From contig JAPHTP010000017.1 of assembly GCA_026196875.1 (NCBI GenBank), positions 1-64,000 on the forward strand: DNA of 64,000 nt, read 5' to 3'. Source of the DNA: Kangiellaceae bacterium (GTDB lineage: Bacteria > Pseudomonadota > Gammaproteobacteria > Enterobacterales > Kangiellaceae). The notes beneath the pieces were generated by a model. It searched no databases. It had not been told where the DNA came from and worked only from the letters and a program-made list of their open reading frames with translations. Both the position numbers and the translations under genes were made by a program. Positions 1 through 64,000 of the stretch are shown piece by piece (position 1 is the first letter of the stretch; every line of letters begins with the position of its first letter).

Positions 1-3000
1 AGCATCAATAATTTGTACACCTTGAAGCTCAGCAATATTTGCCTGAGTTAAGTCGATAGTTGATCTAACGGTTATCGAATTGGGAGTTTGCTCAACGACT
101 TCATACAAATCAGCAGAATCACTTTGCAAATCAAATCTTACAAACCGACCAACCAAACTACTGTTGCTAACTTCGGAATGGTTTATCCAAGGCGTACCTT
201 CTACTTCTATTCGATAAGTTTCAGCAGTTACCGGAACAGTGTTAACGACATTGTGTTTACCAACCGAAACCAGCTCGGTAGCTTGACTTGAGAATGCCCA
301 GTTACTTCTAGAGATGCTCGATAGTTCCGCCCAAACACCATCTTGACTTGATATTTCAGTATATGAAGTCCCCGGTGCTCCTTCATAATTATAACGAGTA
401 CCGTTGTCATCAACTTCGACATTCCCCGGCAGAATCCAAATGTTATTCTCTGCAAAGAATTGGTTGTTAACAGTATCTGAATAGTAAACCGCGACTCTAC
501 CACCCGACCCCGCGGCAATTGGTCTATCTCCATACTCACTTAAGTCAATATTAAACTCTGAGCCGCCTCCAATCGCATTCAGTATGCTGTTATCATCAAG
601 TATTAAAGTTTCGACGTCTACCAAAATACTTCCGCCAGATCCGCCGCCTTCACCACGGGCATTCAATCCAGACCCAATAAAGCTAATGCTGTTGGCACTA
701 AGTTTAATGACACCCCCACCTACTCCACAGCTTTCATCTCCTTTGCCTGAAGAATTGAGCTCTCCTGTACAGTAAGGCGTGATAGGTCCACCACTACCAG
801 CAGCATTTGGTAATTTGTAATCACCATAAGTACAAGAATTGGTGTCTCCTATAATTCCGCTACCAGCATGACAATGTAGATAAGTGTCGGTTGAGAACCC
901 TGGGCCATATCCCTCTGGGTAACCAGCTCCAGCAGCACTTATCGTACTATTTTCACCGCTAACATCACCTGTGATATTAAAAATTAATGGATAGATTACT
1001 TGCTGATCTACATCTGCGCGAGCGGCATTAATTGTCGACCGGGTTAAACTAACATTACCTCCAACAACAATATCCTCGAGGATAGCAAGTTGTAATTGGA
1101 TATAGGTATTCACATCCGTTGAACCGATTATCAGGTCACCTTCAACGACAAGCCTATTTGCCTTAATACTGTTGTTCGTACCATCTATAGTTAAATTCCC
1201 TTTAACTACAAGCGTACCATTTACCGTCACAGTAACGTTGCCATGTATAATAATCGAATCAGCTTCAACATTACCATCGTAGGTAACAGTCTCGTCATCC
1301 CAGACAACAAAGCCGAGCGAAGTCGCCCCTTCAACCGTTAGAGCAACATTTGCGGTTTGGCTTGCAAACTGTACAGACAATGTAGCAGTACCCTGAGCAA
1401 TTGCACTCCAACCAACAGCTGATGGTTGAGCTACAGAGTAGTTATTACTTTCGAACAACAAGTCATAGTAATTAGCATCACTGACATCTACAGTTCTCTC
1501 AGTGCCGTTTACATTTAATGTCGCGGTCACAGTTACAGTGATGTCACCTACAGCATCATTGATGTTGTATATAACTTCAGTTGGCGAAACATTAATTCCC
1601 GTAACCAACGACTCGTCAATATTGCGACTATTTGCATTGTTTGGATCTGAACCAAATTCAATCTCCAAGTCGTCAGCAATACCGTCATTATCCGAATCTT
1701 GTGATAATGGATCAGTGCCGTAGGTATTTACTTCTTCACCATCAGTAATTCCGTCACCATCGCTATCATTGTTGTTAGCATCTGTTCCAAGTTGAATTTC
1801 TTGAGCATTACTCAATCCATCACCATCAGAATCTTCAACACCATCGCTCACACCATTGCCATCACTATCTGAGTTGGCTGCGTCTAAGCCCAACTCAAAT
1901 TCAACCGCATTGGTAACACCATCGCCGTCAAAGTCTCCATCAACTTGAAGCACGCGGAGTGAAATAGTATTAGCCACATCCATTGCGCTTGAGTTATAGA
2001 TACCTTCAAGTCTGATGGTCACTTCAGTTCCATCAGCCAAAGATTGTCCTGTATGGATTGGCGCTACAAAAGTCGTAGTATTGATATCGAATGCCTGCGC
2101 AACATCATCAATAAACAATTGCGCACTTGAAACATTCGCCGTATTGATACCATCACCAATATTAATGCTCAAGCTATTGTTAGTACCTTCAAGTACAAAC
2201 AGTGAAGCTTGCTCCGGAATATTAATGATAGGCGTACAGGCAGCGACACTACGTTGTAATATTTGATCGCCTTGCGCTACACCGATTAATTTTGAATTAG
2301 TCGTGTCGTAGCTATAACAACGATTAAGCGCTAATGGGCTTTCAGGGTAGAAAGTAATTTGAGTGTCTGAGTCAAGTGACACATCACCTGCAACTTCAAC
2401 ATCAGCATCAAATAGTTTGACGATTGCATCCCCAGTTCCATCATCAGTCACAGGCTCATTAACGGTCAGTTTCAATGGTACATTGGTATCATTGTGCAAC
2501 TGGACATAATCTGCAGTGATTATTGCTGGAGGTAACTTAGCGAAGTCTAGCGTGAGTTCCTCACCAACTAGTAGATTCAGCATAGACTCTTCATTATCTA
2601 AGCGAACGATAACTTCTTCTGCTTCAACATCGCTAACATTAAACTCTACCGCACCAGCATTTAGCGGAAGCGTAACAATGGCCACGTCGTTATTAATGAT
2701 TGCGCTTCCATCCACGCTGAGTTCAACATTGAAGTTCGCATCAATCATTTCACCATCGTCAAGAATTTGAGTTGTCGCGTTATCGTAGTAATCAACCATT
2801 TGAAGTTTAACGGTTGCAGTCTCAGTTTGTTCTAGGACTTCCAAGCGACCATTAGCGTCATTGGTTTTTGAAACCTCTCTAAATCTAAAGCCGTATGCAT
2901 CTCCCGCGACAACCTCAACATTAACCACCGACTGCGCCACTGACGCCGTGTTTGGTGTTGCAATATAACGAGTCTCTAATTGCGAAGTCTGTTGCGGATA

Positions 3001-6000
3001 ACTAAAGTTAAATGGATAAACTCCGGCTTTCGAAGTGGCGGCAACTTCAATGTTTGCGACACCATTGACAAAAGTTACTCTCGCAGTTTCACCTATCACA
3101 TCGCCTTCGTTGTTGTACAGAGAACTTACTTGTGCGTTGCTAGCAAAGCCGAAATGGAATTGAGGATCAACAATGCTAATGTCAATTAACTGTTCGCTGT
3201 TAGAGTGGACTAGATTGCCAGCAGCATCCAATAGACGCATCTCTATTTCAAAGACATCCTTTGGTTTTAATTGCTGAATGTTGGCAACCTCAACAACTTG
3301 CGCAAGTCCAGGCGCTATCTCCACAGGGAGAACTGCAGTTTCTACTTGGCCCCAGTTAAGCACTGATGCTTGAAGGTCAAATTGGCCAGCTGGTAAATTT
3401 GCACTCCAATTAAGCAGCGCAAGCCCATCGATATCAGTAGTTACGCTAGCAACAAATGCGTTCTGAGTTTCAGTCTGATATCTGAATGTTACCGTTTGAT
3501 TGGGCACCGCTCTATGGCTACTATCGATTACTTTAACCATATAGTTTGCGCCGATTCCTGACTGAATAATTGACGGATTCAATGAGTCGTCGCCATTATT
3601 CTCAAAGAACACTTCATTAGGTCTTTGAGTTAGATTAATTTCAAACGGTTCACTTGTATCAGTTTGACCAAGTTCATCAGTCAATCGTATTTGATATACA
3701 ACTTTATCGTCTGGTTGTGCTTCACCTGGTAATCGAATAGAACGATTAAATTGATCGTAGCACCAGCCATTACAAATTGGGGTAACTGAAGGCGTGCTAT
3801 GGGTAATATCAATCAGCTCCGTTTTTAACTTGGTAACTACACCATCATCAGAAGCATCCAGATTTGATAAGCGTAGAGAAAAACGATCGTTATAAATACC
3901 GAATTCTGGCACTTCAATAACCATCAACGAGGCATCTGGTGCAAGATCTCTCTTTACCGTCACTGGAACAGATTGGGTGATAGACTGTTGGCGATCATCC
4001 GTCACGGTAATATTCAAATTCTCTACAAGATCGCTGACCGGCCTTTCCGCTCGAAGATCTTTGATTGAGTTATTGTATACATACTGCTTGCCACTCACTT
4101 GACGTTTATTAGGCTTACCCTGCCATTCAACATCGATACTGCTCAGGGCAACGTCATCAGAAACAGTTAACTCAACATCTAGTTGGCTTTGCTCCAATAT
4201 TTCCGCCGGAACGTTAACAGCAACTATCTGCGGTAAATCATCAGCAGATACCGTTATTTGCATCGACGCGGTTGACGTTAAGCCCGCTCTATCAGTTACT
4301 TCTACTAAATAATCATAGACATCGCCTACTTGAGGATCTGCTTCTTGATAAACTAATTCTGAAGCCGCAAACGCAGCCGAAACTAGGGTACCGTTTCTTC
4401 TAAGAAGCGCCTGCTCGACACCGCTATGTTCATCAATCAGAGTTGCAACTATGTTAAATGGACGTCCACCAGGAACAATATTGGTAGCGATGGTAGCACC
4501 GTCAATAGCTAGACTTGCAGTTGGGCTACGCACGTCTGTTAGTCGCACAATTTGTACCGACTGACTCTCGGCAAAGTTGCCATATACATCAACCGCACGG
4601 GCTTTAATGTACTTTCCTGAATCCGCTACACCGAAGTTTTTAGATACTTCATATATTGGACCATAATGCTTTCTTAATAACTCATAAGGTCCATCAGCTT
4701 CAGGTGCGGCATAGAATTCTACTTGCTGAATTGGTTGACTTGAGCCAATAATTTCCGCACTGATTTGCAACGGTTTTGGCAGATAACTCTCTGTTTCAAG
4801 ATTAATGGTTACGGAGAAATCATTCACCGGTAGATCATCACTTTGGAGAATCGCACGACGCGTTGCTGAAGTAATTTTTCTACCCCATTTATCAATAATA
4901 TTCGCACTCACATCAAAAGCTTGACCATTACGTAATTCCGCAGGGATCATGATTGCTGAATCAAAGGGAGCGTGTGCGTTTGAAGAAACCAACTTGCCGT
5001 TAATATAATAATCAACCGCAGCGACACCTTCGGCATCAACAATGCTCAACTCTATTAATTCACCATGTTGGTAAATAGTGCCTGCAGCAGGAAGTTGCAA
5101 TGAACTAGAGGCAGCTTGAGAGTTAAACGGTAATTCTAGAATACTAGAACCAGCACTTCCCTCCGCAACCAATAGCTTATTAAAGTCTGCATCAATATCT
5201 TGAATGTTGTTACTGAAATCATATAAACCAGTAGTAGCTATCCAATCGATTAAATCCATCGAATGTAGCTGTCCATTAGCGACTAGCCAAATGGTACCTT
5301 GCCGCAACTCAAGCGCTGTAATGTTATTACTGAAGGCAAAGCTAACATCTTCGTTAGTGGTTAGATTATAACGGTGCAGATCTGAAGCAACGCTATATAC
5401 CAGGAAGTCAATGCTTGCTTGTAACGCGTCAATACCCGAGGCGCTGTTAAACAAGTTTTGTATAGCCACTTCGTACTCATCAATCGGTAATGATAAGTGT
5501 TCAATTAACAACACACTGCCGCTTGAAGTTGCCACAAAAACTTTTTCGTCCGCGGAGGTTAATTGCAGAATGTCATCGCCCTGCTCAACTACAAGTTCAT
5601 CTTTAACCCGACCATCATGATCGGTGATGTAAAGCGTATCACCGGCGGCAGCTATTATGCGTGTTGGGGTAACCGTAAACTGTGTGAAGTTTTGTCCACT
5701 TAAGATCACTTGCGATTGAGTTAGATTATTCGATGTATATCTCTCAATCTGCCCAAACTCTTGGTTAAGTAGATAGTAACTTTCACCAACAACCGCTACT
5801 TGGCCTATTGAAGCAGTGTATTGAGGTTGCGGCACCACATTTTCACTGATGATGCCTCGCTCATTTGGCTGCAACGCAACTGCGCCATAATGCTGAGCTG
5901 CTGACATAGCGACACCACGGCTAATGCTGGTAGACGAGTGAATACCTCTGGCACGCTTGGACGCATAGATCTCTTGAATTTGATTGGAGCCCTGATTTAT

Positions 6001-9000
6001 AGCTAAGTCAGTTGCATCAGGCAAATAAATCGCCCCGTTGACAATCAAACTGTTACCGAGATTTTCACCGTTACTCGCTTCAAATTGTCCAACTAGCGTA
6101 AGCGCCATTGGTGAGGTTGCATCAATTACATAAGTGAACTCTGAACCAAGTGCAATTAACTTACCGTTTAACCAACGTAAGGTGTTTGCTTGCAGCTTAA
6201 GATCAAACGATTGAATACCGCTTTCGGCTAGTACTTTAATAGTGCCAGCTTCATCCAATAGGTAAACAAAATTAGACTCCATCACAAAACTAACAAACCC
6301 GAAACCAGTCACTAGTTTGGATGAAGAGTTAAGCGCCCAGTTAAACTGAAGAAGTTCATCATCTGTAAGGACTACCCATCCTTGTGAATTCAAGCCAATT
6401 TGAACAACATTCGAATCAAAGTATTCTTCGATTTTTTGGAGAGAGTTTCCTTCAATCGAGAATAACTCTAATTCGCCAAGCGCGGTTAACGCCAACAGTT
6501 TATTTTCGAAAGTAACTAGCTGCACATAGTCTTGCTGACTCTCATAACGTCCCAAGAAGCCGAAGTCGTCCTTATGATCTAGGAAGAACAAACCTTGACC
6601 ACTGTACGCAACCAGCAAACGGTCGTTAACATATGTCATAGCTGTGACTTGACCATTTAGTTCTTTGAGCGTCTGGCCAGTGTGATCCACCAGCTCACTT
6701 CCGTCGGCAAAATAGGATTGCTCAACACCCGCAAGTGCGACATCAAAGTCAACTTGGTTTGCGTTCGACGCTAAAGCAAATGGAGAGATCACCCGACTTT
6801 CTAGCGTGGTACTTGCTTGATTACCAACCCCGTCATTCGCCGTCGCTTTAACCATCAACTTAGTCACATTTGGTGCACTAAATTCAACACTATCAGCACC
6901 AGAAACGATCGGTGTACCGTTTTCGTCAGTAACATCAATTGTAATTGACCCAGTAACCGGTAAGTTATTAACTACTGCTACAGGGATCATAATGCTTCCC
7001 TGCATAACTTCATAAGGTACGCCACTCAACTCGATATTAAGTCGCTCATTTTTCGGAATGACTCTAATACCAACAGTTCGCTGACTGTAACGATAACTAT
7101 CACCATAGTAGCCTCTGACTCGAACAGTGTAATTATCTTGCTCAACTAGACCAGACAAGCGAATAGATACCTTGCCTTCTTCTGCATTGACTAACTGCAA
7201 ACTAATAATGTTTTGATTGAAATCTAACAATGCGACTTCGGTATATTTAAACTCATCACTAGTGTCGTCAACGATTCGATAGTCAACATCCAACCATTCA
7301 CCTTCAATAAACTGCTGGTTATTTTGCGGATGAATAATAGTGACCCGACCTAACTCAGTATTAGCTTCAATCAAATCAAGCTGGTTAACTGAAACCTCAT
7401 TGCTATTAACGCTGATATTTAATGATTGCTGAGTAGCCTGAGGATCGGCTCGCAACCAACCGATTGCACCATTCACAGAACTTGCAAGATCAACTTCAAC
7501 ACCATCGACAGTGATCTGTTGATTTTCGATCCTTGCATCCTGTGCATATTCAAGATTCACAGGAACCAACGCTTCTTGGGTAATAGTTGCATTATTCTGC
7601 GGACTAGTTGCAACCAAGTTACTAGCGTTAGCCGCTATTAAATTAATTGCAACACTATGCTGAGTGCCGTTCGACTCTGTAACAACAACATTTAAATCTC
7701 CACCAACAAAGTTACCGCGCGAAACAAAGATTGTGTCTCTGCTCTTATCAGCAAAGGTGTAAACAACATTGTTTGAACTGGTGTCAGTAACAACTACAGT
7801 TTCCTGTCCTAAACCATTAATGGACTTAAGGCCACCGATGGTCCAACCATGAATGTTATTGTTCACAGCCAGGCTTAAAGATTGCCCAGTTAGATCGGTT
7901 ACCAGCGCCTGACTCTCAATGCTGTTATCTCGAATGAAGTAGTATCGACCATTTCCGACCAAGATCTGTTTGGCATCATCTGTGAGATAACCTAGCGTAT
8001 TGAGATCTTGGGAAAGCTTCCAATAAGAACCCAGCTGTGCATTAGCTAACTTGAACAGCAATAGCTCGTCGTCGACTAGATATTCAAGTATTTCCGAATC
8101 CAGCTCGACCGTATTCGTCTGAACTATTTCAAGATTATTCAATACTTCGTACTGCACCAATTGCTTGTCAGTCCAAATGGTTAAGTAGCGATCATGTAAA
8201 ACTGAACCAACCAAACTATTTATCGCGTAGAAAGCGTCCAGCTCTAATGCATTGGTCAGGTTGTTCAGGGAAAGTAAATTGATCCCTGAAGCTGTCTGGA
8301 CGAGAACAGTTGCTCCTAAACTTTGAACCTGATGAATTTCTTCTTGGAACAAGTGACCAACTGATGGTACCAATTGACCTTGATTAATCTGCACACTCGA
8401 TAACAAATTACCGTAAGTAAATAGTAGGTTATTGCCGAGTACTGCATGGATCTTACCTTGAACCGGATGAGTAATTGCTGCATCCCATCCATTAGAATTT
8501 TTCTTAATTAAGTGAATTCTAGTGAGACCTTCTTGGTTATCTTCAACTACTAGATATTCACCATTAAAGAAGATATCGCCAATCGCAACACCGGACTCAT
8601 CCAGGATGGTATTCGAGCCTTGTTGTACTTGATAACCCTCAACACTCTCTAGCGCGACAACTAAGTCATCGTCACCAGGAACCACGAGAGCCTTTCCAAT
8701 CAAACTTGCAGAATTACTTAGGTCAATCACTGACTCACGAATAGCCCCCAGGAATTGAGTTTTATTTAAACGTGATTCTTCAACTTTAGAATGATTTGAA
8801 AGGTCAATAAGCTCTGAGCTCACCAATACTTGCCCTGCTTCGTTGCTAATAGAGACCAGTTTATCCAATTGTTGCATCGGATAATTTGTACCAGAGGCAC
8901 TTGCTTCTGGATCGCGAACCTCTACGTTGGAGTCTTCTGAGTAATCTACCATTTCACTTGGTACATCTGCAGTGATGCGAATGCCGGTACCAGTGAGTAC

Positions 9001-12000
9001 AGTTTCAGATGGCTCGATACGTACTTCCAAATTCTCATCAATGCCGGTATCTCTTAGGACATTGATAAATTTCTTGGAATTCAACACACCCGACTCTAGT
9101 CTTGCAATGACAACTACGTTTTCATCCGTTGCAGGTATTTCAACTTGCACGGTAAAGCGCTGTGGATCCTCGTCAGCCCTATTAATAGCTAAAGGCGCAG
9201 GATTTCTAGGATCAGTTTCGGATCCACCCACATCCATATATAAGGTTGCATCTGTCACGTTGGCCATCAAGATCTCAAAGTTTACTTTTTGAGACTCTCT
9301 GAAAGTTGAACCGTCTGCAGGATTTACAATTTCAACCCTTGGTTCTCCTAAGGTGGCATCAAAAGGCTGCAAGGTAATTATTTGAGAGAGTCCCGTATTG
9401 TTATTCGGATCTGTAGCTCTCGCTTGTAGGGTAACGGGATCCGTAGATACAGGTGTGAATTGGTAACGATTGATTTGATCAAGCGCCACAAAATCACCGC
9501 CATTGATGGCTACCGCAACTTCCTCAATGCCAAACTTATCAAATGATTGAATAATCACATCGGTGGTAATATCAAGTGGGACTCCGTCGCCATCTTGAGG
9601 AGATACGATACTGATAGTCGGTGGAGTCGCATCTTCATTCAATAGGTAACTATCATTTACTTCCAAGTAGCCCGAATAACCAAAGTTAATCTTCAAAGTG
9701 ACTTCCACATCGGTGCGAGGTGAAATATCAGTTAACTTAGGATTCAGGTACTGAATGGTCGCCGTCGCAGAATTCCAATCTGCTAATTGGTAGGCCGCAT
9801 GGAAACCTTTTCCTTCGACTATCATATCGACCTTAGTAACTAAGTCTGCATCACCTGTAATATCGAAGTGGATTTTGGAATGAGACTTTTCTTCTACTTT
9901 GTCTGGAGTGGTATACACAGTTGAAGCGTTGATTACTGGATCAACCACGGATGCGGAGAAGTCTTCTGACTTAAAGTTTCCGCTAGCATCGTAAGCCGTT
10001 AATCGAACTACTATGTTTGAATAGTCTTCCAAGATTGCAATTTCAAACGCCTGACTATTAACCTTCTGAACGGGACCAAACGAGATACCACCATTAACCG
10101 AAATTCTAATTTCGTAGCTAAGCTCATCGTCATAGTTATCTGTCGCATCAACTGCGAACTCATAGCTTCTGCCACGAGTTAACAACATCCCCGGGGTCAT
10201 AGCGACATCGTCAGAAGATCGAACAACCCCCAAATTAATAGGAGATAGAATATCGTTAGAGACAAATTCTGAAGTAAATACACCACCAGCAAACTGTGAA
10301 CGATTAACGACCAAGTTGTTTGCGGTATCTGCAATTCCATTGATTTGGATTGAATAGCTAGAGTTTGAATCAAACACTTGCCCTTCTCTTAAACGCAGCG
10401 TAATCGACTTGTTGACAACTTCCAGTTCAAATCGGCTTGAGACATCTTCATCTGCTGTATTTGAATAATCCTTGAAGTGCTTAATCACAGAGAAGCCTGA
10501 TGCTTGCGCAGCTTCGTTCAGAACTATTACCAGTGGATTCGCACGACTAATCGTTTGAATGTCTTCAACAAATGGTTGAGTGTCATCGACAGAAGTTAAC
10601 CTATCAGTCGCTTCAACGGTCTCATTAGTGGCGTCTCGCTTAATAATGGTTTTATAGACACGACCCGGTACAGTGTTAGGTGAAGTAAAGGTCAATGCAC
10701 CTGCATCAAACTCGTAACTTTGTAAATTTGATTCATCTGCTTCAAAGCCAGGGCTATCTTCAAAGAAATGGACTTTAAGCACGCCTTCAAATCCAGCTCC
10801 ACTGATGGATATTTTATTACCTCGAGTATCACTTACTAGATTCGTACCAGCTGGATTATCAGTCATAACGCTATCAATACGTAACGCTTGAGCAACAAGA
10901 ATCGCAGCGGTTAAGATTTCTGACTGACCTGGCTGATTGGCTACGAGTGAATAGATCCCTGGCTCGTTTACAAGCAGGTTGAACGTAAGTTCAGTACCAC
11001 TCGAGTTCACACTGAAGTCACCACTCGGTAAAGTAGCACCTGCCACTTCAATTGACTCCACTTGGTCTAATTGACTTCCTGTTAACACAAAGTTTGTGGC
11101 TCTGCCTGAAATTGTATTCGCAGGTAGTAATCTTTCGATACCAAACGGTTGCATGCCAAATAGGCTGTAAGTACCAAGTGAAACTGGTAAATCAAAGTTG
11201 ACTTCACCACCATCAATCAATTGATTTGGCTGGTTAAACAATTCAACTTTATAAGTTTCACCCAGTTGATAAGCAGTCGCCGTATTTTGGAAGCTCAACT
11301 GGTCATTGATCAATTGAGTAAATCCAGGCACAACCAATCCAGATGAATCAGCGATCAGATCAACAGTCACCTGATCCCAAACTTCACTGTCGCCTACAAC
11401 GGTTAAGCTAACTTGTTGGAATTCATCGCCAATTGCTTGTGGTGCTTGCGTGGTGATATTTGCCAGTGGGATTTCAGAATTATAATAACTGGAGCCAATT
11501 TGCCACTCAATCAAGTTTTGCTCAAACACTAGTCCTTTCACTTGAGCAGGATTAAAGTGATTGCTATTAAATTGAGCAATTTGTCTTGCAACTAATTGAC
11601 CAGCATCGATATCAAGGTCAAATATTAATAGATTATCTTGAGTAGATACAACCGCTAACTCGCCATTAACATGGAGCTCGTTATTGATTAACGCTGCGCT
11701 TCCCAAATCATCGATTGTTGCGCCATTTTCGATCGGACCAACAGCGAATAGTTGTACTTGAGTACTGCTAGACACCAAGCTTCTAAATCCAGACTTTTGT
11801 AGTTTGCTTGGATTTGAGATCGCTATCGCATTTGAACTAGCAATCAATTCTGGATCAGCTAGCGAACGAACCTGAATTTGATCAGCTAGCAATAACTCTA
11901 ATGTCGCAGACTGAATTTGTGCATCAACAACTGCAACAGAAATCTCTTTTAATTCTGCACCGTTTATATTTCCAAGATAAATTGTAGAATCGTTAAACAA

Positions 12001-15000
12001 TAGGAAATTTCTTCGATTCAATCTTATCTGATCGAAGTTACGTTGCTGAACATTGAAAATCGTATTACTAACGACTAAGTCATATGGGTTTGAGTAATCA
12101 AACAGCGTAACATCCCCATCGCTATCCAATACAGCAATGTAGTTTTCATGCATCACTAACGATTTAACTGTTTTATCAAACTCTATATCACTAATTAATG
12201 AAGGAGTGCTCGAGCCGTTAGTGATATAAAGCTTCAGCTGATCACCCTTAACCATAGCAGCAAAATCTTTATATCTGGCGAAAGCATTGATCCCGGATAA
12301 ATGAGACTCAACATCAAACTCAATTGTCAGCTGAGAATTAACCACTTTATCTACTTCATTGACTTCATTAAACAATGCTATTTCAAGCGTTCCAATGGTG
12401 TTAGCAGGAACAGGCATACTGATAGTTCGATCATTAACCACTTCTACATTAGCGGCTGGTTGCCCATTGATTTCAACACTGGTGAAAGAATTAAGGCCAG
12501 CACCTTCAATGGCTAAATATTCGTTCGCATTAAACAAGAACTTCTGTTTACTAGGGTCTAATTGTCGGTTAGCTGTATCAAAAGTGCCAATCGCATCAAT
12601 TCTCGGATCGGCGACGTAAGTATAACTAGCCGGTTTGAAATCAAAGCTTATTTCATTGTGGACGCTGAGCCCAACCAGACGGTTTTCTGCAGGAGAATTC
12701 TCTAACGCAGGTACAACTGCAGTGATTTGATTTTCACTGACAAAATTAACTGTGGTTGACTCTACGCCACCAATTTTTACACGAGTAGATTCATTGAAAT
12801 TACTACCTAAAATAGTTATTTCATTTTCACCGCGCCACGAACCATACTCAGGAACAACCGATTCAATTTCTGGTTTGTTATCCGCGCTAACCACAAAGTT
12901 AAATGAGTAATCTGCGTCCAGCGTTTGACCAGAGATACTTCTTAAACCGGAAGCAAGCTGCACTCGATATCGCTTACCGACTTCTAATTCATTTGCAGCT
13001 CTAAAGATTAATCTTGAACCTTCTACATTTGTTTCTCTGGAAACAAATCCAGCAACTTTAGCCCCATCCAAACTTACTTCTAGAAGTTGATCTGCGAGTG
13101 CTTCAAACTGCTCATTATCAACAATTTGATTGAGTTGAATTTCAACAGCAGCATCTTTTGCGAGATTACCATTTGCCTCAGGGATCTGCTCAGTCACTAG
13201 GAATAGATCGTTAACGATAGTATTGAGACCACCGCCGAGTTGGTTCACACTTTCGTCTAGCGAAATTGGACTTTCAATCGCTTCACCTTGACCATTGTAA
13301 ACAAACGAGGTACCCACGTAGACAGCATCGCTTGCAAACGCCATGGTATTTGCAGCACCGAGTACTGAGAAGTAATGCTGTAAATCAATTTGGGCGCGAT
13401 AGCGTCGCTCAAACCAAGGTGATATATCAAACAATTGCAAGTCACCATGGCCGGCAGCCACATAAAGGGTCTGACCCTGGATCAAGATCTCACCCGCTTC
13501 CAGGTTGCCATTTTTAATCAAATAAGAAAGATTGAGCGAAGATAAATACTCAATCTCGTCTTCATTTGCTAAGCCGAATAACTCAACAGTTGCAGAGCTT
13601 CCAGTCGAGACTAAAAGATGATCATTATGAATTAAGATGTCTTTGATCTGGATTCGCTGCCCAGCATCATTTCTTAGAACCTGATCTTTAACCAGATTAT
13701 ATTCGCCGCTAGCTAATTCGATAGCCACAACTTTGCGGCGGCTTGGAATTGCAGTCCAAAGCTTATCGCCTTCGACTAGCATGCTAGCTGCGGTGCCTCC
13801 TAGTTTTAATCGATCAATGGTATGAAGCTGTTTTAGTCCCTTATCCGTGAGAGTAAATATACGGATCCCGGTGTTCTGACTGAGATAGATAATGCCATCT
13901 TCGACAGTGATCGAATGTATCGATTCAGTATTAGAAAACTCTTCTAGTAAATATGGCGATGTTGCTACTGAAATGTCGAAGTGCAGCAGTTTATCGCCGC
14001 CAATTACAAATAAGTTGTTCCCTTCAATCGCAACGGAACTGAAACCAGTTGGAGCAATTGCATCTTTATGATGATAAGGATACTTCACACCTGATAGTTC
14101 TTTTTCAATCACTTCAGGATTAACCGGATCTGATATGTCGATCAATACTAGCTGTGCAGTCGATGTAGTAGGATTACTTACCACTTTGCCGGTTACATCG
14201 TAGACTTGATATCCGCCGCCGGTTACCGCGTATAGTAACTGTCCCTGCTTAGCAATGGATACTACAGGGCTCTGCTCTGCTTGCGATAAGTTAACCGAAC
14301 CTGTTTCTTGACCCGCATAGAAGTAACCTTCGCTCAGAACGCTGATTTCTTCTGGGAATTGCGGATTAACAGCAGAAACATCGGCAAATCCAAACTCTCC
14401 TGATGGTGCCTTAACTCGGATCTTGTGAGCTGCTAATACTTTAAGCTCATTTGCTAAATTACTATTAAAGTAAATCTGAGTCGATGGCGTAAATCCACTT
14501 CCAAATATCTCTACATAATTGCCACCCTGTGGTGGTCCAGAAACTGGCGTTAATTCCTCTAAGTTAACTTCAGGCAATACTATGATTGCGCCGAACTTAG
14601 TAGACGTGACACCGTCTCTTTCGATGGTTATCGGTAGCGCGGTCGATTCTAGTCCGAGGAAAAGCTCTGGGAAATTAAACTCGATTCGATTATCAGCAAT
14701 TGATGTGATCTGGTTTGTATCAAGTTGGAGTTCACCAATTGAAATTGAAATCTGCGCAGCATCAGTTCCGAAGTTTATTCCTTCAATTACTGCCTGCTCT
14801 GTACCATCAGCATGGAAGTAACGATTGAACGCTTGCGCACCAATGACTCTATTCACAGAATAAACTTCAGGCGTTATATCGCCAACTAACTGATAACTTA
14901 ACTGAAGTGGTTGCAGTAAAGCTGCCCCAGATAACGCAGTCAGTGAAGTATTAACATCTATGTTAACTTGTGAAGATTGAATTGGCGTACTGGCATTAAA

Positions 15001-18000
15001 ACTAATCCGCACGATAGCACCTGAAATGGTGTTTTCTGCATCTAATGAATATGACTCAGCGTCAATCGCTTGGCCATCGGCATCAGATAACTCAATAGCC
15101 GAACTTAACGCTTGTGGATCAGTATTTATTAATTTGTTAAACGTGATCTGGATCTGTTGATCAAGTGCAATTTCACTGCCGTTTTCTGGGGTTGCTCCTG
15201 TGACAACTAAACTGTTTCCTGGGAGCCCTACCAACCCACCTGAATTACTGATGTAGACACCGCCATTACCAGACAAGATCACTGCCGAAGAATTCTCAAG
15301 CGCTTGCCAATAAACAGTATCATACTCACCGGACTGATTTTGCTCGAGTATCAAAAGCTCTTTCGAGGATGTGATCAATATTGAACCGTGCTGTACCTTC
15401 AGATCGAAGTCGGTAATATCATTCACGCTTCCTTCAATTAATCCGCGGTCAATCGGCTGCACTGTATAACTCAGCTGAGTACCAAACTGATCAAATATTG
15501 CGAGGAATAATTGGTTTTCGCGTTCGAACAATACGTATAATTTTTGGTTCCACCATTGTAGTTTAACTGGCTGTCCCTCTAGGTCACCTTGATTAAATAC
15601 GATGGTTGAATAACCAGCTGGCTGGGATAACTCGTTATCAGCCAGATTGAAGAATCTGACGAATCCATCACCTAGATCAGAACTCGCAGCAGCAGCAAGG
15701 ATCATGTTCGCATAGTGGGCGTCAACATCGTTCACTTGATATCCAGAAACACTTATCTGATTGATAATGAACGGAGTAGCTTTATCTTGAACGTCAACTA
15801 CAGCGATGCCATCTTTTGCATTTGCCATGTAAAGAATGTCATCCACCAAGCTCAATCCTGTCACCGGCTCTTCTGTGCGTAACTGAGACAATCGATTTGG
15901 ATGTTCCCAAATGGTTGTATCGTAGATCTCTAATCCGCTTTGCATGAGGAATCGATTTTCTGCAGTGGGTTTTGCCCCTGCTTTAACACCGATAAACAGA
16001 TGGTTATCTTGAGTAAGACTATCACCCATAACCATTGGCGGATAATTAGGGAGATCTGTTTCTCGACCAGCAGGCAATGTATAAGAGTATTGGCCGGCAA
16101 GATATTCCTGACCATCAATGATCAGGTTCACGTCGTAAAGGCCCGGATCGATCACGCCAGGTAAACGGAACTTGAACTCAGAAAGATCAACTACGTCATC
16201 AAATAAACGCTTCAAATATGTGCCATCATTGAGTTGCTCAGTGAAGATCTCTTCACCGCTTTGAGAGCGCATGAGCACTTTAGTGCCCGGCAAAATTACC
16301 TGCTTAGTGGCGTTAATCGTCACCCACACACCACCGCGTGTTGGACCTGATGTTCTGCTCATTTCAAACTTAGCATCAGAAATATCATCGGCTTTGACAA
16401 TCGCACCGAGATAATCTACTTCTAGATCACCTTGAATGAGTTTCAAGTGATGTTGACCATTTTCCAATGCGATCAAATCTAGTGTTGTTGACTCGATCTC
16501 TACTCTGTTCGCATCAACCCAATTTATGTTGAGAGGATATTGATCAATTTGTGCCTGGAGCGACGCGTCAAAGTTTGCTCCATTAACAACAATAGTTTTA
16601 GCAACTCCCTGAATATAGGTGCCACCTTCAATGGAGTCTATTTGTGGTTGGGCAAAACTTGAAGCAGATGTGGTAAATCTTCTGGTGAATGGTGTCCACA
16701 GATTGCCACCTCGCAAGTTGCGAGCGTCCGTGATTTCGATTAAGTAATTCGAACTCGCTTGTTTGTTAAATTGAAGTTCAAATTCTTGCGCAGAACCTTC
16801 GACTTCATTTTGTGCAACAAGGGTAAAGCTTACTTCTGCGGCGTCAGTTTCGTTGGTTACTTTTATCGCATTCAAATCTGACATGGCGGCGACATCGACG
16901 TATTCGTTGAATCTTACGATTACAGATTGATCGAGTGCAACAGTGTCAGATTCTTGTACTGAACTTGAAACCACTATTGAGGCTGGTAACTGGAGCACGG
17001 ATAGACCAGCTTTACCACCCGCTGCAACTAAACGATCTTTGTAGTAATCGAGTGCTTTAACTGCTTCAGTATTACCTGCTGAGACTAACTTAGGCTGGAG
17101 TGGATCTGCAATATCGTAAACCAAGACACCACCAGAGTCGCCTGCAACAAACAGCGTGCTTCCAAGGATTTTAAGATTCACTGCCCGAGCTTTAGCTGAC
17201 TGCACACTTTGGTCAATATTAATTCTGTAATTACGTTGTCTATTTTCTTTATGGAAAATTTCTACACCAGAAGAACCTAATGCGACCAAGATGTAATCGC
17301 CATACGAGGTGATATCAAGTACGTTATCATCGAAATCAAAAGTACGTTTGAGTTCTGGATCAAATAGATTAATCGAGTCGATACGAGGTGAAGAATCTTG
17401 ATAGATCTCTGGATCGTAGTCTCGACCTTCATCCGCAGTGAACTGATTGAAAAGCATACAAGTTCCATCAGGCACCCATTGATGGTTGGTATAAATACCA
17501 CCGGAGTACAACCAATCACCGCTTCGATATAAAGAATAAGCGCCTTCTAGTTGTTCAGTTGGCATTTCAACAGGATCATCTGAGAATATAGAGGACGCAC
17601 TATAAAGCTTAGACTTGTCACCAACCACACTTGTATGCGCACAGGCGTCTTTTAATTTGACTGCATTTGGCTGAGCAATGTTTGCGAAAATACTATTCCC
17701 GAAAATCAATCCGTTAAGCGCCTGCCCACTGCCTTCAAATACATTGCCAATGTAGTTAAGACCATTTTGCTCGTCTAAGTTTAGGGTCGCGATCCCGCCA
17801 TTACCACTAGCAACCAGCAGTCTTTTATTTTCAACTCCGTTGTTGTCTTCTGTAAACGGTTGAATGGTGATCGAATCCAAACCAAAGTTAGAAGATACAT
17901 TTTGTAGCGTATCAAGAATTTCTTCTTCTTCAGCAGTTAGAGGTGGTCCCTTATCAGTCTTATAAAGTTCTTGCTTGGCTGTGAGGTTCATCAATAGAAC

Positions 18001-21000
18001 AAAGTCACCTAACTCTCGCTCTGCATCATCACCACTTGGCAATGTAGACTCACCGCCAACAAGCAATGTGTTATACGGATCTTGAATGTCAAAAGTTGCA
18101 GCTCTCGTCGTTTCTGGGAAGAGCAGATTCTGGAATAGCTGTACTGTGTAACCATCTTTGAAATAACCACCGGAAGTGATAGCCGTTCCTGCTTCTTGGT
18201 CCACATAAACATCCGATGGGAACACTAAGGATGGCGAAGTGGATGACAACAGTTTAATTCCGTAACCAACACCACTTTCTTTTGCAAGAGTCGCTTTATC
18301 ACCATACCTGTTTGCTACTTCAACTGGGTGAAGTCCAGGATAACCAGCTGGCGCAATAATTTGCATTTCGGTAGATGAAAGGATCTTAGTGCTTAATACC
18401 GGCATCGAACCAATACGCACATTCATTCCATGTAGCACTGAATTTCCTGGCTCGAACCCTTCCCCTTTAACGGTGATCTTAAAGCCTCCGGAAACTGGTC
18501 CCCATTTTGGCTCAACAGAACTAATCTTAACGTCTGCATCTACAACCACACCGCCACGCAGCACTGCAGTCTCAGTTACGCCAGCATAGTTCCTTTGGAT
18601 GGTTACATCATAAATACCTGGTTGCGAGATAGATGGGACCATCACTTCAACCACAGAAACCGAGCCATTTGCAGTACTCTGGGTTACGCTTTGGATTTCT
18701 GCTGCTTGGTCTCCCACATAGATCTGCGATAGAGACTTATCAGTTGGCACGCCAAAGGCCGATACGGTGATAAGTTGTGACTGATTGACTTTCAGTCTTC
18801 TCGGTACAACATCGACGATATCGAATTTATAATAATCTGCGCCTCGATAAGTAAATTCGATTATCTGATCTTTCGCTAATTCATAAAGTACAACGTGGGT
18901 ACCATTATCAAATGGTTTAACATTTTTAATTCCTGCACGAGCTACAGCGGTCAGTTTTTGCCCTACGCTTAAACTATTAGGATGTACTTTAAATATTGCA
19001 TCATTGTTTTCGATGGTTAAATCGAACGGTACCGTTTGACCCGACTCATTTAGCAATTCGAAACGGTTGTAATTGTCTGCCCATAAAGCTATCGACTTGT
19101 TGAAATGCAAACTTAATTTAATGTCGCCGATTGCGTCTTTATCCAAGACTCGACTTTCCGGATCAACGCTATGCAACTTGAGAATTACATCAGAGAATAA
19201 TTGAATGACGTGTTTGATTTCACCATCTTCGCTTTCGTATGATGTATCAATGCCTGCGGCAATAGCAGAATACTCAGTAGCCACAATTGCTTCAAACTGA
19301 ACATCCTTATTTGCGGACATGCCAGCGGTGACAACTGGGTTAAACACATCAGTCACATCGATGGTTTTAACACCCGTGGTTCCTAACGCAGCATATATGG
19401 TGTTTCCAGATAGTTCTATGTCGTAGACATGCCCCAAATTTCTAAATCTATTGAGAACTACTGGTTTGGTTGGAGAACTGGCGTCAATAACGATCACACC
19501 GTTTTCTCCCGAAGAAGCAAATATGTAGTTTCCTTTAACTTCTAAACGGCTAGCCGGTACTGCAACGCTACCAAGAACATTCAGTCCGCCGGTGGTAGTG
19601 CTTTCAACAATGTAAACTGCACCTGAATTTTCAATATCTTCTTCAATCAACTGGTTGTCATTTAAATTGAAAACCCCACTTGCAACCGCGTATAAACTAG
19701 TTGTTCCTGAAGCAGAGCTGATTGGTTCTATGTCTAGCGCGCTATGTCCGTTTGGTAACTGTAGTTGTTGAGACAGATACATCTTGGTGTGTAGATAGGT
19801 GTCTACTAGTCCAATACCAGCGTCACCTAACGCCACTAATGCACGATTATTTTCTACTTCTAAACGCCCTACCATGTTTCCAGGAAGCGCCAATGATTTA
19901 ATCAGCGTCGTGTTTGAAACATCTGCACTATCGAAAGAGTAAATCTGAAGTTCTGAAGTGCCAGGAATAACATTTCCGTCTTCATCATGCGCCATTAATG
20001 TGATGAACACACGATCGTTAAATCTTTCAAAATAACCATCCACAGACACTGCCAATTTACCTTGAGGCATTGCAATTGACGCAAGTAAACGATCATCGAT
20101 TCCGTCGTTGTTCAGATCAATTAATTGCAACAAGTCTTCAGCATCTAGTTGGTTTCCTTCACCTGAAGTAAGTCGGGCAGAATTCATATCATAGAGCAGT
20201 ACATTTTGTCCTGCTGCCGCAAACATATAGGTTAAGGTTGGATCTAAGGTGATGTCATAGATTCTGCCATCACCGCGAATTGTCGATTGACTGGCCTGCA
20301 AAAACTCAAAGCCATCTACAAGTACTGCTTCCTTTCCACTACCAAAATCGATTTTGACATCAACAAATCCGAGCTTGCCTTTTGGCGTTGTCAAAATGAT
20401 GGTCTCTGGATCGACAACATCAAACTTGTGACTTGCCACGGGAATGTCATCAAAATAAATCGCTAAGGTTTCCGATCGCTGGTGGAATCCAGCGCCCTTA
20501 ATTTCAACGACTGTTCCGCCATTGATACTACCTTTGGACGGACTGATCCCGTCAACACGCAGTGGTTCAGTTATTAGGAGAGCGCCAATTTTTTGAGCGC
20601 TAAATCCACGATCATCAGTTACATTTAATGTCGCAGGTCCAGCTAGGTTTACACCGGCCTCGAGGGTATATTCGACTGTGGTTCCAGCAAGTTGTTGACT
20701 ACTTACGATCGCGAGGGCATTACCAGACAGATCGAAGTTAGGATTAGACGCGTTAGAAACTTCTACACTAAATTGGCCACCTAATGTCGAAATTACACGT
20801 GGTGAAACTGTACCAATTTCAATTTTAGCCCCACTGCCAGATGCTGTTTTAAAGTTAATGGTCTTGTTGACTAATCCGATACTTCGGCGACTAGTACGCT
20901 CATCTGTAAGTTGGATCTGATAATTTGTATTTGCCGCCAAGGCTTGACTTGGATTGATTCGAATAATACTTCGATCTACCGAATCAATTTCTGCTGTGTG

Positions 21001-24000
21001 ATCTACGCTAGAAAGCTGATCGCTGCCGCTGTCTTCTAACAGAGACAAGTACTTGGCCAGGAATGCAGACTCAGTTTCACCGCCAGGAATAGTTATGTCC
21101 CGATTAAATTTCAATTCCACTTGGATATCGGTTGCCACTCCTGATTCGAGGTGCGCTGGATTACTGCTGACCAGATCAAGTGTAAGAAAATCTACGAAAC
21201 TTAGTTCACTTACCGGAGCGGTTGAACGGTGTCGACTATAGTAGATACTGTTAATTGCGACGCCATCATCTGTGATCAATGTTTTACGATGGAAATTATC
21301 TTGCAATAAATCATATTCCTCTCCAGCACCAGGTGGAGTGGAGTTCCCCATACTTTCACCATGACAGGCTCTGATCCTGACCACGTCAATCAATTGAATG
21401 AGTCTAGGATCGCTGACATCATAGAAAGGTAGATAATTTTGACACTCGTCTTTGAACGCGTAAGAGTGATGCATCGCCACCACACTATCAGAAGAATCAA
21501 GACCAACAACAGGTGAGTTTTCACCATTCAGTTTTGGCGCAACGACAAATCCATTGCTATCGTACGAGCCTAAATTGCGTGGGTATGAAGAATTCGTATT
21601 ATCGATGATTTCGAGCACGCCCTCCTCTATCTGAGCTAATCGAGTACTGCCAATTACATCAGTTTCATTGGTGCTAGCGTGGCCGCTTAATTGCGGTAAG
21701 TTTGGCTTAGTTAAATCGAACTCAACTCGGCTAAACACTTCTTTTCTAGCATCTGCCGGCGTCGTATTAATCACCGCGACCAAACGATCGTTCTGTACTT
21801 CAAGATCGTGTAGTCTTATTGACCAATCAGTACCATTTACGGTTGCTGTATTAATGGTTTTAATCACTGACGGGCTTTCAGCGTTACCTATATCTACGAT
21901 AGCAATGCCGTCATATTCATTGGCCAGAACTAATAAATTACCGACACCCTTCATAAATTTAATCGGGTGATTAAATGGCATTGGCACAGCATTTTTCATC
22001 GAGCGATCGTCAGAGCCCTGGGAATCAGGATCTCTGTCCTCTTTATCAAATACTAGCAATAAAGATTGATCTTCATAATCGGTATTAATAAATGGATAGT
22101 GATGCCCTTTCGCTGCGACATAAAGTTTCTGATCGCTCAAGTACAATTTCTGAGGAACAAGATCAAATGGTAAGTTGCCGTAGCCAACCCCCCTTTTCGG
22201 ATCAGCCTGATCAAGATTTTCCAGATCATATCCTACTAGAGTGATCCAACCGGCAGGCGTCAATGTTTTAGCTTGGTCGAATTCCACCATATTTTCTGGC
22301 TGATTAAAACTCGACAATATTCCCTTACCCAGCACGTACACAAGATTACTCTGTGGATCAACGGCAAAGTCCACAATGGCACCAGGAGGTAACTTCGAAT
22401 GATCTTTTTCGTAGGTATCCTTACCGCTATTTACTTCTTCAATTTTAATTTTAGAAAGCGGTGCTTCTGTTTCAACAGCTCCACCTGTTCTTAGCAATCC
22501 ATAGAATAATGCTCGGGGCAATACAGCTTTTCGACCTCTTGGATCGGTAACCTCGAAATCAACAAAACCACGATAGCTTTCACCAAAATCCGGTACAAGC
22601 AAAGTCATCCTTTCGGAACTATAAAGTGAAAGCGGTCTGCTTCCGTCTAGCTTTTCATCAGCTGTAAAAGATACTGCTGTTTCGGGTTTACCACTTTGAT
22701 AAACAGAAAGTTCAACTTCAGTATTGAATCCATATCCGATGATCTCAACTTTTTCGCCTTCACCATTCTGATTAACTCGTACAACGCCGGGCGTCACGAA
22801 TGACAAACGGAGATCATCAATATAAGTAAATACACCTAGGGCGGTATCGGATAATCCTTGATCGTTCGTAACTTTAACTGAAGCAGGACCAGCATAATTT
22901 GGTACGGTGGTCGCGTAAATCTTTTGATAAGGATCTTCAGCAGTCGCCTCTTCTACTCGGGTAACGTGCAACTTTTGGTTACCAAGCTCTAACGCTGGTG
23001 TCTCACCAAAGTTGGTTCCTCTCACGACTATTTCTGTTCCGCCGTTAATATCACCTTGATCAGGTGTAACCGAGAAGAACTCTGGGATCAATCCACCTTC
23101 TACCGCGGAAGTCGTAAATCCAAACACATAGTCATTTTTCAACGCGTAACCAGTGAGCGGATTAAGACCGCGCTTAACTTTTACGAAGTACTCAGTAGCT
23201 GCTTTGAAGTCGAATTCTGTATTAGCAGTTAACTCAATTATTCTGTAATGAGGCAAACTATTGCGAGTAGCAAAATTAATTTCAAAGTTTGAGGTGACGA
23301 GTTCACCGATTTGCGGATCGCCTTCTAGCACTTCAAAGTAGTTTTCTAGTTGAGTTTGAGGCGGCAATACTGCAGACAACTCTACCTTGATCAGACTTTG
23401 ATCGGTATTTACATCTCTCTCATCATTGTAAGGCGAATGTGAAAGAATAGTTAATGCTGGTAAGTCAACGGACTGTATACCTTTATCTACACCTGCAATC
23501 TGAATTTTTCCGCGCGCGGCAATTACTCCGCGTGCTCCAGGAACATCTTCACTAGTGGCCGCGTTGAGTACCGCAGGCACAGTATAATCTTCTAGGCCCT
23601 GATTGGTGTTATTGAGATCTACAATTTCTAAGATAGATTGTGCGGGCTTATCTTCTTGATCAGAGGTCAAGGTAGTTACCAATGCTAAGTTGCCCACTAT
23701 CGAAAGATCGTATGCACCATCAGTAACGTGGTCGGGTCGATTTGTTTTCAGATCAATTGAACGTTGCAATTGTGGCGTATAAGGATCTGCTACGTTTATA
23801 ACATCCAATAGAGCCAATTCACTGTCACCGGACATATTGGTCAAGTAAACCAAATCTCCAACCACTTGAAGTCTGTTAGCAACACCTGATGTATCCAGTT
23901 TGGCAATAATCGGTAAGCTTGGTTCTCTTAGATCTGCAATGACCAATCCTTCGTAAGAAGCCGCAATGAATGCGAAGTGACCAATGACTTTAACATCACG

Positions 24001-27000
24001 GGCAAATCCGTTGGGCTTAATATAGCCAACGTGATAAGGCGAAGAGAGATCACTGATATCGATAACTTGAACACCGCCATAACCATTAGCAACTAGCGCC
24101 AGATTATCTTTGCGATCCAGACCATAAACATCTTTGTAAGGTAAATCTACTCGACCAACTTTAGTATACGGAATACCGAAGTTTTCATCAGCGTTAACCG
24201 TGTTAAAGATGATCAATTCACCTTCTTCGTTTTCTGGATAGAATTTGCCTGTTTCACTAAACTTGGCAATTTCTTCTTGAACAAACTTCGCGTAATCTTC
24301 AACAACATCACAGTCGCGAACACAGCCAATTTGTCCACTTTTACCAGCCATGATAAATGCATCATCAGCGTGAATTTCAGTAATAGTTCCTTTAAATACT
24401 TCCGCCGCGCCGTTCAGAACAGAAGAATAAATCAGTCTTTCGCCTTCTACGGTGCTTTCCGTTTCATCAACGGCATCGGCGAGGAACACACCAGTCCAAG
24501 GAACTTGGTCAATATCCCCTAAGTCAGCATAACTCGCAAAACTACTGGTTTTTAACTCGGCTTTAGAAGGTGCTACAGTTGACCAGGCGGCTACCAATGC
24601 ACCATCTTTGGTTTCGCTTTGATATTGCTCAACTGCGGTATAGAAAATTTCTTTGGTGGTTTCTAAAATGCGTTCTTGAACAAGAGGCTCTTCTCCTTCA
24701 AGATCCTTCGGCAATAAGAAACGAGACTCGGCTAGAGGTAATCCCACCTCATGAATTGTGATTTGCTCAGCAGTGTGGTTAGGTGTATTGACGCTCGTGA
24801 CAACTTTCACTCTTTCATTGATACCATCGCCGCGTCGAAGGATATTACCGTCAGAGAAATCGGCCCAATAGATATAATAGTGATTATCAGGATCACTTTG
24901 TGGTAACCCTCTTGCACCTGAATTAACGTCATCTCGGAATAATTCGATTTCTCTCTGGGATAGCGTGATCCAATTACCTAGCGCATCTTGATACTCCCGG
25001 GTCCAAACTTGGATAACTTGGCGGTCAGATTCCGATCCAATATCTTCAATGCTTACCGCCGGTGTTATGGTTTCACCGGTTGTTAAAATTGATTGCTCGA
25101 GTGGGTTTAGTACAGACAACACCGGCTTAACCGTATCATCAATTCTCCCCACTCTAACCACTTGAGTCTGAGTACTTTGCCCAAGTACATCAAATACTGT
25201 AGCTTGCAGTACGAATCCATCCACACCTTCAGGTGGGAGTACTACTGCTCGATAAATTGTTTCTTGAGCATAGACACCTGCCACTTCTGTGTATGATTCG
25301 AAGGCGGTTTGCACTGGCGTATTGTTAACGTAGAACACGACTCGATCGATACCTTCCGGTCCGAGATCATCTTTTGCTTCGACAAAGATTTCCAACTGTT
25401 GACCGTCAATAATCACTGACTCGTCGCTATTTGGTTTAACAATTTTTGCTTCTGGCGGTAAATCCTTGACGATTTCTAAATCAAGTGCCGTTGAAAGGTC
25501 AGATTCGTAACCATCTTGGTCAATAGCGATTGCTTTAAAGCTTAGTGTTTCACCTACTCTATGACCGGACTCAGTGTGGAATTCGAACGGTACTGCAGCA
25601 TCTTCACCAATTAATTCGTAGTCTTCATCTGAACTTGGGTTAATTGCCCTGTACAACTTAATTCGATCAACACCAACTTCAACGTCACTCGCAATAACAT
25701 TGACAACAAACTCACGCCCTTCTGTGATTTCAGAAACATCACCGAGATAATTTCCTTTGCGATCGAGTACTTGTAAGTTTTTAACTTCTGGTGGAGAGTT
25801 TCTTTTCATCAGTACAGGCACACTTGTCCTGCTTAAATTGCCAACACCATCGGAAGCTTCTACCGTAAACTGCAACGCCAGCTCATTGATAGAAGAAGCA
25901 TCACCTTCGTAGTAATCTTCAATCGTTCCTAAGGTGAACACACTTGTGTATGGAGGTGCTAGCAAGTTCATTGAACTTACCACGCGATCTTGAACAGACA
26001 AAATTGCGGTTACTTTATGGACTGAAACATTATCTGTTACGTCAATTGCATAAGGCAGAACTCGCTTCTCGACCACAACCGTATTCTCATCTTCAGGCTT
26101 AAGAATTGTAATGGTTGGAGCTTCAAGATCTTCTAAGATAATCAATCGAGTATCGGACAAAGTTGAGACTTCTCGAGGCTCGCCCGACAAACGTACTTCT
26201 GTTGCCGTTGCAGAAAGCAACACGTCAGTACCGGCCTGACCATATGGAATGTCAATTAAGAACTCATATGGCGCACGATTATCGCTATACGATTTGTTTC
26301 CGGAGATTAATCCATTAACAGAAAGGACAACGTTCTCTATGCCCACATCGTCAATAGCATTCACCTGAACGAGTACTTTTTCACCCTCAGTTTTCTCAGA
26401 ATTATTAACAGGTAAACCTATTGCAACGACTGGCGCTTCGTCTTGTTTAATCGTAAGGTTAATTGACTCAGTCGCAGTATGCTTATCTAGTTCCCCATGG
26501 GTTGCACCATAGGTATCAATTGCTTCAACCGAAATATTGATAATATTATTGGCTGCGTTATCTAAATCAAACTGCGGTACGTTAATTGCGAAGGTATAAG
26601 GTGCGGCAGTTAATCGTTGATTGGCAATCTCCACTGATTGGCTGCCATGAGTAGCGATTAACCTTACTGATTGTATTCCCACATCATCAAAAGCTTGTAC
26701 TTGAACAGCCATAATCGTCGACTCAACTACGCTTTCGCCATTGGCAGGTTCAACAATATCGATGACAGGTCTTTCGTCTATATTAATTGGGAAGCTTTGT
26801 TCGTGAGAACCTTCACCATTGGCAGCATCTCTGGATACCACTCTCAACCAGACATCAAAGGTTTCTTCACCATCCAATGAGGTACCTGCAAACATATCAA
26901 TGAGATCAGAGTATTTTGGTACATTGATCAACTGCTGATACAAAGGTGTATCAATATTTTCTGTATCTACTACATTAAAATCTCTTGCTGGAATGCTAGT

Positions 27001-30000
27001 AATATTTCTAACAGGAAGACCGTAGTCAAGCCTTACGTAACTTCCGGAGTTATCCATCACACCATAAGAAACGTAGAGTTCTAGTTGGTTAACTTTGACG
27101 TTATCAAAAGCTCTAAATTCGGCGGTAAAATTACTTGACTCTACTGCGCCAAAACCCACCACCGGATTAACTAGTATGGATTCGGGTGCGTCTCTATCTT
27201 GAATGCCGATAACGGTGATTTCGTCAGTGCCAATTGCATTATCTGCGTCAGTTATTCTTACAGTTAGAATAAATTCTTCGTCTGCATTAATCAGCGAGGT
27301 TGGTAGCTCCAAAGTCCAACCAAACTTCTTAACGAAATCGCTCTCCTTACGAGCGAAATCATCGGCGATATTCTCGCCATAGTTTTCTTCAAACTCATCA
27401 TAGATTTCATTTAATGCATTTTCGAAACGAGTTTCTGCCATCTGATTGGCAGCTTCAAAATTGTAACTGGCATTAACTTGGAGGCCATTAACCAAAAATT
27501 CGACATTTTCAAATGCTAACGCTGCATCATCAGCCGCGACCGCTGCCACTTTAAATCTGAATGAACCAGCCAAAATTTCATCATTATCAACTGGGGTAGT
27601 AAAGCGAATTCCTGGAGTGACATTATCAACTGGGTGAACAACAATCTCTTTAATTGTTGCTTGGTCAGTGTTATCAACCAGTTCAATTTGATAGAAAGTC
27701 GCTTCGACTTGGTCAAATATAAACGAGGCTTCTTCCAACTTACTGCTAATTTGTTCTTCTGGGCATTGCGTATTATACATTGCACCATAGACTTCAATTT
27801 TTTCTCCATCTGAGGTAAGACGATAGATGGTAAAAGTACTGATCTCTGCATCATCAGATAACAATGCATCTATCTCGATAGTACTTCCAGTTCGCACCCA
27901 GAACTCACCGTAGTTAAGTCTTTCCGGCGAAGTGATTTCACGTCTTGACTTAAATCGCTTGATATCAAGGACTGGTGCTAAATTATTATCGACCGGTAGT
28001 TCTACTGATTTAGTTGTGGAATTGTTGCTTCGATCAGTCGCAACAATATCAAATCTGACTCTTCCGCCCGCTCTAAGCGTGGTCGGTAAATCAAATTTAA
28101 ACTCATAGTCGTTTTTCTTGTAGTAACCGCCAATTTCGTTAACTAGATTGCCTTCATAGAATAACTGCAGCTTCTCTAGCCCTTCACTATTATCACTAGC
28201 CTCAAAGTTAAATGTCAGCCTTTGCCCGCTAACCACATAGTTGTCCGAGCGCGGAGTAATGATCTCGAGTTCAGGCGGCTCTATGTCATTGGTTAAAATC
28301 TGTGTCGCAAGTGGCAACAGCTTCATCTCTAACCTTTCATGGGCTAACCGATCAGCTGCGATACCATAGGTGTAGAGCTTATCGATATTGTGCTGAGCGA
28401 CAAGTGTTGTAAACCAATTAACATCTACTTCAAGTTTCTTGTTGCCACCACCATTATATCTCTTTTGTTTTCGATTACTGATAAATGCTTGACGAGTTTC
28501 ACCGTTGATCTGCTCTTCTAGTACATAGGTTAATTTATAAGGCTCGCCTTCAATTCTGACTTGCTTTTGGCCAGATTCAAAACCGCTTACCGATGTTTGG
28601 TTGAGGAAATCAACTCTTACCTTCTTAATAAAATTCGGGTGACTCCCGCTTCCGGTAAACTCAGGTTCAATTTCCAATACGACTATTTCGCCATCAAAAT
28701 ATTCGTCTAACTGGATCCCTGTGTCACCACTAACGGTGGTTTCAAAAATTAAGTCCGTACATAGGTCATTTCCGTAAGCTCTAATTTTAAAATGGGTTTT
28801 AACGGTATCTCCAAAATTGAAACGCAAGACTGATCGTGAATCATTTTTGTCCGGGAAGAGTCTTAACTTTCCATTGCTAAAACTTAACTGAGGAGAATCA
28901 TCAAGCAATATACTCCCGTTTGCCGCTCCCATTTCTGGATAGTTCCACTCGGAATAAAGACTTCTTGTGAGCGCGAATTGATCCGAAGGATCAACCCAGG
29001 CAAGAGGATTTCTTGCGGCCTGGTTATTGCGCAAGTCGAAAGAGGTGTAAAAAGCGGTGAAATCTAATGGCAAATCCCCGGTAACCAAGTCATCTTTAAT
29101 AGAGAATATTTGATAGGCTAAGCCGCCTTTGATCAGATCATTCTCAGGATAGAGTTCGCTAATTTCTACAGTCGCTTGTTTGTCCTTCACAATTTTAACA
29201 TTGTGTGAATGAATCGTACGATTTCCAGAAGTATCATAGGCTTCAACAACTAATGTGAAGTACTTACCTTCTGCAGGGATTTCTCCGAAGTCTTCAAGGT
29301 TAATAGAAACTTTTGGGCTAGTAACCCTACCATCTATTAAGATACTTTCCGCGTCTACTTTGTCTTCTTGATGCAACAGGACATCATCAGGATCACTTTT
29401 CAAGTATAAGCTAACGGACGATAATTCGATATTGTCTCTAACATCGAATATTACATCGACTTCTTGCCTTTCCACTTCTTCGGCTAGCGGCGATTGGAAG
29501 TTCACAACAGGCTTTTCCGTGTCGTGCAAAATAGTTAGTTTAACCGCGTTAGAATCTGTTTCGTTTACACCTTTATCTTTAGCACGAATAAATAGGTCAA
29601 ATGTTTGGCCCGCTTGCCCGGTTAAATCTTTTGACAGAATAACTTTGCCTTCAATATCGCTATAGAAGCGTTCTGCGACAATAGTCTCTCCGATGGTAAT
29701 GGGATTAGGAATGGTGACAGTTTCAACGCGATCATCGCGTACCAACATTTCCCAATCGAGAACAGTTTCTGTTCCATTCTGCCATTTCATTACCACATCG
29801 AATTCATCAATGTAAATGTTGTCGCTGGATTCAGCGCTAAATGAAATTCGTTTGCCAGGAAGTAACTCAAGATCTTCTTCCGGCGTCAACATTACTATCT
29901 GAGGCGGTTCTTGATCATCAAGGATCTCAATCTCTAATAACTGAGTTGCCTCCAATCCAGAATCATCAACTGCAGTAACACCGATCTCAATAGCGCCATT

Positions 30001-33000
30001 GGCTGGCTTACTAGGTACTCTAAAACTATGAGTCAAATATTCCGCGTTTGCATTTGCTGCCTGAGCCTCTGTACCCGAGAAGTACTTACTGTCAATTTCT
30101 CCACTAACCGTATTTCTAATAAACATAGAAACACTGTTTAACTTCGAGTCATCACTGGCCGAAGCTACCAGGGTAAAGCTCTCGCCTTCAATTAACTTGG
30201 TGCCATTGGCAGGAGCTCTAATATCAACTACTGGTGGCTTTTCGCTTTCAACTTCAAATTCCCATATGGTCGTTGCTTGTCTATTGTTGACATCAACAAC
30301 GGTTATATTAAATTCAATACTAGTTGCATCTTCAGGGATCGTATAATCAAACGAGTGAGTGTATTGTTTTCCTTCGGGTTTGAGGTCAAGTAAAGTGTCT
30401 TGCTTAATATCAGTGACGAGCAAAGCGCTTAAACCACTGTTGTCTTTTGCAGCAACTTTAAATACATATGTTCTTTGTTGGTAAAGAATACTGCCCAGGG
30501 TAGGCGAAGTGATATTTCCGATCGGATCCTGATCGTCCAATTTGATCGAAGTAGTCTGGTCAACTGCATCCGACTGCTGCGCCTGACTGTCAGAGACCCT
30601 AACCGAAGCCGTTAAGGATTGCTCTTGATTTAAAATATCAAAGTTGGCCAGATCTATTTCAAACTGGACATTTTGAATTTTACCGACCACTAATCCATTA
30701 GCGCTAGTTCTGGTTTCAGTATGAATTGGAGTCGCCGCACCATTAAGGAAATATTCAACGGTGATCTCTTCAATGCCTTTGTCGTCTTCAGCAGTTACAT
30801 TTAACTTAACAACATCTTTGTTAAAATAGTTTGATTGTAAAAATGAGACCGATTTAACGACTGGAATGTCGTCATTGATAACGCCAATGATTCTATCTTC
30901 TTTACTGTAATTGCCGGCTTCATCATAAACGGTCACTGAAATTGGGTAACTATCGTAAGCTACGTCAGGCAAATCTAAAAACTCTGGGATCTGAACCAAT
31001 AGCAATGCGGAGTACGCATTGATTGCGCCTGGTACGGATTGTAGTCTGAAGTCATCGCCTGATACTTTATCGAGTGGATCACCTGTCAGTACATAGCGTG
31101 GTCCTTCTTTACGCACACCGGTAATTTCAGCGCTGGTTGCCCCCACATTGTCATAGCCAGCTATCTTAACGATGGTTTCGCTCAGCTCTACCACCTCGCT
31201 GATATTATTTTCGCCCGAGACATTGCTGACTTCAGGCGAAACAATATTTAGAACCGGCCGCTCTTCATCATTACCTAAAGTGACATTAACCGTTTGGCTT
31301 TTCGAACTTTGATTTTTGCTGTCAGTGGCAATCGCATAAATTAACAACGCTTGCTCTTGAACGTTATTTGATTGAGTTTCATAAACAACAGAATATGGCG
31401 AGCGGTAATCGCTTCCAATCAGCCTATCATTGACATAAAAGTCGACTTTTTCGACGCTTAAGTCATCACTTGCATCAGCTCTGATTTCAATCGGTAATCC
31501 ACCGACCCAACTTGAACCTTCGATCGGATTAGTGATCCCGATACTTGGTGCTTGATCGGCTTTAACTGGAATTCGTACAGGTTCTGATTGAGAAACAACT
31601 TTGTGAAAATCGGTGACACGGGTGTAAAGCTCTAAGGTTTCACCGAGATGCTCTTCGATAATCGGTAAGTCAAAATGAACGGTTGCCGAACCATAAAAGA
31701 AACTACCATTACCAATCTCTTCTAAGTTCTTATGATTAATGGTTTGTACTAGTGCACCATTAACGAATAATGAGACGTCTGTGCCCGCGGCTAGCGTATC
31801 ATCAGAAATAGTCGCCGATACTCTTAAAGTTTGACCAACTGTCGCATTGGAACCAGCTGTTGGACTATCAACTTTACTGGTTGGCGGTTGATTCTTAAGA
31901 ATTCTGATCAGTTTGGTCGGGGCATTTTCTTGAGCGCCGGCAAAATGTACGATGGCACTAATGGCCGCTGAGGTTTCATCAAGTGACGACGATTTGGTTT
32001 TACCGCTGTATTTCCAAACTTCGTACAAATACTCAACAGTCTCACCATTTGATTGTAAGACCTCTCGAACTTCAAATCCTTTAAATAGCGATTGGCCTTC
32101 TTTTACCCCGTCCCAGAAATATTCGACCCGGGTGATCCCGGATTTATCTTCGAGTTGTTCAGGTTCGGAGACATCGCCAAGGTTATAAGAAACCGAATAA
32201 ACTATAGGACTATCTTCGACAAAACGCTGGTTATCAACCGGTAATTCAAAGGTGTAGTCGGGGAAAACTGGCGTTTCATCATTGGCGACTTTAACAATAA
32301 CTTCTTCACTTAAATTGGTTTGTCCCGCGGTATCTTGTGCGATCGCAGTGAATTTAAGTGTGGTACCAACCATTATCTCCGTGATCGGTAGTTGGAGTTC
32401 AAACGGTGCAGATTTTATGCTACCCAAACTGGTGACATCATTAAAAAACTTAACACTAGCTACGCCAACATCATCGCTAGGATGAGCGATGAGTTTGATC
32501 ACTTGTCCAGGTACAGCTTTGCTCGGAACCTCTAACTCTATCTCAGGGATCGCATCATTGGCCGTAATTGGAAGCTGCATAGAGATAGCAGGCGTATTAG
32601 TCAAATACACCTGAAGATTAATCGGGGTCGAATCATTAATTACGGCACTCGAAGAGAGTGCAGCCTCGCTATCAAGGCTTAAAATACTTTGTGCAATTTC
32701 AGGAATTCTGTAAGTAATGCTGTGCAGATTTCCGATTTGAGTTTTGGAACCATCGTCAAAAACACCTAAAACTTCAGGCAGGGGTATATGTTGGTTTAGA
32801 CGAGGAAGTTGAAAAGCTACATCTGTAGAGTAACCTTCCATTTCAAGGCTTACCAAAGTCTTGCTAAAATTAACTTCGACCGGGATACTTATTGTATCCA
32901 CACCAGGATAAGCTACCTCGATAAAGACTTGTTCGTCACCGGTTTCCTGAATTGGAAATACAATACCTGAACTGGTTACTCTTACATATTCAGTATTGGT

Positions 33001-33888
33001 TGACGTAAAACTCACGCCTGTGCCGGCCCCCGGAAGCGGCGTGGGCCCTCTAAACTCATAATCAACCGTCGGAATTACAGCTACTTTTTCTAATAGGTTG
33101 CTGAAAACAATATTCGACGGATTCACAGACAAGCCAAGGACTGCTTCAGATATATTATCGCCAGTGAAAGAGATTTTGGAGATAGAACTTTGGTTTCCTG
33201 ATGCATCTACAACGTATGCATCAACCAGGACCACTGCGTCGCGCGCAACAGCATCACTGCTTAATAATTGACTGACCGGAATACTAGCCTTAAATGATGT
33301 CTGCCCTTCTAGCGTCGGGTAAACAAACTCAGTAGACTCAGATTTAGCAAATGCCATTTCACTTGCTTTCTCAACAACACCGCCGACACTTCTAAGCTGA
33401 GAGGCACGGATCCCAACGACTTTGTATCCAATGTATCGGATATCAACATCGTCTTCAGCGTTAAATTCTGCGACTAAAAACTGCTTTTCGCCGCTGTTTT
33501 CAATGGCAACACCATCAAGTTCGATACTTGGGTTGTTATTATCAGAGGTAAAGGATTCACTATGTGCGATGACGGTTCCATCATTGAAACTCAGGTTAAC
33601 GCTAGGGCTAAAACGTGTCGCTGATACATCGGTGACTACAAATTCACAACCGTTATTAGATGCGGCACTGGGAAGCTGGTCGGCGGAAGACAACACTTGC
33701 GTGCCATCTGCGGCGAGATACTCTACTTTAGTGAGTTGCTGACAGTCATCAACACTGATGGTATACGAAACTCGGGGAGTATCGTCATCCAGTTTTTGAT
33801 TGATTCGTATATCAACTGCACCGAGACCATTTGAAAAAAGCGCAGAAAAGAATAACGCCGAAGCGCCTAAAAAACCCTTAACATTCAC
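1..33888 (-). CDS. giant multidomain Ig / LVIVD-propeller / TIG surface protein (3' end outside window)
   Basis: One open frame crosses the whole left half of the window; its codons sit on plus-strand triplets 1-3, 4-6 and so on, and the frame at base 1 is the frame of the start. I checked the first 1.8 kb codon by codon and read the rest as continuous sensible protein without a stop. The only usable start is a GTG at 33888: an in-frame TGA lies about 30 bases upstream and AAGGG sits 10 bases before the GTG. Residues 1-24 form a Sec signal peptide (VNVKG, hydrophobic core, SNGLGA cleavage region). More than 11,290 residues follow: Ig-like repeats, about seven propeller/Big_5/TIG super-repeats, more Ig and propeller blocks, TSP3 repeats, then a Gly-rich section. 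I see no RTX nonapeptides and no anchor, but the C-terminus is missing. Likely an exported giant adhesin or scaffold; function unknown. Confidence 0.9.
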   Translation of the reverse strand, partial: MNVKGFLGASALFFSALFSNGLGAVDIRINQKLDDDTPRVSYTISVDDCQQLTKVEYLAADGTQVLSSADQLPSAASNNGCEFVVTDVSATRFSPSVNLSFNDGTVIAHSESFTSDNNNPSIELDGVAIENSGEKQFLVAEFNAEDDVDIRYIGYKVVGIRASQLRSVGGVVEKASEMAFAKSESTEFVYPTLEGQTSFKASIPVSQLLSSDAVARDAVVLVDAYVVDASGNQSSISKISFTGDNISEAVLGLSVNPSNIVFSNLLEKVAVIPTVDYEFRGPTPLPGAGTGVSFTSTNTEYVRVTSSGIVFPIQETGDEQVFIEVAYPGVDTISIPVEVNFSKTLVSLEMEGYSTDVAFQLPRLNQHIPLPEVLGVFDDGSKTQIGNLHSITYRIPEIAQSILSLDSEAALSSSAVINDSTPINLQVYLTNTPAISMQLPITANDAIPEIELEVPSKAVPGQVIKLIAHPSDDVGVASVKFFNDVTSLGSIKSAPFELQLPITEIMVGTTLKFTAIAQDTAGQTNLSEEVIVKVANDETPVFPDYTFELPVDNQRFVEDSPIVYSVSYNLGDVSEPEQLEDKSGITRVEYFWDGVKEGQSLFKGFEVREVLQSNGETVEYLYEVWKYSGKTKSSSLDETSAAISAIVHFAGAQENAPTKLIRILKNQPPTSKVDSPTAGSNATVGQTLRVSATISDDTLAAGTDVSLFVNGALVQTINHKNLEEIGNGSFFYGSATVHFDLPIIEEHLGETLELYTRVTDFHKVVSQSEPVRIPVKADQAPSIGITNPIEGSSWVGGLPIEIRADASDDLSVEKVDFYVNDRLIGSDYRSPYSVVYETQSNNVQEQALLIYAIATDSKNQSSKSQTVNVTLGNDEERPVLNIVSPEVSNVSGENNISEVVELSETIVKIAGYDNVGATSAEITGVRKEGPRYVLTGDPLDKVSGDDFRLQSVPGAINAYSALLLVQIPEFLDLPDVAYDSYPISVTVYDEAGNYSKEDRIIGVINDDIPVVKSVSFLQSNYFNKDVVKLNVTAEDDKGIEEITVEYFLNGAATPIHTETRTSANGLVVGKIQNVQFEIDLANFDILNQEQSLTASVRVSDSQAQQSDAVDQTTSIKLDDQDPIGNITSPTLGSILYQQRTYVFKVAAKDNSGLSALLVTDIKQDTLLDLKPEGKQYTHSFDYTIPEDATSIEFNITVVDVNNRQATTIWEFEVESEKPPVVDIRAPANGTKLIEGESFTLVASASDDSKLNSVSMFIRNTVSGEIDSKYFSGTEAQAANANAEYLTHSFRVPSKPANGAIEIGVTAVDDSGLEATQLLEIEILDDQEPPQIVMLTPEEDLELLPGKRISFSAESSDNIYIDEFDVVMKWQNGTETVLDWEMLVRDDRVETVTIPNPITIGETIVAERFYSDIEGKVILSKDLTGQAGQTFDLFIRAKDKGVNETDSNAVKLTILHDTEKPVVNFQSPLAEEVERQEVDVIFDVRDNIELSSVSLYLKSDPDDVLLHQEDKVDAESILIDGRVTSPKVSINLEDFGEIPAEGKYFTLVVEAYDTSGNRTIHSHNVKIVKDKQATVEISELYPENDLIKGGLAYQIFSIKDDLVTGDLPLDFTAFYTSFDLRNNQAARNPLAWVDPSDQFALTRSLYSEWNYPEMGAANGSILLDDSPQLSFSNGKLRLFPDKNDSRSVLRFNFGDTVKTHFKIRAYGNDLCTDLIFETTVSGDTGIQLDEYFDGEIVVLEIEPEFTGSGSHPNFIKKVRVDFLNQTSVSGFESGQKQVRIEGEPYKLTYVLEEQINGETRQAFISNRKQKRYNGGGNKKLEVDVNWFTTLVAQHNIDKLYTYGIAADRLAHERLEMKLLPLATQILTNDIEPPELEIITPRSDNYVVSGQRLTFNFEASDNSEGLEKLQLFYEGNLVNEIGGYYKKNDYEFKFDLPTTLRAGGRVRFDIVATDRSNNSTTKSVELPVDNNLAPVLDIKRFKSRREITSPERLNYGEFWVRTGSTIEIDALLSDDAEISTFTIYRLTSDGEKIEVYGAMYNTQCPEEQISSKLEEASFIFDQVEATFYQIELVDNTDQATIKEIVVHPVDNVTPGIRFTTPVDNDEILAGSFRFKVAAVAADDAALAFENVEFLVNGLQVNASYNFEAANQMAETRFENALNEIYDEFEENYGENIADDFARKESDFVKKFGWTLELPTSLINADEEFILTVRITDADNAIGTDEITVIGIQDRDAPESILVNPVVGFGAVESSNFTAEFRAFDNVKVNQLELYVSYGVMDNSGSYVRLDYGLPVRNITSIPARDFNVVDTENIDTPLYQQLINVPKYSDLIDMFAGTSLDGEETFDVWLRVVSRDAANGEGSHEQSFPINIDERPVIDIVEPANGESVVESTIMAVQVQAFDDVGIQSVRLIATHGSQSVEIANQRLTAAPYTFAINVPQFDLDNAANNIINISVEAIDTYGATHGELDKHTATESINLTIKQDEAPVVAIGLPVNNSEKTEGEKVLVQVNAIDDVGIENVVLSVNGLISGNKSYSDNRAPYEFLIDIPYGQAGTDVLLSATATEVRLSGEPREVSTLSDTRLIILEDLEAPTITILKPEDENTVVVEKRVLPYAIDVTDNVSVHKVTAILSVQDRVVSSMNLLAPPYTSVFTLGTIEDYYEGDASSINELALQFTVEASDGVGNLSRTSVPVLMKRNSPPEVKNLQVLDRKGNYLGDVSEITEGREFVVNVIASDVEVGVDRIKLYRAINPSSDEDYELIGEDAAVPFEFHTESGHRVGETLSFKAIAIDQDGYESDLSTALDLEIVKDLPPEAKIVKPNSDESVIIDGQQLEIFVEAKDDLGPEGIDRVVFYVNNTPVQTAFESYTEVAGVYAQETIYRAVVLPPEGVDGFVLQATVFDVLGQSTQTQVVRVGRIDDTVKPVLSVLNPLEQSILTTGETITPAVSIEDIGSESDRQVIQVWTREYQDALGNWITLSQREIELFRDDVNSGARGLPQSDPDNHYYIYWADFSDGNILRRGDGINERVKVVTSVNTPNHTAEQITIHEVGLPLAESRFLLPKDLEGEEPLVQERILETTKEIFYTAVEQYQSETKDGALVAAWSTVAPSKAELKTSSFASYADLGDIDQVPWTGVFLADAVDETESTVEGERLIYSSVLNGAAEVFKGTITEIHADDAFIMAGKSGQIGCVRDCDVVEDYAKFVQEEIAKFSETGKFYPENEEGELIIFNTVNADENFGIPYTKVGRVDLPYKDVYGLDRKDNLALVANGYGGVQVIDISDLSSPYHVGYIKPNGFARDVKVIGHFAFIAASYEGLVIADLREPSLPIIAKLDTSGVANRLQVVGDLVYLTNMSGDSELALLDVINVADPYTPQLQRSIDLKTNRPDHVTDGAYDLSIVGNLALVTTLTSDQEDKPAQSILEIVDLNNTNQGLEDYTVPAVLNAATSEDVPGARGVIAARGKIQIAGVDKGIQSVDLPALTILSHSPYNDERDVNTDQSLIKVELSAVLPPQTQLENYFEVLEGDPQIGELVTSNFEINFATRNSLPHYRIIELTANTEFDFKAATEYFVKVKRGLNPLTGYALKNDYVFGFTTSAVEGGLIPEFFSVTPDQGDINGGTEIVVRGTNFGETPALELGNQKLHVTRVEEATAEDPYQKIYATTVPNYAGPASVKVTNDQGLSDTALGVFTYIDDLRLSFVTPGVVRVNQNGEGEKVEIIGYGFNTEVELSVYQSGKPETAVSFTADEKLDGSRPLSLYSSERMTLLVPDFGESYRGFVDFEVTDPRGRKAVLPRALFYGLLRTGGAVETEAPLSKIKIEEVNSGKDTYEKDHSKLPPGAIVDFAVDPQSNLVYVLGKGILSSFNQPENMVEFDQAKTLTPAGWITLVGYDLENLDQADPKRGVGYGNLPFDLVPQKLYLSDQKLYVAAKGHHYPFINTDYEDQSLLLVFDKEDRDPDSQGSDDRSMKNAVPMPFNHPIKFMKGVGNLLVLANEYDGIAIVDIGNAESPSVIKTINTATVNGTDWSIRLHDLEVQNDRLVAVINTTPADARKEVFSRVEFDLTKPNLPQLSGHASTNETDVIGSTRLAQIEEGVLEIIDNTNSSYPRNLGSYDSNGFVVAPKLNGENSPVVGLDSSDSVVAMHHSYAFKDECQNYLPFYDVSDPRLIQLIDVVRIRACHGESMGNSTPPGAGEEYDLLQDNFHRKTLITDDGVAINSIYYSRHRSTAPVSELSFVDFLTLDLVSSNPAHLESGVATDIQVELKFNRDITIPGGETESAFLAKYLSLLEDSGSDQLSSVDHTAEIDSVDRSIIRINPSQALAANTNYQIQLTDERTSRRSIGLVNKTINFKTASGSGAKIEIGTVSPRVISTLGGQFSVEVSNASNPNFDLSGNALAIVSSQQLAGTTVEYTLEAGVNLAGPATLNVTDDRGFSAQKIGALLITEPLRVDGISPSKGSINGGTVVEIKGAGFHQRSETLAIYFDDIPVASHKFDVVDPETIILTTPKGKLGFVDVKIDFGSGKEAVLVDGFEFLQASQSTIRGDGRIYDITLDPTLTYMFAAAGQNVLLYDMNSARLTSGEGNQLDAEDLLQLIDLNNDGIDDRLLASIAMPQGKLAVSVDGYFERFNDRVFITLMAHDEDGNVIPGTSELQIYSFDSADVSNTTLIKSLALPGNMVGRLEVENNRALVALGDAGIGLVDTYLHTKMYLSQQLQLPNGHSALDIEPISSASGTTSLYAVASGVFNLNDNQLIEEDIENSGAVYIVESTTTGGLNVLGSVAVPASRLEVKGNYIFASSGENGVIVIDASSPTKPVVLNRFRNLGHVYDIELSGNTIYAALGTTGVKTIDVTDVFNPVVTAGMSANKDVQFEAIVATEYSAIAAGIDTSYESEDGEIKHVIQLFSDVILKLHSVDPESRVLDKDAIGDIKLSLHFNKSIALWADNYNRFELLNESGQTVPFDLTIENNDAIFKVHPNSLSVGQKLTAVARAGIKNVKPFDNGTHVVLYELAKDQIIEFTYRGADYYKFDIVDVVPRRLKVNQSQLITVSAFGVPTDKSLSQIYVGDQAAEIQSVTQSTANGSVSVVEVMVPSISQPGIYDVTIQRNYAGVTETAVLRGGVVVDADVKISSVEPKWGPVSGGFKITVKGEGFEPGNSVLHGMNVRIGSMPVLSTKILSSTEMQIIAPAGYPGLHPVEVANRYGDKATLAKESGVGYGIKLLSSTSPSLVFPSDVYVDQEAGTAITSGGYFKDGYTVQLFQNLLFPETTRAATFDIQDPYNTLLVGGESTLPSGDDAERELGDFVLLMNLTAKQELYKTDKGPPLTAEEEEILDTLQNVSSNFGLDSITIQPFTEDNNGVENKRLLVASGNGGIATLNLDEQNGLNYIGNVFEGSGQALNGLIFGNSIFANIAQPNAVKLKDACAHTSVVGDKSKLYSASSIFSDDPVEMPTEQLEGAYSLYRSGDWLYSGGIYTNHQWVPDGTCMLFNQFTADEGRDYDPEIYQDSSPRIDSINLFDPELKRTFDFDDNVLDITSYGDYILVALGSSGVEIFHKENRQRNYRINIDQSVQSAKARAVNLKILGSTLFVAGDSGGVLVYDIADPLQPKLVSAGNTEAVKALDYYKDRLVAAGGKAGLSVLQLPASIVVSSSVQESDTVALDQSVIVRFNEYVDVAAMSDLNAIKVTNETDAAEVSFTLVAQNEVEGSAQEFELQFNKQASSNYLIEITDARNLRGGNLWTPFTRRFTTSASSFAQPQIDSIEGGTYIQGVAKTIVVNGANFDASLQAQIDQYPLNINWVDANRVEIESTTLDLIALENGQHHLKLIQGDLEVDYLGAIVKADDISDAKFEMSRTSGPTRGGVWVTINATKQVILPGTKVLMRSQSGEEIFTEQLNDGTYLKRLFDDVVDLSEFKFRLPGVIDPGLYDVNLIIDGQEYLAGQYSYTLPAGRETDLPNYPPMVMGDSLTQDNHLFIGVKAGAKPTAENRFLMQSGLEIYDTTIWEHPNRLSQLRTEEPVTGLSLVDDILYMANAKDGIAVVDVQDKATPFIINQISVSGYQVNDVDAHYANMILAAAASSDLGDGFVRFFNLADNELSQPAGYSTIVFNQGDLEGQPVKLQWWNQKLYVLFERENQLFLAIFDQFGTQLSYTVQPIDRGLIEGSVNDITDFDLKVQHGSILITSSKELLILEQNQSGEYDTVYWQALENSSAVILSGNGGVYISNSGGLVGLPGNSLVVTGATPENGSEIALDQQIQITFNKLINTDPQALSSAIELSDADGQAIDAESYSLDAENTISGAIVRISFNASTPIQSSQVNIDVNTSLTALSGAALLQPLQLSYQLVGDITPEVYSVNRVIGAQAFNRYFHADGTEQAVIEGINFGTDAAQISISIGELQLDTNQITSIADNRIEFNFPELFLGLESTALPITIERDGVTSTKFGAIIVLPEVNLEELTPVSGPPQGGNYVEIFGSGFTPSTQIYFNSNLANELKVLAAHKIRVKAPSGEFGFADVSAVNPQFPEEISVLSEGYFYAGQETGSVNLSQAEQSPVVSIAKQGQLLYAVTGGGYQVYDVTGKVVSNPTTSTAQLVLIDISDPVNPEVIEKELSGVKYPYHHKDAIAPTGFSSVAIEGNNLFVIGGDKLLHFDISVATSPYLLEEFSNTESIHSITVEDGIIYLSQNTGIRIFTLTDKGLKQLHTIDRLKLGGTAASMLVEGDKLWTAIPSRRKVVAIELASGEYNLVKDQVLRNDAGQRIQIKDILIHNDHLLVSTGSSATVELFGLANEDEIEYLSSLNLSYLIKNGNLEAGEILIQGQTLYVAAGHGDLQLFDISPWFERRYRAQIDLQHYFSVLGAANTMAFASDAVYVGTSFVYNGQGEAIESPISLDESVNQLGGGLNTIVNDLFLVTEQIPEANGNLAKDAAVEIQLNQIVDNEQFEALADQLLEVSLDGAKVAGFVSRETNVEGSRLIFRAANELEVGKRYRVQLASGLRSISGQTLDADYSFNFVVSADNKPEIESVVPEYGSWRGENEITILGSNFNESTRVKIGGVESTTVNFVSENQITAVVPALENSPAENRLVGLSVHNEISFDFKPASYTYVADPRIDAIGTFDTANRQLDPSKQKFLFNANEYLAIEGAGLNSFTSVEINGQPAANVEVVNDRTISMPVPANTIGTLEIALFNEVNEVDKVVNSQLTIEFDVESHLSGINAFARYKDFAAMVKGDQLKLYITNGSSTPSLISDIEFDKTVKSLVMHENYIAVLDSDGDVTLFDYSNPYDLVVSNTIFNVQQRNFDQIRLNRRNFLLFNDSTIYLGNINGAELKEISVAVVDAQIQSATLELLLADQIQVRSLADPELIASSNAIAISNPSKLQKSGFRSLVSSSTQVQLFAVGPIENGATIDDLGSAALINNELHVNGELAVVSTQDNLLIFDLDIDAGQLVARQIAQFNSNHFNPAQVKGLVFEQNLIEWQIGSSYYNSEIPLANITTQAPQAIGDEFQQVSLTVVGDSEVWDQVTVDLIADSSGLVVPGFTQLINDQLSFQNTATAYQLGETYKVELFNQPNQLIDGGEVNFDLPVSLGTYSLFGMQPFGIERLLPANTISGRATNFVLTGSQLDQVESIEVAGATLPSGDFSVNSSGTELTFNLLVNEPGIYSLVANQPGQSEILTAAILVAQALRIDSVMTDNPAGTNLVSDTRGNKISISGAGFEGVLKVHFFEDSPGFEADESNLQSYEFDAGALTFTSPNTVPGRVYKTIIKRDATNETVEATDRLTSVDDTQPFVEDIQTISRANPLVIVLNEAAQASGFSVIKHFKDYSNTADEDVSSRFELEVVNKSITLRLREGQVFDSNSSYSIQINGIADTANNLVVNRSQFAGGVFTSEFVSNDILSPINLGVVRSSDDVAMTPGMLLTRGRSYEFAVDATDNYDDELSYEIRISVNGGISFGPVQKVNSQAFEIAILEDYSNIVVRLTAYDASGNFKSEDFSASVVDPVINASTVYTTPDKVEEKSHSKIHFDITGDADLVTKVDMIVEGKGFHAAYQLADWNSATATIQYLNPKLTDISPRTDVEVTLKINFGYSGYLEVNDSYLLNEDATPPTISIVSPQDGDGVPLDITTDVIIQSFDKFGIEEVAVAINGGDFVALDQINRYQFTPVSTDPVTLQARATDPNNNTGLSQIITLQPFDATLGEPRVEIVNPADGSTFRESQKVNFEILMANVTDATLYMDVGGSETDPRNPAPLAINRADEDPQRFTVQVEIPATDENVVVIARLESGVLNSKKFINVLRDTGIDENLEVRIEPSETVLTGTGIRITADVPSEMVDYSEDSNVEVRDPEASASGTNYPMQQLDKLVSISNEAGQVLVSSELIDLSNHSKVEESRLNKTQFLGAIRESVIDLSNSASLIGKALVVPGDDDLVVALESVEGYQVQQGSNTILDESGVAIGDIFFNGEYLVVEDNQEGLTRIHLIKKNSNGWDAAITHPVQGKIHAVLGNNLLFTYGNLLSSVQINQGQLVPSVGHLFQEEIHQVQSLGATVLVQTASGINLLSLNNLTNALELDAFYAINSLVGSVLHDRYLTIWTDKQLVQYEVLNNLEIVQTNTVELDSEILEYLVDDELLLFKLANAQLGSYWKLSQDLNTLGYLTDDAKQILVGNGRYYFIRDNSIESQALVTDLTGQSLSLAVNNNIHGWTIGGLKSINGLGQETVVVTDTSSNNVVYTFADKSRDTIFVSRGNFVGGDLNVVVTESNGTQHSVAINLIAANASNLVATSPQNNATITQEALVPVNLEYAQDARIENQQITVDGVEVDLASSVNGAIGWLRADPQATQQSLNISVNSNEVSVNQLDLIEANTELGRVTIIHPQNNQQFIEGEWLDVDYRIVDDTSDEFKYTEVALLDFNQNIISLQLVNAEEGKVSIRLSGLVEQDNYTVRVRGYYGDSYRYSQRTVGIRVIPKNERLNIELSGVPYEVMQGSIMIPVAVVNNLPVTGSITIDVTDENGTPIVSGADSVEFSAPNVTKLMVKATANDGVGNQASTTLESRVISPFALASNANQVDFDVALAGVEQSYFADGSELVDHTGQTLKELNGQVTAMTYVNDRLLVAYSGQGLFFLDHKDDFGFLGRYESQQDYVQLVTFENKLLALTALGELELFSIEGNSLQKIEEYFDSNVVQIGLNSQGWVVLTDDELLQFNWALNSSSKLVTGFGFVSFVMESNFVYLLDEAGTIKVLAESGIQSFDLKLQANTLRWLNGKLIALGSEFTYVIDATSPMALTLVGQFEASNGENLGNSLIVNGAIYLPDATDLAINQGSNQIQEIYASKRARGIHSSTSISRGVAMSAAQHYGAVALQPNERGIISENVVPQPQYTASIGQVAVVGESYYLLNQEFGQIERYTSNNLTQSQVILSGQNFTQFTVTPTRIIAAAGDTLYITDHDGRVKDELVVEQGDDILQLTSADEKVFVATSSGSVLLIEHLSLPIDEYEVAIQNLFNSASGIDALQASIDFLVYSVASDLHRYNLTTNEDVSFAFSNNITALELRQGTIWLVANGQLHSMDLIDWIATTGLYDFSNNIQDIDADFNKLLVAEGSAGSSILELPFNSQAASSSLQLPAAGTIYQHGELIELSIVDAEGVAAVDYYINGKLVSSNAHAPFDSAIMIPAELRNGQAFDVSANIIDKWGRKITSATRRAILQSDDLPVNDFSVTINLETESYLPKPLQISAEIIGSSQPIQQVEFYAAPEADGPYELLRKHYGPIYEVSKNFGVADSGKYIKARAVDVYGNFAESQSVQIVRLTDVRSPTASLAIDGATIATNIVPGGRPFNIVATLIDEHSGVEQALLRRNGTLVSAAFAASELVYQEADPQVGDVYDYLVEVTDRAGLTSTASMQITVSADDLPQIVAVNVPAEILEQSQLDVELTVSDDVALSSIDVEWQGKPNKRQVSGKQYVYNNSIKDLRAERPVSDLVENLNITVTDDRQQSITQSVPVTVKRDLAPDASLMVIEVPEFGIYNDRFSLRLSNLDASDDGVVTKLKTELIDITHSTPSVTPICNGWCYDQFNRSIRLPGEAQPDDKVVYQIRLTDELGQTDTSEPFEINLTQRPNEVFFENNGDDSLNPSIIQSGIGANYMVKVIDSSHRAVPNQTVTFRYQTETQNAFVASVTTDIDGLALLNWSANLPAGQFDLQASVLNWGQVETAVLPVEIAPGLAQVVEVANIQQLKPKDVFEIEMRLLDAAGNLVHSNSEQLIDISIVDPQFHFGFASNAQVSSLYNNEGDVIGETARVTFVNGVANIEVAATSKAGVYPFNFSYPQQTSQLETRYIATPNTASVAQSVVNVEVVAGDAYGFRFREVSKTNDANGRLEVLEQTETATVKLQMVDYYDNATTQILDDGEMIDANFNVELSVDGSAIINNDVAIVTLPLNAGAVEFNVSDVEAEEVIVRLDNEESMLNLLVGEELTLDFAKLPPAIITADYVQLHNDTNVPLKLTVNEPVTDDGTGDAIVKLFDADVEVAGDVSLDSDTQITFYPESPLALNRCYSYDTTNSKLIGVAQGDQILQRSVAACTPIINIPEQASLFVLEGTNNSLSINIGDGINTANVSSAQLFIDDVAQAFDINTTTFVAPIHTGQSLADGTEVTIRLEGIYNSSAMDVANTISLRVLQVDGDFDGDGVTNAVEFELGLDAANSDSDGNGVSDGVEDSDGDGLSNAQEIQLGTDANNNDSDGDGITDGEEVNTYGTDPLSQDSDNDGIADDLEIEFGSDPNNANSRNIDESLVTGINVSPTEVIYNINDAVGDITVTVTATLNVNGTERTVDVSDANYYDLLFESNNYSVAQPSAVGWSAIAQGTATLSVQFASQTANVALTVEGATSLGFVVWDDETVTYDGNVEADSIIIHGNVTVTVNGTLVVKGNLTIDGTNNSIKANRLVVEGDLIIGSTDVNTYIQLQLAILEDIVVGGNVSLTRSTINAARADVDQQVIYPLIFNITGDVSGENSTISAAGAGYPEGYGPGFSTDTYLHCHAGSGIIGDTNSCTYGDYKLPNAAGSGGPITPYCTGELNSSGKGDESCGVGGGVIKLSANSISFIGSGLNARGEGGGSGGSILVDVETLILDDNSILNAIGGGSEFNIDLSEYGDRPIAAGSGGRVAVYYSDTVNNQFFAENNIWILPGNVEVDDNGTRYNYEGAPGTSYTEISSQDGVWAELSSISRSNWAFSSQATELVSVGKHNVVNTVPVTAETYRIEVEGTPWINHSEVSNSSLVGRFVRFDLQSDSADLYEVVEQTPNSITVRSTIDLTQANIAELQGVQIIDA
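480..1320 (-). other. solenoid-like and Gly/Cys-rich section of the giant protein
   Basis: After one Ig unit (about 1620-1330) the protein turns into short regular strands rich in V, I, N and G (for example VNGTLVVKGNLTIDG and VVEGDLIIGS, about 1320-970), typical of parallel beta-helix or polymorphic-repeat folds. It then becomes a Gly-rich stretch with several Cys (CHAGSG, CTYGD, CTGEL, SCGVGGG) and GGGSGGSI / AAGSGGRV motifs (about 960-480). I recognise the style from very large exported bacterial proteins but not a named domain. Upstream modules contain very few Cys, so disulphides are plausible here. Confidence 0.5.
1630..1950 (-). repeat. thrombospondin type 3 calcium-binding repeats in the giant protein
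   Basis: Around residues 10,647-10,753 the frame reads as successive Asp-rich loops (DGDFDGDGVTNAVEFELG, DSDGNGVSDG, DSDGDGLSNAQEIQLGTD, DSDGDGITDGEE, DSDNDGIADDLEIEFGSDP). DxDxDG with a following acidic helix is the TSP3 signature known to bind Ca2+. Such stretches usually serve as rigid, calcium-stiffened spacers in exported proteins, which supports an extracytoplasmic location. Confidence 0.85.
1980..10250 (-). other. distal Ig-like and propeller blocks of the giant protein
   Basis: After the regular super-repeats the order becomes looser. About 10250-9000 holds Ig-like units with IxSPQDGxGV and DxFGIEEV signatures. About 8760-7860 and 6760-5130 read as beta-propellers, with blade phrases such as LYITDHDGRV and short VxGxxLY strands. 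About 7840-6800 and 5100-2000 are mostly Ig-like domains. TIG signatures are not evident here, which separates this part from the super-repeat array. Boundaries are estimates by eye. Confidence 0.5.
10250..24430 (-). repeat. about seven propeller-Big_5-TIG super-repeats in the giant protein
   Basis: The fold order beta-propeller, Big_5/SbsA-like Ig, TIG, often TIG again, recurs with a period close to 2 kb. Approximate spans: A 24430-22450, B 22440-20290, C 20290-18270, D 18240-16090, E 16070-14340, F 14320-12310, G 12290-10250. Propeller blades show LVIVD-type phrases such as GGVQVIDISD (A), DGIAIVDIGN (B), TTGVKTIDVTD (C), GGVLVYDIAD (D) and DGIAVVDVQD (E). Big_5 units share a pattern like DxxIxVxFNxxI and end in FxFTTS. 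TIG units share GxxxGGxxVxIxGxxF. Module G departs from the order (Ig and TIG before the Big_5 unit). Sequences have diverged, so this is a fold-level rather than a recent DNA-level repeat. Confidence 0.65.
25080..33810 (-). other. N-terminal Ig-like repeat array of the giant protein
   Basis: About 2,900 residues made of Ig-like beta-sandwich repeats of roughly 95-120 residues. Most units open with a phrase like PVVDIxxPxNGxxxxEG and carry the AxDDxGIxxVxxYxNG signature (clear around 26.7 kb, 28.2 kb, 31.5 kb and 32.5 kb), which fits the bacterial Ig families Big_7 and relatives. There are roughly two dozen units; the exact count needs a profile search. The first about 450 residues match this signature less well and include two Cys close together (CQQL, NGCEF). 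Confidence 0.75.
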
Positions 33889-34503
33889 GATGAATGCACC
33901 CTTAATTAAATTTGCTCAAACGTCTTTGAGCTTCCCTAAAACCCTCGGTAATAAACCGGAGACCGCTAAGTGTTATTGATTGTTTTTTTACAACCGGCGC
34001 ATCTTATCTCAAACTGCTTTTATTTTCCACGTTATATTATGCGTAATTTTGCACGATTTTATTAATTGGCGGAATATTTATACTTTTTGGCAGACATTTA
34101 CTAATTCTCTTTAAAATCAACCGCTTAAAGGATGTGCTCAAGCCTCAATTGTCATCAGAATTTAGACCAATTAAGTCTCTAATTATATGATTTATAAGGG
34201 ATAGAATGGAGTAATCGCCACAAGCAAAATTCTCATCACGAGATTCGAAAAAGCAATGCTTTTTGATAGTATTACATCGTAAAATTCTTAGAGACAAATA
34301 TTCAGCCGGGTCTAAATCTTCCTAAGTACGACTGAAGCATGAGCACAAATTAACTCATACGCGACGGGAGTTAGTTTTTCGATATTCTTAATTTTTCAAT
34401 TTCCTGAACATATTATTTTGCTAATTATCACAATCCCTCCTTCTTAACATTAGATGCAAAAGGAATAGTTTTTAAAATAGATATTGGAATTAACCCATTG
34501 CCT
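33889..34503. other. AT-rich intergenic region between the giant gene and the MFS gene
   Basis: About 615 bases without a convincing gene. It should hold the divergent promoters of the giant gene (minus) and the MFS gene (plus). On the minus strand a TAATAT box at 34034-34039 could be a -10 element, giving a leader of about 140 bases, but I see no good -35 element. A perfect hairpin lies close to the giant gene start. No tRNA, small RNA or mobile-element remnant is evident. Confidence 0.4.
33914..33931 (-). promoter_or_regulatory. perfect hairpin in the giant gene leader
   Basis: A 7-bp perfect inverted repeat (gctcaaa / tttgagc) with a 4-base loop lies 25 bases upstream of the GTG start. 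It has no following U-tract, so it is not a terminator. Because it reads the same on both strands it could be an operator or an mRNA structure near the ribosome site. Function is inference. Confidence 0.35.
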
Positions 34504-34696
34504 ATGGTAAAAACTTGAGCTAACGCAGATTCAGGACAAAATAAAAATTCGAAAACCAACTTTTAAACAATTCGCCCCTCTTTTAATACTCATTTTTGCT
34601 GGAGAGATCATTTTTTCTCTGCCTTTTCATATTCCGCGTTTTTATCGACCAACCCTACTCGATACTTTTAACCTTACTAACGCTGAGTTAGGTGAT
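34504..34696 (+). other. upstream coding extension of the MFS gene, out of frame with its ATG
   Basis: The transporter frame is open back to a TAA at 34508-34510, but it holds no ATG, GTG or TTG before 34697. An ATG at 34504 reads four codons and stops (TGA at 34516). If the A5 run at 34509-34513 had four A, this ATG would run straight into the transporter frame as MVKLELTQIQDKIKIRKPTF followed by TM1. That is a sensible cytoplasmic N-terminus. Either a homopolymer sequencing error or a real inactivating or switchable frameshift explains this. Confidence 0.55.
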
Positions 34697-35806
34697 ATGT
34701 TTGCGCTATACGGCATAGTTGCCATGCTCAGTTATTTCCCAGGAGGATTTTTAGCCGATCGGTTCCCGCCGCGCAAATTATTATCGAGCTCTCTGCTAAT
34801 TACTTCTTTAGGCGGTTTCGCAATGTACTTCTGGCCTACTAAAGCAAATCTTTACTTATTGTTCGGCATCTGGGGATTTAGCACGATAATGATGTTTTGG
34901 TCTGCAATGCTAAAAGAAACCCGCATAATTGCAGGCGCCAGTCTACAGGGATTAGGTTTTGGATTGTTAGATGGTGGACGAGGGTTAATTGCTAGCTTGG
35001 CTGCTTTAATCGGAGGTTTTTTACTCGCTGATTTTTTATTGCTTTCAGAAACTCCTGAAAATAAAGCCCTTGCAATCAACGCCTTAATTCTTTATTACAG
35101 TTCGCTTACCCTTACGGCAGCGGTTTTGGTATGGCTATGCCTACCCAAAGAAAGCGCCGATGGTCCGCCTCAAGTTTCGTCAAGTTTGCAACTACAAAAT
35201 GTAACCAGCTCTCTTAAAGACCAAAAGATTTGGCTGCAAAGTGGCATCGTTGTATGTGCATATTGCGGCTTTAAATCACTCGACAACTACGGCCTATATG
35301 CAACGCAAGTGCTGAACTTCTCGCAATTGGAATCAACTCAAATTACTACTTACACCAGCTTTGCACGCCCAATAGTTGCTTTAATAGCTGGCTTGTTAGC
35401 AGATCGAGTTAGTTCAAGTAAAACCATAAAAATATTCTTTGGCCTAGCTTCATTATCCTTTATTGCAATGGCGCTTATAAAACCAGATGTAGGCTCCGAG
35501 ATTTTAGTTTTGGTAATTTTCAATATTGGAGTAACGTTTATCGCTGTTTATGCATTGCGCGCGGTTTACTTTGCCCTGGTGGCGGAAAGTAAAATCAAGC
35601 TCAGTTCTTCGGGGACAGCGATTGGCCTAATCTCATTAATTGGCTTTACCCCTGACATATTTTTTTCTGCGATTACCGGAAGAATTCTAGATAGTTATCC
35701 AGGCTTTGAGGGATTTCAGAATTATTTCTTACTCATGTGCTTTATTAGCCTTCTCGGTTTGACCTTCGCGTACTTACTTGCACAAAAAATACGCAAATTA
35801 AACTAG
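34697..35806 (+). CDS. MFS transporter, 5' end probably frameshifted
   Basis: Major facilitator superfamily permease. The frame from the first in-frame ATG (34697) starts in the loop before TM2 and contains the family signature PGGFLADRFPPRK between TM2 and TM3, a DGGRGLIASL segment in the middle, and about eleven hydrophobic helices; it ends with a basic tail. The second half repeats the motif as GLLADRVSSSK. The coding frame clearly continues upstream through a hydrophobic TM1 (FAPLLLILIFAGEIIF, from about 34571) and a periplasmic loop, so this ATG gives a protein lacking TM1. The style resembles the YihN-like branch; substrate unknown. It faces the GNAT gene convergently with 17 bases between stops. 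Confidence 0.8.
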   Translation: MFALYGIVAMLSYFPGGFLADRFPPRKLLSSSLLITSLGGFAMYFWPTKANLYLLFGIWGFSTIMMFWSAMLKETRIIAGASLQGLGFGLLDGGRGLIASLAALIGGFLLADFLLLSETPENKALAINALILYYSSLTLTAAVLVWLCLPKESADGPPQVSSSLQLQNVTSSLKDQKIWLQSGIVVCAYCGFKSLDNYGLYATQVLNFSQLESTQITTYTSFARPIVALIAGLLADRVSSSKTIKIFFGLASLSFIAMALIKPDVGSEILVLVIFNIGVTFIAVYALRAVYFALVAESKIKLSSSGTAIGLISLIGFTPDIFFSAITGRILDSYPGFEGFQNYFLLMCFISLLGLTFAYLLAQKIRKLN

Positions 35807-35823
35807 TTTGTTACGGCTCTGAT

Positions 35824-36330
35824 TTACAACTGCAAGCGAAAGCCAAATACATCCAGTTCTTTTTGTTTAAAATCTATTTCACTAAATCTAATAAAACCCA
35901 TATTTTCATACATTTTCCAAGCCGCCTGCATAAATTGTGTCGTATGTAAAATTACTTGCTTATTGCCAATTTTTGCAGCTTGTTGAATACAATAGTCGGT
36001 GAGCTTGTTACCAACCCCCTTTCCTCTCTCCTTGGAAGAAACACCGAGCAATCGAATCCCCGACGAATTTTTTAGGCTAGTTGCAGAACCTCCGGATCCA
36101 TACATGGACATGTCAGAATAGTAAACGACCCCGCCTAAAACTCTATTATCTTCAACAGCAACAAATACGCTAGTATGTTCTTGTTCATTTAAACTTCCTA
36201 TATTTGCAAGCATTTCGTAATATTCGGGCTGCTCATCCGGGCTTGGAAATCCGGCTAAATTTTTGTAAACGGAAACCATCAGCTCACCGAATTCCAAATA
36301 CTCACTTTTGTTAATTTCTCGAATTTTCAT
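35824..36330 (-). CDS. GNAT family N-acetyltransferase
   Basis: A 168-residue protein of typical GNAT length. The acetyl-CoA binding motif A is visible as GVSSKERGKGVGNKLTDYC (residues about 96-114, R-G-K-G-V-G pyrophosphate loop), preceded by the beta4 strand GGVVYYSD and followed by the AAWKMYENMGF motif B. GNAT enzymes move an acetyl group from acetyl-CoA to an amine; the acceptor cannot be told from sequence. It lies downstream of the small lipoprotein gene on the same strand (about 150 bases) and converges on the MFS gene. No strong ribosome site precedes the ATG. Confidence 0.85.
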   Translation of the reverse strand: MKIREINKSEYLEFGELMVSVYKNLAGFPSPDEQPEYYEMLANIGSLNEQEHTSVFVAVEDNRVLGGVVYYSDMSMYGSGGSATSLKNSSGIRLLGVSSKERGKGVGNKLTDYCIQQAAKIGNKQVILHTTQFMQAAWKMYENMGFIRFSEIDFKQKELDVFGFRLQL

Positions 36331-36483
36331 CTGGTGCTTTTATTTACTTGTATATTGAGAATAAGATAGCACCAATATCGCAAAATTCTAAATTATGATG
36401 TTACTTTTTAGATCGTCTTTCATTTACCAAAGTCTATATCTGTTTTCGGAACTTACATTTGCGCCCACTTTACAGACATGAAA

Positions 36484-36660
36484 CTACTGCCAATCACTAT
36501 CATCCCAGTTTGAATCATCCCAAACCGCATTTGAGGATTGTTGAGGAAGCTCAGTTTGGGTGTTGTTAGAACTTGACGACGAATCACAACTAGTGATGTT
36601 GAGAAATAAAGCCAGGGATATCACTAATCTGGACAATTTAAGTTTAGGAACTTGACGCAT
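36484..36660 (-). CDS. small lipoprotein with C-terminal WDDS repeat (58 aa)
   Basis: Short basic N-terminus, hydrophobic segment and lipobox ending in NITSC, so the mature part would be a lipid-anchored peptide of about 33 residues, rich in Ser, Asn and Gln and ending in WDDSNWDDSDWQ. A longer start at GTG 36666 is unlikely because it would overlap the strong AGGAGG site; the ATG at 36660 has it 5 bases upstream. The Shine-Dalgarno overlaps the stop of the upstream secreted-protein gene, so the two are surely co-translated. I do not recognise the family; the acidic, aromatic tail may bind a partner. Confidence 0.65.
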   Translation of the reverse strand: MRQVPKLKLSRLVISLALFLNITSCDSSSSSNNTQTELPQQSSNAVWDDSNWDDSDWQ

Positions 36661-36665
36661 ATCCA

Positions 36666-36671
36666 CCTCCT
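36666..36671 (-). promoter_or_regulatory. Shine-Dalgarno AGGAGG deciding the lipoprotein start
   Basis: A perfect AGGAGG, 5 bases before the ATG at 36660 and overlapping the TAG stop (36670-36672) of the upstream gene. It rules out the in-frame GTG at 36666 as the start and suggests translational coupling. Confidence 0.7.
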
Positions 36672-37362
36672 AATGCTCATAACTGAGTCGGCAACCAGAT
36701 ATCATCAAGTTAGATACCGCCTGTGTCCTTTGGATCCAAAAACGAACGTAATACATAAAACTATTATTATCCACTACAGCATTTTCAACTAGTCCGTCTT
36801 CGTCATTCAGACGCCGCAAACCATGTATATTTTCGTTGGTGGTCAAATCAATATTGACTATCTCCTCATAAATTCCCGGTGATTGCCCTTCTTCAATTCT
36901 CACCCTCATTAGTAATATATGACCACCACTAAAATCGGCAGTATCATGATTGTCTCTCACCAGACAGTACATTCCTGTTACCCGTGCGCCATGAGGAAGC
37001 ACGACAGGTGCTGAGACAATATCTGTCAAGTCAACTTGATTGTACATACCTGATGAATTCACTCTAAGGTTTGGATAACCGGCATTGTTAACCATAGGAG
37101 GAGTAACAGGATAGATGTACTGCTTAGTTTCATTTAAATGGTTTATCGCATTGGTATTGGCAAGTATAAAGGTTTCGTTGGCATTGATTCTAACGTCATT
37201 ATCATTGACCGCAGTTTCAATGGCATCAAAGTTCTGATTTACTTCTGACGCTCTTGCTGGAGTACCAGCTGTGAATTCATTTGGAATACTAACTTCCGAC
37301 GCTTGAATGGCTCCAGCTGAACAAACGAAAATGGAAAGAAGAATAGCAGTGCGTAGAATCAT
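36670..37362 (-). CDS. secreted protein of unknown function (FTAGTPARASEVNQNF family)
   Basis: 230 residues with a clear Sec signal peptide (residues 1-21, ending GAIQASE). The mature N-terminus holds EFTAGTPARASEVNQNFDAI followed by NDNDVRINANE, a short coil-forming motif often seen at the start of exported or fibre-like proteins in gammaproteobacteria. The remainder is beta-rich with two late Cys (GMYCLVRDNHD and ISGCRLSYEH) that could pair. A good ribosome site (AAAGGAAC) precedes the ATG. It is the first gene of a two-gene unit with the small lipoprotein. Function not known. Confidence 0.7.
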   Translation of the reverse strand: MILRTAILLSIFVCSAGAIQASEVSIPNEFTAGTPARASEVNQNFDAIETAVNDNDVRINANETFILANTNAINHLNETKQYIYPVTPPMVNNAGYPNLRVNSSGMYNQVDLTDIVSAPVVLPHGARVTGMYCLVRDNHDTADFSGGHILLMRVRIEEGQSPGIYEEIVNIDLTTNENIHGLRRLNDEDGLVENAVVDNNSFMYYVRFWIQRTQAVSNLMISGCRLSYEH

Positions 37363-37450
37363 AATAAGTTCCTTTCTCTTTATTTTATACAGAAAAAGGA
37401 GCTTATCTTAGGTATTCGACCGCCGCAATCAAATGGCTTAGTTTGAGGCC

Positions 37451-38407
37451 TTATAAGTTATGAATTTTTCTAATCACACTATTAAAACTTTTAATCAATC
37501 GGCTTTCATTGTGTAACTGATAGTCTCTCCCTAGTCGGTTCTTTAAAAATAACTCTAAGTCATAATTGTCGATATCCAGACTCTTAACTTGCTCGATCAG
37601 TCTTCGATCGAGCTTAAGTATATGGAGCGCGACTATTTCCCCTGGGTCATTTGTTGATAGATTAAAAGCACCAATTCTATTTATAAAGTCCTCGTCAATT
37701 GCGAAGATTTTAAGTATCAATGCATCATCAAGACTATTTACCTCAACTCCCATTTGTCTCATGGCGTTCACAAATGGCGTTGTTATATTATGGATCCTGA
37801 TTGCTAGTAAATCATCTGCATCTAACTCATGAAAACTAAGTTCCTTAGTAGTTTCTATAAACTCCTGGTCGATGCCGTGAATAGAGAAAGCTAACAAGTG
37901 ATTACCTTCATATGAATCAAAGTTTAAACTTCGAAACCAGTGAATATATTCAGAATTAATATTATGGATTCTAAATGCGACCAATTCGTCTTTTCCCAGA
38001 GACTCAAAGCCGAGGTTTCGCATTTGTTCGATAAAGACTTGATTAACATTGTGGATTTTAAAGGCTAACAACTCGTCTATTTCTAGTTGTGAAAAACCTA
38101 TACTTTCCATCTGGTCAATGAACTCACCAGATACGCCATGAATCTTAAGTGCTAGCAATTGTTCGTCGCTAACCTGCTCGTACCCACGAGAACGAATTGA
38201 ATTTATGTAATCTTCAGTTACACCATGTATTTCAAACGGATCGTACTTAAAACTATAGTGAGCATTATAATCATGGTTGCTTTTTTCGTGTGCAGATACT
38301 TTAGCGATAGAGTTTAAAAGTAAAAAAGCCGCAACTCCAATAACCAGGTACCTGAGAGCATTTATGATTTCAAGTTTGGTAAATTTCGGCATGGTCAAAT
38401 CACTCAT
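37451..38407 (-). CDS. membrane-anchored protein with eight 29-residue IHG repeats
   Basis: 318 residues. One hydrophobic segment near the N-terminus (residues about 17-38, NALRYLVIGVAAFLLLNSIA) acts as an anchor or uncleaved signal. From about residue 57 to 290 there are eight tandem repeats of 29 residues with the consensus xKIHGVxxxFIxxMxxLGFxxLxxDELLA. The same type of repeat (LVALRIHGV) is known from the sensor part of many BlaR1-type M56 peptidases and related anti-sigma loci, but no HExxH zinc site is present here. GAGG lies 6 bases before the ATG. It follows the ECF sigma / anti-sigma / DUF4097 unit but sits past a terminator and has its own likely promoter. Probably a periplasmic binding or sensing scaffold. 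Confidence 0.75.
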   Translation of the reverse strand: MSDLTMPKFTKLEIINALRYLVIGVAAFLLLNSIAKVSAHEKSNHDYNAHYSFKYDPFEIHGVTEDYINSIRSRGYEQVSDEQLLALKIHGVSGEFIDQMESIGFSQLEIDELLAFKIHNVNQVFIEQMRNLGFESLGKDELVAFRIHNINSEYIHWFRSLNFDSYEGNHLLAFSIHGIDQEFIETTKELSFHELDADDLLAIRIHNITTPFVNAMRQMGVEVNSLDDALILKIFAIDEDFINRIGAFNLSTNDPGEIVALHILKLDRRLIEQVKSLDIDNYDLELFLKNRLGRDYQLHNESRLIKSFNSVIRKIHNL

Positions 38408-38428
38408 TCAAATCCTCGGTAACTATTT

Positions 38429-38457
38429 AGTAATTGTTACACTTAATACGTAGTCAA
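38429..38457 (-). promoter_or_regulatory. putative sigma-70 promoter of the IHG-repeat gene
   Basis: On the minus strand TTGACT (38452-38457) and ATTACT (38429-38434) are spaced by 17 bases, a fair match to the sigma-70 consensus, about 25 bases before the ATG region. It follows the terminator of the preceding gene, which fits an independent transcript. Confidence 0.4.
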
Positions 38458-38481
38458 GTGACTAAAAGTTTTTGCCTAAAC

Positions 38482-38510
38482 AAAAAAAATCCCTGCCAAA
38501 CAGGGATTTT
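38482..38510 (-). terminator. intrinsic terminator after the DUF4097 gene
   Basis: A 10-bp perfect stem (aaaatccctg / cagggatttt) with a 5-base loop, followed on the minus strand by a run of T. It lies 20-48 bases past the stop of the DUF4097 gene, ending the sigma-factor operon. Reading plus-strand-wise it also has a short T run, so it may work in both directions. Confidence 0.85.
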
Positions 38511-38529
38511 TAAGCGGCTATGTAAGAAG

Positions 38530-39411
38530 TTACTTATTGCGAACGAATACGTCCCCTCTATAGGTGTTTAATAGAAGCTTTTGTTTGCCCCCATTCACTT
38601 TGGCAGACATTGCACCACCAATCACTATTTGCTGCTTTTTTCCTGACTCCTGTTTTTCGACCTGGTCAATACTTTTAAATTCCGCTGGCAATCCACTATA
38701 AAGGTCTCCATCATAACTTTTAACCTGAACTTCTGCACTCGCATTCTTAGGTAAAGTAATATCTATATTGCCTCGATGAACCGTAAGCGATGAAGGCTTT
38801 TCAGTGTTAAATTCCGCAAATACCACTTTAAGATCACTTCGAGCACTTTCAGCAACAATTGGTCCCTTAATGCCTAACGCAGTAATCGGCACACCTCCAG
38901 CCTCAACCTCAATTTCTCCGTGTACGTTATTAATTGTGATGTCATCGCCTCTGTGAACAGAAATCTCTAAACTAGAATTTTTAGGCACCCTTAACTTTAG
39001 CGCTATCATATCTCTTGAGTTGTGTGATTCAATTTGAACTTCATTGTCCTCTTCCTCAATTTCCAGTTTAAGACTACTATTCGCGACCTTTTTTAACCCC
39101 TTAATTGAAGGCTTTGTCTTTTTATCAGAATCTTTGTCACTGGTTCTATAACTATAAACATAGCTACTTCCTTTTTTATTTTTCTTGCTTTGCCCCTCGA
39201 TTTTATCTGCTCTTATTTCAACCTCATTTCCAGAATAGCCTTCCACAATTACATTGCCTACCATTAAAGAAATATCAACCTTTGCCGGTTTACTGGGGTC
39301 CGACAATTTAAGCTGATGAATAACCTCTTTAGCCATCAATTGGTTTGGTACTAACATTGCAGCTAGCAAAGTAACCAACTTTAACCCTTTCACTATTTCC
39401 ACATTCTTCAT
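38530..39411 (-). CDS. DUF4097-family beta-repeat protein
   Basis: About 293 residues with a signal peptide (VKGLKLVTLLAAMLVPNQLMA) and a mature part of short beta strands separated by loops with G-N-I, G-D-I and G-D-V turns (VGNVIVEGYSGNEVEIRA, VHRGDDITINNVHGEIEVEA, NTYRGDVFVRNK). This is the putative-adhesin fold of the DUF4097 family, usually found next to ECF sigma and anti-sigma genes as an envelope effector or signal relay. A GTG at 39423 is also in frame, but the ATG at 39411 has GAGG (39418-39421) 6 bases upstream. It is the third gene of the sigma operon and is followed by a terminator. Confidence 0.8.
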   Translation of the reverse strand: MKNVEIVKGLKLVTLLAAMLVPNQLMAKEVIHQLKLSDPSKPAKVDISLMVGNVIVEGYSGNEVEIRADKIEGQSKKNKKGSSYVYSYRTSDKDSDKKTKPSIKGLKKVANSSLKLEIEEEDNEVQIESHNSRDMIALKLRVPKNSSLEISVHRGDDITINNVHGEIEVEAGGVPITALGIKGPIVAESARSDLKVVFAEFNTEKPSSLTVHRGNIDITLPKNASAEVQVKSYDGDLYSGLPAEFKSIDQVEKQESGKKQQIVIGGAMSAKVNGGKQKLLLNTYRGDVFVRNK

Positions 39412-39516
39412 ATTCAACCTCACCTAACTTCTATAAATATTAAACCTGCTATATTGAGTTCCACTCAGACTTTATACCTAAGGCAAACCAATCATTTATT
39501 TCTAATAACAAACCTA

Positions 39517-40371
39517 CTATGCTTTGTTCACAAACTTCTCGTTAATTAAACTTCTCACCGAACTGTCAAGATTATCATTCGTTAGAATTTGCTCAATCTC
39601 TTGCTGACTTAAAACCACTGACTTCGATAACAACTCGAATAAAGCTATTTGAACTATCGCACTCCCCTGTTTAGTCAAGCTATCAATTAAATTCAGCTTA
39701 AGACTTTGCATGTCTTCTTTGCCAGATATAGCTTCTACAGCGGAAAGCCGAACTGCGCTCGAACGGTCATTATTTAGTAAACTCAACAAGGTTGTCATTA
39801 CCTGCTGGTTCTTCAACCCCGAACTTTTCGCATAATCGATACCAGCCAACCTCGCCGCCGCCGAGTCATTTTTTAGCATTGACATCGCAACCATTACATT
39901 TAATGTATCAATCTTTTCCTGTAGCACCTGATTATTGCTTGCAAGCTGGGGATCAATTGACGCAGGTTGCTGCCGGTTCATTATCCAACCACCCGCAAAC
40001 ACAATCACTAAGAGCAACATTTGAAAAGCAGGTTGAAACCAACCAAGCCTCTCTAAAAAGCTCGTTCTGCCAGGTTTAGTTTCGGCTTGTTCTTTTAGCT
40101 CATCACTGGTATCACTCTGCCTTGTTTGAGCATGGCTTAGCATTTGATAAAAACGCGCCTGCATCTGAGCTGAAGGCTTTTGTTTTTGGCTCAATTGATC
40201 GTTTTTCCATAGGGACTCAATGAACTCGAGTTCGCTATTTAGCTCTTTATCATTTGAGATCTGCTCCAATTCAACTGCCTTGTAAGTATCAGTTGATAAA
40301 CCATTAAGACTATCAATCTTTTTAGCGATAAGATCTTCTCTTGTTTGAGAGTCTAAAGAGAACTTACTCAT
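39517..40371 (-). CDS. membrane anti-sigma-like protein with HEAT-type repeats
   Basis: 284 residues: cytoplasmic N-terminus (about 1-112), one membrane helix (about 114-131, PAFQMLLLVIVFAGGWIM) and a periplasmic C-terminal region of alpha-helical repeats (SAAARLAGIDYA, SSAVRLSAVEAIS, SAIVQIALFELLS) that look like HEAT repeats. Its ATG overlaps the stop of the ECF sigma gene (ATGA-type overlap at 40368-40371), the usual arrangement for an anti-sigma factor. No zinc HxxxCxxC motif is present, so it would be a non-ZAS type. It probably holds the sigma factor at the membrane and senses through the HEAT part; this is inference from position and topology. Confidence 0.7.
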   Translation of the reverse strand: MSKFSLDSQTREDLIAKKIDSLNGLSTDTYKAVELEQISNDKELNSELEFIESLWKNDQLSQKQKPSAQMQARFYQMLSHAQTRQSDTSDELKEQAETKPGRTSFLERLGWFQPAFQMLLLVIVFAGGWIMNRQQPASIDPQLASNNQVLQEKIDTLNVMVAMSMLKNDSAAARLAGIDYAKSSGLKNQQVMTTLLSLLNNDRSSAVRLSAVEAISGKEDMQSLKLNLIDSLTKQGSAIVQIALFELLSKSVVLSQQEIEQILTNDNLDSSVRSLINEKFVNKA

Positions 40372-40919
40372 AAGGTTGCCTCGCCCGTAATTAACTGATA
40401 CTCATTTTTCAACTTTGAAATAGCAGCTCTCATCCGAGTCTTTAAAGTGTTAATATTGCAGTTAAGTAATTCTGCGATTTCCTGGTAACTCAACTGCTGA
40501 AACCTGCTCAACACTATTATCTCTCTATGCTCTACTTCAAGTTTGTTTAAGGCTTGCTCAAATGCATTGTGCTGAGATTCACGCTCGATCCCATCGGTAA
40601 GCATGTTTTCGTTTTGTATACTTTCATCATTAAAAGAGTCGTGAATGTCTTGATTTGACATTTTGCGAAAGTGGTCAGCGACAACATTTCTTGCAATTCG
40701 GTAAAACCAGGCTTTAAAGGAACTATGCGCCATAAAAGTCGTTCGATAAGCTAAAATTCGCATAAACGTTTCCTGAACCAGATCTTCACTCAGGGCACGG
40801 TTTAGCCCCATCCGTAAATAGAAGTTAAATAAGGCAATGTGGTTAGCTTCAAATAATTCCGAAAGGTAACCTATCTGACCATCCTTAACTTTTAACATGA
40901 GTGATTTTTCATCAATCAT
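40368..40919 (-). CDS. ECF-subfamily RNA polymerase sigma factor
   Basis: 183 residues, normal for sigma-70 ECF proteins. Region 2 is visible around residues 20-90 (LSEDLVQETFMRILAYR, then SFKAWFYRIARNVVADHFR with the region 2.4 helix) and region 4 near 125-175 (LEVEHREIIVLSRFQQLSY, QEIAELLNCNINTLKTRM, the helix-turn-helix that reads the -35 element). It is first in an operon with the anti-sigma-like and DUF4097 genes. Such sigma factors usually drive their own operon; the 132 bases upstream are AT-rich and I could not pick an ECF-type promoter with confidence. Confidence 0.93.
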   Translation of the reverse strand: MIDEKSLMLKVKDGQIGYLSELFEANHIALFNFYLRMGLNRALSEDLVQETFMRILAYRTTFMAHSSFKAWFYRIARNVVADHFRKMSNQDIHDSFNDESIQNENMLTDGIERESQHNAFEQALNKLEVEHREIIVLSRFQQLSYQEIAELLNCNINTLKTRMRAAISKLKNEYQLITGEATL

Positions 40920-41051
40920 TATAAATTTGACCCAGTAGCTATTTTTTATTGTTTGGCTTCAAAAGAATAGTTTTAAGCCATCTTGTTCGTCATACCTATT
41001 AATACTTAATAATTTTTAAAAGGTTTGCTTAAAAGAGAAATATTTGTGCAG

Positions 41052-41873
41052 TTATCCTTTTTGGAGAATTTTGTCTAAGGCCCTGGTGGAAAGCAGTCTT
41101 TTTAGAACGGAGAAGAGTTTAGTCGCAAAAGTGGTTCGGTAACGCGCCTTAGGGCGCTGACTTTCAAGTGCGTGAATGAGATGTGCGGTAACGGCTTCCG
41201 GGCCTAAGGTAAATGGTGCGGCAGGCCCTTCTTTTTCGAGCTTTTCTATTTGTTTCAAATAGTTAGCTCTAAACCGGCTGTCTTCCCAATGGATATTTCG
41301 CTTAAAAGCCAGAAGCGCATTAGCTCGAAATTTAGAAATAATTGGCCCAGGCTCAATAAGAATCGCGTGTATGTCCGTGCCCGCCAGTTCAAGCCGCAGG
41401 GTATCAGTTAGACCTTCGATCGCATACTTGGAAGCATTGTAAGCCCCTCTAAAAGGCATACTTACCACCCCCAGAACAGAGCTGTTTTGGATTATTCGAC
41501 CATGCCCTTGCGCAATCATTGACTTTAGTGCCAAACGGGTTAAATGGTGCCATCCAAATACGTTGGTGTTAAATTGCTCGACTAAAACCTCTGTTGGCAA
41601 ATCCTCTAGGGCACCTGGTTGACCGTAAGCACCATTATTAAATAGGAAATTTAGCTTGTTATCACAAGCTTCTAGAATACTTTTCATCGCGTCTTCGATA
41701 CTGCTTAAGTCAGCCAAATCCAGCAACCACGCTTCAAATCCCATCCCTTTCAAGCTTTCAACATCCGCTTGTCTACGCGCAGTCGCAAAAACTCGATAGC
41801 CTCTATTTTTTAGCGTTTTGGCAGCATCCAATCCAATACCTGACGAACAGCCCGTTATTAAAATTGTTTTCAT
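41052..41873 (-). CDS. SDR family NAD(P)-dependent oxidoreductase
   Basis: 273 residues of the classical short-chain dehydrogenase fold. The cofactor loop TGCSSGIG is at residues 7-14, the NNGAYG segment near 79-84, and the catalytic Ser (NSSVLG) with YNASK near 131-153. The C-terminus is basic and mildly hydrophobic (LFSVLKRLLSTRALDKIL). The sequence style is close to the YbbO-like group that acts on long-chain or retinoid-type carbonyls, but the substrate is not determined. It starts 25 bases after the polB stop and is probably co-transcribed with it. Confidence 0.88.
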   Translation of the reverse strand: MKTILITGCSSGIGLDAAKTLKNRGYRVFATARRQADVESLKGMGFEAWLLDLADLSSIEDAMKSILEACDNKLNFLFNNGAYGQPGALEDLPTEVLVEQFNTNVFGWHHLTRLALKSMIAQGHGRIIQNSSVLGVVSMPFRGAYNASKYAIEGLTDTLRLELAGTDIHAILIEPGPIISKFRANALLAFKRNIHWEDSRFRANYLKQIEKLEKEGPAAPFTLGPEAVTAHLIHALESQRPKARYRTTFATKLFSVLKRLLSTRALDKILQKG

Positions 41874-41898
41874 ATTATTATTCTCTTTTTTTCGTTAT

Positions 41899-44325
41899 TC
41901 AGAATAGTCCGAGTTGTTCATCTACTAATTGCGCAAAGCTCAAACCAATAAAAGGCAAGATAGCTTCGGCAATTGGCGCTATTTGCTTATCTATATAATG
42001 TTGATAGTCTAATCTGGCAGTAATTCTTTCCATAGGCTGCGGCCCGTTGGTAGTGATAACATATTTAATCCAGCCCTTATTAATATAGCGTTTTTTCCTT
42101 CCTTTACTTTGCAAGAATTCATCAGCAACTTTAGCGGCTTTCACATGAGGAGGAATATTTTTAACATACTCGCTTAGTCTTTTTCGAAGTCTTTTACGAT
42201 AAACCAATTTATCATCCAGTTTTCCATCTTTAACCTGTTGAATGACTTCTAAAATATACTCACTTGGATCTTCTTCATTAAACACTAAAGCATAGAGTTT
42301 TTCTTGAAATTCTCTTGCCAGAAGCGTCCAATCGGTACGTACATTTTCTAGCCCTTTAAAAACTACGCGTTTATCTTCCCCGTCACCTACAAGTCCAGCA
42401 TACCTTTTCTTACTCCCCTTTTCGGAACCGCGAATGGTCGGCATTAAAAAACGCCTAAAATGAGTTTCGAACTCCAATTCTAGATAACAATCGAGGTCGT
42501 ATTCTTTTTTTAGTTTTAGCTGCCACTGCGTGTTAATAAATTCTTGTAAGAGACTTCCCGTTTCCAATGAATCCTCAGCTGAAAAATCTTCTCCCAGTAA
42601 TACGAAAGTAGAATCAGTATCTCCATAAATGACTTCGAACCCTTGTTCTTTAATCCAATGTGCAGTTTGTTTCATAATCCAATGACCACGCAGCGTAATA
42701 GAGCTTGCCAGCCGCGGGTCATAAAATGGGCATCCACCGGAACCGAGTACTCCATAAAACGAATTCATTAATATTTTTATCGCTTGCGATTTAGCTTTAT
42801 CATTTTGTTTTTTCGCTTGATCTCTTTGCGCCCATAAGGACTTTATAATATCAGGTAAGAGATTTATTTCTCGATGAAAAACTGCACCTTTAAAGCCTTC
42901 TACAGAATTATCGGGATCTTTGAGCCCTTCGATTAATCCCAATGGGTCGATTTTAAAAGTGCGTATAATTGAAGGATAAAGACTTTTAAAATCTAGAACC
43001 AGTACATTGCGGTAGAATCCCGGTTTAGAGTCCATAACGTACCCTCCCGGACTAGCAAGACCTCCCCCCAAGGGAAGATTCGGCGATATGTATCCTTTTC
43101 GATGCAGTTGCGGCAAATATAGATTGGTAAACGAAGCAACAGAGCCTCCTGCTCGGTCAAGTTCCAGACCTGTTAGGTGACTTCTAAAAATAAGAAAGTC
43201 CAGCAATTTGGCTTTTTCAAATATTCTCCATACTAACTCGCAGTCCTTAAGGTTATACTTGGCAAGTTTCAACTTATTATGTTTGAAGTCAGATAAAATT
43301 GTTTCTAACCTATTATCTACACTTTCAGTTTCTTTGCCTTCCCCAAGAAAGTGTTGTGCCATCGCCTCTAAACTGAAACTTGGAAAATTATATGCCTCTG
43401 ACTTTAAGGCAGAAATTCCGTCGATCACCACCCGACCACTGATAAACAAATATCCTTGGGATCTATCTTGTCTACTCTCCCGCCAATTAACTAATGTATT
43501 GCCTCTTCCAATTCGTAATTGAACTTGGTGAAGATTCGCCCGCAGAATTAATACTCTGAAATCAAAATTAACAACATTCCAACCAATAATAATGTCAGGA
43601 TCATAATTGGCTAAAACGGAGACAAATTCTTGCAGCAGTTCTTTTTCATTACTTACCCAGCGTACAAATTTTTGAGTAGTTCGGGAAGCCTTGTCAGGAT
43701 TAATCATTAACACCAATTCAATAGAGCTTTGATTGGTAATACCGTAAAAGCCGATACTAAATAACTCGCCTTTTTCGGAGCACTCAATATCGATAGATAC
43801 AACTTTCAAACTGGGTGAAAACTGGCATGGTCTGACTTTGACATTTCTGAAATTTGTGAAACCTTTTTTCGGTTGCTCTTCTCCGATAAACTCTATCGAA
43901 CCATAGCAAAACCGTTCCATCAAAAACCGCTCTTCAGCTCGAATAGTCGACTCAAAGGTTGTGATCCCGGCTGCCTCAAAAATATCCTTAGACTTAAAAT
44001 AATTTCTATTATTTTCGAAGTAGATCCCACATACTTGTTCGTTAGAAAAGGTTTTCAGTTCGAGCGTTTTGTTCGTGAAACCAATATTATTAGCGTTCAA
44101 CAGTTCAAAAGCTTCTTGTTGATGTTTCGTTTTAACAAAAAAGACGCTTTTCTCGTTTTCCACTTCAAGTCGCACAGGCCCCGAATCAGTTGATAGCCAA
44201 TACTCAATTAAATTGCGTTTTTCCGTGTCAAAACAGCGACGAGTTAAAACAAAGCCCTGCACGGGCGCATGCGATAGAGAGCGGAAGTTATTATTATTTT
44301 GAGATGAATGACCCATATTACTCAT
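41899..44325 (-). CDS. polB: DNA polymerase II (family B)
   Basis: 808 residues, slightly longer than the E. coli enzyme (783). The 3'-5' exonuclease motifs are visible: ExoI VVSIDIECSE near 173-182, ExoII IIGWNVVNFDFR, ExoIII near YNLKDCELVW. Polymerase motif A is DFKSLYPSIIRTF near 443-455, motif B KILMNSFYGVLGS, and motif C YGDTDST near 564-570. PolB copies past DNA damage and restarts stalled forks; in E. coli it belongs to the SOS regulon. I found no clear LexA box in the 250 bases upstream. Divergent from the cyclase-FHA gene and followed by the SDR gene. Confidence 0.95.
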   Translation of the reverse strand: MSNMGHSSQNNNNFRSLSHAPVQGFVLTRRCFDTEKRNLIEYWLSTDSGPVRLEVENEKSVFFVKTKHQQEAFELLNANNIGFTNKTLELKTFSNEQVCGIYFENNRNYFKSKDIFEAAGITTFESTIRAEERFLMERFCYGSIEFIGEEQPKKGFTNFRNVKVRPCQFSPSLKVVSIDIECSEKGELFSIGFYGITNQSSIELVLMINPDKASRTTQKFVRWVSNEKELLQEFVSVLANYDPDIIIGWNVVNFDFRVLILRANLHQVQLRIGRGNTLVNWRESRQDRSQGYLFISGRVVIDGISALKSEAYNFPSFSLEAMAQHFLGEGKETESVDNRLETILSDFKHNKLKLAKYNLKDCELVWRIFEKAKLLDFLIFRSHLTGLELDRAGGSVASFTNLYLPQLHRKGYISPNLPLGGGLASPGGYVMDSKPGFYRNVLVLDFKSLYPSIIRTFKIDPLGLIEGLKDPDNSVEGFKGAVFHREINLLPDIIKSLWAQRDQAKKQNDKAKSQAIKILMNSFYGVLGSGGCPFYDPRLASSITLRGHWIMKQTAHWIKEQGFEVIYGDTDSTFVLLGEDFSAEDSLETGSLLQEFINTQWQLKLKKEYDLDCYLELEFETHFRRFLMPTIRGSEKGSKKRYAGLVGDGEDKRVVFKGLENVRTDWTLLAREFQEKLYALVFNEEDPSEYILEVIQQVKDGKLDDKLVYRKRLRKRLSEYVKNIPPHVKAAKVADEFLQSKGRKKRYINKGWIKYVITTNGPQPMERITARLDYQHYIDKQIAPIAEAILPFIGLSFAQLVDEQLGLF

Positions 44326-44577
44326 ATTTTAGGAGATACGCTGATAGAACAGGCGATGAGCAAAATAAACTGGCTCACTCTTAAACGAAATTTTCATTTT
44401 GAGATATTTTAATGCATTTCATTGTTAGATACACAGTTGAAGGCAGTTTATCTCAATCTTGTCTTAACACCATAGGTTTTAAACTGTGATTTTATTCATA
44501 TAATTTAGTTCTAAAGTCGAAATCCTGCGAGCATCAGGCTAAAATTTGTACATAAAAGGATTTTTAAGTATTTAACT

Positions 44578-45462
44578 ATGACCAACCAAAGACACAGAGT
44601 CGTTCTTTTTGCTGATATATCAGGTAGTTCAGCGCTTTATAAATCTGTCGGAAATGAAAAGGCAAAGGCAATTATCGATGAGGCGGTAGCTGATTTATGT
44701 TTGCTAAGTGAACAAAATGCCGGTCGGGTGGTTAAGACCATCGGTGATGAAGTTATGTCTCGTTTCGACGATCCTATTGATGCTTTTAACGCTGCGCGTT
44801 CAATGCAATCTCACTATACGGAAAAAACGCTCTCCATAAGAATTGGTATGGCATATGGAAGTACACTTCTAGATAAAGGGGATGTATTCGGGGATACGGT
44901 GAATGATGCTGCCTTTATTTCCCATATTTCACGCGGTAAGCAAATATTGCTCAACGAGAACTTTTTCGAGTCTTTACCGGAAGTTTTATCAAACCAGTGT
45001 AAAGAATTCGATCAGGTAACAATAAAGGGAGAGTCAGATTTAAGCACCATTTACAGAGTCGATTGGGAATCCCAATGTAATAATGAAGAACGATCTACCA
45101 GGTTATTTACCAGTAAAGGCTTTGAAGATCTCTCACAAATCACATTCCTTAACCTTAGTCTTAGCAACAATCATTTTACCCTTACAAAATCTCAAACTCC
45201 TTATAAAATTGGTCGCGACTTAATTGGTGTAGACCTTACCGTCAGCTCGAATCTTGCAAGCCGCTCTCATTGTGAAATTAGATTTCAGCACGGAAAGTTT
45301 GTTTTAGCCGACCATAGCTCAAATGGGACTTTTATAAAACCAACTAATAACCAGGCGGTTTATTTACGCCGAGAAGAATTTCCGCTCACTGGTGAAGGAG
45401 TCATTTCATTGGGCGGGCCAATCGAATTATGTGAAGAACTGATCCGTTACAAACTCGAATAG
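44578..45462 (+). CDS. class III nucleotide cyclase-like protein with C-terminal FHA domain
   Basis: 294 residues. The N-terminal half (about 1-165) is a class III adenylate/guanylate cyclase homology domain: first metal Asp in LFADISGSS, second in KTIGDEVMSRF, substrate-type Lys just before TIG, and the GDVFGDTVNDAA segment. The family N-x-x-x-R that carries the transition-state Arg reads NDAAF here, so Arg is replaced by Phe and activity may be low or lost. The C-terminal part (about 200-290) is an FHA phosphopeptide-binding domain (IGRD, then ASRSHCEI and SSNGTFI). No membrane segment. An AAAGGA site precedes the ATG. Likely a cytoplasmic signalling adaptor or cyclase controlled by phosphothreonine binding. 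Confidence 0.85.
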   Translation: MTNQRHRVVLFADISGSSALYKSVGNEKAKAIIDEAVADLCLLSEQNAGRVVKTIGDEVMSRFDDPIDAFNAARSMQSHYTEKTLSIRIGMAYGSTLLDKGDVFGDTVNDAAFISHISRGKQILLNENFFESLPEVLSNQCKEFDQVTIKGESDLSTIYRVDWESQCNNEERSTRLFTSKGFEDLSQITFLNLSLSNNHFTLTKSQTPYKIGRDLIGVDLTVSSNLASRSHCEIRFQHGKFVLADHSSNGTFIKPTNNQAVYLRREEFPLTGEGVISLGGPIELCEELIRYKLE

Positions 45463-45500
45463 TCCTACTAACCTGGAACAAAACTTAGACAAGGTGGAGT

Positions 45501-45546
45501 GATTATCAGGTTTAGAATAGTTATCAGGGTTACAGTAATTATCAAG
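45501..45546. repeat. three short tandem repeats between convergent genes
   Basis: Imperfect units of about 18-19 bases, each with TTATCA (gattatcagg, gttatcaggg, attatcaag). They lie between the stops of the cyclase-FHA and TPR-lipoprotein genes. No hairpin is obvious; probably a local duplication relic. Confidence 0.4.
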
Positions 45547-46743
45547 TCAACTGTCGTTGTTAGCTAATTCAACGAGCTTGTTATATTTTACTTGATATAT
45601 TGAAGCTTTTTCTTGCTTATGAGTCTTTTCAAGGGCTTTTTTCATCGCTTTTCTGGCCCTTTCATACTTCCCCATCAAGTAGTATGCGTTAGCCATGCCT
45701 GCGTATGGCTCGTGCAAATAATCAGCCATTTTAGAAGCCTTTCTAAAATAGGAAATTGCATTATGATACCTTTCATCCTCGATAGCTTCGTTACCGAGGT
45801 TTACCCACTTATATGGGTTTGGATCATCATACCTTCTTAATTGCTTTGCTACACGCTGAGCCTTGTCATTTTTTTCATTCTGTATAAGATGCAAATGATA
45901 GTTATAAAGAAGTTCAAACTTTTCATCACTTCTTCCATACTTCAATCCATACTCAAACAAATTCTCTGCTAGATTCTTAAATCCGAGATTATCGTGCAGA
46001 ACCGCGAGCATATTGATCGCTTGCTCATCAAGCTTGTTATATTTTAAGGCCTCTTTTGCATAGGCATACGCCAGGCCATGTTCATTTCGAGTTAATGCTT
46101 CGGCGGCACGGTTCCGATAAAACATTGCGAAAAACTCTTCTGAAGATACCCTTCTTAACGTTTTTGTCCCTTCAGCCGGATAATAATCAACCCTGATATA
46201 TCCTCTCCATAATGGTCCATTAGTGAACTCGCTTCTTTTAGGATCATGCAACAAAGTTCTGACGTGCTGAGATGATAAAACTATCCCTCCCTCCTTTTGA
46301 TAGACCGCGGGGGTTTCAACGAGTTCGTAGCCAACATCAACATTAACTAAATTGGCTAAAGAGTGGGTAACGATAGCCAGAGAAAGGCAGTTACCCAGCT
46401 TCCTCTCTAAGGCATCATCTGCAGTGAGAGTATCAGAATAGAAATTGAAGCTTTCGAGTCTTCCTGACAAGTAGCGTGAAATTCTTTTGTTGGGGTATAG
46501 TGATTTGTTTTTATAGTGATTAAAGTAAGCTAGGAAATCTTGCTGTTGCGTTCTGGTTAAGCTGAAAACATCCTCTAATGTTTCTATTTTGGTTTCATTT
46601 CCAAAGTACTGTTCATCTAACAATTTAGGTTCAGGAATGGAGGCAAGCTCGCCCTGCGGCACTCGTTCGATATTCGAAGCGCAGGCAGTCAGAAATATAA
46701 GAGTAAAGAATACAACAAAGCGCATAATACTAAGTATAGTCAT
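45547..46743 (-). CDS. lipoprotein with transglutaminase-like and TPR domains
   Basis: 398 residues. A lipobox (FLTACAS) follows a short hydrophobic stretch, so the protein is lipid-anchored. Residues about 105-200 look like a transglutaminase-type fold: Cys in KLGNCLSLAI, His in SSQHVRTLL and an Asp in a later strand (VDYYP). The C-terminal half is TPR repeats (residues about 215-390, with AYAKEALKYNKLDEQAINMLAVLHDNLG, quoted here only in part as AYAKEALKYN and LAVLHDNLG). A second ATG at 46725 (MRFVVFF) could be the true start. Similar architectures occur in periplasmic proteins of unknown role in gammaproteobacteria. Convergent with the cyclase-FHA gene. Confidence 0.75.
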   Translation of the reverse strand: MTILSIMRFVVFFTLIFLTACASNIERVPQGELASIPEPKLLDEQYFGNETKIETLEDVFSLTRTQQQDFLAYFNHYKNKSLYPNKRISRYLSGRLESFNFYSDTLTADDALERKLGNCLSLAIVTHSLANLVNVDVGYELVETPAVYQKEGGIVLSSQHVRTLLHDPKRSEFTNGPLWRGYIRVDYYPAEGTKTLRRVSSEEFFAMFYRNRAAEALTRNEHGLAYAYAKEALKYNKLDEQAINMLAVLHDNLGFKNLAENLFEYGLKYGRSDEKFELLYNYHLHLIQNEKNDKAQRVAKQLRRYDDPNPYKWVNLGNEAIEDERYHNAISYFRKASKMADYLHEPYAGMANAYYLMGKYERARKAMKKALEKTHKQEKASIYQVKYNKLVELANNDS

Positions 46744-46907
46744 AAATACGCGATCTGAGTATAAACCCAGTCTAGAAAAAGGTTGAATTTTTAGCTAGCC
46801 TAATAAACCAGGAATTATAATTTGAATTAAACCTATGTAATTTTTTAGTTATTCTAATTTAGAATTAATGTTTCATACCTCATTTCAGTAGATTCTTGAT
46901 ATATAAA

Positions 46908-47588
46908 TTAGTTCAAAAGAGTATCGATTTTTTCTCTAAGCTCATCGATCTCCATTTGCATTAGTTCCACCTGTTGCTCTAACGCTTCAATTCGATTCAC
47001 TGATTCCGGCTCGTCGCTTGAATAAATTTTACTTGCTTCCATTTGGGGCTCAGACATTGTTGAATCCAGCAGTTCCGCAGGGCTACCAAAACAGTGTTGA
47101 TAACGACTCTCCCTTCGACCAGGCTCCCTTTCCAATCTTACTACGTATGCTCCCTTTTCCTTATTGCACATAGCCTGTAATACTTCTTCAGTTTCAGCAA
47201 CATTAGTAAATTCACATAGCCTATTTGTCCGAGTCCGAAGTTCAACAGGAGTCTGTGGCCCACGTAGAAACAACACACAAATAATCCCCAGCTCTTGCTT
47301 GGTTAGTTGGATGTCGCTGAACTCAGTATTGCAAAATCGATGCTGGTATTTGGCTACACGGCTCGTCGCTCCTGCCTGAGTCATCACTAAGTGTTTGCTC
47401 GCCAAGTCATCTAACGTATTTTGCACTTCATCTTCCGATAAATTCATAACAGGTTCACGATTGCTTTTCTGATTACAAGCATTCGTCAACGCATTCAAAG
47501 ACAATGGATATTGGTCTGGGGTTGTAATAGACTTCTCAATTAGACAACCAATGACACGCTGTTCGCTACTTGTTAGCTCGAGATTCAT
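46908..47588 (-). CDS. yceH: YceH family protein (DUF480)
   Basis: 226 residues. The start LTSSEQRVIGCLIEKSITTP and the phrases TNACNQKSNREPVM and LFLRGPQTPVELRTRTNRL are hallmarks of the YceH/UPF0502 family, which folds as two winged-helix units. The C-terminus is a coiled coil (RIEALEQQVELMQMEIDEL). The molecular role is unsettled. It stands alone on the minus strand, with about 150 bases to the sulfotransferase gene and 165 to the lipoprotein gene. Confidence 0.93.
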   Translation of the reverse strand: MNLELTSSEQRVIGCLIEKSITTPDQYPLSLNALTNACNQKSNREPVMNLSEDEVQNTLDDLASKHLVMTQAGATSRVAKYQHRFCNTEFSDIQLTKQELGIICVLFLRGPQTPVELRTRTNRLCEFTNVAETEEVLQAMCNKEKGAYVVRLEREPGRRESRYQHCFGSPAELLDSTMSEPQMEASKIYSSDEPESVNRIEALEQQVELMQMEIDELREKIDTLLN

Positions 47589-47738
47589 TACTTTTCCTTA
47601 ATTTGCAATTCAGCCTAAAATTTCGAGCACTAGTATATTACTTTCCCCGCAAATATTGCTAGATCAATATTGCAATCAATAGAGCCTATATTTTAAGTCA
47701 GACAGATTGTCTATCGGCGGATAATAAAAAGACAGAGG

Positions 47739-49352
47739 CTATAAAGGAAGCTTTTCTAAATTTGAGTCAATAAGGCCTTCAGCCATAAAGCGTTGGCAGA
47801 CCTTCTGCATATTATCTCGATAAAACCGCCATCGATTTATTGAGCGAGTGTTAATCGACTGTCTAACTTGAACAGAGCTGGCAGTCGTTACTGCGGACTG
47901 GTTATTTTGGATCTCAATATATTTATCACTCCAATTAAGACCACAATAATCGAACATTTTTTTGCCTTCAACTTTCGGTTCAACAGCTAGCTGTTCAAAA
48001 TCAACTACATGAAGCCTGTGCATAAGTTTACTTTTATAATGCTTCATTAAAGACGTAAAAGCGGTAATATAATTTGCAGTATTCTCAATATCCAATGCGT
48101 AGTTATACAGCGAATACTGGGTCGAAAACAAGACTTTAAAGTTTCCGATACAGACGTCTAGCGGGTGCCGGTGAAGCAATACTATTTTAGACTCAGGAAA
48201 AGCGTTAGCAATCAACTCAATATACATAAAATTGAGTGGCATTTTGTCGATAACATATTCACCCTTCCCTCTAATCAAAGGAGCTGCAGAATTAAAGTAA
48301 GATTGCCTTAGAACGTTAAAGTTAATATCTGGAATTTTATTGATATAGCCCGGGGATAGATGCGGAAGTCGATATTGTGATAAGTTGTTAGCGACGGAAA
48401 AATTGAGGCTGTTTAGTTCCCCTGCTGAATCTACTTGGCTTGAACCGGTTAGGATTCGCTCTACCAATGTTGTGCCAGAGCGCGGCATTCCCAAGACAAA
48501 TATTGGCTTCTTATCAAACTCGGTTTCTATCGTTTGTGGACAGTAGGAAAGAGACTTAAAGCACTCTATCCTTCGCTTATCAGCCTCAAAATGGTAACCA
48601 ATGTCTTGCTTACGTTCAGACTTCGCTTCTTCAAGTATGGAAAAGGACTGATTATATTCACCAATTGCCGCCAATTCTTTTGCCAACGCGTGTGAAACTA
48701 TTAGTTTCTCAGCGCTGCTAAGCTCCAATAAAAGTAGCTCTTTTAGACGATCGATATGATTATTGGTTGTGCTTATTTTTGATACTTCCGTTAGTAAAGC
48801 GTGTGCTTGTATATTTCGAAAGTCACAATTAATGCTTTCTTCTAATGCATGTCTTGCTAACTCTAACGCTCCAAGAAACCGTTGCGTGGCACCTAAATTA
48901 AACCAAAAATTACTATTATTAGGCTCCAGTTCGGTAGCCTTTTGGTAACAACTTACAGCTTGTTTCTGCAAACCGAGTCGACTTAAAACTGTTCCCATGG
49001 TGTCATTAGTAAAAGCATCGTTGCTTTTAAGTTTTAGGGCATGGAGAATTAAAGTTTTTGCTTTGTCTAACCGGTTGAGCAACATCCAGGATTTCGCCTG
49101 AAATACGTAAGTTCGGCAACAACTAGAGTTTACGCTACTCGCTTTTTCAAACCATGCGATTGACTGTTTAAACTGTCCCTGTTCACACTTAGATAGCCCT
49201 ATTAAAAAATAAGGAAAATCGTGAGCATCATTAATTTGAATCAACTGGCAACAGATCGACTCGGCTTGCGAAAACCTGCGCCTCTTAAGCAGACTCTCAG
49301 CGAGTTTTATTTGTTCGTCAAAACCATTGCTGATTTTAGTTTGTTCCGTCAT
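47739..49352 (-). CDS. TPR-sulfotransferase family protein
   Basis: 537 residues. The N-terminal half (about 10-200) is TPR repeats (CYQKATELEPNNSNFWFNLG). The C-terminal half is a PAPS-dependent sulfotransferase: 5'-phosphosulphate loop PIFVLGMPRSGTTLVERIL (Pro-Arg-Ser-Gly-Thr at about 287-294) and 3'-phosphate motif LLHRHPLDVCIGN near 391-403. The protein moves sulphate from PAPS to an unknown acceptor, perhaps a peptide or glycan. It lies directly downstream of a TonB-dependent receptor, a pairing seen repeatedly in marine gamma- and alphaproteobacteria, with a strong hairpin in the 89-base gap. No signal peptide, so cytoplasmic. Confidence 0.88.
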   Translation of the reverse strand: MTEQTKISNGFDEQIKLAESLLKRRRFSQAESICCQLIQINDAHDFPYFLIGLSKCEQGQFKQSIAWFEKASSVNSSCCRTYVFQAKSWMLLNRLDKAKTLILHALKLKSNDAFTNDTMGTVLSRLGLQKQAVSCYQKATELEPNNSNFWFNLGATQRFLGALELARHALEESINCDFRNIQAHALLTEVSKISTTNNHIDRLKELLLLELSSAEKLIVSHALAKELAAIGEYNQSFSILEEAKSERKQDIGYHFEADKRRIECFKSLSYCPQTIETEFDKKPIFVLGMPRSGTTLVERILTGSSQVDSAGELNSLNFSVANNLSQYRLPHLSPGYINKIPDINFNVLRQSYFNSAAPLIRGKGEYVIDKMPLNFMYIELIANAFPESKIVLLHRHPLDVCIGNFKVLFSTQYSLYNYALDIENTANYITAFTSLMKHYKSKLMHRLHVVDFEQLAVEPKVEGKKMFDYCGLNWSDKYIEIQNNQSAVTTASSVQVRQSINTRSINRWRFYRDNMQKVCQRFMAEGLIDSNLEKLPL

Positions 49353-49382
49353 GGAGTACTTATCGTTTTACAGTAAATTAGG

Positions 49383-49410
49383 AGAGCTGGCATTAAAAAA
49401 TGCCAGCTCT
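49383..49410 (-). promoter_or_regulatory. 12-bp perfect hairpin between the receptor and sulfotransferase genes
   Basis: Arms agagctggcatt and aatgccagctct with an AAAA loop, 32 bases past the receptor stop. On the minus strand no T run follows the stem, so it is more likely an mRNA-stabilising or partial-attenuation element that lowers sulfotransferase expression relative to the receptor than a full terminator. Confidence 0.55.
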
Positions 49411-49441
49411 GGCAGATCGAAGTAACAACTCCGTTTTCAAC

Positions 49442-51820
49442 CTAGTCGAAATAGTAAGTCATCATTACCCCTAAAGTTCTCGGAGTATTGATATAACGTC
49501 CATAGCGACGAAGGTCAAATCCCCCAACGTCACGCAAGAAACTGTAGTCATTTCTGACCGCAGTAACGACGTATTCATCGGTAAGATTCTTCACATAAAA
49601 AGTACCATCCCAGTTATCGCCGCGAATAGTCGCAGATACACCATGCAAGGTATAACTAGGGAGTCTTTCACCATTATTTCGATTACCTACTTTAGTAAAG
49701 ATGTCTCCGGTGTAATTAAGGCTATAGTTAACCTCTAGAGGGAATCCACCAAAAACCTCAGTATCATAGGTTAAACCTAATGACGATGATTGTTGCGGAG
49801 CTCCAGGTAGCCTGTCTCCAGCAAGGGCATCAGTTCCTCCAACTAAACCAGGCGCATCCTGGGTTAACTTGGCGTCTGTGTAGGCATAAGTCGTATTGAT
49901 TTTCCAATTGTCAGATAGCCTTCCACGTAGTGATAACTCAACACCACGGCTTTCTGCTTCTCCACCATTTGACGTGATTGGAAGTGAACCATTTTGAGTA
50001 ACATCACCTACTTGAACATCTTCCCAAGCTACGTGATAAAACGCAGCATTAAACGCAAATTGACCATCAAAAACATTACTTCTAATACCAATTTCATTGT
50101 TCGTAGTTCTATCTGGAAGGATCAATATTTCATCTGGTTGTGCGCAAAGATTCTGAACGCCCGGTGGCAATGGATCGGGACAAGGTGTCACTGAATTGAT
50201 ACCACCAATTCGATATCCTTCACTCAATGTGTAGTATAGTTTTAAATCATCACTGAAATCGTAGCTCGTATTAAACTTAAACAGGCTACCATCATCATCA
50301 ACGCTGTTAGTCGTCAGTTTTAGATTGGTTTCATCCGGCCCGTAGTTGCCTTGTGCTGTATTGAGTAGTGGCAGATCAAACCCTGAAGCTTGTTCATTTT
50401 CATACTGGTAGCTGCGAGCACCGATTGTTACTTGCCATTCATCAGTAAATTGATAACCTATTTCACCAAAAAATGCCTGCTCGGTTAATTCGCCGTTAGA
50501 CGCGGAGTAGTATTCCAGTCCGTCTGGTCGATTAACTCCCCAGAAATCAGCTATACCCGGCGTAAATTCTTTACTGTCACCACGGATGATTTCATTGTTA
50601 TTGTAATAATAACCAACAATCCAGGTTAAAGGTCCATCTCCTTTAGAAACCAGACGAATTTCTTCAGTCAAGATTTCTTGTTCGGTATCTTCTCTTGTAT
50701 AAGCAGAAAAGCTTGGGAAACCTTCGTAACCGTATTCAAATCCAAGTAGCAAATCTGTCTGATCTCGCTGCCCATGATCTTTATACTTGGATAAGCCGGT
50801 AGCTGAAACTAAATCGGCGAAGTCAAATTCAAAAGTGACTTCAAGGCTGATTAACTCGTCAGTTCTATTGTTTGGCTCTTGATAACGATAACCTGATTCG
50901 TATGCTCCCGACATAAAGTTTTCGCTTGATGCCAATTCGGGATAATAATGAACCAGATTCCTGCCGCCAGCCCTTTGCTCTTGATAATAATAAGTTAAGG
51001 TCGCATCAATATACTCGGTGGGCATGTAGCGCGCCGCAACCTTACCTGCAAGAATTTCTACGTAGTTAGCATCTTCAACCTGTCTAAGATTGGCCGCTAC
51101 ATCTTGCGGATTGTTAAAATCCGGCTGGGGATTTGAAACTCCGCCTTCACGTACCACATAATTGTAGTCAATGAAGCCTGGCCTATCTTCTTTTACCACT
51201 GAAGTTCTAAAGCCGAAATTTCTATTAACTGGAGTGTTTAATACAAACCCGGTTTCATATCCTGTAGAGTCGCTTTCTTTAGTTTGCGATAACCCGAAAA
51301 ATACACTCGAATCAAAGCCGCTTAGATCTGGCTTACGAGGAATATATCGAATTGCCCCACCTAAGGTGCCAGCTCCATATAAAGTTCCTTGAGGACCAAT
51401 TAAAACTTCGACACGATCAATGTCTGTTAGCTTTAAGTCGATGTAAACGGGAATTTCACCGATGTAATTCCCAACAGTTCCTCCAGTTCCACCGGCTGGG
51501 CCTGAGGAATCTGTATTAAGGCCACGTACAATAACCTGATTAGCAGCACGGCCGCCTTGGTCTGTTACGGTAAGACCGGGAACCCACTTAGCAATATCAA
51601 TTGCATTTTTTACTTGCATGGATTCCATTTGCTCATCATTAAACGCAAAAACGTTGATCGGAATATCCTGAATATCATTTGCGCGTCGCGTAGAAGTTAC
51701 GATGATTTTAGTGTACTCATCATCTTTCTTCTCTTCTTGCTCTTCGGCATAAACCGGAGAACATAAAACGCTAGCTATCGCTAGATAAACTGCGCTTTTA
51801 CGTAACTCATTTGTTTTCAT
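49442..51820 (-). CDS. TonB-dependent outer-membrane receptor
   Basis: 792 residues. Signal peptide ending PVYAEE; a TonB-box-like segment DDEYTKIIVTSTRR; plug domain with DIPINVFAFNDEQM, RGLNTDSSGPAGG and VEVLIGPQGTLYGAGTLGGAIRY; then a 22-strand barrel ending in an aromatic strand (TLGVMMTYYFD). The plug resembles receptors for complex organic substrates (iron-independent style) more than siderophore receptors, but the ligand is unknown. The long upstream region carries phased TTGCG repeats that may bind a repressor. GAGGAG lies 12 bases before the ATG. Followed by the TPR-sulfotransferase, with which it probably forms an operon. Confidence 0.92.
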   Translation of the reverse strand: MKTNELRKSAVYLAIASVLCSPVYAEEQEEKKDDEYTKIIVTSTRRANDIQDIPINVFAFNDEQMESMQVKNAIDIAKWVPGLTVTDQGGRAANQVIVRGLNTDSSGPAGGTGGTVGNYIGEIPVYIDLKLTDIDRVEVLIGPQGTLYGAGTLGGAIRYIPRKPDLSGFDSSVFFGLSQTKESDSTGYETGFVLNTPVNRNFGFRTSVVKEDRPGFIDYNYVVREGGVSNPQPDFNNPQDVAANLRQVEDANYVEILAGKVAARYMPTEYIDATLTYYYQEQRAGGRNLVHYYPELASSENFMSGAYESGYRYQEPNNRTDELISLEVTFEFDFADLVSATGLSKYKDHGQRDQTDLLLGFEYGYEGFPSFSAYTREDTEQEILTEEIRLVSKGDGPLTWIVGYYYNNNEIIRGDSKEFTPGIADFWGVNRPDGLEYYSASNGELTEQAFFGEIGYQFTDEWQVTIGARSYQYENEQASGFDLPLLNTAQGNYGPDETNLKLTTNSVDDDGSLFKFNTSYDFSDDLKLYYTLSEGYRIGGINSVTPCPDPLPPGVQNLCAQPDEILILPDRTTNNEIGIRSNVFDGQFAFNAAFYHVAWEDVQVGDVTQNGSLPITSNGGEAESRGVELSLRGRLSDNWKINTTYAYTDAKLTQDAPGLVGGTDALAGDRLPGAPQQSSSLGLTYDTEVFGGFPLEVNYSLNYTGDIFTKVGNRNNGERLPSYTLHGVSATIRGDNWDGTFYVKNLTDEYVVTAVRNDYSFLRDVGGFDLRRYGRYINTPRTLGVMMTYYFD

Positions 51821-52155
51821 TATTTTGTTAAACTCCTCAGTGGTTGATTTTTCGACCCAAAAGAGCGTCTGAGTTTAACAATTGAGATAATTAATACTTT
51901 TGCGTTTTGTTTCTCTTTGTTGCGTTTTATTGCGCCACTGTATCACCGTGTAGCACAACCATTTTTTTATGCGTTAATATATTTAATTATTAGAATTTTT
52001 TTTTGACTTAAAGAGAAAAAAAAGAAGAATAAAAGGTAACTTAGAATTAAAAGTTTGTTCTAAAAATGCAAATTGTAACCTGTAGTAAATTATCGACCTG
52101 ATACTCGCGTATTATTGGAATTGCCCCAACCCAAATCTTAATCAGACCCAAAATT
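51821..52155. other. AT-rich regulatory region upstream of the TonB receptor
   Basis: 335 bases without a gene. The half next to the receptor holds the TTGCG repeats and presumably its promoter. The other half, next to the FNT stop, shows an imperfect tandem repeat of about 17 bases (GGTCTxATTA) that spans the FNT stop codon and T- and A-runs, but no clear stem-loop terminator. Confidence 0.4.
51900..51934. promoter_or_regulatory. phased TTGCG repeats, putative operator
   Basis: TTGCGTTTT occurs at 51900-51908 and 51920-51928, with a further TTGCG at 51930-51934. Spacing is 20 and 10 bases, that is whole helical turns, so a protein could contact all copies on one face. They lie 80-115 bases before the receptor start, where an activator or repressor site would be expected. 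The regulator is unknown. Confidence 0.4.
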
Positions 52156-52995
52156 CTAATTAGACCGGATATAAATAAACCAATAGGTTAGTCCGACAAA
52201 TAGCCCTCCTCCAACTATATTTCCTAAAGTGACGGGAAGTAAATTTGAGAGAAGGAAGTTTGACCAGGTCAAATGTTCGGCAATGAGCTCTGTATTTATA
52301 CTAGAAACGTCAGCCTGACCAAGTTGCTCCAACGCAAAAATGGCCGCAGGAATTAGATTCATATTTGCCACGGAGTGCTCAAACCCCAGTACAACAAATG
52401 CAGTAATTGGAAATATAATCGCGAGTATTTTGTCTGTGACACTATGGCATGCAAAACAAAGCCAAACTGCCAGGCAAACTAACAAGTTACACAGTATTCC
52501 CAAAGTAAATGCCTGGATAAAAGTATAGCTCAGTTTATTTGTCGCTACTTTTACTAAATGTATACCTACCGCACCATCATGAGTTAACCAATGTTTACTG
52601 AAAAATAGAAGTACAACTAAAATTAGTGCTCCGATAAAATTGCCTATGTATACAACACTCCAGTTCAATAAAAGTTGTTTGAGAGTTATCTTATGATCAA
52701 CATATGCAATCACTAAAAGGTTATTGCCGGTAAACAATTCCGCTCCAGCAACAACAACTAAAATTAGCCCAAGACAAAAACAAATGGAACCGACTAACTT
52801 AAGTAAAACAATAGATGAAACTGCTTGGTGAGTAACATAAATAAAAAGAGTCGCACCTAGCGCAATAAAAATTCCGGCAAGAATAGCCAGGGCGAGGACT
52901 TTTTGAAATTGGGCTTTGGTTTTGGCTATGGACGCCTGCTCTATTCTTTTAGCGATTTCCGCAGGAGTGTATGCGTCAATTGAAAAATTATCCAT
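52156..52995 (-). CDS. formate/nitrite transporter (FNT) family channel
   Basis: 279 residues with six hydrophobic helices typical of FocA/NirC pentameric channels. The start EIAKRIEQASIAKT and the segments AGAELFTGNNLLVIAYV and GFEHSVANMNLIPAAIF are FNT signatures (the latter with the TM5 His-Ser-Val-Ala-Asn that lines the pore). The family carries small monovalent anions such as formate, nitrite or hydrosulphide; the exact one cannot be told. It starts 36 bases after the VIT/vWA gene and may be read from the same transcript. No formate or nitrite enzyme gene lies nearby. Confidence 0.9.
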   Translation of the reverse strand: MDNFSIDAYTPAEIAKRIEQASIAKTKAQFQKVLALAILAGIFIALGATLFIYVTHQAVSSIVLLKLVGSICFCLGLILVVVAGAELFTGNNLLVIAYVDHKITLKQLLLNWSVVYIGNFIGALILVVLLFFSKHWLTHDGAVGIHLVKVATNKLSYTFIQAFTLGILCNLLVCLAVWLCFACHSVTDKILAIIFPITAFVVLGFEHSVANMNLIPAAIFALEQLGQADVSSINTELIAEHLTWSNFLLSNLLPVTLGNIVGGGLFVGLTYWFIYIRSN

Positions 52996-53031
52996 TACCT
53001 AATCCAACCAGGTGCATATTATTTGATTAAA

Positions 53032-56000
53032 TTATAGTCTAACCTGACCAACTTTAGCTTTATCTTTCGCTTTCCTTAAAGAAACGGTATAGGATTTTTC
53101 AACCTGTTCATCGGTACCCCAGTGCTTAATCGTTCTGACATAAACCTTAGTATCCAAGCCTAATTTATTCGTGTCTGAGCGATAATAGTTTACGTAGAAC
53201 TTATAAATACCTTTTGGCCCTTTAGGATTAATATACATTTCCGGCCCATAACCAGTGGTTACATCTCTGGTAATAAATCCGCCCGACTGGGTTCTCTTGT
53301 GTTGGTAGTAGCACTCTTCTCCCGTTGGCTCTACAACATGCAGGTCGATGTCGGTACGATCAGTATTCCAGGCAATTGCGACAATAAGCTTGCTGCTATC
53401 CAATTGGAATGAATTTCCTAGCTGTTCGAGTCTGGCCAGCCCAAATTCCCGAATTGAAACATGCACACTTTTTGAATTTCGAAGCTGTTTAAGGAAATTC
53501 AAATAATCAATCGTATGGATAAATTCGAAATCACCAAACCTTCCCTGCCAATCACTTGCCAATCCTAGCTCGTAAAACAACAATGCTAATTCATCATTAC
53601 CGTTTTCTTGAGCGAGCTTCGCTAAAAAGCTATAAGACTGGGGCTCGTAAGGCCTCAACTTCGCAACCTTAAAGTGCAAGTCGTACGCTTGCTGTTTCAA
53701 TTGCCAACTTTGGGCATTAAAGGCCACTTCTCGCAACACCGCTACGTCCTTAGGCATTTGTTCGACTAAAGAACTGATGGCTTGCAGAGCCCCCATTTTA
53801 TTCCCGCGGTCCAGTCTCTTGTTTGCTTCTTTAATTGCTACTGCGTATTTAATTTCGCCTTTACTAACAGCTTTAGCATACTTGCTTCGTTTACTGATCT
53901 TAGTGGCGCTGTGGTTAGCCCTGTTTGCCGTTCGACTGCTGGCACCATTCAACTGAAAACTCGCATCAGGTAATCTTTGAATCAGCTGAGTTAGTTCCTC
54001 CGGCGGCTCAAAGCGTATCTGTTTCATTTTGTTCAATGAATCATATAGATCAACAAATTTAGACTTATAACTTAATAGTTGATTGAGCCGATCCTTAGCA
54101 AGATTTGCGAACAACTGACTAACTCTAGTTGCAATAATGGTTTCTTTATCTTGTTCAGGAGAAATCTGGTATTGCCTGTAGTCTTCGGCGGTTTCTAGCA
54201 TTAACAGTGAACTGCTTTTACCAGGTACGCGATAGTGGTTAGCATAACTTGACGCATGTAGCTTTAACAGAGGGTCAATAGATTCCAGTTGTTCCACGGC
54301 AATCTGTCCGTATATTCGGCTGGCCAGTTTGGACTCAATTAAATTCGACATTTCGATTAATTGCTCGACTTGCTCACTACCATTCGACATGACTAACCTC
54401 GCTTGAGCTCCTTTGGCGATATCAGACTTGAGTCTTCCGGCTATTGTTAATAGCTGCCCTGAATATAACGAACCGGGTTTCCCCCTTATTAACAAGTCAT
54501 CTCCCTGGCTCATATGAAGCTCTTCGATGATCCATGGTTGTTGATTATGCGCAATAGATAATCCTTGTATCCCCGAGTCACTATCAATAACATAATTGAC
54601 ACCGTTGGTTGCTTGAGCAAGATGAGCAAGCATTTCTGAATCTTCAACACCTTGATTTAGACGGTAGGTAAATAATCGATTAACTAAACCCTTATTAACT
54701 TGAGCACTTATCAAATGGGGACTTTCTTCTCCCCAGGTTGCCGCGCCGTCAGACATTACAAACAGATCAAATTGGATTTTGTTAGTATTCCAGTATGGGC
54801 TCGCTACATTTTGAATAGCACTGAAAAGGTCAGTAGCTCCTTCAAGTATTAGTTTATTTAAATAAGAGCGGAGCTTATCTCGATTGGTCTGATTGTTCTC
54901 AACAAACTGCTCTCTCCACCATTTTTGCTGGATCCCAAAACTCATCAAATTAAATCGTTTGATTGTCGATTGATTGTTAGACAGTATGGCATTAACCAAT
55001 TTAGTCCAGCGATAGTATTTATCAGGCACGCTGCTTAAAGAAGTATCCAGGGCAAATATTACTTGCTCATTAGTTCGAGATTCTATTTGAGGCAGGTCAA
55101 CGATAAACTGGTGAGCAAAATATCGTCCTACCTCGTCTTCGCCAAAAATAGTAGGTTTTTGGGGATTGGCAATAGTAATTTTTAAGCCATCTATCGCTTT
55201 ACCCTGGAACGAAGTTTGAGAAATCCCTTCAAATTTTTCAATCAGCTTAGGCGAACGTAGTTTCTTTCTCGCAAACTTTTGTACAAAAACATTAGCCTCT
55301 GGATGCTGGTCTATTAATAGATGAATCCGCTTATCTATATTACTTGATGGTAACGGCAGATCCATATTTAGTCCGGTTTCGGATGTCGAGAGGTCGATAT
55401 CGTAACCAATAACGATACGATGCGTTTTTTGTGGCATTAAGGGAAAGACTTTCGCGTTGAATACTCCGGCGCCAGACCACTCCATTAAAGCAGGATCAAT
55501 TTGTCTGGCAACTGTATTGTGATAGGCAAATGCGGCGGCTTCTCGCTTTACCATTATGGCTTGTTTCGGCTCTTTCCAAGCCGATTCTCGATCTGCCATT
55601 ATCTCTGCTGGACTAAGTCTGATATTTCGATTTCGGCTTTCCCGATTCTGAGTATTTAGAGTCTGATTATTGGGAATTTTGACCGGCGTGGAAATCTCAT
55701 CTTTATTAAATTTAGTACTTTCGCCAAATGCGAAAAAATAGGGTTTAGCGTCATTGGGTAGCCGAAACTTAAAGCTGCCTTCCAGCTGGCGGTTGTGTGG
55801 GTTTGTATAGTATCCGTCTACCAGCACTCTGGCACGAAAACCATCAATTTGAACTTTTACATCGACAGCTTCTGGTTTAATTTCTTCACCTCCTCCAACT
55901 TTAATAACAGCGTTATTAGCAGCTTGAGTCGAAGGCTTCCAAGATCGTTTCTTGTTAATTTGGTCTTTTTGCGTCCTTAATTGGCTAATTGATTCAGAAA

Positions 56001-56214
56001 GGGATTCTTGTGTAAGTACTGGTTCACGTCCTCCACTGATTCTCGATCCGGTAACGACAATTTTATTCTCTTCACTTTCTAGAATTACTGGTGATGGAGC
56101 ATGCAGATCCGAACTCTGCTCATAATGCGTAACGCAACTAGCGATCAGAAATACAAGTACTAATGAAGCAATTCCTATAAAACATCGATAAATGGTGTCC
56201 ATACTAAAATTCAC
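53032..56214 (-). CDS. VIT / vWA / DUF2135 lipoprotein
   Basis: 1060 residues. A lipobox (VFLIASC) indicates a lipoprotein. Near residue 50 there is VVTGSRISGGREP, a phrase otherwise typical of TonB-receptor N-termini. A VIT domain follows at about 105-290 (VDVKVQIDGFRARVLVDGYY), then a vWA domain at about 380-560 with an intact MIDAS (DTSLS, a Thr in GATDLF and SDGAATW). Next come a linker and TPR-like helices (about 800-900), and finally a DUF2135 domain (TDIDLHVVEPTGEECYY, GPEMYINPKGPKG). This architecture is known in marine proteobacteria, with an envelope role that is unclear; metal-dependent protein binding is likely. Upstream of the FNT gene and divergent from the MDR gene. Confidence 0.88.
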   Translation of the reverse strand: MNFSMDTIYRCFIGIASLVLVFLIASCVTHYEQSSDLHAPSPVILESEENKIVVTGSRISGGREPVLTQESLSESISQLRTQKDQINKKRSWKPSTQAANNAVIKVGGGEEIKPEAVDVKVQIDGFRARVLVDGYYTNPHNRQLEGSFKFRLPNDAKPYFFAFGESTKFNKDEISTPVKIPNNQTLNTQNRESRNRNIRLSPAEIMADRESAWKEPKQAIMVKREAAAFAYHNTVARQIDPALMEWSGAGVFNAKVFPLMPQKTHRIVIGYDIDLSTSETGLNMDLPLPSSNIDKRIHLLIDQHPEANVFVQKFARKKLRSPKLIEKFEGISQTSFQGKAIDGLKITIANPQKPTIFGEDEVGRYFAHQFIVDLPQIESRTNEQVIFALDTSLSSVPDKYYRWTKLVNAILSNNQSTIKRFNLMSFGIQQKWWREQFVENNQTNRDKLRSYLNKLILEGATDLFSAIQNVASPYWNTNKIQFDLFVMSDGAATWGEESPHLISAQVNKGLVNRLFTYRLNQGVEDSEMLAHLAQATNGVNYVIDSDSGIQGLSIAHNQQPWIIEELHMSQGDDLLIRGKPGSLYSGQLLTIAGRLKSDIAKGAQARLVMSNGSEQVEQLIEMSNLIESKLASRIYGQIAVEQLESIDPLLKLHASSYANHYRVPGKSSSLLMLETAEDYRQYQISPEQDKETIIATRVSQLFANLAKDRLNQLLSYKSKFVDLYDSLNKMKQIRFEPPEELTQLIQRLPDASFQLNGASSRTANRANHSATKISKRSKYAKAVSKGEIKYAVAIKEANKRLDRGNKMGALQAISSLVEQMPKDVAVLREVAFNAQSWQLKQQAYDLHFKVAKLRPYEPQSYSFLAKLAQENGNDELALLFYELGLASDWQGRFGDFEFIHTIDYLNFLKQLRNSKSVHVSIREFGLARLEQLGNSFQLDSSKLIVAIAWNTDRTDIDLHVVEPTGEECYYQHKRTQSGGFITRDVTTGYGPEMYINPKGPKGIYKFYVNYYRSDTNKLGLDTKVYVRTIKHWGTDEQVEKSYTVSLRKAKDKAKVGQVRL

Positions 56215-56454
56215 TTTAATTTTTGTTAAGTTAACGAACTTATAAACTAGAAAAGGGTTATTATTCTGACAATTTTAAGATTAATAACGTCACATTCTGT
56301 CTTAATTCACTATCTCTAGTATGTACTTTTCCTTAATGCCTATTTGTAAACTATGAGTAAACACTCAGAGATCTTTATCATCCAATTTACTCAAAGGTTA
56401 AATTAGTCTAAAGTGGTCTGACCAAAAACGTAAATAATCAATAAGAACAACTTT

Positions 56455-57486
56455 ATGGAAAATACTGGATTTGCCCTTAACTTAATTGAAGATGAAGATG
56501 TATCGTTTACTGATCGTATCGAACTAACTAATAAACCCGTTCCGGCGCTAAAAAAAGGTCAAGTGTTGGTCAAAATCCTTGCTTCCCCGGTAAACCCATC
56601 GGACCTTGTTTACCTAATGGGCAAGTACGGTGTTCCCCCTCTTGAAGGAGGCTATGCCGGTTTTGAAGCCTGTGGTGAAGTAATCGATGCAAACGCTGGT
56701 TGGTATGGAAAATGGTTAAAGGGTAAGCGAATTGCATTATTTGCGACTCCAGGAAGTGATGGAGTGTGGGCCAAATACGCAATTACCAAAACTCAGTTTT
56801 GTATTCCTGTGCGAAAGGAGCTTAGCGACTCACAAGCAGCGACGATAGTTGTTAACCCCTGCACTTCTGTGTGCATGGTGGATAGAGCGATAGAGTTGGG
56901 TTCAAAAGCAATTGTAGTTAACGCGGCTGCCAGTCAGGTGGGCAAAGGCGTTATTCGTTACTGTAAATTAAAACGAATTAAAACTATCGCCACTGTTCGC
57001 TCGGAGTCAAATATTGCACCTTTAAAAGCCCTCGGAGCCAACGAAGTTTTATTGACAACTGACGATGATTTTCAAGAAAAGCTTAAAAATGCCTGCAAAT
57101 CGCTAAAAGCTAAAGTATTTCTCGATGCAGTAGCAGACAAAGAGACTCCGCTTGTACTCAAGAATATGCCTAGTGGATCGACAGCGATTGTTTATGGACG
57201 GCTCACTGAAACTCATGACCCGATTGGCGGATTGTTCAGTGTTGCAGATGTGATTTTCCGAGATATAAAAATTGAAGGCTTTTGGCTGTCTACTTACATT
57301 AAAAAATCCTCTCCCTTAAAAGTAATGAAACTTACCAAAACAGTACAGAAGCTTTTTGCGGAAGGTATATTTAATACAGATATTTATGGTGAGTTTAGTT
57401 TTGATGAATTCCCCAAAGCACTCGAGCATTACGCAGAACACAAAAGCGATGGTAAAGTGATTCTGACACCACATAAAATCGAATGA
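56455..57486 (+). CDS. MDR family oxidoreductase, enoyl reductase-like
   Basis: 343 residues of the zinc-free medium-chain dehydrogenase group. The N-terminal catalytic domain shows VKILASPVNPSDLVYLMGKYG and GGYAGFEACGEV; the nucleotide-binding motif reads NAAASQVGKGVIRYCKLKR, with TVRSESNIAPLKALGANEV after it, the pattern seen in the mitochondrial-type trans-2-enoyl-CoA reductase and related quinone oxidoreductases. It should use NADPH to reduce an activated double bond. Stands alone on the plus strand, divergent from the VIT gene and 140 bases before yegD. The ribosome site is weak. Confidence 0.85.
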   Translation: MENTGFALNLIEDEDVSFTDRIELTNKPVPALKKGQVLVKILASPVNPSDLVYLMGKYGVPPLEGGYAGFEACGEVIDANAGWYGKWLKGKRIALFATPGSDGVWAKYAITKTQFCIPVRKELSDSQAATIVVNPCTSVCMVDRAIELGSKAIVVNAAASQVGKGVIRYCKLKRIKTIATVRSESNIAPLKALGANEVLLTTDDDFQEKLKNACKSLKAKVFLDAVADKETPLVLKNMPSGSTAIVYGRLTETHDPIGGLFSVADVIFRDIKIEGFWLSTYIKKSSPLKVMKLTKTVQKLFAEGIFNTDIYGEFSFDEFPKALEHYAEHKSDGKVILTPHKIE

Positions 57487-57628
57487 GTATATTTCAAGCA
57501 AATAAAGTCTAGAAATTCTTATTCGACTCCTGTAGGATCCCGCGCCCTTTTGCGTTGAATGGCTTTATCCAAAAAGCTGAATTCGCATGCAGAAGGGCTG
57601 AGTCGACTAAGATTATCGGAGGTGCGTT

Positions 57629-58984
57629 ATGTTTGCGGGATTAGATTTTGGAACTTCCAACTCGGCCATTGGGATTGTGGTAAATGGACAATCCGAATTG
57701 CTAGATCTTCAACAAAATTCGCCTTACGTGCCATCAACAGTATTCACTTATGAGCGAAATCTAATTGCTGATTTTATCTGTCGATCAGCTTCGGTAGATT
57801 CAGGATACAAAGAATCTCGTAAACTTCAGCTAGCCGGTGCACGAAGTTTCAAAATTGAAATGGGATTTGATGATCGAGACCAAGTACATTTTTTTGGGGA
57901 TGCAGCAATACAGCATTATATTGACTCGCCGGAAGATGGCGTATTTATCAAGTCACCAAAATCTTTTCTTGGCTCAACCGGATTAAGCCCCCACCAGATC
58001 CATTTCATTGAAGATTTGGTTACTGCGATGGTTATTAATATTAAATCTAAAGCTGAATCAAACTTGTCAGATAGATTAACTCACGCAGTAGTTGGACGCC
58101 CCGTAAATTATCAAGGTGTCAATAGCGAGCAGAGTAATCAGCAAGCTATTCAGATTATGGACTCGGCCTTGTCTCGGGCGGGATTTGATTCAGTTGAATA
58201 TTTATACGAACCTTTGGCCGCGGGGATCGATTTTGAAACCGACTTAACAAATGACTGTACTGTACTCGTCGTTGATATCGGTGGAGGTACAACTGACTGC
58301 TCAATGGTTAGGATGGGACCTAGCTATGTCAACAAAGTCGAAAGACGTGAAGACTTTCTCGCTCATACCGGTCAGCGAGTCGGTGGAAACGACTTAGATA
58401 TTCATCTCGCCTTTAAAAGTTTTATGCCCTCTTTCGGGCTGGGAAGTACCCAGATAAAAGGAATTGAAATGCCTAAATCGCCATTTTGGAATGCGGTTTC
58501 AATCAACAATGTTGGCGACCAGAATGTTTTTAATTCCGGCAAACTTTACCGCGATCTTCTCGACTTAAAACGTGATGCTACTCAACCAGATCTAATTCAG
58601 CGATTAATTAAACTTCAACAAACAAAGCAAAATCACCGTTTGGTTAGAGACTCAGAGTTAACAAAAATATTTCTAAGTGAAAGTGATCCAGCCAAGGTTG
58701 ACTTGTCCTATATCGATGAACAACTTTTGTTTTCGATTGATGGTAGTGATTTTGAATCATCTATTGCGACTCCCATTGAAAAAATTAAAGCGTTAATTTC
58801 AGATGCAGTTAATCAAGCAGAAGAAAAACCAGACATTGTTTATGTCACCGGTGGTTCGGCGAAATCTCCCTTTCTGCGAAATGCTATTTTAAATGTCTTG
58901 CCTGGGGTTAAACTTTTGGACGGTGATTATTTTGGAAGTGTTGCTAGTGGGTTGACTAAATGGGCTGAGAGGATTTGGGAATAA
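57629..58984 (+). CDS. yegD: YegD-like Hsp70 family chaperone
   Basis: 451 residues, the length of E. coli YegD: an actin/Hsp70-type ATPase core without the DnaK peptide-binding lid. Phosphate loop 1 is FAGLDFGTSNSAIGI, phosphate loop 2 VLVVDIGGGTTDCSM (near 211-225), adenosine motif VYVTGGSAKSPFLRN (near 408-422), and the EPLAAG connect segment near 193. A strong GGAGGT sits 6 bases before the ATG. Function is uncertain; YegD is a stand-alone Hsp70 relative. It converges on the DUF2149 gene with 67 bases between stops. Confidence 0.9.
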   Translation: MFAGLDFGTSNSAIGIVVNGQSELLDLQQNSPYVPSTVFTYERNLIADFICRSASVDSGYKESRKLQLAGARSFKIEMGFDDRDQVHFFGDAAIQHYIDSPEDGVFIKSPKSFLGSTGLSPHQIHFIEDLVTAMVINIKSKAESNLSDRLTHAVVGRPVNYQGVNSEQSNQQAIQIMDSALSRAGFDSVEYLYEPLAAGIDFETDLTNDCTVLVVDIGGGTTDCSMVRMGPSYVNKVERREDFLAHTGQRVGGNDLDIHLAFKSFMPSFGLGSTQIKGIEMPKSPFWNAVSINNVGDQNVFNSGKLYRDLLDLKRDATQPDLIQRLIKLQQTKQNHRLVRDSELTKIFLSESDPAKVDLSYIDEQLLFSIDGSDFESSIATPIEKIKALISDAVNQAEEKPDIVYVTGGSAKSPFLRNAILNVLPGVKLLDGDYFGSVASGLTKWAERIWE

Positions 58985-59051
58985 CCTGAGGCTCAGCAAC
59001 CATGAGCTAGTTCACAAGCAAGCCGTCAGTCAATACCTGCCCCTCCCGGAT

Positions 59052-59387
59052 TTAATCACTACTGATTAAGATAAGTTTTCCTGTTTTCGGATCTTTATAA
59101 ACCCTCCCTAATGATTCGTATCCGCTCGCTTGGCCCTGTAGCACCTGTTCGAGCGATTCTGGTGTCTCGAGTAATTCATCACCGGTTTGAACTGTGATTT
59201 TGCGAGCACTTTCTTCGCTATTATTTATTGCTAAATGTGTTCGTAACTCCTTGCTCTGTGCCACCAGGGCAAGCATTATTCCCAATGAAAAAACTAACAT
59301 TACGTCCATAATATTCGCAAAACCGGTTAATGGATCGGTATCTTGCTCTACAAAAGTATTCGACTGCCACGGTATTTTAGATTGCAT
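59052..59387 (-). CDS. DUF2149 family membrane protein
   Basis: 111 residues. DTDPLTGFANIMDVMLVFSLG with one membrane helix (about residues 26-44) and a short periplasmic or outside-facing tail ending YKDPKTGKLILI mark the DUF2149 family. In many loci this protein stands beside an ExbB-like channel protein and a CobN-like chelatase and takes the place of ExbD/TolR: the Asp at the start of its helix (MDVML) matches the proton-relay Asp of ExbD. It starts 3 bases after the ExbB-like stop with GGGAG as ribosome site. Likely the stator partner in an ion-driven complex (inference). Confidence 0.85.
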   Translation of the reverse strand: MQSKIPWQSNTFVEQDTDPLTGFANIMDVMLVFSLGIMLALVAQSKELRTHLAINNSEESARKITVQTGDELLETPESLEQVLQGQASGYESLGRVYKDPKTGKLILISSD

Positions 59388-59390
59388 GGG

Positions 59391-59924
59391 TTAATCTCCC
59401 TTTTTGATCAATCGTCCTTTTTGATCAATCGTCCTTTTTGGATTATTCACTCCTTCATAACTTACGCTACTTTCTTCGCTTAATTGTTCCCAAACGCTTT
59501 CGTACCAACGACGACGAATGCGGCCCAACACGTAGGCTAAGAGACCAATCAACAATCCCACAACCGTTGTATCAAATGCAACTGTAAGTGCTGTCGCTAG
59601 AATATCAATGTTTCCGGAACCGAGCGCAGTTAGCCCCGGGCCTAATGGAATGAGCGTTCCCATTAATCCTAGAATTGGACCAGCACGTGCAAGTAAATCA
59701 GCACGCTCAAGTCTACGAGTTGCGTAAACTTTAAAGTGGCGGCGCATTTTTTGTCGTTCAATATCATCGACAATAAAAGTTCTGAGACTAACGAACCGTT
59801 CCGCTATAGAAAGTCCGACTTCCCAAATTGTAATAACTAGCGCAATCACTAACCCAACTATTACGGGATAGAGTAACCAGCCTACTAACTGATGCAGCAC
59901 ACCTAGAAAATTGCCATAGTCCAT
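59391..59924 (-). CDS. MotA/TolQ/ExbB proton channel family protein
   Basis: 177 residues with three membrane segments (about 14-36, 92-112, 127-148). The hallmark [20 protein letters not shown] and [24 protein letters not shown] match the ExbB/TolQ channel helices with the conserved Thr. The C-terminal tail comes from a DNA duplication that contains the next ribosome site. It lies 15 bases after the CobN-like gene (AGGAA ribosome site) and couples to the DUF2149 gene. It should use the proton gradient to power the chelatase or an outer receptor. Confidence 0.92.
59401..59439. repeat. 17-base tandem duplication at the ExbB-like 3' end
   Basis: The unit tttttgatcaatcgtcc occurs twice head to tail (59401-59417, 59418-59434) with a third partial copy (ttttt). 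The period is not a multiple of three, so the copies code for different residues ([15 protein letters not shown]). On the minus strand each copy contributes AAAAAGGA, next to the ribosome site of the DUF2149 gene. Confidence 0.75.
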
Positions 59925-59939
59925 TTTATTTCCTGTAGA

Positions 59940-62900
59940 TTAAGATTCGTTAAAAGAAATACGACGTATTCGTCTTATTTGACTTATTCCACGATAAAAA
60001 CCACCACAAATTAAAAGCAGTAAGCCTATAACTATCCACCAATGTATAGATGAGAAGTCAGATTGGTTACCTTTAGAATCAGATGTATATGATTCTTCAT
60101 TTACTCCCGATGTCTGATCTTTTTCACTATTTTCATTTGATTGAATAATTTGGCGGTCATCGACATTTGCTACGGTATCCAAGGTTAAATTATCGAGCTC
60201 TTTATTGGCTAATTCTGCAGCATCTAACATTTCAATCTCAGCAATGCGATGAACCTGGTTTGGATTTCCAGCAGTATCAGGTTCTTCCCCCCGCGCCATG
60301 GCAATAACTTCCGCAATTGCTTGCCATTGTTTAGCTGTTAAGTACTTTTCAAGCCAAGGAAACATAGGATGTTCGGGGTCGGTATGCCCACTTCCGGGTA
60401 AACCGTGCTTAGCTACTAAGTCCGCGAATTCACCTGCAAGTTGTTTAACCGTTTCTTGATCGGCGCGCCAAAAATTTTTGTTGATCGCCACCAGCATAAT
60501 AGCCAACATATTACTCTTTACGTGAGCATTGTGTCCTTGCGCTAGAAATTGATCGAGTTGCAGCTGATATCGATCATCAATATATACGGCTTTAACTTCT
60601 TCCCATGCCCAATCTCCAACCAGAGTAGGATTGGTTACTTGCCATCCCCATAGATATTCGAGAAATTCACTGCCCATCGTACGGGCCCCCGCATAGTCAT
60701 GCTTCATTTGTCCTTTTAACCACTCTGGATTTAAAAAGCGGCTTCTTAACTCTTGGCGTAATGCAAGTCCCAAAGGGCGAGTTTTGATTTTGTTTGGATC
60801 CGCATGATCAATTACATAATTATTTGGCACATTACCGGTTAGCGTTTCAACGGCCAGACTTAATCCTCCCAAGTAATCAAATGCGTCATTGTTATCAATT
60901 AAGCCGTAGAGATTACTCGAGCGTCCAAAGTAAGTATTTTGAACATCAGATAACACACGTTTGAAAGCAGCTTGAGCTGGTTTACCAAACCCCGCAGAGC
61001 CATAACTATGACCAAGGCGACGAGTATATACTTTGGCCAACTGCTCACGTTTTTGCCAAGCACCAGATCGCTCGACCAATCGATTTATTCCTGCACCATA
61101 GCTCCCCGGAGCATCCCCAAAGACTCGAAAACTAGCGACCAATCCAGCTTCTTTTTCTGCATAGCCTGAGGCTAGTAGTTCTCTTGCTTGCGTAACCCAG
61201 TGTGCAGCAACTTGATTTTGGAGCAACGGTTCATTTCCACCTTTGGTTGCTTGACCTAGACTGGAAAGCGCATACTCCAAAGGCAGACTCAACGCGGGAT
61301 AGTCACGACGTATAGTATCGGCACTTGCATCGATAGCCATTAAGGTTGCTTTGTTTAGCAGCAGCATTTGCTGTCCATATAAATCTCTAAACAAACCTGA
61401 AGTAGTAAACACCATATCGCGTCTAGCTCTGTTCGAATCTTCTTTTAATTCTTGGCGTTTAAGACCTTTTACTAATCCTCTACTATTCCAAACGGGTTCC
61501 AAGCCTAGCATATCTAAGCCAAACGCAATCATTACTCCTTCATCTCGCACAACGTCCGATGCCCACAAAATTAAAGCTTCTCGTTTATTCGGATGTAGTC
61601 TATTATTTTCCCTTGCTGAAGCAGCCATCTCTTTTCCTAGTTGCCAGGCAACTTTGCTGGGAATCAAGCTGCTATCAAGCGCGTAAAAATTTCTCCCTGT
61701 TGGTAAACTTGTCGGACTCCGCAACGGATCATTTCCTTGGCCTGGAGAAATAAAACCACCGTTTAGTCCATTTAAAAGCGCATCTATTTCTGCTTTAGGT
61801 GAAACTTGTAAATCGTGTTTCCAATTTCTTCCTGAAGACAGTTCGTCCAATGAGGTTATCAATTTTTTGTCTACTTCTATTGTCTCGTTTTCTTCAGTTT
61901 TATTTTCTGGATTTCTAGTTCTTACATTTTTAGACTGCATCGATTCCAACATCATATCTATTGCGTCAGGTTGCCAGTCCTTACCAAAAATATGTAAACC
62001 AAGCGGCATAAACCTCTCTTGCAGGTCGGTAAGATAGTGGCCCACTTCATGTACTAACATATCATCGTCTACTTCTTCGAAGCTGATCCCCATTACTGCG
62101 AGCTCGGCTGACATTGCCTCGGCTAGCTCCTCCTTAAGTTCTAAAGCTTCAACTTTTTCCCTTATTTGTTTTACCAATCTATTAGCAACTATTTTGTTTC
62201 CACTACCATGACTCACTTCAAAGCTCTCTATAAGCTGTCTTAACTGAAGTAGCTCGTCATACAAAGGAGTACTAGCCAATGGCGGAGTTAAGTGGTCTAT
62301 TATTACCGCCAACCCTCGACGCTTTGCCTGGATCCCTTCACCTACTCCATCAACGATATAGGGGTAAAGACCAGGTAGATCACTAGCAATAATTCTGGAA
62401 TAATCGTCTTCAGCAACCCCAACAGAACGACGAGGCAGAAATTCGTAGGTCGAATGGCGTCCCAGATGCACAAGCGCGTCAGCTTTAAATTGATCTCGTA
62501 AAAAGTGGTAGAAAGCCAGGTATTGGTGAGGTGGAGGAAATGCCAAGTTTGCGTGCAATAACTCTTCATTAATTTCCCATCCACGAGGTGGCTGCGGGCC
62601 AATAAATATTTTGCCAAAAACTAGTCCTGGAAGTAGTAGTTCCCCTTCATGGGTCATAACATTTCCAGGCGCAGCTCCCCATCCAGCAAGACCTTCAATA
62701 CCTGTTTTTTTTAATCCTTCAATAATTTTTGGCACATCGCTGATGCAAGGCGTTTTTAAGCTAGAATTTATGAAGATCTTATAACATTGCTCAAGTTGCT
62801 CCATCAGAGCCAGTGCTCTAGTTCTCCCCTTATGATCAACCCCTTCAAGCAGATGATGCATTTCTTCGGCTGTATGCTCGAGTGCAGCTATGGCCAATTG

Positions 62901-64000
62901 TTTCTTTCCCGCTTTAACTGCAGATACTAACTGCTGATGAAGCAATCCAAAAGGCCCATACTCCATTTCCTGCTTTACTGTTGAGGGTAAATCATTAAAC
63001 CAGTTTCGATAATGCTCTGATGACATTCGATTAATCTTATTTTTCATCACCTTCAATGCAGCGTTATCATTAGGTAAGTTCACTCCTTTAGCTTGCATGA
63101 GATCAAGTAGTTCGCTTTGGTTTGCAGGAAGTTCACCAGTATCGTATCCAGCGGCTTTTAATTGAATTAGTATTTGCCATAACGAGGCTGGCACGTCGAG
63201 ATTATCAGCCCCAATATTGTGACGCCCCGGGGGATGGTTATAGTAAATAATGGCCAAACGTTTTTCGTTGTTTGATTTTCGCTGAAGAACGGACCAGCGT
63301 TTAATACGTTGCAACAATGAACTAACACCGCTCTGGTCTTGAACAATTCCCTGAATACGAATCCCTGTAGGCTGCTCTTCAATTGCTTTGCCTGCGGTCG
63401 CTATCACTAAAGGCTGACTTGCACCTTGCAATTCTGGCATAGCAACTTGATAGTAAACTTTTTCTTGGGCTAGGCCATCGGAAGATAGATGACGCTCAAT
63501 CGCAGTTCTGTCCCGTAATTTAATTGCCTTAATGATAGGTACATTTAGCTCGCTAAAAATCTCAGTAACTGCTTCACGTCCGTCGCCACCACCGACAACA
63601 AAGTCTTGCAGCATCACTACTGCGGTTAACTTTTCTTTAATCGGTAGTAGGTGTTTTACAACATCAACACCAGCTTGTCCCCAATAGGCTAAAGCAGCTA
63701 GGCATTGCCCCGTCCCAACACTGTTAGCCTTATCACACAAATCTCGCAATAATTTCAGATCAGCGGGACGACCTCCGCCGGCATGATCAATAACCGCTAT
63801 GATCGAATTCCGCCCGTTTACATTTTTAAGTCTTTCTTTAGGAAATTTGTTGTGAAGTTTCTCTGCAAAATACCATCGGATCTGAGGCGCAGGATGTGCT
63901 GGTTTTGCGTATATATTTTCGCCCAGCTGTCGGAACATCCAGGCAAATAATTCCGCCGCGTTTTCACTTCCTCCTGCCTGCCAGTAGCCACGGGCATATA
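59940..64000 (-). CDS. membrane-anchored CobN-like chelatase subunit (5' end outside window)
   Basis: The frame runs on through the right edge: beyond the ATG at 63938 it reads GYWQAGGSENAAELFAWMFRQ, a conserved CobN stretch, so the true start lies outside. More than 1,350 residues are visible. The family core is clear: HAGGGRPADLKLLRD, LWASDVVRDEGVMIAFGLDMLG, TSGLFRDLYGQQ, and a VHLGRHSTYEFLPRRSVG segment where cobaltochelatase CobN has HGTxEWLPGK. The C-terminus carries a linker, one membrane helix (IHWWIVIGLLLLICGGFY) and a basic tail, absent from soluble CobN. With the ExbB-like and DUF2149 genes it forms the set seen in HmuS-type haem loci. No CobS/CobT partner is in the window, so a role in tetrapyrrole metal exchange rather than cobalamin synthesis is likely. 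Confidence 0.88.
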   Translation of the reverse strand, partial: YARGYWQAGGSENAAELFAWMFRQLGENIYAKPAHPAPQIRWYFAEKLHNKFPKERLKNVNGRNSIIAVIDHAGGGRPADLKLLRDLCDKANSVGTGQCLAALAYWGQAGVDVVKHLLPIKEKLTAVVMLQDFVVGGGDGREAVTEIFSELNVPIIKAIKLRDRTAIERHLSSDGLAQEKVYYQVAMPELQGASQPLVIATAGKAIEEQPTGIRIQGIVQDQSGVSSLLQRIKRWSVLQRKSNNEKRLAIIYYNHPPGRHNIGADNLDVPASLWQILIQLKAAGYDTGELPANQSELLDLMQAKGVNLPNDNAALKVMKNKINRMSSEHYRNWFNDLPSTVKQEMEYGPFGLLHQQLVSAVKAGKKQLAIAALEHTAEEMHHLLEGVDHKGRTRALALMEQLEQCYKIFINSSLKTPCISDVPKIIEGLKKTGIEGLAGWGAAPGNVMTHEGELLLPGLVFGKIFIGPQPPRGWEINEELLHANLAFPPPHQYLAFYHFLRDQFKADALVHLGRHSTYEFLPRRSVGVAEDDYSRIIASDLPGLYPYIVDGVGEGIQAKRRGLAVIIDHLTPPLASTPLYDELLQLRQLIESFEVSHGSGNKIVANRLVKQIREKVEALELKEELAEAMSAELAVMGISFEEVDDDMLVHEVGHYLTDLQERFMPLGLHIFGKDWQPDAIDMMLESMQSKNVRTRNPENKTEENETIEVDKKLITSLDELSSGRNWKHDLQVSPKAEIDALLNGLNGGFISPGQGNDPLRSPTSLPTGRNFYALDSSLIPSKVAWQLGKEMAASARENNRLHPNKREALILWASDVVRDEGVMIAFGLDMLGLEPVWNSRGLVKGLKRQELKEDSNRARRDMVFTTSGLFRDLYGQQMLLLNKATLMAIDASADTIRRDYPALSLPLEYALSSLGQATKGGNEPLLQNQVAAHWVTQARELLASGYAEKEAGLVASFRVFGDAPGSYGAGINRLVERSGAWQKREQLAKVYTRRLGHSYGSAGFGKPAQAAFKRVLSDVQNTYFGRSSNLYGLIDNNDAFDYLGGLSLAVETLTGNVPNNYVIDHADPNKIKTRPLGLALRQELRSRFLNPEWLKGQMKHDYAGARTMGSEFLEYLWGWQVTNPTLVGDWAWEEVKAVYIDDRYQLQLDQFLAQGHNAHVKSNMLAIMLVAINKNFWRADQETVKQLAGEFADLVAKHGLPGSGHTDPEHPMFPWLEKYLTAKQWQAIAEVIAMARGEEPDTAGNPNQVHRIAEIEMLDAAELANKELDNLTLDTVANVDDRQIIQSNENSEKDQTSGVNEESYTSDSKGNQSDFSSIHWWIVIGLLLLICGGFYRGISQIRRIRRISFNES

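What the first reader, a model, noticed from the sequence alone, without database searches (positions are those of the whole stretch)
1..33888. A single gene of more than 11,290 codons occupies half the window
The frame is open from a GTG at 33888 to base 1 and has a signal peptide. Proteins beyond 11,000 residues are rare in gammaproteobacteria, and here the C-terminus is still missing. A conserved open frame over 33.9 kb without a single stop argues for selection on the full product.
Basis: partly seen in the sequence, partly recalled or inferred. Interest (0 to 1): 0.78.

Follow-up and report, generated by a model that had tools for sequence, protein, structure and literature searches.

The report
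Giant scaffold of bacterial toxin locus
The open frame is the first nine-tenths of a real secreted protein of about 12,440 residues whose 10,850-residue core keeps nearly the same length in distant bacteria and sits beside genes for folding helpers and for a protein with swappable toxin-like ends, so it looks like the fixed scaffold of a bacterial weapon that I found no description of.

Summary
Frame 33888..1 (-) has no stop in 11,296 codons. The rest lies on contig C11: the contig ends share 21 bases in frame, giving 12,440 residues (about 1.35 MDa). It is no repeat-expanded adhesin. No tandem array was found, and residues 1-10,850 align with few gaps to relatives at 55% (Aliikangiella coralliicola), 43% (Pleionea) and 34% identity (10,868 residues in the same span). 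23 of 31 loci with its core segment, in Gamma- and 'Deltaproteobacteria' and Myxococcota, have frames of 10,080-14,645 codons. Beyond residue ~10,853 the tail varies between lineages. The gene heads a conserved locus: giant A, two PPIases (B, C), D (1,050-2,629 aa), E (1,136-3,285 aa). All five stand in order in 13 of 19 loci read past A; the six others end at a contig edge. E has a conserved ~920-aa N-terminus; 10 of 12 relatives stop matching there and go on to RHS repeats, pretoxin HINT or other ends. A and E co-occur (6 shared genomes of 7 and 8 among 369). Best reading: A is the Sec-exported scaffold of a polymorphic-toxin system with an undescribed delivery route. The toxin link is well supported; the scaffold/delivery mechanism is inferred.

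The parts
1..33888 (-). Gene A, 5' 91%: residues 1-11,296 of 12,440; the rest is on contig C11 29238-32693 (-)
33817..33888 (-). Sec signal peptide, residues 1-24 (by eye)
   Evidence: sequence; relatives begin likewise
25114..33816 (-). Array of diverged Ig-like domains (Big_7; one DUF4625 match), residues ~25-2925
   Evidence: Pfam
24184..25113 (-). Highly conserved region with no Pfam match, residues ~2926-3235; modelled mostly with confidence (pLDDT by block 46-96) as mixed alpha/beta
10594..24183 (-). Repeated module beta-propeller (LVIVD) - Big_5 - TIG - TIG, residues ~3236-7765; seven modules by my reading (Pfam: six TIG, four Big_5 and two LVIVD stretches that pass on their own); copies strongly diverged from each other
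   Evidence: first propeller and Big_5 modelled
3649..10593 (-). Ig-like domains with two more propeller-like stretches (by eye), residues ~7766-10,080
   Evidence: Pfam; sequence
1330..3648 (-). Big_1-like stretch (below its cut-off), TSP3 repeats and end of the conserved core, residues ~10,081-10,853
   Evidence: Pfam; homology of four distant relatives stops at 10,852-10,872
1..1329 (-). Start of the variable glycine-rich tail (possible beta-helix, a guess), residues 10,854-11,296; continues on C11
   Evidence: fold not resolved
1..21 (-). 21-base exact overlap with the end of contig C11, in frame
33889..34696 (.). Intergenic region upstream of A, divergent from an MFS gene; holds a terminator-like hairpin in the A leader (33914-33931, -)
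   Evidence: MFS

Best explanation
The frame is the first gene (A) of a five-gene locus A-B-C-D-E that encodes a polymorphic-toxin system. A is a 1.35-MDa protein exported through Sec (signal peptide, by eye). B and C, two small PpiC-type PPIases with lipobox-like N-termini (by eye), help it fold in the periplasm. A becomes a long chain of non-identical Ig-like, TIG and beta-propeller domains with a fixed order and length, ending in an exchangeable tail that I take to be the recognition or anchoring tip. D couples A to E. E carries an exchangeable toxin-like C-terminus (RHS shell, with HINT pretoxin in two genomes; hydrolase-like or nuclease-like ends in others) behind a conserved ~920-residue N-terminus that docks on D or A. 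Shown: the gene, its length, colinear conservation, locus order, co-occurrence with E, domain content, one propeller model. Inferred: Sec export, surface position, docking, delivery into a neighbouring cell, and the target.
For: Frame and completion on C11. Colinear conservation with few indels: 55% over 11,236 aligned residues (A. coralliicola), 43% (Pleionea sediminis, HF-Dia21); core 1-10,850 spans 10,868 residues of G150 at 34% over 10,602 aligned. Domain copies inside one protein are barely alike: the best other copy scores 26.5 bits. 23 of 31 A loci in 29 genomes have frames of 10,080 codons or more (own 11,305 counted; G105 crosses N); of the 8 shorter, three fill their whole contig and one all but 60 bases of it. 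Locus order: 21 loci were read; in 2 the end of A was not reached; in the other 19, B follows in 19, C in 17, D in 18, E in 13, and those 13 have A-E contiguous on one strand (G458 shows only the end of A). B is PpiC-type PPIase, C Rotamase_2. Own E stops matching at its residue 916-924 in 10 of 12 relatives; of 13 E proteins scanned (two in part) 7 have RHS repeats, 2 of these PT-HINT. Ca. Thiodiazotropha has four E-like fragments after E; two keep only the last ~200 and ~80 residues of the conserved part and then diverge, as orphan cassettes do. A-core in 7, E N-terminus in 8, both in 6 of 369 genomes of the class; Fisher p 6e-11, 2e-9 without the window's genome. A tails differ: RCC1, FG-GAP or glycine-rich. 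Model of residues 2905-3600: pLDDT 86, pTM 0.86; Foldseek finds propellers.
Against: No outer-membrane translocator or anchor was recognised in A-E, so the route out of the periplasm is unexplained. No catalytic toxin domain is confirmed for the window's own E: Pfam gave only a Big_1 match below its cut-off and a weak Glyco_hydro2_C5 match, E 0.0025; a nuclease-like motif is by eye. The small ORFs after E that were scanned have no immunity-family match. C was not found in G055 and in the Sandaracinus MAG. Colwellia GAB14E has a short E (1,136 aa) without a recognised toxin. Without partner in the class sample: G268 has the A core but no E, G226 has only degenerate E pieces, G458 lacks the A core (it does hold the end of A at a contig edge). 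Six of the 19 loci do not reach E. No experiment shows secretion, and nothing excludes a eukaryotic target.
Confidence: 0.66

Rival explanations
1. A is a stand-alone giant adhesin or matrix protein (surface attachment, biofilm), and the RHS/toxin-like E is merely a co-transported passenger or another surface protein.
For: Domain content (Ig-like, TIG, propellers, TSP3, RCC1/FG-GAP tails) is typical of surface adhesins; NCBIfam gives weak partial matches, far below cut-off, to cohesion protein MtsD and lipoprotein CglD through the TSP3 part; D is largely Ig-like (He_PIG, Big_9).
Against: Conserved neighbourhood with D and E across classes and co-occurrence with E; no repeat-number variation seen in the core of the relatives aligned, unusual for adhesins.
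Confidence: 0.2
2. The system works on eukaryotic hosts or predators rather than on rival bacteria.
For: Some carriers are host-associated by their record titles (Olavius-associated Delta 1, Ca. Thiodiazotropha); RHS/HINT C-termini occur in anti-eukaryotic toxins too (general knowledge).
Against: Other carriers bear names of free-living or sediment bacteria (Pleionea sediminis, Colwellia maritima); nothing recognised in the locus points to a eukaryotic target.
Confidence: 0.1
3. The long frame is an artefact: misassembly, a missed frameshift or a decaying gene.
For: The window's contig ends inside it, and three relatives (Alkalilimnicola, Colwellia maritima, G120) have short frames inside longer contigs.
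Against: Colinear 13,032- to 13,873-residue frames in three independent assemblies and 12,701 in G150; third codon position excess along the whole length.
Confidence: 0.02

Closest known systems
Polymorphic toxin systems with RHS/HINT C-termini (Zhang et al. 2012, PMC3482391; passages read)
   Same: E has a conserved N-terminus, a variable C-terminus, RHS repeats and pretoxin HINT in some genomes, and orphan-like E fragments in Ca. Thiodiazotropha.
   Different: The passages read list Sec, T5SS, T6SS, T7SS, PVC, TcdB/TcaC and PrsW routes; none of them names a >10,000-residue partner or paired PPIases (the words isomerase and PPIase do not occur in the held text). The E N-terminus was not compared with that paper's domains.
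[quoted passage not shown] abstract starts in listing)
   Same: Gammaproteobacterial giant of similar mass built mostly of Ig-like domains.
   Different: MpAFP has ~120 identical 104-residue repeats; A has no tandem arrays, fixed architecture, propellers and TIG domains, PPIases and a toxin locus.
Tc toxins (TcA/TcB/TcC; recalled)
   Same: Large secreted proteins paired with an RHS shell that holds a variable toxin end.
   Different: No SpvB or TcdB family matched in the proteins scanned here; A is several times larger and of other domains.
CdiA/CdiB contact-dependent inhibition (recalled)
   Same: A very long surface protein and exchangeable toxin ends.
   Different: No TPS secretion-domain match in the A N-terminus, no CdiB-like gene among B-E; toxin end sits on a separate protein E.
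Giant genes of Omnitrophota and other bacteria (West-Roberts et al. preprint; title seen as a citation, content not read)
   Same: Very large bacterial genes.
   Different: Not compared here; not held in the library.

Membership tests
Polymorphic toxin system | Conserved N-terminal part joined to variable C-terminal ends across genomes | tested here: met
   Own E stops matching at residue 916-924 in 10 of 12 relatives; the two others are A. coralliicola and G105
Polymorphic toxin system | RHS repeats, pretoxin or toxin domains in the C-terminal part | tested here: met
   RHS repeats in 7 of 13 E proteins scanned (Olavius D1, Cellvibrio, Desulfoluna, Pseudoteredinibacter, G150, G474, G379), PT-HINT in 2 of these (Cellvibrio, G379); not in the window's own E
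Polymorphic toxin system | Immunity gene directly after the toxin gene | tested here: inconclusive
   Small ORFs follow E in several genomes; the four scanned and one match no immunity family
Polymorphic toxin system | Orphan toxin cassettes downstream | tested here: met
   In one genome: four E-like fragments after E in Ca. Thiodiazotropha, two with only the last ~200 or ~80 residues of the conserved part followed by other sequence. G105 has a further D-like piece and a second E-like frame. That the new ends are toxins was not shown
T1SS RTX/LapA/MpAFP-type adhesin | Long arrays of near-identical repeats | tested here: not met
   0 tandem arrays in 33,888 bases; internal domain copies barely similar
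T1SS RTX/LapA/MpAFP-type adhesin | C-terminal RTX repeats | tested here: not met
   No RTX match in residues 9,797-11,296, in the C11 tail (0 families) or in the A. coralliicola tail
CdiA/two-partner secretion | N-terminal TPS secretion domain and CdiB-like partner | tested here: not met
   First 1,000 residues of A match only Big_7; no barrel partner among B-E as scanned
T6SS Rhs effector | PAAR or VgrG domain in the effector or its operon | tested here: not met
   None in the B-E proteins scanned; the genome was not searched for a T6SS
Tc toxin | SpvB/TcdB and TcA families | tested here: not met
   No such Pfam family in the A pieces, D or E scanned

The most novel reading that the evidence does not exclude
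A is the founding member of a separate class of toxin-delivery machine in which one ~11,000-residue polypeptide of fixed domain order, folded by dedicated periplasmic PPIases and carrying an exchangeable tip, acts as a molecular ruler or scaffold that presents an exchangeable toxin (E) to neighbouring cells without any known secretion-system parts.
Probability: 0.45. Interest if true: 0.92.

Novelty: new variant of a known kind. Interest (0 to 1): 0.76.

Why it matters
A protein of 1.35 MDa whose 10,850-residue core keeps its net length to within 0.2% in a relative at 34% identity is unlike the repeat-expanded adhesins known among giant bacterial proteins: something selects for the exact architecture. 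The link to a variable toxin-bearing protein makes the question of what such a giant does directly testable in named isolates (Aliikangiella coralliicola, Pleionea sediminis), and points to a toxin-delivery route that I did not find in the literature searches made here.

Tried and rejected
Artefact or decaying gene: rejected by four complete frames in other assemblies. Repeat-expanded adhesin: rejected by TRF and diverged internal copies. RTX/T1SS, CDI, T6SS, Tc: no defining parts found in what was scanned (membership table). PDB by sequence: no match for the A core segment or E N-terminus; one marginal match for D to a biofilm-associated surface protein. AlphaFold of the glycine-rich tail as a single sequence was poor (mean pLDDT 44.6) and its Foldseek list had nothing significant; the beta-helix reading is a guess. 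Rfam: nothing in the window. NCBIfam: nothing at its cut-off in four pieces of A or in own E. A DNA search of the own genome with the window's first 200 bases found nothing else; the tail was found through the A. coralliicola protein. Colwellia maritima and Alkalilimnicola were not resolved: frames broken and end of A not reached; they are the 2 of 21 loci left out of the 19. In the Sandaracinus MAG only B was recognised before the contig end.

Filters to know: ORF lists kept frames of at least 150 or 120 residues and dropped shorter overlapping ones. One search used 28 of 29 loci (L057 shares a genome with L056) plus G000 and G055. Searches used different E limits (1e-50, 1e-15) on a sample of 369 genomes drawn by the tool. 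In one search the domain profiles were built from the same four giants, so their own copies score high by construction. Runs of N: 3,324 bases in G105 at the end of A, 129 in G474 inside E, 5 in L053, so the frame lengths of G105 A and G474 E are not established. Paper lists were capped (20 of 22, 20 of 204, 10 of 21 shown; one search found 0) and judged by title and abstract start.

Full report
Observation. The frame from GTG 33888 to base 1 on the minus strand is open for 11,296 codons. The five other frames of that stretch have 527-1,347 stops and no open run above 125 codons, so chance is excluded. The window is the start of contig C163 of a 6.28-Mb genome in 188 contigs. A same-genus genome with a complete frame (G002; a contig of 590,436 bases with the same match position is named Aliikangiella coralliicola M105) places the window in Aliikangiella (inference).

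The missing end. A search of the own genome with the A. coralliicola C-terminal 1,583 residues hit contig C11. C11 ends in a 1,151-codon frame, and its end and the window's end share exactly 21 bases in frame. The full gene is therefore 12,440 codons, about 1,347 kDa. This rests on a short overlap, backed by the homologue: the own piece aligns up to its residue 11,405 and the C11 piece from 11,403.

What the protein is. Pfam finds arrays of Ig-like Big_7 domains in the first ~2,900 residues, then repeated modules of LVIVD propeller, Big_5 and TIG domains, then more Ig-like domains, a Big_1-like stretch and TSP3 repeats; the tail on C11 matches no family. Copies of a domain within one protein are barely recognisable to each other: with profiles of six domains, other copies score at most 26.5 bits, the copy used for the profile 135-474 bits, the latter by construction. 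There is no tandem array. Residues 2905-3600, which include a most conserved, Pfam-blank region plus the first propeller, were modelled from 30 aligned sequences at mean pLDDT 86.2 and pTM 0.86. The listed Foldseek matches (best E 8.8e-9; 781 with E up to 0.001) are largely propellers, among them the 8-bladed design Tako8 (TM 0.60 by target) and a chain of the BAM complex (BamB, as I recall); TM by query stays below 0.35, as only part of the model is matched.

Conservation. Four giants align with few gaps: 55% identity to A. coralliicola over 11,236 residues, 43% to Pleionea sediminis (G019) and HF-Dia21 (G016). A class-level relative, G150, has 10,868 residues in the span of own residues 1-10,850, at 34% over 10,602 aligned. 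Differences to A. coralliicola by codon position are 0.37/0.26/0.63; full blocks of 1,600 codons range over 0.33-0.45, 0.22-0.34 and 0.61-0.67. A scan of one genome per species found 29 loci with 39-69% identity in the best segment of a 900-residue query, in Colwellia, Cellvibrio, Pseudoteredinibacter, Alkalilimnicola, Ca. Thiodiazotropha, Desulfoluna, Myxococcota and 'Deltaproteobacteria' MAGs and one Blastopirellula MAG (possibly a binning error). In whole-genome searches 31 loci in 29 genomes, own included, carry the segment, and 23 have frames of 10,080-14,645 codons; the 14,342 of G105 crosses a run of N. Of the other eight, three fill their whole contig and a fourth all but 60 bases (lengths), G113 lies within 4 kb of its contig end and was not resolved, and three (Alkalilimnicola, Colwellia maritima, G120) are short inside longer contigs. 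Prevalence is low and patchy: 4 of 40 in the family, 7 of 369 in the class sample, 2 of 398 in the phylum sample, own genome included.

Core and tail. In Pseudoteredinibacter, G107 and Ca. Thiodiazotropha the homology to own A stops at residue 10,852-10,853, in a Sandaracinus MAG at 10,872. In Pseudoteredinibacter the tail is a separate 1,793-residue frame with its own signal-peptide-like start, and in G107 a 2,378-residue frame; both still resemble parts of the own glycine-rich tail. Elsewhere the fetched C-terminal stretch holds other domains: RCC1 repeats in Cellvibrio and Sandaracinus, FG-GAP repeats in Colwellia GAB14E, G474 and, beside a glycine-rich part, Desulfoluna. Aliikangiella and Pleionea are glycine-rich (no Pfam family). 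So the protein is a fixed core plus an exchangeable end.

The locus. Twenty-one loci were read around or after A. In two (Alkalilimnicola, Colwellia maritima) the end of A was not reached. In the other 19, A (or its split tail) is followed by B, a PpiC-type PPIase (19), C (17), D (18) and E (13). In those 13 the order A-B-C-D-E stands on one strand without another listed frame between: own, A. coralliicola, Cellvibrio 79, Colwellia GAB14E, Desulfoluna, Pseudoteredinibacter, Olavius Delta 1, Ca. Thiodiazotropha, G105 (the end of A mostly N), G458 (only the end of A), G150, G474, G379. Pleionea, HF-Dia21, G112 and G107 show A-D before the contig ends, G055 shows A-B-D without C before its contig end, and Sandaracinus only A-B. 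C matches Rotamase_2. B and C begin with lipobox-like sequences in own, A. coralliicola and G458 (by eye). The last ~880 residues of D are conserved at 31-34% to A. coralliicola across 12 other genomes (own D was left out because it crosses a cut between fetched stretches); own D is rich in He_PIG and Big_9 Ig-like domains. E has a conserved N-terminus of ~920 residues (9 rows, one of them shorter) without Pfam or PDB match.

E as polymorphic toxin. Own E stops matching at residue 916-924 in 10 of 12 relatives. Of 13 E proteins scanned (Desulfoluna and Pseudoteredinibacter in part), seven have RHS repeats and two of these a HINT pretoxin domain, G458 has an alpha/beta hydrolase, A. coralliicola, own and G105 have Big_1 or laminin-G-like domains, and Colwellia GAB14E and Ca. 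Thiodiazotropha match nothing. The A. coralliicola and own ends share a D...E-V/A-K pattern like PD-(D/E)xK nucleases (by eye). Ca. Thiodiazotropha carries four E-like fragments after E, two of which keep only the last ~200 or ~80 residues of the conserved part and then diverge; G105 has a further D-like piece and a second E-like frame. Among 369 genomes of the class the A core is in 7, the E N-terminus in 8 and both in 6 (Fisher p 6e-11; 2e-9 without the own genome). The A-only genome is G268 (not followed). Of the two E-only genomes, G458 does hold the end of an A gene at a contig edge with B and C, and G226 has only degenerate E pieces.

Mechanism. I hold that A is exported by Sec, folded with the help of B and C, and forms a long surface or periplasm-spanning scaffold with an exchangeable tip, and that D links it to E, whose end is delivered to a neighbour. 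Everything after 'encoded together and conserved together' is inference. The largest gap is the outer membrane: no translocator is recognised.

Literature. Searches for polymorphic toxin + Rhs + PPIase/giant, LVIVD/TIG/giant/polymorphic toxin, and two further combinations listed no paper that I recognise as describing this locus. The lists were capped (20 of 22, 20 of 204 and 10 of 21 shown; one search found none); titles and abstract starts were seen, and passages of PMC3482391, PMC11171427 and PMC11573180 were read. Preprints and most subscription journals are not in the library.

Verdict. A real, deeply conserved giant gene, complete across two contigs, and the first gene of a polymorphic-toxin locus. 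Filed as a new variant of a known kind, because the toxin module is of a known kind while the giant partner and route are not known to me from these searches.

Noticed in passing
G000:C48, around 4261-11847 (-): A second large frame of 4,694 codons in the same genome with many He_PIG domains, on another contig.
   Followed up: no
window 33914-33931 (-): A terminator-like hairpin with a T-rich tail lies about 25 bases before the GTG of the giant gene, in its leader; possible attenuation.
   Followed up: no
window 1-33888: The giant gene is 41-43% G+C against 38-41% in the next 20 kb, a mild step.
   Followed up: no
L056 and L057; L054 and L058: Two MAGs (SM3-B3m, ZodW_Metabat.284) carry two copies of the giant each, with frames of 13,824/13,836 and 11,278/11,279 codons.
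   Followed up: no
L074:10449-15836 (-): In Pseudoteredinibacter isoporae the tail of the giant is a separate gene with its own signal-peptide-like start, a natural fission at the core/tail boundary.
   Followed up: partly
L079 and L080: Ca. Thiodiazotropha carries four E-like fragments after E, two of them like orphan cassettes.
   Followed up: partly
G226:C86 and C167: E N-terminus in degenerate pieces, one with two stops, in a genome without the A core at E 1e-50.
   Followed up: no
window 38530-40919 (-): ECF sigma factor gene followed by a gene with a weak HEAT match and a DUF4097 gene, an apparent small regulatory unit.
   Followed up: no
window 53032-56214 (-): VIT-VWA protein of 1,060 residues; near it a TPR-sulfotransferase (47739-49352) and a TonB receptor (49442-51820).
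   Followed up: no
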